This document shows positions 1 to 24,319 of a DNA stretch of 24,319 nt, piece by piece (position 1 is the stretch's first letter; each line of letters starts with the position of its first letter). Position numbers and translations under genes: made by a program. Under the pieces are notes generated by a model. That model was not told the DNA's origin, did no database searches, and was given only the letters and a program-made list of their open reading frames with translations. Origin of the DNA: a virus; IMG/VR virus record IMGVR_UViG_3300024999_000391, positions 1-24,319 of that record; one strand, given 5' to 3'.

Positions 1-207
1 CGCGCCCGTCAACTTGGATACGACAATTATGACCATGCCATAGTCACCATGTATCAAGACGAGTGGTTGAGTTACCGACAAACAGGGGAATGGTTTGATA
101 AAACTTGGTACACTGTGGCATGGCGGTTGAAAAATATGGGCATCCCGGCGAGACCCAGGGGCGGGAAGAACCACAAGGCGAGTTATTATAAAGGAGCTGC
201 TAAATGA
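1..207 (+). CDS. C-terminal part of a helix-turn-helix-like DNA-binding protein (5' end outside window)
   Basis: The frame is open from base 1 and stops at TGA 205-207, giving 68 residues with no visible start, so the gene is cut by the window edge. The visible part reads like the small HTH modules found in phage homing-endonuclease and resolvase-like proteins: a short acidic helix (VTMYQDEWLSYRQTGEWF), a second helix (TVAWRLKNMGI) and a basic tail (PARPRGGKNHKA). In such modules the second helix and basic tail contact DNA. The stop overlaps the next gene's start as ATGA, so the two are probably translationally coupled. The DNA-binding role is inferred from pattern only; the N-terminal part could carry a nuclease or other domain that I cannot see. 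Confidence 0.6.
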   Translation, partial: RARQLGYDNYDHAIVTMYQDEWLSYRQTGEWFDKTWYTVAWRLKNMGIPARPRGGKNHKASYYKGAAK

Positions 208-386
208 CCACACCCTACGACACCTGCCCGGTTTGCGGCAAAAGACCAATCCCCGGCTATGTGCCGCGCCACGGAATATATCTTGAAACTCATTGCCTGA
301 AATGCCATCAGGCGAACCCGGACAGCCGGGAGAATTACAAGCGTAATCCATCAACAATCGGACATCGGGGAGGGGCGCGGTCGTGA
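204..386 (+). CDS. Small zinc-ribbon protein (60 aa)
   Basis: Two CxxC knuckles are visible, C8-x2-C11 (CPVC) and C31-x2-C34 (CLKC), separated by 19 residues. This is the layout of a four-cysteine zinc ribbon. The rest is polar and basic. The ATG lies in an ATGA overlap with the upstream HTH-like gene, preceded by AAGGAG (about 7 bases upstream), which supports this start. The stop TGA overlaps the GTG start of the next gene. Phages often carry such small ribbons as nucleic-acid or protein adaptors, but no specific target can be assigned. Confidence 0.7.
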   Translation: MTTPYDTCPVCGKRPIPGYVPRHGIYLETHCLKCHQANPDSRENYKRNPSTIGHRGGARS

Positions 387-871
387 CGGCTATCGAAATC
401 GAGCTTGCTGTGGCTAAGTTTTTGAACTGGCGAACACATTTAATCATACCAAACGTTTCATGGGGTCTGTTTGATTACGAAATGGATATGGCTGTTATCA
501 CGAAGTCCAACAGGTTATGGGAAGTTGAAATAAAAGTCTCGAAATCCGACCTGAAAGCCGATTTAAAAAAGCGACGGCAACATAATGACCATAGAGTCAG
601 CAGACTATATTTCGCCATTCCGGAAAGCCTTGTGCCAAACATTGAGTTAATACCTGAACGGGCGGGCGTGCTTATGGTTTTGCCAGATTTTAAAGTGATC
701 GAAATCAGGAAACCAAAGACCTTGCCCGCTCCTGCACTGGACACACAGGAAATTAATAAACTCCAAAAATTACTATCTATGCGGATTTGGGGTTTAAAGC
801 GGAAATTAATTAGGATGAGGAATAGCCGCCAAACGCATCCAGCACGAAACCCAACAGATGAAACTTTTTAA
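383..871 (+). CDS. MmcB-like PD-(D/E)XK family protein (162 aa)
   Basis: The pattern D35, then E47-V-E49-I-K51 (EVEIKVSKSDLKADLKK), followed by RLYFAIPESL and ERAGVLMV, matches the layout of MmcB/DUF1052-type proteins. These belong to the PD-(D/E)XK nuclease superfamily and are linked to DNA repair; D35, E49 and K51 would be the metal-binding and catalytic residues. Start: GTG 383-385 sits in a GTGA overlap with the preceding stop, with a GGGAGGGG-like ribosome site before it. The C-terminal 40 residues are basic and probably touch DNA. MmcB membership is from pattern memory rather than alignment. A role in phage DNA processing, repair or restriction evasion is inference. Confidence 0.6.
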   Translation: MTAIEIELAVAKFLNWRTHLIIPNVSWGLFDYEMDMAVITKSNRLWEVEIKVSKSDLKADLKKRRQHNDHRVSRLYFAIPESLVPNIELIPERAGVLMVLPDFKVIEIRKPKTLPAPALDTQEINKLQKLLSMRIWGLKRKLIRMRNSRQTHPARNPTDETF

Positions 872-887
872 GTAGAGGGGCCAAGCC

Positions 888-1136
888 ATGACAAATGACA
901 TTTTCACCAAAAAAATAGATGTAGAATTAACAGGCTGGCAAGTTCAGGAATTAAAGCCGTTTATTACCGCTATGTTTGATAAAAAGATCAATCCGGATAG
1001 CAATTGCGCTCTTGTCGCACAGGTTTATATCAACAGCCCCACCGACATATCTCTTGTCGTGATAATGGCCGATCCGGTTGCAGCCAAAGAGATTCGAGAA
1101 TCTTCGGTCAGAAATGTCATGAGGCACAAGAAATGA
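888..1136 (+). CDS. Hypothetical phage protein (82 aa)
   Basis: The ATG at 888 follows an AGAGGGG ribosome site. The protein is soluble, mixed alpha/beta in look, with no signal peptide or membrane segment. It has one hydrophobic strand pair (CALVAQVYI, ISLVVIMAD) and a basic C-terminal end (RNVMRHKK). I recognise no family. The stop overlaps the next ATG as ATGA, so it belongs to the coupled rightward cluster. Confidence 0.55.
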   Translation: MTNDIFTKKIDVELTGWQVQELKPFITAMFDKKINPDSNCALVAQVYINSPTDISLVVIMADPVAAKEIRESSVRNVMRHKK

Positions 1137-1267
1137 CCAATCAAAAATGCAACTCGTTTTACTGCCAGCGCAAACACCAATGCGGCAGGTACGAAAACAC
1201 ACCCAAAGCGCTGGCGATGCGGAGCGCAAAACAACAAATAAAAGCCAGAATTGAGGCCAGCAAATGA
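1133..1267 (+). CDS. Tiny Cys-cluster protein (44 aa)
   Basis: The gene starts at ATG 1133 inside an ATGA overlap with the upstream stop. An upstream in-frame ATG at 1004 would overlap the previous gene by 133 bases and is less likely. The N-terminus has C6-x4-C11-x5-C17 (KCNSFYCQRKHQCGRY) and a nearby histidine, consistent with a small zinc site. The rest is a basic helix (KQQIKARIEASK). The next gene has a similar spaced-cysteine start, so the two may be related. Function unknown. Confidence 0.5.
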   Translation: MTNQKCNSFYCQRKHQCGRYENTPKALAMRSAKQQIKARIEASK

Positions 1268-1470
1268 TAGACACAATATGCGGCAACTGGGCCAAGTGCG
1301 GACGGTCTGCAAAGTGCGGCCGCAATCCAGCCGTTAGACAAAAAACAGGGCCATGTTCTCACGCTGATTTTACGCCTGAAACGCCATGGGTGTGTTTTTT
1401 GTTGGCGACGTTCAAAAATTACCGGAGGCCGACAAATGATAGCCAGCCCACACCTATACGAAAAAGTTAA
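1264..1470 (+). CDS. Small Cys-rich protein (68 aa)
   Basis: The ATG at 1264 overlaps the preceding TGA (ATGA), with TTGAGG upstream as a possible ribosome site. The N-terminus has C6-x5-C12-x5-C18 followed by C31 and H33 (CGNWAKCGRSAKCG, then PCSH), suggesting metal binding. It resembles the preceding 44-aa protein in cysteine spacing. Its last 35 bases overlap the next gene in another frame, so the C-terminus is less certain. No family recognised. Confidence 0.5.
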   Translation: MIDTICGNWAKCGRSAKCGRNPAVRQKTGPCSHADFTPETPWVCFLLATFKNYRRPTNDSQPTPIRKS

Positions 1471-1768
1471 GATTTGGTATCGGAAAAAGAACCGCGCCAT
1501 GCCTTACCATGGCAAAATCGGCTATGTGCTTATATCGGGCAGAGGCAAGCCCAGGAATCATCTAATCAAGATTTTGAACGGTCCAAAAGTTGTCGTGCCG
1601 TGCGGGAACCTGCAACCGGTGCGGACGTCTTTAACAAATGGCATAAGGATCGGTCCAGATAAAAAATGCGATTCTTTTATGGCCTGTCCCATATGTGATG
1701 GAAGTGGACAGATACCAGCGCCTGACGGGTACGCCATTTGTAAAGTGTGCTTCCACAAAAAATGTTAG
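1436..1768 (+). CDS. Basic small-barrel plus zinc-ribbon protein (110 aa)
   Basis: The ATG at 1436 has a good ribosome site (CCGGAGG) nine bases upstream. Residues 10-65 are basic and beta-rich with a KOW-like look (GKIGYVLISG, then VVVPCGNLQP). Residues 78-110 carry C84-x2-C87 and C102-x2-C105 (CPICDGSGQ, CKVCFHKKC), a DnaJ-like zinc knuckle pair. The combination suggests a nucleic-acid-binding adaptor; the exact role is unknown. It overlaps the previous gene by 35 bases, unusual next to the 4-base overlaps elsewhere in this cluster, but the strong ribosome site and the cysteine pattern support it. Confidence 0.6.
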   Translation: MIASPHLYEKVKIWYRKKNRAMPYHGKIGYVLISGRGKPRNHLIKILNGPKVVVPCGNLQPVRTSLTNGIRIGPDKKCDSFMACPICDGSGQIPAPDGYAICKVCFHKKC

Positions 1769-1788
1769 AAAAGCCGAACACAAACAGG

Positions 1789-1809
1789 CCCGGAAGCGCC
1801 AGTTCCGGG
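1789..1809. other. Inverted repeat (7-bp stem, 7-nt loop) before a small gene
   Basis: CCCGGAA at 1789-1795 pairs with TTCCGGG at 1803-1809. It lies in the 54-base gap between two plus-strand genes and ends three bases before the GGAGG ribosome site of the next gene. No T-run follows, so it is not a clear terminator; it could modulate translation or stabilise RNA. A stem this short can also occur by chance. Confidence 0.3.
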
Positions 1810-1822
1810 AATGGAGGAAGAT

Positions 1823-1969
1823 GTGAAAAAAAGAAACCCAGACTGGAAGGGCAGGATAGGAAAACGGTTTAGATTTTTAACCTTCCGTTTTGAATGGGGC
1901 CGGATGTGTTATAACACAAATTGCAATGGAGAAACCATTAAAGCATGGTGGGAATGGGAGAAGATATGA
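1823..1969 (+). CDS. Hypothetical basic protein (48 aa)
   Basis: I chose GTG 1823 because GGAGG (1813-1817) lies five bases upstream. An in-frame ATG at 1811 would put that site inside the gene. The protein starts MKKRNPDWKGRIGKRFRF, is basic and aromatic, has two cysteines (CYNTNC), and ends in a tryptophan-rich helix (AWWEWEKI). The stop TGA overlaps the next ATG as ATGA, which supports it being translated. I recognise no family. Confidence 0.5.
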   Translation: MKKRNPDWKGRIGKRFRFLTFRFEWGRMCYNTNCNGETIKAWWEWEKI

Positions 1970-2157
1970 CCAGTGATTTCAAGGACAAATTATGGTGCGA
2001 TTTAAAAACTGATCAAGAAAGAGCCGATTTTATCCGATCAGGGCGGGCACTCGAAACCGGTATTATCGCACAGGCGATAGTTGAAGATGTAGCTACAGCT
2101 TTCGAGTTCCGGGCGGGACATCTGGTCGCGCCGAACCCGCCCGGATATGGCTACTGA
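1966..2157 (+). CDS. Hypothetical acidic protein (63 aa)
   Basis: The ATG at 1966 in an ATGA overlap is preferred over the in-frame ATG at 1945, which lies inside the upstream gene. The product is acidic and helical at the start (MTSDFKDKLWCDLKTDQERA) and has no clear motif. This is the last gene of the rightward cluster. Its stop (2155-2157) overlaps by 7 bp the stop of the leftward DUF1353 gene, so the two transcription units meet tail to tail with no spacer. Confidence 0.5.
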   Translation: MTSDFKDKLWCDLKTDQERADFIRSGRALETGIIAQAIVEDVATAFEFRAGHLVAPNPPGYGY

Positions 2158-2612
2158 ATGCACGTGTACCCCCGTACCGCCAGCCAGACGCATTCCGACC
2201 AAATAAAAGCCCATACGGTTCTGACGGCCCGGAGAACAGCGCTTTTTGATTGGTTTGCCAGCCGGATCATTTCCTCTCTCGTCATGTCAGCCAATAAATG
2301 ATCGGCTTGGCATCGCTGAAATTTGGTGATTACTCCCATTGCATACATTTGGCACAATGCGTCATGAAGACACGAAGACATCATGATCCCCTCATGGTCT
2401 GGGCATGGGCCGGACGCCCCGTTCCATTGGTAGCCTCGTTTTAACGTCAGCTTTCCAGCTTTGGTGTATTCGATAAGTTCGTGGCAGAAAGGTCGGAGCG
2501 GGAAAATAAAGGTGAGGAATGTTATATCCTCAAGCAATCTGTATTTCCATCCGTTTGCAAGCTGCTTCGGCAACGTCACATAGCGGAAGCGTCCGTTGAT
2601 TATTCTGGTCAT
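2151..2612 (-). CDS. DUF1353 family phage protein (153 aa)
   Basis: The core GYQWNGASGP, then SSCLHDALCQMY and a later AD pair, is the recognisable pattern of DUF1353, a family common in phage genomes and usually found near lysis or tail genes. Conserved Trp, Asn, Asp and His residues suggest an enzyme-like pocket, but no activity is established to my knowledge. The last third has a hydrophobic helix (AVRTVWAFIWSECVWLAV) that could touch the membrane. The ATG at 2612 overlaps the upstream stop (ATGA). It is the last gene of the leftward late operon. Confidence 0.75.
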   Translation of the reverse strand: MTRIINGRFRYVTLPKQLANGWKYRLLEDITFLTFIFPLRPFCHELIEYTKAGKLTLKRGYQWNGASGPCPDHEGIMMSSCLHDALCQMYAMGVITKFQRCQADHLLADMTREEMIRLANQSKSAVLRAVRTVWAFIWSECVWLAVRGYTCIQ

Positions 2613-2779
2613 ATCATATCGCTCGTATCGTAAATAATTTCCTGTCTTGCCGCTCGCCGCGTTCGCTTTGAGTACCGGCGCTTCGCCTTTCGGATTTCGC
2701 CGCGCTTAACTGAATAAACCTGCCTCGCCTTGGTTAAGCAGTCGTTTTCTTCCCATGATTTTATCGGCAGCTTCTTCAT
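2609..2779 (-). CDS. Very basic small protein (56 aa)
   Basis: This frame runs from ATG 2779 to TGA 2609. It begins MKKLPIKSWEENDCLTKARQ and continues as an Arg/Lys-rich helix (RKAKRRYSKRTRRAARQE). Both ends are 4-base ATGA overlaps, with the membrane protein upstream and the DUF1353 gene downstream. That is strong context for a real gene despite its size. The charge suggests nucleic-acid or membrane-phosphate binding; function unknown. Confidence 0.55.
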   Translation of the reverse strand: MKKLPIKSWEENDCLTKARQVYSVKRGEIRKAKRRYSKRTRRAARQEIIYDTSDMI

Positions 2780-2901
2780 TTGTGCACCATTTCCGGAATC
2801 GAAACTTTGACCGGCTCGTTCCGGTATAGATCAACAATCCCCAGAGCAAAAACCGCCGTAACGAGCCATAGAATCAACAGGCTTATTATGAGTTGCTTCA
2901 T
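2776..2901 (-). CDS. Small single-pass membrane or secreted protein (41 aa)
   Basis: The frame from ATG 2901 to TGA 2776 encodes MKQLIISLLILWLVTAVFAL followed by a short polar tail. Residues 3-22 form one hydrophobic segment with a positively charged N-terminus: either a membrane anchor or a signal peptide (possible cleavage after VFA). The stop overlaps the next ATG as ATGA. With a lysozyme 1.6 kb upstream in the same operon, a lysis-related or superinfection role is possible but unproven. The ribosome site is weak (GGATAAAA). Confidence 0.5.
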   Translation of the reverse strand: MKQLIISLLILWLVTAVFALGIVDLYRNEPVKVSIPEMVHK

Positions 2902-2904
2902 TTT

Positions 2905-3165
2905 TTATCCGTCAAGAGGTAAGCAATGTCCAAGTCGCCCTTGATGGGGGCTCGCACCTTGCGCTGTTTTTAACAAATGGCACACACCGTCACCGTTTTT
3001 ATGGCAATCAATGCACTCTTCGCGGGTTAGATTTTCTTCTTTAAACTCAAAGGGGCATTTCGCTTTTGAATTTATTATTGTGTCGCTAATCTGTTGGGTA
3101 GTGTATCCATCGCCAGCCCACCCACCACACCGACCGGAACAGTTTCTATTGCCTATTGTTACCAT
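2905..3165 (-). CDS. Cys-rich hypothetical protein (86 aa)
   Basis: Cysteines are grouped as CSGRC near residue 9, then a lone Cys near residue 37, CIDCH near 51-55 and GVCH near 62. This suggests one or two metal or disulphide sites. The start at ATG 3165 overlaps the end of the upstream 61-aa gene by 20 bases. No family is recognised. The Gly/Cys-rich N-terminus (SGRCGGWAGDGYTTQQ) looks structured rather than random. Confidence 0.45.
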   Translation of the reverse strand: MVTIGNRNCSGRCGGWAGDGYTTQQISDTIINSKAKCPFEFKEENLTREECIDCHKNGDGVCHLLKTAQGASPHQGRLGHCLPLDG

Positions 3166-3331
3166 TGTTTATATCATTCCTTATGTCTTGTGCCATTACC
3201 CACAATTTTCTCCCACTACAAGGACCGGATAAGAAAAGAACCTTTAAAAAATTATCTTTTATTTCTTCAACTTTTGCAAAGTCGCCATCATTGTCAAGGA
3301 TGCGGTCTCCAATTACAATTGCGATATCCAT
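3146..3331 (-). CDS. Hypothetical protein (61 aa)
   Basis: The product is MDIAIVIGDRILDNDGDFAK followed by a beta-rich middle (FLKVLFLSGPCSGRKLWVMA) and an Asn-rich end. This resembles small SH3-like or KOW-like barrels (G-x-x-V/I turns), but the match is loose. There is no strong ribosome site before ATG 3331. It lies in the run of small leftward genes downstream of the lysis segment. Confidence 0.45.
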   Translation of the reverse strand: MDIAIVIGDRILDNDGDFAKVEEIKDNFLKVLFLSGPCSGRKLWVMAQDIRNDINNGNNRQ

Positions 3332-3373
3332 TTGTAATTCTAAAGCTACAAAACAAAAGACATTTTGACCGGG

Positions 3374-3841
3374 TTAAAACTTATTCACTTCCAAAAAGCT
3401 TTCCAGCCGGTTCAACGTGTTGTTTAGCCGTGCAATAAGCTCCGGCATGTCTTCCTGCCAGTTCGTCGGCGTGGCTTTCGGGAAATCATCAAGGCCGGAT
3501 GCAGGGGCAGGCACCGCTGAGCCTTCTTTAAAAGTGTATTTAAAGGGCACATCGGTTTCCCCGATCATCGGCTTGATCTGTTGAATGAGTGACCCGCTGG
3601 ATTCATCGTTTGTGTATCCTTCCGCCGGGATTTTCACAACCTGATATTTTTTATTTCGGTCGAGGTTGAGAACATATTCCCCGGTGCAGATCGTTTCTTC
3701 CTTGTCCTTACCGTCCTCGACAAAGAGCAGTTGGACGCATCCATTCGGCCCGACAATAAACTTCACCGGAATGCCCTGGAATTTGGTAACGTTTTTCGCT
3801 TCTTCCGCTGTGTAAACAAGTTTGCATGCTTTTAATGCCAT
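3374..3841 (-). CDS. Hypothetical phage protein (155 aa)
   Basis: The ATG at 3841 has a clear ribosome site (AGGAGAA) about 6 bases upstream. The N-terminal two thirds is beta-rich (VTKFQGIPVKFIVGPNGCVQ). It is followed by a Pro/Ala linker (AVPAPASGLDDFPKATPT) and a C-terminal amphipathic helix (LIARLNNTLNRLESFLE) that could form a coiled coil. No family recognised. The 48 bases upstream carry a short hairpin, so this gene may be separately controlled within the operon. Confidence 0.55.
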   Translation of the reverse strand: MALKACKLVYTAEEAKNVTKFQGIPVKFIVGPNGCVQLLFVEDGKDKEETICTGEYVLNLDRNKKYQVVKIPAEGYTNDESSGSLIQQIKPMIGETDVPFKYTFKEGSAVPAPASGLDDFPKATPTNWQEDMPELIARLNNTLNRLESFLEVNKF

Positions 3842-3869
3842 GATCGTTCTCCTGTTTTTATCGGTTATC

Positions 3870-3886
3870 GGCTGGCGAATCCAGCC
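3870..3886. other. Inverted repeat (6-bp stem, 5-nt loop) in an intergenic gap
   Basis: GGCTGG (3870-3875) pairs with CCAGCC (3881-3886) around CGAAT. It occupies the gap between the 69-aa and 155-aa leftward genes. On the minus strand it is not followed by a T-run, so it is not a standard late-operon terminator. It might affect RNA stability or translation of the downstream gene. Chance occurrence cannot be excluded. Confidence 0.3.
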
Positions 3887-3889
3887 ATT

Positions 3890-4099
3890 TTAAAAATAAC
3901 AAGGATAATCCTCATAATACCGTTGCTCAGGCTCTACAACCTTCCAAAGCCCCAGCTCAAACCGGTCGTCCAGCCACAAACTTGCTGCCGTCAAGTTGCC
4001 ATATTGTCCGATCAAGAGGGTTTCTGCCCGGTGGATCGGCCGAATTGTGCGGCACAATATTTCAAGCGCATTGCAGATAAAAATAAAAAATATTCTCAT
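3890..4099 (-). CDS. Hypothetical protein with hydrophobic N-terminus (69 aa)
   Basis: The ATG at 4099 overlaps the upstream stop (ATGA), with GAGGG just upstream. The N-terminus MRIFFIFICNALEILCRTIR is hydrophobic but short, so it may be a membrane-associated helix. The rest is polar and aromatic (RYYEDYPCYF at the end). No family recognised. It lies two genes downstream of a zinc-ribbon protein and three downstream of the lysozyme. Confidence 0.45.
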   Translation of the reverse strand: MRIFFIFICNALEILCRTIRPIHRAETLLIGQYGNLTAASLWLDDRFELGLWKVVEPEQRYYEDYPCYF

Positions 4100-4263
4100 C
4101 CCTCATCCAACCATTCAAATAATTTAAAAATCCCATACTGAACTGTGCCAATAATAACACAGCCCGCAACGACGGTCAAGATCGAAACAACCCTGAAGAT
4201 TTCTTCGATTGTCGTTGTGTCTTTCGGCGTGTACCACCGTGGGCCTATTTTATCAATCATCAT
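4096..4263 (-). CDS. Small membrane protein (55 aa)
   Basis: Start at the double ATG 4263/4260, which overlaps the upstream zinc-ribbon stop; GGGGGCAGG lies just before it. A longer frame from 4320 would sit inside the upstream gene. After a polar N-terminus (MMIDKIGPRWYTPKDTTTIE), residues 22-45 form one membrane segment (FRVVSILTVVAGCVIIGTV), and the C-terminus is short and acidic. One transmembrane segment close to a lysozyme makes a holin or antiholin role possible, but no family signature supports it. Confidence 0.5.
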   Translation of the reverse strand: MMIDKIGPRWYTPKDTTTIEEIFRVVSILTVVAGCVIIGTVQYGIFKLFEWLDEG

Positions 4264-4474
4264 CCTGCCCCCACCCGTTTGTGAGCCACCACCATAAAGC
4301 AGAAGCATAACTCCCTTCATAGGTCATCAACCATCCATTAAATGGGAAATACTGTGTCACATTGGCCCAAAAGCCATACATGCAATTACATTCCGGATTT
4401 TGGCAGAATAGATGAGGCAGGCCAAAATAGATGATTTTGAAAGGCTTTCCGCCGCACTGTGGGCATGATCTCAT
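4253..4474 (-). CDS. Zinc-ribbon protein, Lar-like N-terminus (73 aa)
   Basis: C4-x2-C7 (CPQCGGKPF) and C24...C29, C31 (CQNPECNC) form a zinc ribbon. The CPxCGGKP opening resembles the Lar family of restriction-alleviation proteins and many small phage ribbons. The C-terminal half is rich in aromatic residues (ALWWWLTNGWGQ). The start overlaps the lysozyme stop (ATGA) and the stop overlaps the start of the membrane protein. A restriction-related role is only a resemblance. Confidence 0.6.
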   Translation of the reverse strand: MRSCPQCGGKPFKIIYFGLPHLFCQNPECNCMYGFWANVTQYFPFNGWLMTYEGSYASALWWWLTNGWGQDDD

Positions 4475-4905
4475 TTTTTACCCTCATTAATAACTTCGCA
4501 AACCATTTTTACCAAGTTCTTTGACCGATCACCGACTTGCCGATACCAGAGAGACATAACCATATTTTCTTTCATCGCCTGCCAGTTTTTATCCTTAACG
4601 GCCTGAATCAATTTTTTAAATTCACGGAAACCATTATACCCAAGATTTAACCGCATATCAACTAAAACATGCTGTATGTTCTCCGGTAAAACCGCAAATT
4701 GGCTGAAGATATCTGAAAGGTCGTCAGTACATTCGTCAATGTCATTCTGAAGCAAATCCATAGCCTCAGCGAACGTAATGCCCTTTCCTTCGAGGTTTCG
4801 GCCTGCCCCAATGGTAAGATAACCCGCAGGGCATTTATAAGGCTTTAATTGGACGCCCTCATGCCGGATAATTTGATTTGTGAGTTTGTTTAATAAGTCC
4901 ATCAT
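4471..4905 (-). CDS. GH24 phage lysozyme (endolysin)
   Basis: T4-type lysozymes cut the glycan strands of peptidoglycan to lyse the host. From ATG 4905 the protein has IIRHEGVQLKPYKCPAGYLT: E16, C25 and T31 stand 9 and 6 residues apart, as E11, D20 and T26 do in T4 lysozyme. Cysteine at the Asp position is a known active variant of the family. The length (144 aa) suits a single-domain enzyme. I use the double ATG at 4905/4902, overlapping the upstream stop after GAAGGGGG. A longer frame from 4971 would add 22 residues encoded inside the upstream gene. No signal-anchor sequence is present, so a holin should release it. The membrane protein just upstream is the natural candidate partner. Confidence 0.9.
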   Translation of the reverse strand: MMDLLNKLTNQIIRHEGVQLKPYKCPAGYLTIGAGRNLEGKGITFAEAMDLLQNDIDECTDDLSDIFSQFAVLPENIQHVLVDMRLNLGYNGFREFKKLIQAVKDKNWQAMKENMVMSLWYRQVGDRSKNLVKMVCEVINEGKK

Positions 4906-5318
4906 TCCCCCTTCTGTATCGGATAACTCCCGCCAAATCCCCGGCCTGTACTTCCATTCAAATGCTCCCAAGCCGAATGGTTTTGGGGGATCGGCAAGAA
5001 CGGCTCAATTCGCGTCATAAACAGATCAATTGTGTGGAGCTTGTCATTTACCGTGTCCCATCTCTTTTGCGTCTCTTCTTTCGCAAGATCCCGCTTTATT
5101 TCGCTGTGCTCGCGGTACTTCGATAATTCATCACGAAGAACGGAGATTTCGGAACAGACTTTCGATTGGCATCCAGATTGAACCGATTTGCAATCTTCAA
5201 TCCTCATAAATGTGGTTTTGAATTCGTTCAGTGCGATTCGGTAAATAATACCAACCATAACCGTTATCCCAACAATAATCGCTACCAGAGAAGCTGCTTC
5301 AGTTATCGTGTAAGACAA
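4902..5318 (-). CDS. Membrane-anchored coiled-coil protein, putative lysis accessory (138 aa)
   Basis: The start is TTG at 5318-5316 with AAGGAA about 9 bases upstream; no ATG fits. Residues 10-30 form one membrane segment (SLVAIIVGITVMVGIIYRIA). They are followed by three cysteines (C43, C50, C55) and a long charged, coiled-coil-prone stretch (VLRDELSKYREHSEIKRDLA). Its place between the last tail gene and the lysozyme is the classic holin or spanin slot. The one-pass layout with a long soluble domain fits an inner-membrane spanin or regulatory partner better than a pore-forming holin. No lipobox is seen here or nearby, so an outer-membrane spanin partner is not identified. Confidence 0.6.
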   Translation of the reverse strand: MSYTITEAASLVAIIVGITVMVGIIYRIALNEFKTTFMRIEDCKSVQSGCQSKVCSEISVLRDELSKYREHSEIKRDLAKEETQKRWDTVNDKLHTIDLFMTRIEPFLPIPQNHSAWEHLNGSTGRGFGGSYPIQKGE

Positions 5319-5334
5319 TTTTCAGGTTCCTTTC

Positions 5335-7959
5335 TCAATAGATTATCACTTGCGGGGTCCAGCCGGAAGGCCCGGTATAAACATCCAGTTCGCCAAACGG
5401 TTCAATCGGCAAAGTAAGGGCCGAATTATCCTGGATCACGCCGGTCACATCCAGCAAACCCCCGTAAAACAGCCGGGCATCGCTCACGGTTGCCGAAGCA
5501 TGGGTAAGCCTGACAGTTGTTGCATCCTGCCTTGCCCCGGTTGCCGCTATCCATGAAGACCCGTTATAGACTTCAAAGCCGGTGATCCCGGTTGCCGGGG
5601 TGTAATCTGTAGCAGCGGAGTTTAAGGCTATGTGTGTATCGGTATGCTCAGCATCAACGATGGTGTACCCTTCCGCCCGTGGCCCTCTCCAGTATGTATA
5701 ATCACCCGTTCCGACTTCGTGATAGGCGATTGATTGAGCGGCGCGAACCGCCTCAATTTCTTGGGATGCTTCTGTCATATGCCAATGATAATATGTTCCA
5801 GCGACGTTCTCATTGTATAACTCAAGATCGTAGGTCGAGTGGCTGTAATATTTGTAATCCGATTCTGACTCATTCACAAACTGCAATTGCGCCAGTCGAA
5901 CATTTGCGGCACCTGCGTCGGTCTGTTGATCTGCGTCAGGCAACCCAACAACGAAAATAGAAAGATTCGCATTATTTGTATCTGATTGGAGGTCTCCATA
6001 TAGATCAATCAAACCATTGTAATAATCTGTTTGGCTAATACTCCCAATAGCCTCGTTGTGTCCTTGATACCACAATGTATAATTTGCTTTAATCCTAGAA
6101 ATCGGTTCTGATATTGCAAGGGCCGCCTGGAGTTTTTCATACATATTGTAGGTAGCGTCGGACGCCCCGATCCAGTACCCCTCGCCAATGTCATATGCCT
6201 CATATAATGCCGTAGATGCATGACCTGCGTTAATTACTCCGACGACACACCCGATGGCCGTGTGCAGCATATTGGCAAAAACCGGCCCCCCGTCGCCAGT
6301 CATAGTTACCCATGATGTAGTCGTAAATTTTCGCGTTAAATCCGAAGGCGTCTCATCGAGAGATCCGCTATACGGCATATAGTTAAACCAGTATTCCATC
6401 CATGATTGCCCAGCAGCTATGACCACAATCCCAACACTGATATCATTTGAGGTAGCCGATTCATACCCTGGGTCATCTTTATCACGAGCCACAAATTGAT
6501 ACCAATAATCACCTGATGGGATGTTCGTCAGTCGCCCTGTGTATGTGCCACTGTTTAGCGTCACTGAGGAAAGTGATTTCCAGTTTCCCCCACTAAGCGG
6601 AACAACTGCCGATGTATCTCTTCGGATTGCCTGAATTTCGATTTCATCAGTCGCAGGGAAGTTATATGTTCCGGTGAATTCCAACTCTCCTTGATCATTT
6701 GAATCCCTGGCAATAACCCTGCCGTCCTTCATGGAGTTCGTGGTTTCATTTATGGTTATGACGCTTTCGGTCATTGCGTCACAGCCGATATCCCACTTAT
6801 TTCCGATTTTCAGGACGCGGGTTTCGCCGTCGATATCGTCCGTAAATGTAGCGGAAAGATCCGTCCCTTGTCCGGCTGCAAGGGTGTCCGGCTGGTCAAG
6901 GTGATAGCCGTCCGCCTCGTAGTCAACCGCTGCATTAAGGACATTTGTAGTCTGGTTTATGGTATCAGTTCCGCCTGAATTGGCGTCCGTCATGGCAACT
7001 GCAATTGTATTTTTCACATTCGCAATCGCGGTTGTCCCGCTGGTTGCGGAAACCCGGACATCCGAAAACCCGGACCCTACAATTGTGCAATTATAAATTT
7101 CAGCCGTTACCGTACCGGCCACTGTATTTATAATTCGGATACCGGCCTTGTTGGCATTCGACCCACCCGACGTATCTTTTATTAAATTATTATAAAAATA
7201 CCCGGTGACGTCGGAAGCTGCACCATAATATAAAATGCCATTTGCAAAACTGGTACCCGTTCCGGTACAATCGTAAATCGTGCATCCAGCAACATATAAA
7301 TTGTTAAAATTACCTCTAATGCCTACTCCAGAGGTATTTACCCCGGTCGAGACGGCTTTAACCCCTATATCATAGATAAAAAAATTATCTTCTGCTACGC
7401 TGAAAATATAAACATTCCCGGCGTAAGATTTTTCAAAACGCATTCCAGTGGTCTCTGTGCCGCGATTGCCGGGAGCCGCGATTATCCCACGGCAGTACTC
7501 AAATGCCGTTGTATTTGTAGCCCCGGATATGGTTACGTTATAGTCTGCAAGTACCAGATCGTCCGGACCCATTAAAATAAATGAACAAGCTACCGCCGTT
7601 CCGCTGTTGATTGTGCCGGTGATGCTGGAAACAGATAAGGAAACCCCGGAATTGACCGCCGTAATAGTCAGTGTTTGCCCGCCGCATACAACTTTTGACG
7701 TGTTAGCCTCACAGCCTTCAAAGGGTGCGGTGGACGTGACGTAAAGCGTATTTCCTGAGCTGTCTTGGTCCGTTGTCGTGATGGCGTTAAGGCTTCCAGC
7801 CGTTTGAGAAACCCAAGCGGATACTTCGGTAGACTGGAATGCACGGGTGACATCTCCAATCGTATGATACACAGCGGCTGCCGGAAGAGTCCGGGAGGTT
7901 GCCGCGAGCGCCGAAGCCGTCCAAACCAGAAAGAAAATCGTGAGTAAGAATTTTTTCAT
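5335..7959 (-). CDS. Secreted-type tail fibre/receptor protein: beta-helix plus SASA-like carbohydrate esterase (874 aa)
   Basis: I place the start at ATG 7959, which has AGGTG just upstream and begins a signal peptide (MKKFLLTIFFLVWTASALAA). A longer frame to 8115 overlaps the previous gene and would bury this peptide. Residues 130-400 look like a right-handed parallel beta-helix (repeats such as LYVAGCTIYDC and AEIYNCTIVGSG), closed by DIDGETR and WDIGCDA. Residues 510-750 match sialate O-acetylesterase (SASA, SGNH-type) blocks: AGQS with likely nucleophile S519, WYQGHNEA at 630-637, and HWHMT with likely H727. Such enzymes deacetylate surface sugars, so receptor binding and modification at the tail end is the likely role. 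A C-terminal beta domain follows. The Sec signal is unusual for a virion protein. Confidence 0.75.
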   Translation of the reverse strand: MKKFLLTIFFLVWTASALAATSRTLPAAAVYHTIGDVTRAFQSTEVSAWVSQTAGSLNAITTTDQDSSGNTLYVTSTAPFEGCEANTSKVVCGGQTLTITAVNSGVSLSVSSITGTINSGTAVACSFILMGPDDLVLADYNVTISGATNTTAFEYCRGIIAAPGNRGTETTGMRFEKSYAGNVYIFSVAEDNFFIYDIGVKAVSTGVNTSGVGIRGNFNNLYVAGCTIYDCTGTGTSFANGILYYGAASDVTGYFYNNLIKDTSGGSNANKAGIRIINTVAGTVTAEIYNCTIVGSGFSDVRVSATSGTTAIANVKNTIAVAMTDANSGGTDTINQTTNVLNAAVDYEADGYHLDQPDTLAAGQGTDLSATFTDDIDGETRVLKIGNKWDIGCDAMTESVITINETTNSMKDGRVIARDSNDQGELEFTGTYNFPATDEIEIQAIRRDTSAVVPLSGGNWKSLSSVTLNSGTYTGRLTNIPSGDYWYQFVARDKDDPGYESATSNDISVGIVVIAAGQSWMEYWFNYMPYSGSLDETPSDLTRKFTTTSWVTMTGDGGPVFANMLHTAIGCVVGVINAGHASTALYEAYDIGEGYWIGASDATYNMYEKLQAALAISEPISRIKANYTLWYQGHNEAIGSISQTDYYNGLIDLYGDLQSDTNNANLSIFVVGLPDADQQTDAGAANVRLAQLQFVNESESDYKYYSHSTYDLELYNENVAGTYYHWHMTEASQEIEAVRAAQSIAYHEVGTGDYTYWRGPRAEGYTIVDAEHTDTHIALNSAATDYTPATGITGFEVYNGSSWIAATGARQDATTVRLTHASATVSDARLFYGGLLDVTGVIQDNSALTLPIEPFGELDVYTGPSGWTPQVIIY

Positions 7960-7966
7960 TCGGCAC

Positions 7967-9115
7967 CTATGGGACCAACTGGATGACAATTGCCACCGAT
8001 AATCCATTTGGCGGCGTCCCGGAATGCACGGCGTCGACATCGACATAAAGAATATCTCCCACCGCCAAATCATCATTCGACGTGTCGACCGTTTCGTCCT
8101 GGGCGAAAAACTCATCCCCTATCGTCACTTTGGTTGATAGCGCATCGACATCGGTTCCAGCCCGCCGCCGCCTGACCTGAATATCAGTTGTTCCGGTAAT
8201 CCCTTTATCGTCCACGGTTGCCACAATATCAATGATGTTATATCCGGTGAGCGCTATCGGGATGCCGGTGGTTCCGTCGCCCACGGTTACCGCCTGATCA
8301 CTCCGGAAAAGGACAATTGAGGGGTATCTGATGGCATATCCAGATCCAGCCAGTGCGTTCGGGGTGACTGCCAATATCTCACTCGTTCCGGCCGTAACCT
8401 CGCTACCGATTGCCAGCTCAACAACCCCCTTGACGGTCGTGGAGGCGTCAGATTCATCGGCGTGCAACTCAGAATCCCGCGCAATATCAGCATGGATAGA
8501 AAGCGTATCGCCAGTGAGAACAATCTCGTTCGCAGTCCCGGCCAAGTTGGTGTCATCTGATATGTCAATTCCGGATAAATCGGCCCCTGTGTGCGCATGG
8601 GAGGCTGCCGCTGCCCCAATGTCTGTGGGCGATATGGCATCACCGCCCGCTGTGGCATGTTCGCTTGCATGGGTTTCTTCTTCAAGGTCTGCTGTGATGT
8701 CTGTCCCGGCGTTCTGCTCTCCAGATTTCAGGATATTTGCGTCCGCTGGTTCATAAACCCCTGCCCCGATAATGGCCTGGATTTCCGCGCTGGTGTCAAC
8801 CGTTGGATCGGATTCAGCCAGCAAATACGCCGGGACATTGATCAAATCTCCAAAGTCATAATCCCATGGGGTTGTCCATGCGCTGCCCGTCGACATGGCT
8901 ATGCCGGCGGATGGATATGTCATGCCTCCGCCAGTCGGTGCGGCTGGTATCCACGATCCATCACTTTGCAAGGTCAACACGTCACCAGCATTCCCGCCCG
9001 TAACGGTGATGACGTCAACCTTGGCCTTGTCCTCGTCAGTGTAGTCGTTAAAAGACCAGCCAAATGCCGCCGAAGACCAACACAAGACCGCCAAAACAAT
9101 TAATATTCTTTTCAT
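7967..9115 (-). CDS. Fibre-like protein with signal peptide (382 aa)
   Basis: ATG 9115 overlaps the upstream TAA as TAATG. It begins MKRILIVLAVLCWSSAAFG, a clear Sec signal peptide with a predicted cut after residue 19. An earlier in-frame ATG at 9136 would add seven residues before the basic start. The mature part is Ala/Gly/Thr/Asp-rich. It has a GDVLTLQSDGSWIPA segment, a SHAHTGADLSGIDISDDTNL segment, and one phage tail-fibre repeat (DASTTVKGVVELAIGSEV through LAVTPNAL, residues 223-254). The last 120 residues are beta-rich and probably globular. Position just before the esterase protein suggests that the two assemble together at the tail tip or fibre. Confidence 0.7.
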   Translation of the reverse strand: MKRILIVLAVLCWSSAAFGWSFNDYTDEDKAKVDVITVTGGNAGDVLTLQSDGSWIPAAPTGGGMTYPSAGIAMSTGSAWTTPWDYDFGDLINVPAYLLAESDPTVDTSAEIQAIIGAGVYEPADANILKSGEQNAGTDITADLEEETHASEHATAGGDAISPTDIGAAAASHAHTGADLSGIDISDDTNLAGTANEIVLTGDTLSIHADIARDSELHADESDASTTVKGVVELAIGSEVTAGTSEILAVTPNALAGSGYAIRYPSIVLFRSDQAVTVGDGTTGIPIALTGYNIIDIVATVDDKGITGTTDIQVRRRRAGTDVDALSTKVTIGDEFFAQDETVDTSNDDLAVGDILYVDVDAVHSGTPPNGLSVAIVIQLVP

Positions 9116-9822
9116 TACGCCGCCCCCCCGCGCCACGTCTTTGTTCCGTCGATGATATGGAACATATCCGATGCATAATCATACTCCAACGTCACCGAAG
9201 AAAATTGTTCAGTTCCGGTCAGTTTCGTGTGTGTCGCACTCCCGAATGTCGTTGTTTCGCCATCAGCCGCTATGATATCCACATCACCGAGGCCCTTTAT
9301 GATCACTGTGATTCGCGCCCCATCATAGGCCGCCGTCATAACCGGCATAGTCAACGTTTTCAGAGTCGCAGCGTTCACCCGGATGGAAGGCCGATAAAGA
9401 TCTGTGACCAAAACCTGATAGTCGTCTGTAACTGTTTTCGGCAGTGCCAGACTTCCAAGCGTCGTCACGCCGTCGTAAACCTCTTCGCTGACCGTCAGGG
9501 TCATTTGAGCAATCACCCGGCCATCGGTGTAGGTCGTGTCATAGACGACCAATTCCGCCTTTGTGTCTTTCCCGGCTGTCAAAGTCAGCAGCCCAATGTC
9601 GATTAAAATTTTTCCGGTAGCCGCGTATGTTGTCCAGTTAAAACATTCCGGATTCGCCACGCTGTCCGCATATTCAGCGTCAGCCGTTGACGATGCGATA
9701 TATTTTATAAAGCATCTCGATATCGCGGCCATTTGCTCCGTTGAGTATTTGCGCCCGTCAATCGTTGTGATTTCCACCGTGAACGGGCTGTTATGGCCCT
9801 TGTAGACCTTATATGCCGCCAT
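9115..9822 (-). CDS. Hypothetical tail-tip/fibre protein (235 aa)
   Basis: The ATG at 9822 directly follows the previous stop, with GGAGG overlapping the end of that gene. The N-terminus (MAAYKVYKGHNSPFTVEITT, then MAAISRCFIKY) has the look of small baseplate or fibre-anchoring domains that sense a polymer of beta strands. The C-terminal third (KTLTMPVMTAAYDGARITVI) resembles the short beta domain repeated in many phage head and tail fibres, ending in a DMFHIIDGTKTW motif. No catalytic pattern is visible. The role as a connector between the tail tip and the two following fibre proteins is inferred from order. Confidence 0.55.
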   Translation of the reverse strand: MAAYKVYKGHNSPFTVEITTIDGRKYSTEQMAAISRCFIKYIASSTADAEYADSVANPECFNWTTYAATGKILIDIGLLTLTAGKDTKAELVVYDTTYTDGRVIAQMTLTVSEEVYDGVTTLGSLALPKTVTDDYQVLVTDLYRPSIRVNAATLKTLTMPVMTAAYDGARITVIIKGLGDVDIIAADGETTTFGSATHTKLTGTEQFSSVTLEYDYASDMFHIIDGTKTWRGGAA

Positions 9823-11007
9823 TTATGCCTCCGTGATGTCCATAATTTGCTGCAAAACCGAAACTGTGAGCGTTATCATGCCCGCCGTCATTGAGTCGTC
9901 GCCACCGTTCCATGTTACTGTATCGCCCGGTCTAACCAGAAAATTAACACCACACCGAACCCGACGCTTCCCGTCAACCTGCTGCGAAACCGTTGAAATA
10001 TCAGTCAATGCCCTGGTCGCCGGGCTTGCATAAGTGGTTGTCTGATGCCCTGATAGCCGGATGGTGTAAGCGGTCCCGCCCTGGTCAATCTGTAAGGAGT
10101 CAAAATCAGCCCGCGCAATCTCAGCGTAATTAATCGTTCCGTCCGGGAACAGGCTTGCGCCCTTACTGACAACGATATCCCAGGTTGTTCGATCCGCAAT
10201 ATCATCTGCATAAATTGATGCGTTAGGGACTACAACCTCAAGATATGTTGGGACTCCATTCCTGATCCGCGCCTGAAAGCTGCTGATTGGCAAAACCAAA
10301 TCCGGGCTACCGGTTAGAACGCATTTATAAACCGTGGCAATCGGTGTTTCAGCAGATATCAATAAGCATGTCGTGTCCGGTGCAGTTATTGTAATTACCG
10401 GTGAGATATGATCGAGAATGGACCCAATTGCGTTTTCCGGCACCGTGAATACGATAACTGGCGGAACATGTGTGACCAGTTGTCCAGTAAACCATGTCGG
10501 CACTACCCCGAGGCTGGCTGATATCGCCGGGTGCGAGAATACACCAACCGCAGGTTCGTGCTGGATGATTAAAATCCCATCATATTCAACAGACAATTCG
10601 GCAGTAAACGATACATCCGGCGGGACATGCATCGCCATAACCATCAGTTGAATATCCGCGCCCTCGAAATCAATTACAGGCGGGACATGATCAACCGACG
10701 TAATTACGGTTGCCGTGGTATCTGATGAAAAAGACGCTGCGGGCGGAACATGTGTAATAATTAGGATGCCATCGTATTCTATTGCTGATTCAGAATAAAA
10801 CACGGCCTCCGAGGCCGTGTGCTCAACAATTATAATCTCATCACCAGTGATTACTGGATCTACTGATATGAAAAAAACTTCCGGCGATACATGCGAAATT
10901 GATACATCACCGCCCAAATCTTCAGACGATATTTCACCGGAACCAGGGACTATTTCGCCGTCCGGCCATGTGAAAACTTGGATATAATCAAATATTGTCG
11001 TTGCCAT
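9823..11007 (-). CDS. Tail-tip protein with eight HVPP repeats (394 aa)
   Basis: Residues 36-225 hold eight imperfect repeats of 20-30 residues, each built around H-V-P/S-P-x-x-x-F (HVPPAASF, HVPPVIDF, HVPPDVSF, HVPPVIVF and variants). The key histidines fall at 39, 63, 86, 107, 127, 150, 180 and 200. Two copies also share an EYDGILI segment. The pattern suggests repeated beta strands, such as small Ig-like units or a solenoid. Residues 226-394 form a separate domain (SSFQARIRNGVPTYLEVVV, GKRRVRCGVNF) that looks like a conserved tail-tip domain of other siphophages. No enzyme motif is seen. The gene lies midway between the tape measure and the fibre genes, so a virion tip role is likely. Confidence 0.55.
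   Translation of the reverse strand: MATTIFDYIQVFTWPDGEIVPGSGEISSEDLGGDVSISHVSPEVFFISVDPVITGDEIIIVEHTASEAVFYSESAIEYDGILIITHVPPAASFSSDTTATVITSVDHVPPVIDFEGADIQLMVMAMHVPPDVSFTAELSVEYDGILIIQHEPAVGVFSHPAISASLGVVPTWFTGQLVTHVPPVIVFTVPENAIGSILDHISPVITITAPDTTCLLISAETPIATVYKCVLTGSPDLVLPISSFQARIRNGVPTYLEVVVPNASIYADDIADRTTWDIVVSKGASLFPDGTINYAEIARADFDSLQIDQGGTAYTIRLSGHQTTTYASPATRALTDISTVSQQVDGKRRVRCGVNFLVRPGDTVTWNGGDDSMTAGMITLTVSVLQQIMDITEA
10333..10902 (-). repeat. Coding tandem repeat array (eight HVPP units)
   Basis: At DNA level the units share a diverged core reading GGCGGRACATG on the plus strand, seen near 10461, 10619, 10679 and 10742. Weaker copies lie near 10403, 10545, 10812 and 10887. Spacing is about 60-90 bases. 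The copies are diverged, so this is an old or selected protein repeat rather than a recent slippage tract. Confidence 0.7.
10791..10820 (-). terminator. Terminator-like hairpin inside the HVPP gene
   Basis: On the minus strand ACACGGCC pairs with GGCCGTGT around a 5-nt loop; as a pure inverted repeat it is 10 bp with one central base (10800-10820). It is followed at once by TTTTATTC. This is the layout of an intrinsic terminator in the direction of late transcription, but it lies within the coding sequence (residues 63-69). Activity is uncertain. Confidence 0.35.
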
Positions 11008-11014
11008 TATAGTC

Positions 11015-11839
11015 TTAAACGTTGATATTGTTATATATGTCTAAAATTGCAATGCCATCTATAACCCCATCAAAAGAGGCGGCTGGAATGTCCGTAGCCA
11101 TTTCGTACCCACTGACATACACAGAATACAAATTAGAGCCGCTTAAACGAAGCGTATCGGCCAAAAAAACCGGTTCTAATGCTATTTCAGAAATATTTTC
11201 TGTCCCTATCCGACATTCAATCCATCCAACAGACGAATGAACCCAGAACCGAGTCCGATAATACCCATCAAAAAACAATCCGAAATTGACATATACGTCG
11301 GGTTCGGTAAGCATGTTGAACGCTGTAAATGCAGCGGCCAACATGTGCGCAAAATCTGCCCCCGTTGCCCCGGCATGGTATCCCAACGGATAGAAAGTGG
11401 TGGAGGTTAAAGAGCCTGGGTTATCCCCAAAATTACCCGCAAAATCATCCTGATACCACAATTCATCAAACTCGCCGGCAAAGGTTTCATTGAATTTTGC
11501 AGTATTATTCGGCGTCATTTGGAATTCGGAAAAACCTATTCTGGCCGCTGCGATTTTGTATAATTCAAGAATCAATTCATCGCCACTATCGACATCAATT
11601 TCAACTGTGACGGTTTTTGCAGCTTCTCCCTGCCATGTGATATCGGCCATATCAACAATGGCAACAGTTGTGGTTGTGATAGACGATTGCAATACTATAT
11701 GCCCATCTTCGTCCCATGAATAAATTGTAAGAGTAACCGTAACTGTGCCAACAGACGAATAAACATCTTGTATGTAGATGAAATCGTCTTCGGTTAGAAC
11801 ATCAAACTCATATGAGCCTTGGTCCTGATTTAACCCCAT
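11015..11839 (-). CDS. Hypothetical virion protein (274 aa)
   Basis: The protein is acidic and beta-rich throughout (VGTVTVTLTIYSWDEDGHIV, then TVTVEIDVDSGDELILELY). It has no signal peptide, membrane segment or catalytic motif. Aromatic Gly-rich turns (FGDNPGSLTSTTFYPLGYHA) suggest a lectin-like or jelly-roll fold that could bind sugars, but this is only a look. It lies between two tail-tip genes with spacings of 7 and 14 bases, so it probably belongs to the same assembly. Confidence 0.5.
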   Translation of the reverse strand: MGLNQDQGSYEFDVLTEDDFIYIQDVYSSVGTVTVTLTIYSWDEDGHIVLQSSITTTTVAIVDMADITWQGEAAKTVTVEIDVDSGDELILELYKIAAARIGFSEFQMTPNNTAKFNETFAGEFDELWYQDDFAGNFGDNPGSLTSTTFYPLGYHAGATGADFAHMLAAAFTAFNMLTEPDVYVNFGLFFDGYYRTRFWVHSSVGWIECRIGTENISEIALEPVFLADTLRLSGSNLYSVYVSGYEMATDIPAASFDGVIDGIAILDIYNNINV

Positions 11840-11853
11840 TGCATCACCTGTGA

Positions 11854-12366
11854 TTAAAGGACGATGGACGCCTTCGCAAGCCCATTGGTTAAATCTATTC
11901 TGAACATCTTGCCTACTTCAGTGGAATAATCCGCCCCAAAATTACTTGCCAAAATAATCCTTGAATCAGCGGGGGTTGTGGTATTGTACTGCATAAAAAC
12001 AGCACCACCCGTAGTGGCCATGGTCCCGCCGGTCGCTGTCCAAGTAGCAATAGTCGGTGCGGTTGTTGTTAATGATATAATTACATTCGTACTTACAATG
12101 GCAGCAGATACAGCAATCGGAGTTATCAAAATGCCGCCCGTGTTACCAGTCGTAATGGCCGTATAACCATTGCCGCCTGCAATTTCATAAGCTGACACGT
12201 CCGACCAAACCGAATCATTCTCAGGGTCAAATGATGTGAGCTCCGCCCAATCAGTCCGCCATGTCGTATTCATAAGTGCGACCCGGATCGGGTCGGTGGT
12301 CACATCATGGATTTTTTTAAGGGCATCGATAATAAATTGAGCCGCGTATTTCGATTCATATGCCAT
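11854..12366 (-). CDS. Phage structural protein (170 aa)
   Basis: The start at ATG 12366 has a strong ribosome site (AAGGAGAG) eight bases upstream. The in-frame ATG at 12402 lies in the upstream gene and is less likely. The pattern AYESKYAAQFIIDALKKIHD, PIRVALMNTTW, then YEIAGGNGYTA with repeated Thr/Ile strands follows a common family of phage structural proteins that open with a small helix and a 'DPIKVALM' strand. The rest is beta-sandwich-like and Thr-rich. Function in the virion is unassigned. Confidence 0.6.
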   Translation of the reverse strand: MAYESKYAAQFIIDALKKIHDVTTDPIRVALMNTTWRTDWAELTSFDPENDSVWSDVSAYEIAGGNGYTAITTGNTGGILITPIAVSAAIVSTNVIISLTTTAPTIATWTATGGTMATTGGAVFMQYNTTTPADSRIILASNFGADYSTEVGKMFRIDLTNGLAKASIVL

Positions 12367-12388
12367 AGTTAACACTCTCCTTATTGTT

Positions 12389-13936
12389 TTAACAAATTTC
12401 AATACTGTCTATAATTGCTTCAAATTCCGGGCTATTACCTTCATGATTCCCGACAAAACAAACCACCTCAACATTATAAACGTTCACCGGGAAGGGGAAA
12501 TCAAGATACCTGGCATTCCCGGACCCGAATGGCAAATATGCAAAATAGGCGTGATCGCTGGTTACCTTCCAATACCCACCCGGCACAAAGCTTTCCTGAT
12601 ACGCATGAGATACCGGTGTTCCGTAAATTGTTTCCGCTTCATCCGCCCAACAGTATTTCCCCTCAAGATAGGTCGCTGAATTGAACACCCCGGACAAAGT
12701 GCTGCATAAAAAATTCTCGCTGAAAAAATAAATGGTAAAAAAATATGTTTCCCCAGATGCTGGCTCCTTTGCACTTATCGTTACAGCAACGGATGTCCCG
12801 AACGAATATCGCCAAAAATTCGTTGCCCGGCAATCGGTTACAATATCCGAAACCGTTATCCGGGCCCTGAGTGCGCCCGGCCTGAAAATAGGTTGAGGTT
12901 CAACCCCCCACCCGGTCGGATATGGGAAAGTCGCCGCTGCTGAATACGGGGTTGACGGCTCTTCATCCCCTAAATAACCATATGTGACCGGCACCGCGAA
13001 TTGCGGCTTATAAAACCGGATTTGTCCGTTATCGTTTTCAATCGTAAACGCTCCGTCCGGATATGGGAAACCCGGTTCACCGCCGCCCGGATCTTGCAAA
13101 ACCCAGACCCTTAACGGCGATAATCTTTCAACTGTTGAACCGGTCGGATGCCCGGCGACCGGCACTCTGGTTGCACTTAATGCCGCGTCAAAATCCCACG
13201 GTTCGGCCCAGCAACATTGTTTCGGTTCTTCCTCGAATCCGATAACTTTCGGGGTATCCCATGAGTACCCCTCAAAAAACACAATCACCCGGTCGGAAAC
13301 GACGAATGCCGCCGCGTTACAGTCCATGTAATCAATCGGTACGTCGTTGATGCCGTAAGCTCCATTAATCAAGCTTAAGGCTTGTTGGCTGCTGGATATC
13401 GCATCAAGAGTTACGCTGCATGTGTCGGCATCGTAATCAATGGCCGTGATCGCTCCATAGAGATGGGTTGGTTTCCACTTTTGGGCGCCGGGCAGCATCG
13501 CCAGATTGTAAAACGTGGCCGCCGAATCCTGAGCCATAAGCGGCGTTATTTGCCCGTCTCTGGCCGCATCAAACACGGCGTTATCCTCATACCCCGGCTG
13601 TATATTGACCCCGTTTGCCCGTTCCCGGCCTATCTCTATCAGACCTACGTCACCGGTCAAATCAGTGGTTAAATCGGCACACCAGGCCGTTACGGTGGCA
13701 TCCGCCGGCACATGGTCAATATCGGTCAAATAATCAATTCGCTTCTGGACAGACAAAAGCTGTAATTGCAAAAGCCTTTTTTTTAGGGCATCCGTCTCGT
13801 TCAGAATTTCGTCAGTGAGCAAGGTGGCCCTGGCCTGTAGCACAGCAATAGCCGCATCCAGCGCCTCCCGGTTATATTTCAGGGTGACGTTATATTGCCC
13901 ATCTGCGATATGGCTTATGATGGTTCCCTTGCCCAT
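12389..13936 (-). CDS. Large tail-tip protein with N-terminal coiled coil (515 aa)
   Basis: The N-terminal 20 residues form a small strand domain (MGKGTIISHIADGQYNVTLK). Residues 20-75 form a long helix rich in Leu heptads (ALDAAIAVLQARATLLTDEI, then LLQLQLLSVQKRIDYL), likely a trimeric coiled coil. Residues 75-240 contain AWCADLTTDLTG, GVNIQPGYE and ITAIDYDADTCSV, which look like conserved phage tip domains. The rest is aromatic and beta-rich with several cysteines. The gene overlaps the upstream stop as TAATG. It sits two genes after the tape measure, where lambda would have its tip complex genes, but it does not resemble lambda L, K, I or J. Confidence 0.6.
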   Translation of the reverse strand: MGKGTIISHIADGQYNVTLKYNREALDAAIAVLQARATLLTDEILNETDALKKRLLQLQLLSVQKRIDYLTDIDHVPADATVTAWCADLTTDLTGDVGLIEIGRERANGVNIQPGYEDNAVFDAARDGQITPLMAQDSAATFYNLAMLPGAQKWKPTHLYGAITAIDYDADTCSVTLDAISSSQQALSLINGAYGINDVPIDYMDCNAAAFVVSDRVIVFFEGYSWDTPKVIGFEEEPKQCCWAEPWDFDAALSATRVPVAGHPTGSTVERLSPLRVWVLQDPGGGEPGFPYPDGAFTIENDNGQIRFYKPQFAVPVTYGYLGDEEPSTPYSAAATFPYPTGWGVEPQPIFRPGALRARITVSDIVTDCRATNFWRYSFGTSVAVTISAKEPASGETYFFTIYFFSENFLCSTLSGVFNSATYLEGKYCWADEAETIYGTPVSHAYQESFVPGGYWKVTSDHAYFAYLPFGSGNARYLDFPFPVNVYNVEVVCFVGNHEGNSPEFEAIIDSIEIC

Positions 13937-14283
13937 TATTCCACATCCAGCCTTGATTTTTTCCGCAGTGTCATAGTAGCCGTGTGTCCGTTATATCTCA
14001 ATCGGTAGATATACCCCGAATAAACGCCCGTGCTGGTGGATATGGTTAAACCTGTGTAATTACGGTGTAACCGCTCAAGGATTAAAGCGTCACCATCCGA
14101 AACAACCGCCTTGAACGATAGCTCTTCATCGCCCACCGAAACGCCCGAATGAGTATGCGCTGTGGTCCCGTCCAGGCACATGGTTTTTGATGCCCGCGCT
14201 TTTGAATCAATCCGGTTTGTTTCTCCCTGTTCCTGAAGGATAACAGCGTCTGAACTGGCCGTGGTCGTGGTTAAAGAGATCAT
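13936..14283 (-). CDS. Small tail protein (115 aa)
   Basis: The ATG at 14283 overlaps the tape-measure stop (ATGA), so translation is likely coupled. The protein is short and beta-rich (LTISTSTGVYSGYIYRLRYN, then ATMTLRKKSRLDVE). It directly follows the tape measure, the slot of distal tail or tip initiator proteins in many siphophages (lambda gpM position). No family signature is certain. Confidence 0.55.
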   Translation of the reverse strand: MISLTTTTASSDAVILQEQGETNRIDSKARASKTMCLDGTTAHTHSGVSVGDEELSFKAVVSDGDALILERLHRNYTGLTISTSTGVYSGYIYRLRYNGHTATMTLRKKSRLDVE

Positions 14284-17090
14284 ACGCTCGGCAATCCTAA
14301 TAAAAATTCCTGTGCGTTTTCATTGGCCCGGATTTGCACCTTTTCAATTATCTGCCACATGACCAACTCGAGGGCCGGTTCAAGCCCGGTGGTATCAATT
14401 TTTAATTCTGCCAGTTCCCCGGATTCAATCTTTTCATTTTTCAACCGCATGTATTCGGTTTGTGCTGCCGTGAGCGCCACTTGCGCGTCAATCAATTCGT
14501 TTTGCTTGTCTTGCTGTTCTTCGAGCCGATCCATTAAAAACCATTTGTCAGCCTGCCCCATGCCGTCCAGGTTTGAGGCCAGCGAATCGAACATGTCCGC
14601 AACGCCGCTTGCCACTTCAGAGACGGACTGCCCCACACTGTCAAACGCCGCCTCTGTGGTTTTCGCCGCTGCCTCAATGTCAGCGATATCGACCTTTGCG
14701 CTCCATTCCATCGCTGTTTGGATGGTTTCGGCATTGGTTTTAATCGTGGTGAGGTCGCGTTCAAGATCAATTTTGGCCGCCTCCAAGACGGTCAGTTTTA
14801 CCTCGACTTTTTTTTCTTTAGGGACGTTCTTGTCGATTTCGCCCTCGATATCAATCCAGTTGGTTCCGTCCAAGGAATATTGACCCTCAACGGGCGGAAT
14901 ATTGGCGATGTCTTTTTGCAGGGCTTCGTCTTCAAGTTTCGCCCATATCGGCAGGTCAATCCCATCTTCGATGAGGGGGATGGATAGCAGGTCGTCAAGA
15001 TTGGTTTTGTCGAATGTCGCCTTAAATTCCCATTCCGTTTTGAAATCCGGCTGGAATATTGGAAGGGTTAAAAGATCGTCAAGGGTTTGCGTGTCTGTTT
15101 TTGCCGTTACGGATAAATTGATGGGTTCGGGCGGTTCGCCAAAAAAGAAGTCAAGAAACTTTTGTGTTCCGGGCGTTAGGTCGTCATAGCTAGGGAACAT
15201 CGAAACGTCGTCTTTTTTGATGGTTGCGATTGCGTCTGAAATGTTATAGATCGCCGCCGCTACCGCAGCCAACCCCAACGCATACGGGCCAGCCGCACCC
15301 AAAAGCGTGAACGATGAACCGAGGGCGGACAGTTTGGAAGTAAGGGCGAGGGTCAACACACCGTCAAGTAAACTGATGCCAGATGCAAGTGTTTTTACCG
15401 TTGTGATTAGGGCACCGGATGTCAATACTGCCGTTACCCCTATTAAAACGTCTTTGAACGTATCCAGCGACTTAAAAAGAACGTTGATATCCATCGCCCA
15501 CCCGGATAGCTTTTGGCCTTCCGCCCCCATCTCTCCGAAGTTTTCCCCGATCTCGCCGATAACGGTCAAAAGCGGTTCCAGCTTTTCGATGAATCCGGCT
15601 GTAAAATTGGTCATGCCGGTAAGAATGTTGATGACTTTCTGAATGGCGGTTTCAAGCCCGTCGACAGTTGTCAAATCCAGATCACCGCCAAAAATCGCGT
15701 TAAGGGCTCCGCCGACTTCAAGGCCCATGGATTTGAAAGAGGCCACCAGTTTTGAAAAATCAACACCGTCAAGGGCTTCCGGCAAATTTTCCGCAATATC
15801 CAAAAATAATTGCTCAGTATCGCGGGCAAATTCCCCGATGGCGTCCAGAATCGGATCAAACGTTCCGGCATCCACTTCGTCGGAAATCGTACGGAAAACT
15901 TCAGCCAACCCATGGACAGCCGGGGCGATGTCTCTCGATGTTGCTTCCCCGATCTCGATAGCAACAGACTGGAAAGCCGACCGGAAAGACCGCAAGGCCC
16001 CCCCGATACCGGATTCCATTTGTTCGGCAATGTCGCCGGTGATTCCGCCCAGGCTTTTGATTTTTTCTTGCAACCCTAAAACAGCCTCGGAACCCTGGCC
16101 AAGCAGCGCCGCCATTTGCGGCCCGCCACGCTTCCCGAATATCTCAATCAGGATTGCCGTTCGGTCTGCCGGGTCTTGGATTTTTTCAAGACCCACCTTC
16201 ATTTGATCCATAATTACCGGGAATGGCAGAAGTTCGCCATTGACATCCTTGACATTGACGCCCAAAGATTTCAGGGCATTTGCAGAATCGGCGATATCAA
16301 TGCCAAGTTCGGTTGTATCAACCCCTAATTCTTTCGCCAGTTTCCCGAAATTCCCGGCAGGTGCGACCAACGCAAGCAGAATATTTCTAAGGGCCGTGCC
16401 GCCCATTTCCGCCTGATAACCAGCGTTTCCAAGTACGCCCAAAATGGCCGATGTTTCGTCAAGATCGTACCCAAGGGACTTCGCCACCGGGCCGACCATT
16501 TTAAAAGCCTGCCCGAGTTGTTCAAGATTGGTGTTGGAATTGGTGAAAGTTGCGGTTAAAACGTCATTTGCTTTTGACAGGTCGCCCACCGCTACCCCGT
16601 AACCGGTCATGATATTGGTCACTATGTCGGCGGCTCGGCCTAAATCCATACCGGCAGCTTGCGCTAAATTGAGAACTTCAGGTAGGGCGGTCAGTGCGTC
16701 AGTGGTTTTAAACCCGGCAAGGGCTAAAAACTCAAGCCCCTGCGCCGCTTCTGTTGCCGTGTAGCGGGTTTTTTCGCCCAGGTCTTTGGTGAGGGCCGTC
16801 AGTTGCGCGTATTCGGAGGAGTTGGCGCCGATAACGCCCTTAACCTTGAGCATAACATCTTCAAAGTTTTTGAACTCGTTGACCGCATATGCAAGGCCAG
16901 CAACGCCCATTGCAATCAACGCGGCTTCCGCTTTGGCAACCTTCATACCAAAATCAGCAAGCGGTTGTGTAGCCCCCTGGATTTTGCTCGAAAACTGATC
17001 AAAATCTTTATTAAGATTGATCATGGCCTTGTTTAGGCTGACATCTTCGCCTAAAAGTAAAACTTTGATTGTTCGTTCAAGATCGGCCAT
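14280..17090 (-). CDS. Tail tape measure protein, TP901-like (936 aa)
   Basis: Tape measure proteins set tail length and occupy the tail tube before DNA ejection. Residues about 75-300 carry the TP901-type core: a FEDVMLKVKGV opening, TRYTATEAAQGLEFLALAGF, AADIVTNIMTGYGVAVGDLS and AEMGGTALRNILLALVAPAG. The middle has a hydrophobic stretch (VLIGVTAVLTSGALI, LLGAAGPYALGLAAVAAAIY) likely to enter the membrane. The end is helical and coiled (DKQNELIDAQVALTAAQTEY). At about 0.15 nm per residue, 936 residues predict a tail near 140 nm. The gene follows the tail assembly chaperone pair, as in lambda. The ATG at 17090 has an AGAAGAG ribosome site. Confidence 0.93.
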   Translation of the reverse strand: MADLERTIKVLLLGEDVSLNKAMINLNKDFDQFSSKIQGATQPLADFGMKVAKAEAALIAMGVAGLAYAVNEFKNFEDVMLKVKGVIGANSSEYAQLTALTKDLGEKTRYTATEAAQGLEFLALAGFKTTDALTALPEVLNLAQAAGMDLGRAADIVTNIMTGYGVAVGDLSKANDVLTATFTNSNTNLEQLGQAFKMVGPVAKSLGYDLDETSAILGVLGNAGYQAEMGGTALRNILLALVAPAGNFGKLAKELGVDTTELGIDIADSANALKSLGVNVKDVNGELLPFPVIMDQMKVGLEKIQDPADRTAILIEIFGKRGGPQMAALLGQGSEAVLGLQEKIKSLGGITGDIAEQMESGIGGALRSFRSAFQSVAIEIGEATSRDIAPAVHGLAEVFRTISDEVDAGTFDPILDAIGEFARDTEQLFLDIAENLPEALDGVDFSKLVASFKSMGLEVGGALNAIFGGDLDLTTVDGLETAIQKVINILTGMTNFTAGFIEKLEPLLTVIGEIGENFGEMGAEGQKLSGWAMDINVLFKSLDTFKDVLIGVTAVLTSGALITTVKTLASGISLLDGVLTLALTSKLSALGSSFTLLGAAGPYALGLAAVAAAIYNISDAIATIKKDDVSMFPSYDDLTPGTQKFLDFFFGEPPEPINLSVTAKTDTQTLDDLLTLPIFQPDFKTEWEFKATFDKTNLDDLLSIPLIEDGIDLPIWAKLEDEALQKDIANIPPVEGQYSLDGTNWIDIEGEIDKNVPKEKKVEVKLTVLEAAKIDLERDLTTIKTNAETIQTAMEWSAKVDIADIEAAAKTTEAAFDSVGQSVSEVASGVADMFDSLASNLDGMGQADKWFLMDRLEEQQDKQNELIDAQVALTAAQTEYMRLKNEKIESGELAELKIDTTGLEPALELVMWQIIEKVQIRANENAQEFLLGLPSV

Positions 17091-17092
17091 GA

Positions 17093-17278
17093 TTATCTCT
17101 TCTGTTTTCTGCGTGCCTCTCGGTCATCGTAAAAGAGACACCATAGTGATATTTCATCTTCGGTCAGATGGTTGTACGGGAAAACGTCCGGGCGGATCTC
17201 AAACAGGAAACGCCCCCTGGATTCGGCCATAATCAGGCTTGCCCGGATGCCTTCTTGCTCCCAGAGGGCTTGGATTCC
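17093..17278 (-). CDS. gpT-like extension of the tail assembly chaperone, read by -1 frameshift
   Basis: In lambda, a -1 shift late in gene G makes the gpGT fusion needed for tail assembly. Here the -1 frame is open from just after a TAA near 17311 through TAA 17093. Before the G stop it reads IQALWEQEGIRASLI. After the stop it reads MAESRGRFLFEIRPDVFPYN, then LTEDEISLWCLFYDDREARR. A shift at 17275-17281 would add about 61 residues to 143 residues of G. The alternative is independent start at ATG 17230, two bases after the G stop, giving 45 residues; no good ribosome site precedes it. Position between tail tube and tape measure fits gpGT. Confidence 0.65.
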   Translation of the reverse strand, partial: GIQALWEQEGIRASLIMAESRGRFLFEIRPDVFPYNHLTEDEISLWCLFYDDREARRKQKR

Positions 17279-17706
17279 CCCGGCAATTTCCCTTTGCCGG
17301 TCAGTCGGTTAATGGTATTCGTGACCATGTACGCTTCGACCGGGAACACTTCAAAAAACTTAACGGCCTGCATCTGATCGAACTTCGGGGATACAGACCC
17401 GATTTTTAATTGCTCCACCCTCCGGGCGATTTCATCCGGCACACGGTCGTCAAGCCCGAATGCCGCCTTGACCGCTTCGATTTTTTCCGATGCGTCCGCC
17501 GATGAAATGGCCTCAATTATCCCGGCCATGTTCTTATTTTTCGCCGCCGCTTCGTTCGCCCGTGCAATTTCCGGCCCGGTAAGGCCCCGGACAATTATTT
17601 CCGGGGCCTCGCCTTCGCCAAACCATTCTTTTAAATCCGGAACCGACACGGCCTCCGTTCGGTCATCGAATTTTACTTTCTCAAAACGCTTGATATCAAA
17701 CGGCAT
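17233..17706 (-). CDS. Tail assembly chaperone, gpG-like (157 aa)
   Basis: It lies between the tail tube and the tape measure gene, the fixed place of gpG-type chaperones, which coat the tape measure protein until the tube forms around it. The protein is soluble and mostly helical (MPFDIKRFEKVKFDDRTEAV at the start, GPEIARANEAAAKNKNMAGI in the middle). It has VPDEIARRVEQL and an FFEVFPVEAYMVTNTINRL segment before a Lys/Gly/Ser tail. That polar tail (KLPGESKPSGSKKASGQA) is where the -1 frame is open, as in other G proteins. The ribosome site is GGGGGA before ATG 17706. Confidence 0.75.
   Translation of the reverse strand: MPFDIKRFEKVKFDDRTEAVSVPDLKEWFGEGEAPEIIVRGLTGPEIARANEAAAKNKNMAGIIEAISSADASEKIEAVKAAFGLDDRVPDEIARRVEQLKIGSVSPKFDQMQAVKFFEVFPVEAYMVTNTINRLTGKGKLPGESKPSGSKKASGQA
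17275..17281 (-). promoter_or_regulatory. Candidate slippery site G-GGG-GAA
   Basis: Codons CCG-GGG-GAA give the heptamer GGGGGAA in the zero frame. After a -1 slip the P-site codon is unchanged (GGG) and the A-site reads GGA with one G-U pair. It is the best slip candidate in the short window where both frames are open. It is not the perfect XXXYYYZ form used by lambda. Confidence 0.45.
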
Positions 17707-17723
17707 TTCGTCCCCCTATTCGG

Positions 17724-18977
17724 TTAAGCGTACACCCTCTTTGCCGCCTCTGATGCGGCAATCGTTACGGCTGCCGACATGGAAGCACCGGCACCATAAG
17801 ATTCAACCACGCCAACCTTACCTTGGCATAACCGATATTTTCCAGTAACAAGCCGATCCGGATAAAATTTGAACCAAAGAGTATCGTCGGCCATCAGCAG
17901 GATAAAATCATTCACGCCGTTTTCGAGTTTGGCCGCGAACGAACCGGCGCTCAAAGACTGCGACTCACTGCCGACGACTCCGCCATAAACCTGTTCGGAA
18001 GAAACGGAATAAGAGGTTGACGGGGCCACAAAGTCCGCCGCGTTCGGGATTTCAGAAAAAGCCGGGGTGTAATACGCCGCATAAACTTTCTTGGCCACGC
18101 CGCCCGTGTGAATCAGGGGCAGGGCCGAACGGAAAAGCACACCCGCATAACCCAGGGCTCCGCTCTCAACGCGCGCATAAACCGCGTCATAGGTGGGGCT
18201 GTCAAAGCGTTCGCAATGAGTGCCGACAATCTGCTTGATTTCGTCCGCGTCCACCGGGGCCGCTGTTAATGATGTGTATTTCACCTGGCCGATCTCAATT
18301 GAGGTTGTCGCAATGAAGGGAGGCCCACCGATTGCGCCGCGTGTGGTTGAAAAGGCCGTGCCCTGATAGCCCTGAACCAAAGCTAACGCGCCATTTGACG
18401 CCACGGTGATGGAACAGATTTTGTACGGGGCCGCAACTGCAACGCCTTCCATTGATCCCGCGCCGGTCCCGGTGGTTATGGTGATTGCTTCATCGTCATC
18501 ATCAAAATCGTCATTTTCGTCAACTTGGTCGATAATCCATTGCCGGGTCGTGTTGTTATACGCAATCAAAATGCCTGAGTCGGTTGTGGTTCCTCCCACA
18601 ACAGTTTTGCCGATATCAGACGCAACGCAATTAGTGTACCCTGCCGCCGCCAAAGTCAACAGCAGGTGGGTTGCGTCGCCCCGCGTAACTGCGAAGTCAG
18701 CATCCGCCACAACAGTGGTCAAAACCCCTGCCAGATAGCAAGTCAGCCCGGCCACGTCCACCACGTCATTTGAGCCGGAAACCGCTTCCGTTACCGCGCC
18801 ACCAGATGCAAGGCCGTTTGGTTTGATATCCGGGGTTTTCCCGGATGCGTCAGACCATAATTCATCGGCTGAGTTAAAATTGAGATGGTCGCCATCGTCT
18901 GTGAGTGCCACAAAATCAACAAAATCCTGACCGGCCTCACCGTAAAGAATCGCATTTGATGCGGTTTTCGCTTTCAT
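17724..18977 (-). CDS. Major tail tube protein (417 aa)
   Basis: The gene lies between the gpU-like terminator and the G-like chaperone, the slot of lambda V. The protein starts MKAKTASNAILYGEAGQDFV and has a long beta-rich body. It is longer than lambda V (246 residues). Part of the surplus is a domain at residues about 118-176 (VASDIGKTVVGGTTTDSGIL through TITTGTGAGSM). This resembles the 'VTGGTSGATG' module found in many phage structural proteins and carries a highly acidic loop (DENDDFDDDDE). It probably projects from the tube surface. The C-terminus is Ala-rich. Tube identity is inferred mainly from gene order and size. Confidence 0.65.
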   Translation of the reverse strand: MKAKTASNAILYGEAGQDFVDFVALTDDGDHLNFNSADELWSDASGKTPDIKPNGLASGGAVTEAVSGSNDVVDVAGLTCYLAGVLTTVVADADFAVTRGDATHLLLTLAAAGYTNCVASDIGKTVVGGTTTDSGILIAYNNTTRQWIIDQVDENDDFDDDDEAITITTGTGAGSMEGVAVAAPYKICSITVASNGALALVQGYQGTAFSTTRGAIGGPPFIATTSIEIGQVKYTSLTAAPVDADEIKQIVGTHCERFDSPTYDAVYARVESGALGYAGVLFRSALPLIHTGGVAKKVYAAYYTPAFSEIPNAADFVAPSTSYSVSSEQVYGGVVGSESQSLSAGSFAAKLENGVNDFILLMADDTLWFKFYPDRLVTGKYRLCQGKVGVVESYGAGASMSAAVTIAASEAAKRVYA

Positions 18978-18981
18978 GTTT

Positions 18982-19428
18982 CTAATCCCCCTGTTCGTAT
19001 GGGTTGCCTATTAAAGTTTGGTAATGAATATTCATCATTATTGAGACTTGATAAGCCTCATCGTCAGAAGCCGGGTAATCAATCGTTCCCCCGGCGTATT
19101 CCCTATCATTTGAAAAATCGTCTTCCGCGTTCATGGCCGTGTTTATCAACTGTCCCCGGATGTCTTCAGCAATCTGGAAAACGTCCGCGCCGACCGCCAG
19201 CAGGCCAACATATTTAAACTCGACCTGAACTTTGCAATCCTGCTCGCCGTATTTGTCCCGCCAGCTTTCCTCTTCGCCTGCAAACACTGATATGCCCGGC
19301 ATTTCGTTTTTTTTGTAACGGGTTTTTCCTGGGTTCACGGATATTCCGCCCGTTGTTATCCACTCTTCGGCCTCGAAATAATCTACCCATGCCGCTAAAA
19401 TCTGTTTTCTGATCGTATCGTCAGCCAT
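18982..19428 (-). CDS. Tail terminator, gpU-like (148 aa)
   Basis: Terminators cap the head-proximal end of the tail tube and join it to the head. The protein opens with a helix (RKQILAAWVDYFEAEEW) and has GISVFAGEEESWRDKY. It then has a strand-helix set (CKVQVEFKYVGL, FQIAEDIRGQLI) and a final strand (AYQVSIMMNIHYQTLIGNP). This order of strands and helices, the length, and the position between gpZ-like and tube genes match the gpU group. Its ATG overlaps the preceding stop (TAATG). Confidence 0.7.
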   Translation of the reverse strand: MADDTIRKQILAAWVDYFEAEEWITTGGISVNPGKTRYKKNEMPGISVFAGEEESWRDKYGEQDCKVQVEFKYVGLLAVGADVFQIAEDIRGQLINTAMNAEDDFSNDREYAGGTIDYPASDDEAYQVSIMMNIHYQTLIGNPYEQGD

Positions 19429-20039
19429 TACAGGAGCCCGTTCCGTTGTTTAAAAATATAATCCGTCTGCCGTTCAAGTTCGTTCATCAGCCGTTTGTCC
19501 GCGCCTGTCTGCAATTTCTCTTGATTTTCCGGGCGGGCGTAAAGATCTTCAATTCGCGGGCCGTAAAGCTCAGTTATATGCAGCCGAGTTGATGCTTTCC
19601 TTTCAAAAACGCCCTTGTGACCTGCCGGTTGGGTTTTAGAGTTCTTGGGCATGACCGCCACAAAGCCGCCGTGTCCGAATTGACCATGGACCGGCTTTTT
19701 CTCGCCCTTAATCACTTCCGCCTGAATCAGAGACTTCCTTTTTGGCTGGACGCTGGACGGCGAAACCTTAAAATCAATCAACGGAATTGGCTTACCCTTT
19801 GATTCCGTCCATGCCGTCATATCGCCGGTATTCGCTTTCCGCACCGTGATATTTTTCCGCGCCGCTGTAGCTTTCACCGTGTAGACCGTCCGGGCAATTT
19901 CCACCATGTCAGTACGCACGCCGTCCACCACCCGGTTAATCGACCGCACAACAGCAAGCGGCATCCCGTTAGAGATGTTCCGCAGATCATTTTTGATGCG
20001 GTCAATATCCGATTGGTCAATCTTTATGGTGAGCGCCAT
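19428..20039 (-). CDS. Minor tail protein Z-like (203 aa)
   Basis: The protein follows the gpZ family layout: an N-terminal helix (DIDRIKNDLRNISNGMPLAV), a paired 'RSINRVVDGVRTDMVEIAR' helix, TARKNITV-like strands and the conserved GKPIPLIDFKVSP segment. It ends with a helix (RLMNELERQTDYIF). In lambda, gpZ is needed so that the DNA end is placed correctly in the tail for injection. It lies between the FII-like and U-like genes, as in lambda. ATG 20039 abuts the upstream stop. Confidence 0.8.
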   Translation of the reverse strand: MALTIKIDQSDIDRIKNDLRNISNGMPLAVVRSINRVVDGVRTDMVEIARTVYTVKATAARKNITVRKANTGDMTAWTESKGKPIPLIDFKVSPSSVQPKRKSLIQAEVIKGEKKPVHGQFGHGGFVAVMPKNSKTQPAGHKGVFERKASTRLHITELYGPRIEDLYARPENQEKLQTGADKRLMNELERQTDYIFKQRNGLL

Positions 20040-20384
20040 TTATGCGTCCCTGCTTAAAATTTCGTGACTCGTTACAGTGATCCGGTAAGCCGTGTTCTGG
20101 CCGACCGGGTTATAAGATTCAACCGTCCACACAGCGCCGTCAAAAGTAATGGTGTCGCCGTCCGGGTCAGGCGTTGAGATCGCCGCCGCGCTGATCGTTA
20201 CCCGCGCCCGCTTCATCAGGTGGATTTCCGAACCGATATAATCTTTGGTGTACTCTTCGCGGATAACAACAGCAGACACAGACGCGCCCGTCCCGCCATA
20301 AGGCGTATAGGTGACGGTTTCCCCGAACTCATCCGAGTTGATGAAAACCGCCAAGTCTGCCGCTAATATATCCTTGAAAGTCAT
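20040..20384 (-). CDS. Head-tail joining protein, FII-like (114 aa)
   Basis: I use ATG 20384, two bases after the upstream stop; an in-frame ATG at 20411 lies inside the upstream gene. The small beta protein (FKDILAADLAVFINSDEFGE, then GDTITFDGAVWTVESYNPVG and AYRITVTSHE) has the size and strand pattern of lambda gpFII (117 residues), which sits at the head-tail interface. Its place just before the Z-like gene agrees. The opening helix followed by 'F...GE.VTYTP' is typical of this group. Confidence 0.7.
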   Translation of the reverse strand: MTFKDILAADLAVFINSDEFGETVTYTPYGGTGASVSAVVIREEYTKDYIGSEIHLMKRARVTISAAAISTPDPDGDTITFDGAVWTVESYNPVGQNTAYRITVTSHEILSRDA

Positions 20385-20386
20385 GG

Positions 20387-21391
20387 TTAATAATCGCCCA
20401 GGTTGATCCATGTGATCGTCATGGTTCCGGTAATGGCGTGTGTCGTCGCATCTGTATTGCTGGCATCCGGGACGGCAACATTGACAAATAAATCAACCGG
20501 CGTTGTTGTGCCGTCAAACTGAGCGGCCGCTGCCAAAGCCGTTTTCCATGTGAGCGTCAATGTCGTGCTGGACACCGTGTCAAGGGTGGTTTTAGGTATA
20601 ATGTCGGCCTCAGTGCTCGTTAAATCAGCATCAGCCGCCTGAGTTCCGTCCACCGTGCCCACGCTGACATAGTAAATATCATTCGTGCTGGCATTGTAGA
20701 CGTTGTTCGTGACGGTTGAGGCGTCAATCGTTACGCCCAAAACGCTTAACCGGCCCTCGGGCATATCGAACACTTTGACCCCCGCTGACTTACCGCCGTC
20801 ATCAACGTCAATGTCATGGTCGCCAGTCAGTGTGAACGTGATAACGCTTTTATGCAGCACCCCGTCGCCGTACTCAACGACCGTGCATTTACTCGCCACA
20901 ATTGCGCCGTTTCCGGATGTGGTTGTCGGCACATTAATCACGGGGCTGGTCAGGGTTTTATTCGTCAATGTCTGGATAAAGTCTTTAAAGACAAATTCAT
21001 CAGCCCCGGTCAGAAGCGGCAACGTTACCGTTCGATCAGCCGCCAATTCGGACGGTGCAAAAACATATTGATGGTTTGCGCTGGTGTCGTTAATTTGCGG
21101 GGTGGTCAGCACCGCGCCCGAAACGTTACCACTTAAACTTGCCCCTGTAATTGTCGGGCTGGTCAGCGTCTTATTTGTCAGCGTTTGCGCTGTGTCTTCC
21201 GTGACAACCTGATCATTCGCCGTCAAGGTCGGATGTTCCAGGTAATAAGTTGATTTTGCGCCGTTGGAATACCCATACCATTTCGGGGTTGCTATTCCTC
21301 CGGGCCGTTCCGATACGGTGATGGCCCATGCCACACCCACCATCGAAAACACCAGCGCCAGAACCATAAAAAGCATTTTCTTATTTTTCAT
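20387..21391 (-). CDS. Signal-peptide-bearing 'TLTNKTLTSP' protein in the capsid cluster (334 aa)
   Basis: ATG 21391 has GAGGTG upstream and begins a strong Sec signal peptide (MKNKKMLFMVLALVFSMVGV, cut after AWA near residue 23). A longer frame from 21436 would hide it. The mature part has two copies of TLTNKTLTSP (residues 70-79 and 141-150) and SELAADRTVTLPLLTGADEF, hallmarks of fibre-like proteins in many phage genomes. A beta-rich C-terminal domain (about 160-334) follows. It occupies the lambda FI slot between capsid and FII-like genes but does not resemble gpFI. A capsid-surface fibre is the simplest role, yet the signal peptide argues for export. A strong hairpin separates it from the capsid gene. 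Confidence 0.65.
   Translation of the reverse strand: MKNKKMLFMVLALVFSMVGVAWAITVSERPGGIATPKWYGYSNGAKSTYYLEHPTLTANDQVVTEDTAQTLTNKTLTSPTITGASLSGNVSGAVLTTPQINDTSANHQYVFAPSELAADRTVTLPLLTGADEFVFKDFIQTLTNKTLTSPVINVPTTTSGNGAIVASKCTVVEYGDGVLHKSVITFTLTGDHDIDVDDGGKSAGVKVFDMPEGRLSVLGVTIDASTVTNNVYNASTNDIYYVSVGTVDGTQAADADLTSTEADIIPKTTLDTVSSTTLTLTWKTALAAAAQFDGTTTPVDLFVNVAVPDASNTDATTHAITGTMTITWINLGDY
20942..20971 (-). repeat. Second TLTNKTLTSP coding repeat
   Basis: These 30 bases encode residues 141-150 and resemble 21155-21184 (residues 70-79). The amino acids are identical while several bases differ, which points to selection on the protein motif rather than recent duplication. Confidence 0.6.
21155..21184 (-). 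repeat. First TLTNKTLTSP coding repeat
   Basis: Partner of 20942-20971. Both copies share the plus-strand core GGGCTGGTCAG and differ at third positions elsewhere. Confidence 0.6.
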
Positions 21392-21405
21392 CTTTTCACC
21401 TCTCG

Positions 21406-21433
21406 AAAATCCGGGGGCCGCAAACCCCCGGAT
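21406..21433 (-). terminator. Terminator-like hairpin after the capsid gene
   Basis: On the minus strand ATCCGGGGG (21433-21425) pairs perfectly with CCCCCGGAT (21417-21409) around a 7-nt loop. The stem's last T begins a TTTT run (21409 side). It lies in the 61-base gap between the capsid gene and the signal-peptide gene, 8-15 bases before that gene's ribosome site. The T-run is short, so partial termination is more likely than a full stop. Confidence 0.5.
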
Positions 21434-21452
21434 CATGGTTTATGGTTCCAGC

Positions 21453-22679
21453 TTATTCGTCAGCCGGGGCCGTGCTTGCGCTCAGGCACTGGATAAAATT
21501 GACGTAATCCGTTGCGCCAACTTCACAATCCCAGGAAATACGGGCCTGAAAAGCGATATCCCGGTCAAGGTACGCCTGCGTATTCTGACCCAGGGTCACA
21601 TAGGTAAAGCGGATTTTCCATTTACGCAGGAATTGCCGTTTGGGTGCGCCGTAATACCATGCGGACGTGGACAGGTCGTCCACTTTCGGGCTGGAAAGGA
21701 TACGGGCAACCGGGATATTCCAGCGACCACGCGGCCCCCAGTTGGAAATTTCGTTCTCCACGCCGGGGACGTATTCGCTGTTCATGACCTTCAGCACCGC
21801 GCCAAGAATGGCATCCGGGCACAAAATCACGCGCTCGGATACTGGGATGTTAATTCTCTTGCCCCGGCCGTTCAGCATGGCCGCCAGCACCGCACGGGCC
21901 GCGTCAAGGTCGGTTTCATCGACAAACGCATTGTTTGCAACGCGGGTTCCAGACGGCGCACGGGTTCCGGGGGTGTTCGCCGTGGAGCTGTAAAGGGCCG
22001 TACCGGTTCCTTCGGGCCGGTAAACGTAGGGTTCGGCAGCGGAGGCCGCTGAACCATAATGATCGGTCACACGCGCAAGGGTCAGTTCTTCTATTTCATC
22101 CGATGCAATTTCCGGCAGGGCATTAACGCGCATAAGGAAATTGGGGATATCGTTTTCCCGCAACATTTCGGTCGTGAGGCTGATTTTCCGCCCGTTCTTG
22201 CGGTGCCTGATCTGGACCGTCTCTTCACTTGCTCCGATTTCCGGGTATTCCTCAGTTTCCTTGACTTCGCTTACGTGTTTGTCGTCATTCAGCACGGCGG
22301 CAATGGTGGTGATTTTCTTGTTGTCGTCAAAGTCCGTCACGAGGTCTTGCCCGATTGTCGGCAGTTTCGCGTATTTGTCATTAAACATTTTAATGATGGC
22401 CGTACCGGTCAGGACCGGAAATGCGCTGGTGGTGATGGCGCGCTGGCCGCTATGGGTCAGTTCGTCCGGCATGTGAACGGTGACGGGCACATCGGAAAAA
22501 TTCATGAACAGCCCGCGAGCGTTCGCCAGGATGTCAGCCGGTTTGATAGTCCCGTTCTCGATCAACCCATCAATTTTTTGCATAAAATTTTTGGGGTCGT
22601 TCAGCGCAATTTCGCGAAGCCCGCCCAGGGACAGGCCGGGGGCGTATGATATCCCGCTTCTGATAAGATTCTTGCTCAT
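21453..22679 (-). CDS. Major capsid protein (408 aa)
   Basis: The protein forms the icosahedral shell. Its place after the protease/scaffold and decoration genes is the capsid slot. An N-terminal region that could act as a scaffold-like arm (residues 1-60) leads to a body containing TGTAIIKMFNDKYAKLPTIG, SEVKETEEYPEIGASEETVQ and KISLTTEMLRENDIPNFLMR. It continues to a C-terminal strand region (AYLDRDIAFQARISWDCEVG). This is the pattern of HK97-fold major capsid proteins of medium length. GGAGGG lies before ATG 22679. The acidic 'EVKETEEYPE' loop is typical of the E-loop region. Confidence 0.88.
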   Translation of the reverse strand: MSKNLIRSGISYAPGLSLGGLREIALNDPKNFMQKIDGLIENGTIKPADILANARGLFMNFSDVPVTVHMPDELTHSGQRAITTSAFPVLTGTAIIKMFNDKYAKLPTIGQDLVTDFDDNKKITTIAAVLNDDKHVSEVKETEEYPEIGASEETVQIRHRKNGRKISLTTEMLRENDIPNFLMRVNALPEIASDEIEELTLARVTDHYGSAASAAEPYVYRPEGTGTALYSSTANTPGTRAPSGTRVANNAFVDETDLDAARAVLAAMLNGRGKRINIPVSERVILCPDAILGAVLKVMNSEYVPGVENEISNWGPRGRWNIPVARILSSPKVDDLSTSAWYYGAPKRQFLRKWKIRFTYVTLGQNTQAYLDRDIAFQARISWDCEVGATDYVNFIQCLSASTAPADE

Positions 22680-22699
22680 TGTTTTTTACCCTCCATAAT

Positions 22700-22722
22700 G
22701 GCGGCAGGTTCCGCCCGCCGCC
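22700..22722. other. Inverted repeat upstream of the capsid gene
   Basis: GGCGGC (22700-22705) pairs with GCCGCC (22717-22722) around an 11-nt loop in the gap between the decoration and capsid genes. No T-run follows on the minus strand. It ends a few bases before the capsid gene's GGAGGG ribosome site, so it might shape translation or mRNA stability. Only a 6-bp stem. Confidence 0.3.
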
Positions 22723-22730
22723 TGGGTTAA

Positions 22731-23570
22731 TTATGATTCTACGGTGATGTCAGCATCCGCGCCGGAGATTGACGCATACGCAAGCCAGTCGGTCCCATCC
22801 CATATCAGATGCATGAAGTCGCCCTCGTCTGTCACGGAAACGGTCTTTCCGGCCGTCTGGATGCCGCCCTTGATGATCACGGAAGCCGTGTCCGGTTTCG
22901 GGTCAAACACCAACGCCTGAGCCGCTGCCGCCATCAATATGACATTGTAGCCGACAGGAACAACCGCTTCAGGGGCCGTAATGGTCACGCTGCCCTGAGC
23001 CGCCTTGTTTGTGATAATCGCGCCGCAATCTTCCATGGTCAGGGTGTAGGCAGATGTTTTCGCCAACACTTTGACCAGGTTTTTTTGCAGGACGTTTTTA
23101 TACCAGTAGGAAAACTCCGGATGGAAAACCGCCTGCACATAAGACTTGCTGGTGATTGTGGTTCCGACTTGGGGCACGTTATCCGTACCGACAGACATCG
23201 CAACCGCCACGCCGTCAACGTCTACGGTCAGCTGCTGGCTTTGGCTTGCCGTAAGGGTCAGCCCTTCGCCGTATTCGATGGCATCCGCAGCAGCAAGGGC
23301 AAACTCGAAAACGTCACCGTCCCGCAGCATGTAGCAAGGCACATATCGGGCCGCATCGGTTGACTTCTGCTCTTCGGCGGCAATGACCAAAGAGTAAGCA
23401 GCGTCGGCAACCGCATTGACAGCCGTCACAACGCCCGCATTCTCGTTAAAGGTTAAAATTTCGCCCATTTTGAAAGCGCGGGTTGAACCCGCAGCCGCTT
23501 TCATGGGTACGATAAGGGGTGAGGTCGCGCCGTTCAGGTTTTTAAGCCACGGCATTTTGTTTACTGCCAT
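22731..23570 (-). CDS. Capsid decoration/cement protein with fibre-like C-terminal domain (279 aa)
   Basis: The gene lies between the protease/scaffold and the capsid gene, the lambda D slot. The N-terminal 130 residues (STRAFKMGEILTFNENAGVV, then YMLRDGDVFEFALAAADAIE and EGLTLTASQSQQL) read like capsid cement proteins that carry a small 'G.vl..n..G.v.' barrel. Residues about 165-279 add a second domain (YTLTMEDCGAIITNKAAQGS, TITAPEAVVPVGYNVILMAA, GDFMHLIWDGTDW). This is a beta module common in phage fibres. The start at ATG 23570 has a GGAGG site. Decoration of the shell surface with an extra fibre domain is the likely role. Confidence 0.65.
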   Translation of the reverse strand: MAVNKMPWLKNLNGATSPLIVPMKAAAGSTRAFKMGEILTFNENAGVVTAVNAVADAAYSLVIAAEEQKSTDAARYVPCYMLRDGDVFEFALAAADAIEYGEGLTLTASQSQQLTVDVDGVAVAMSVGTDNVPQVGTTITSKSYVQAVFHPEFSYWYKNVLQKNLVKVLAKTSAYTLTMEDCGAIITNKAAQGSVTITAPEAVVPVGYNVILMAAAAQALVFDPKPDTASVIIKGGIQTAGKTVSVTDEGDFMHLIWDGTDWLAYASISGADADITVES

Positions 23571-23603
23571 TGTTTAATCCTCCAATTGGATGTTAATTTT
23601 TGA

Positions 23604-24017
23604 TTACATCGCCCGGAAAGCGCTGGCGAACAGGTCGTCAGGGATGTCGGCAATCTTCCGGAACTGCTGATTGCCCGCCGCATCTTCGTGCTTTTCATCG
23701 CCCGCGCTGCGCTGATGTTTGGCATCGCTGCCGCCCTTCACCGATTCATCGGAAATGAAGGTCAGCATCTCGACATGGCTTCTGCCGTCAAGGGCCATAT
23801 CAAACACTTTGGCCTTGCACGTTTCAGATACCGCCATTGCACGGCTGGACAGATCGGCCAGGGTGTCCCGGTCTACCTGGATTTTCGGGGTGTTCTCATC
23901 TTTCAAAATACTTCTGACGGTTCCGGCAACATCCTCGGCGGTCAGGGGTTTCGGCATTTTACCGATGGCCTCGGCCACGGTGTCCGCCACAAGTTTTCTT
24001 ATTTCTTTGTCTTCCAT
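23604..24017 (-). CDS. Nested scaffold protein from an internal start (137 aa)
   Basis: Inside the protease gene, in the same frame, ATG 24017 (MEDKEIRKLVADTVAEAIGK) follows AAGGAG (24032-24027) with a 9-base gap. This is the best ribosome site in the area. The start falls at the boundary between protease and scaffold parts. Lambda makes Nu3 in this way from inside gene C, to supply extra scaffold. The product is acidic, helical and rich in Asp/Glu, with DNA-free scaffold character. Confidence 0.65.
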   Translation of the reverse strand: MEDKEIRKLVADTVAEAIGKMPKPLTAEDVAGTVRSILKDENTPKIQVDRDTLADLSSRAMAVSETCKAKVFDMALDGRSHVEMLTFISDESVKGGSDAKHQRSAGDEKHEDAAGNQQFRKIADIPDDLFASAFRAM

Positions 24018-24319
24018 TTCGGTTTTCTCCTTGTTGGTTTTGGGTTGTGCTTCGAAGGTGTTGTCTGCCAGGGACCGGCTAAAACCCACTGTGTGATCCG
24101 CTGGAATCGGGGTTAATGTGATCTCATGGGGCCGCCATTCAATGCCGATGACAGCCGGGCCTTTAAATTCCCGCTTTGTTTCCGGGTCAATCCATCCGTC
24201 TGTTTCTTCTTCCAGCCGGATTCCACGGGATATCTGATAACCAAAAGAGATCCCCCGCAAGCTGCCGGACTTGATTTTCTGCATGGCAAGGTTCCCGTTT
24301 TCGTCATCGTCAAAGCTGA
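23604..24319 (-). CDS. Prohead protease with C-terminal scaffold (5' end outside window)
   Basis: The frame is open to the window edge (reading SFDDDENGNLA before the first ATG at 24284), so the gene is cut. The motif SGSLRGISFGYQI holds the likely catalytic Ser of HK97-type prohead proteases. EWRPHEITLTPIPADHTVGF is the conserved strand that follows. The catalytic His region would lie upstream. From residue about 90 of the 226-residue frame the protein becomes acidic and helical, as in scaffold domains (EIRKLVADTVAEAIGK), and it ends DLFASAFRAM. Protease-scaffold fusions process the capsid and are then cleaved. An internal start for the scaffold alone is listed separately. Confidence 0.85.
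   Translation of the reverse strand, partial: SFDDDENGNLAMQKIKSGSLRGISFGYQISRGIRLEEETDGWIDPETKREFKGPAVIGIEWRPHEITLTPIPADHTVGFSRSLADNTFEAQPKTNKEKTEMEDKEIRKLVADTVAEAIGKMPKPLTAEDVAGTVRSILKDENTPKIQVDRDTLADLSSRAMAVSETCKAKVFDMALDGRSHVEMLTFISDESVKGGSDAKHQRSAGDEKHEDAAGNQQFRKIADIPDDLFASAFRAM
24027..24032 (-). promoter_or_regulatory. Internal ribosome-binding site for the nested scaffold
   Basis: The minus strand reads AAGGAGAAAACCGAAATG. It is a near-consensus Shine-Dalgarno in mid-gene with a usable start 9 bases downstream in the frame of the host gene. Confidence 0.6.

Follow-up and report, generated by a model that had tools for sequence, protein, structure and literature searches.

Three proteins encoded in the late region of a long-tailed phage, named here A, B and C, have N-termini predicted to be cleavable Sec/signal peptidase I signals, and comparison with related loci indicates that these signals are very probably real, functionally kept and cleavage-competent, and common to neighbouring fibre-like genes across unrelated phages. 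The signal is a lineage-wide, transferable trait and not an oddity of a single phage. Tailed-phage assembly is taught as entirely cytoplasmic; A, B and C, in all likelihood, are exported from the cytoplasm.

The window, by which we mean the whole stretch of 24,319 nucleotides that was analysed, is a 24.3-kb viral record whose source phage is known from environmental DNA and from no other source. Its late genes are located on the minus strand and ordered as in lambda (Table 1). The presence of a tape measure protein identifies the window as the virion cluster of a long-tailed phage. The C gene directly follows the major capsid gene, the position of FI in lambda, and the tape measure gene is followed by distal tail genes, B, A, a small membrane protein and a lysozyme. 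The small membrane protein is holin-like by position, from its place beside the lysozyme gene. This gene order confirmed that the three proteins are interleaved with capsid and tail genes, as originally predicted. The only host leads found in our searches pointed to Nitrospirota.

Table 1. Positions of the genes, signal peptides and domains discussed in the text.
Feature	Position	Strand	Remarks
Lysozyme	4471-4908		PF00959
Small membrane protein	4902..5318	-	One N-terminal hydrophobic stretch; from sequence and position
Protein A, 874 aa	5335..7959	-	Predicted signal peptide, beta-rich stem, SASA acetylesterase domain
A, SASA (sialic-acid-type acetylesterase) domain, residues 558-694	5878..6288	-	PF03629
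A, predicted signal peptide MKKFLLTIFFLVWTASALA	7903..7959	-	Score 14.2
Protein B, 382 aa	7967..9115	-	Tail-collar-fibre-like; predicted signal peptide, residues 1-19
B, predicted signal peptide MKRILIVLAVLCWSSAAFG	9059..9115	-	Score 5.75
Tape measure protein	14280..17090	-	No signal
Major tail protein	17724-18977	-	Assigned by position
Tail terminator	18982-19428	-	Assigned by position
Minor_tail_Z	19428-20039	-	Late cluster
Head-tail attachment protein, Phage_attach / lambda FII-like	20040..20411	-	PF05354; no signal
Protein C, 334 aa	20387..21391	-	Predicted signal peptide, conserved N-domain of about 60 aa, mosaic beta-rich C-terminus
C, C-terminal domain, residues 194-333, phrog_11997-like	20393..20812	-	Signal-less in other phages
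C, conserved mature N-domain, residues 24-83, TVSERPGGIATPKWYGYS...QTLTNKTLTSPTITG	21143..21322	-	Signal-less relative in L156
C, predicted signal peptide MKNKKMLFMVLALVFSMVGVAWA	21323..21391	-	Cut predicted after residue 23; score 11.6; comparative pattern in 13 relatives
Major capsid protein (Phage_capsid_4)	21453..22679	-	No signal
Decoration-like protein	22731-23570	-	Late cluster, lambda order

Signal peptides were scored by combining the n-region charge, a 10-residue hydrophobic window and a cut-site matrix covering positions -5 to +2, with 30 known E. coli signal peptides as training set. The first version of the score recovered the exact cut in 24 of these 30 peptides (leave-one-out on the training peptides); in the final version the -1 and -3 weights were set by hand and made broader, since the first was overly strict at -1. 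On the 52 proteins of lambda the five highest scores were those of Lom, Rz, Bor, a weak orf314 and Rz1, four of which are known exported or membrane-anchored proteins. A score of 6 or more was taken as the survey criterion. It was passed by none of 1900 shuffled proteins and by none of 380 control genes from 25 phage contigs. These contigs had been picked because they have a fibre motif in common or carry a family D protein (described below) that lacks the signal, and are not a random phage sample.

Among the 26 genes of the window, signal-peptide-like N-termini were exhibited by A, B and C alone, and the remaining 23 genes all scored at most 0.7. The original prediction of Sec-like N-termini on the proteins starting at 7959, 9115 and 21391 was thus borne out, with these starts confirmed and with B weak, and the cut motifs that it quoted (ALA, AFG and AWA) were found at their positions. 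A basic n-region, an uncharged hydrophobic core and small residues at -3 and -1 are clear in A and C and weak in B. Cleavage is predicted between MKKFLLTIFFLVWTASALA and ATS in A, between MKRILIVLAVLCWSSAAFG and WSF in B, and between MKNKKMLFMVLALVFSMVGVAWA and ITV in C. The B signal, the weakest of the three, lies slightly below the survey criterion because of a Gly at -1 and a Trp at +1, its n- and h-regions being typical.

The three proteins were also said to carry fibre-like motifs. This held for B, which matched the tail collar fibre profile phrog_910 (E 5e-5), and for C, which matched the tail fibre profile phrog_38058 (E 1e-13); A instead contains the SASA domain, with an E-value of 2.7e-9 and 37.4 bits against a curated cut-off of 24.8 for PF03629, covering positions 67-186 of the 226 of the profile. 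This domain supports the suggestion of a deacetylating function made in the original prediction, the activity itself being predicted. GQS and WYQG motifs were spotted by eye in A, a putative esterase. No relatives of A were found in the viral contigs, phage records or relatives' contigs searched, nor of B in the viral contigs or phage records searched, so the signal of each is predicted from its own sequence, and either could be a moron gene. Sequence searches returned no solved-structure relative of A, C or D, and AlphaFold models had a mean pLDDT of 36.5 for A (single sequence) and of 45 for C (14 sequences), the sole confident part of the latter being a helix at residues 2-26.

For C, comparative evidence could be collected. 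Relatives were sampled by searches anchored on the major capsid protein and on C in viral contigs and genomes, followed by a profile search of the collected loci. The sequence beyond the capsid gene could be read, and the signal called clearly, in 16 distinct phages. The post-capsid gene carries a predicted Sec/SPase I signal in 15 of these 16 (the window, L016, L017, L019, L020, L021, L022, L023, L024, L026, L027, L028, L034, L086 and L088) and lacks it in L029; the borderline signal of L031, which lies on a contig binned to a Nitrospiria genome, was left out of the count. The capsid and the C N-domain had no matches in cultured phage records. When 13 C proteins were aligned on their conserved mature start, mean pairwise identity over mature positions +1 to +16 was 55%, against 18% for the hydrophobic core. 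In all 13 the residue at -3 is A or V, that at -1 is A or G, and the one between them is aromatic (position -2); their n-regions bear a charge of +2 to +4. As read from the alignment, this pattern is that of evolving cleaved Sec signals and not of membrane anchors or protein-binding helices.

Beyond the N-domain, the C-termini of the C family form a mosaic of differing, mostly beta-type sequences. The middle part of C also occurs in viral proteins without a signal, such as those of L007/L008, and its C-terminal part occurs, again without a signal, in Pseudomonas phage Rollin and in podovirus ctgrD200. The motif LTNKTLTSP was considered as the cause of the signal and rejected, other viral proteins that share just this motif having none.

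A second small signal-bearing protein, family D, was found in several relatives and is absent from the window. A scan for D gave 156 positive viral contigs, of which 80 were read; 22 of the D loci read have a signal and 58 have none. The signal-bearing forms begin with MKK, a hydrophobic stretch and A followed by (A)GTVT, with the cut predicted after that A, and most of the signal-less forms begin with M-AGTVT or M-AGSVT. In the alignment the predicted cut in most cases coincides with the signal-less start or is adjacent to it, so that cleavage would usually recreate the N-terminus of the signal-less protein (after methionine removal) within one or two residues. The best tree built from the mature domain, with 80 rows of which two are additional signal-bearing ones, requires at least seven switches of the signal, and three of these switches are forced by well-supported branches. 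In the same way, pairs with and without a signal at the same boundary were found in the C family (L156) and in the post-capsid family of L002/L130. D gave no match in plasmids and only a weak match in cultured phage records, to Methanosarcina virus MetMV.

Signal-bearing genes also tend to occur together. Other signal-bearing genes made up 27 of 236 genes in contigs with a signal-bearing D and 13 of 549 in contigs with a signal-less D (p about 1e-6), and counted by contig the coupling was 13 of 19 versus 10 of 48 (p 4e-4), both tests ignoring relatedness; with correction by the tree, there were just three well-supported independent pairs, which went nearly all one way but were not numerous enough for significance. 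The additional signal genes near a signal-bearing D are mostly fibre-like and lie just downstream. Signal-bearing D spans unrelated capsid types: in L091, whose capsid is of the HK97 type (PF05065), D is accompanied by three more consecutive signal genes. It also occurs in a Mu-like prophage within a Nitrospirota genome, where a fibre-like gene bears a signal as well. An excess of even cysteine numbers, a mark of periplasmic disulfide folding, was not found in the signal-bearing proteins. The sequences support a signal that is apparently gained or lost as a cassette and clustered in a fibre/decoration module.

We propose that A, B and C belong to a fibre/decoration module that is exported. Late in infection, in a diderm host, they would cross the inner membrane, and the mature proteins would pool in the periplasm until the holin opens the inner membrane and this pool meets the virions. 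At or just before lysis C would then decorate the capsid, and B and A the tail, and the acetylesterase of A would act on surface polysaccharide, either virion-bound or as a free enzyme. Taken as a whole, this chain of signal, export, periplasmic pool and joining of virions at lysis is put forward tentatively, as a reading with a little less than an even chance of being right. The step by which exported proteins still serve the particle, for which we would claim scarcely as much, is suggested by the mature proteins still having the same N-terminus and domains as signal-less relatives in the virion modules of other phages; the virion role of these relatives is itself deduced from where their genes lie and from the names of the matching profiles. 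Against this step, export removes the proteins from the compartment in which heads and tails form, and a hypothetical meeting at lysis would be needed. A more general form, in which heads and tails of some tailed phages arise in the cytoplasm, a coordinated fibre/decoration set travels through Sec to the periplasm and joins them at lysis, and the signal acts as a switchable cassette deciding the site of maturation, is a possibility that we advance with still more reserve.

The exported proteins might instead never join the virion. C and B would then bind or coat the envelope and A would deacetylate surface or periplasmic polysaccharide, altering or masking receptors, so as to exclude superinfection or to keep released progeny off debris; such proteins would resemble lambda Lom and Bor or receptor-blocking phage proteins, built however from fibre domains. 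The choice-of-anchor Q domain is named after bacterial surface proteins, and a signal-bearing protein of 759 aa with this domain occupies the same genome part in the relative G002. Multi-gene operons encoding signal proteins immediately precede the lysis region in several relatives, A has its acetylesterase domain, and envelope-acting exported phage proteins are well known (Lom, PMC12309495). We hold this explanation to be a serious one, though on balance doubtful, since C is fixed beside the capsid gene in nearly all the phages counted and since the mature N-terminus in C, D and the L002 family is still that of signal-less relatives from other virion modules, which an envelope role would not need. 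For the same two reasons, namely identical mature N-termini and domains in both forms and the constant company of C and the capsid gene, addition to the virion is slightly favoured over the envelope function.

We rate uncut anchors, passive cargo and chance below these two readings. The original prediction had offered a membrane or trimer anchor as an alternative to export, with the hydrophobic stretch tethering the protein to the inner membrane or aiding fibre trimerisation. The helix modelled in C is compatible with this, though a signal peptide would give the same, and Rz-like anchors score alike in our crude score; however, the core is short with the cut motif directly after it, the small residues at -3 and -1 are fixed in C while the core drifts, and the predicted cut in D lies on or close to the start of its signal-less relatives, which together make an uncut helix very unlikely. 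Only slightly less remote is that each signal came with a captured bacterial secretory gene or sporadic moron and has no module-wide meaning. The absence of A and B from the relatives searched, the bacterial-type beta-rich and esterase parts of A and the surface-protein domain of P0009 would agree with such captures, but C is not sporadic, adjoining the capsid gene in almost every relative, the same phage protein D exists in both forms, and signal genes cluster in the same contigs. Accidental hydrophobic N-termini or wrong start codons, for which the weak score of B could speak, are hardly credible as a general explanation given that no control gene or shuffled protein passed the criterion; for C, whose start is preceded by a good ribosome site and whose predicted signal is conserved in relatives, the comparative data already contradict chance. 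A lineage-wide export signal, switched repeatedly, on fibre proteins neighbouring capsid and tail genes would imply either a late periplasmic maturation of virions or a large exported toolkit for envelope remodelling, and the question is open to simple experiments because nature provides the same protein in both forms.

Sec signals on a fibre/decoration module of tailed phages were not found reported in the open-licence PubMed Central literature searched, in agreement with the original remark that no such maturation route was known. The novelty is limited to this searched literature, and exported phage proteins near late genes are already known. Filamentous phage coat proteins are virion proteins with signal peptides; they enter the membrane, and assembly accompanies extrusion, with no lysis of the cell. 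The phage described here differs in being long-tailed and having a lysozyme gene. B shares a collar/fibre profile with tail and collar fibres, and A shares a beta-rich part and a carbohydrate-esterase domain with tail-associated carbohydrate esterases, but ordinary tail fibres and esterases are produced in the cytoplasm and lack a signal, whereas the N-terminus of A and B is a predicted signal peptide. PblA and PblB of the streptococcal phage SM1 reach the host surface through permeabilisation of the envelope by holin and lysin (PMC2920869), and as phage proteins ending outside the cytoplasm, on the host surface, they recall the proposed route, but their exit is not by a Sec signal and their host is monoderm. 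The antiholin RI of phage T4 is a late phage protein with a cleavable Sec signal (PMC8385771); it differs from A, B and C in being a small lysis regulator and not a fibre or decoration protein. Lom is an exported phage protein located between lambda tail genes (PMC12309495), and Lom and Bor, like A, B and C, are phage-encoded, signal-bearing and located in or near the late region. Lom is however a membrane beta-barrel and Bor a lipoprotein, neither of them fibre-like, and unlike both, C keeps its place immediately behind the capsid gene across a lineage and has signal-less relatives.

Predicted cleavable Sec signal peptides, called by a home-built score, were not always switched together within one module, since at three loci (L110, L136 and L147) the D protein, a member of a family of small proteins found in relatives of the window, carried no signal and the next gene, long and fibre-like, encoded one (predicted cut after FA, ahead of SVTVTVNGTNHTIPQTNEKG). 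On the single contig of L156, signals were present on D and on two further genes, and a protein with the N-domain of the C type, the family of the protein that follows the capsid gene in the window, was found without signal at the tail end, adjoining an endolysin-like gene. The signal-less D-like protein of MetMV immediately precedes a gene that, by eye, is a candidate variable fibre of the C-type-lectin type.

Features of the window and of other viral or prophage loci (L-numbers).
Locus	Position	Source	Feature
L110	8356		signal-less D, signal on next gene
L136	8408		signal-less D, signal on next gene
L147	8367		signal-less D, signal on next gene
L156	7866-11581	single contig	D, signal genes, signal-less C-type protein
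L080	5953-7950	Methanosarcina virus MetMV (archaeal virus)	signal-less D-like protein and following gene
L163	7092-8772	Mu-like prophage, Nitrospirota genome G271	signal-bearing D and signal-bearing fibre-like gene
L075	11482-13761	contig G002	759-aa protein with signal; choice-of-anchor Q domain
L016	6789-9031		putative lysis cassette between C and head-tail connector; genes named by eye
Window	21326-21328	alignment of 13 C proteins	residue -2 of C cut site

As a lead, the Mu-like prophage L163 is the best pointer to a host phylum. In the 759-aa protein of L075, a polysaccharide-deacetylase-like stretch seen by eye was not confirmed by Pfam. The genes lying beside C in L016 (the same phage as L006 and L030) look like a lysis cassette: one encodes a small membrane protein and another a DUF1353-like protein, and the set also includes a probable lipoprotein gene and a gene for an M15-peptidase-like endolysin.

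At the C cut site, residue -2 was aromatic (W, Y or F) in all 13 aligned proteins; in signal peptides generally, this position is normally unconstrained.
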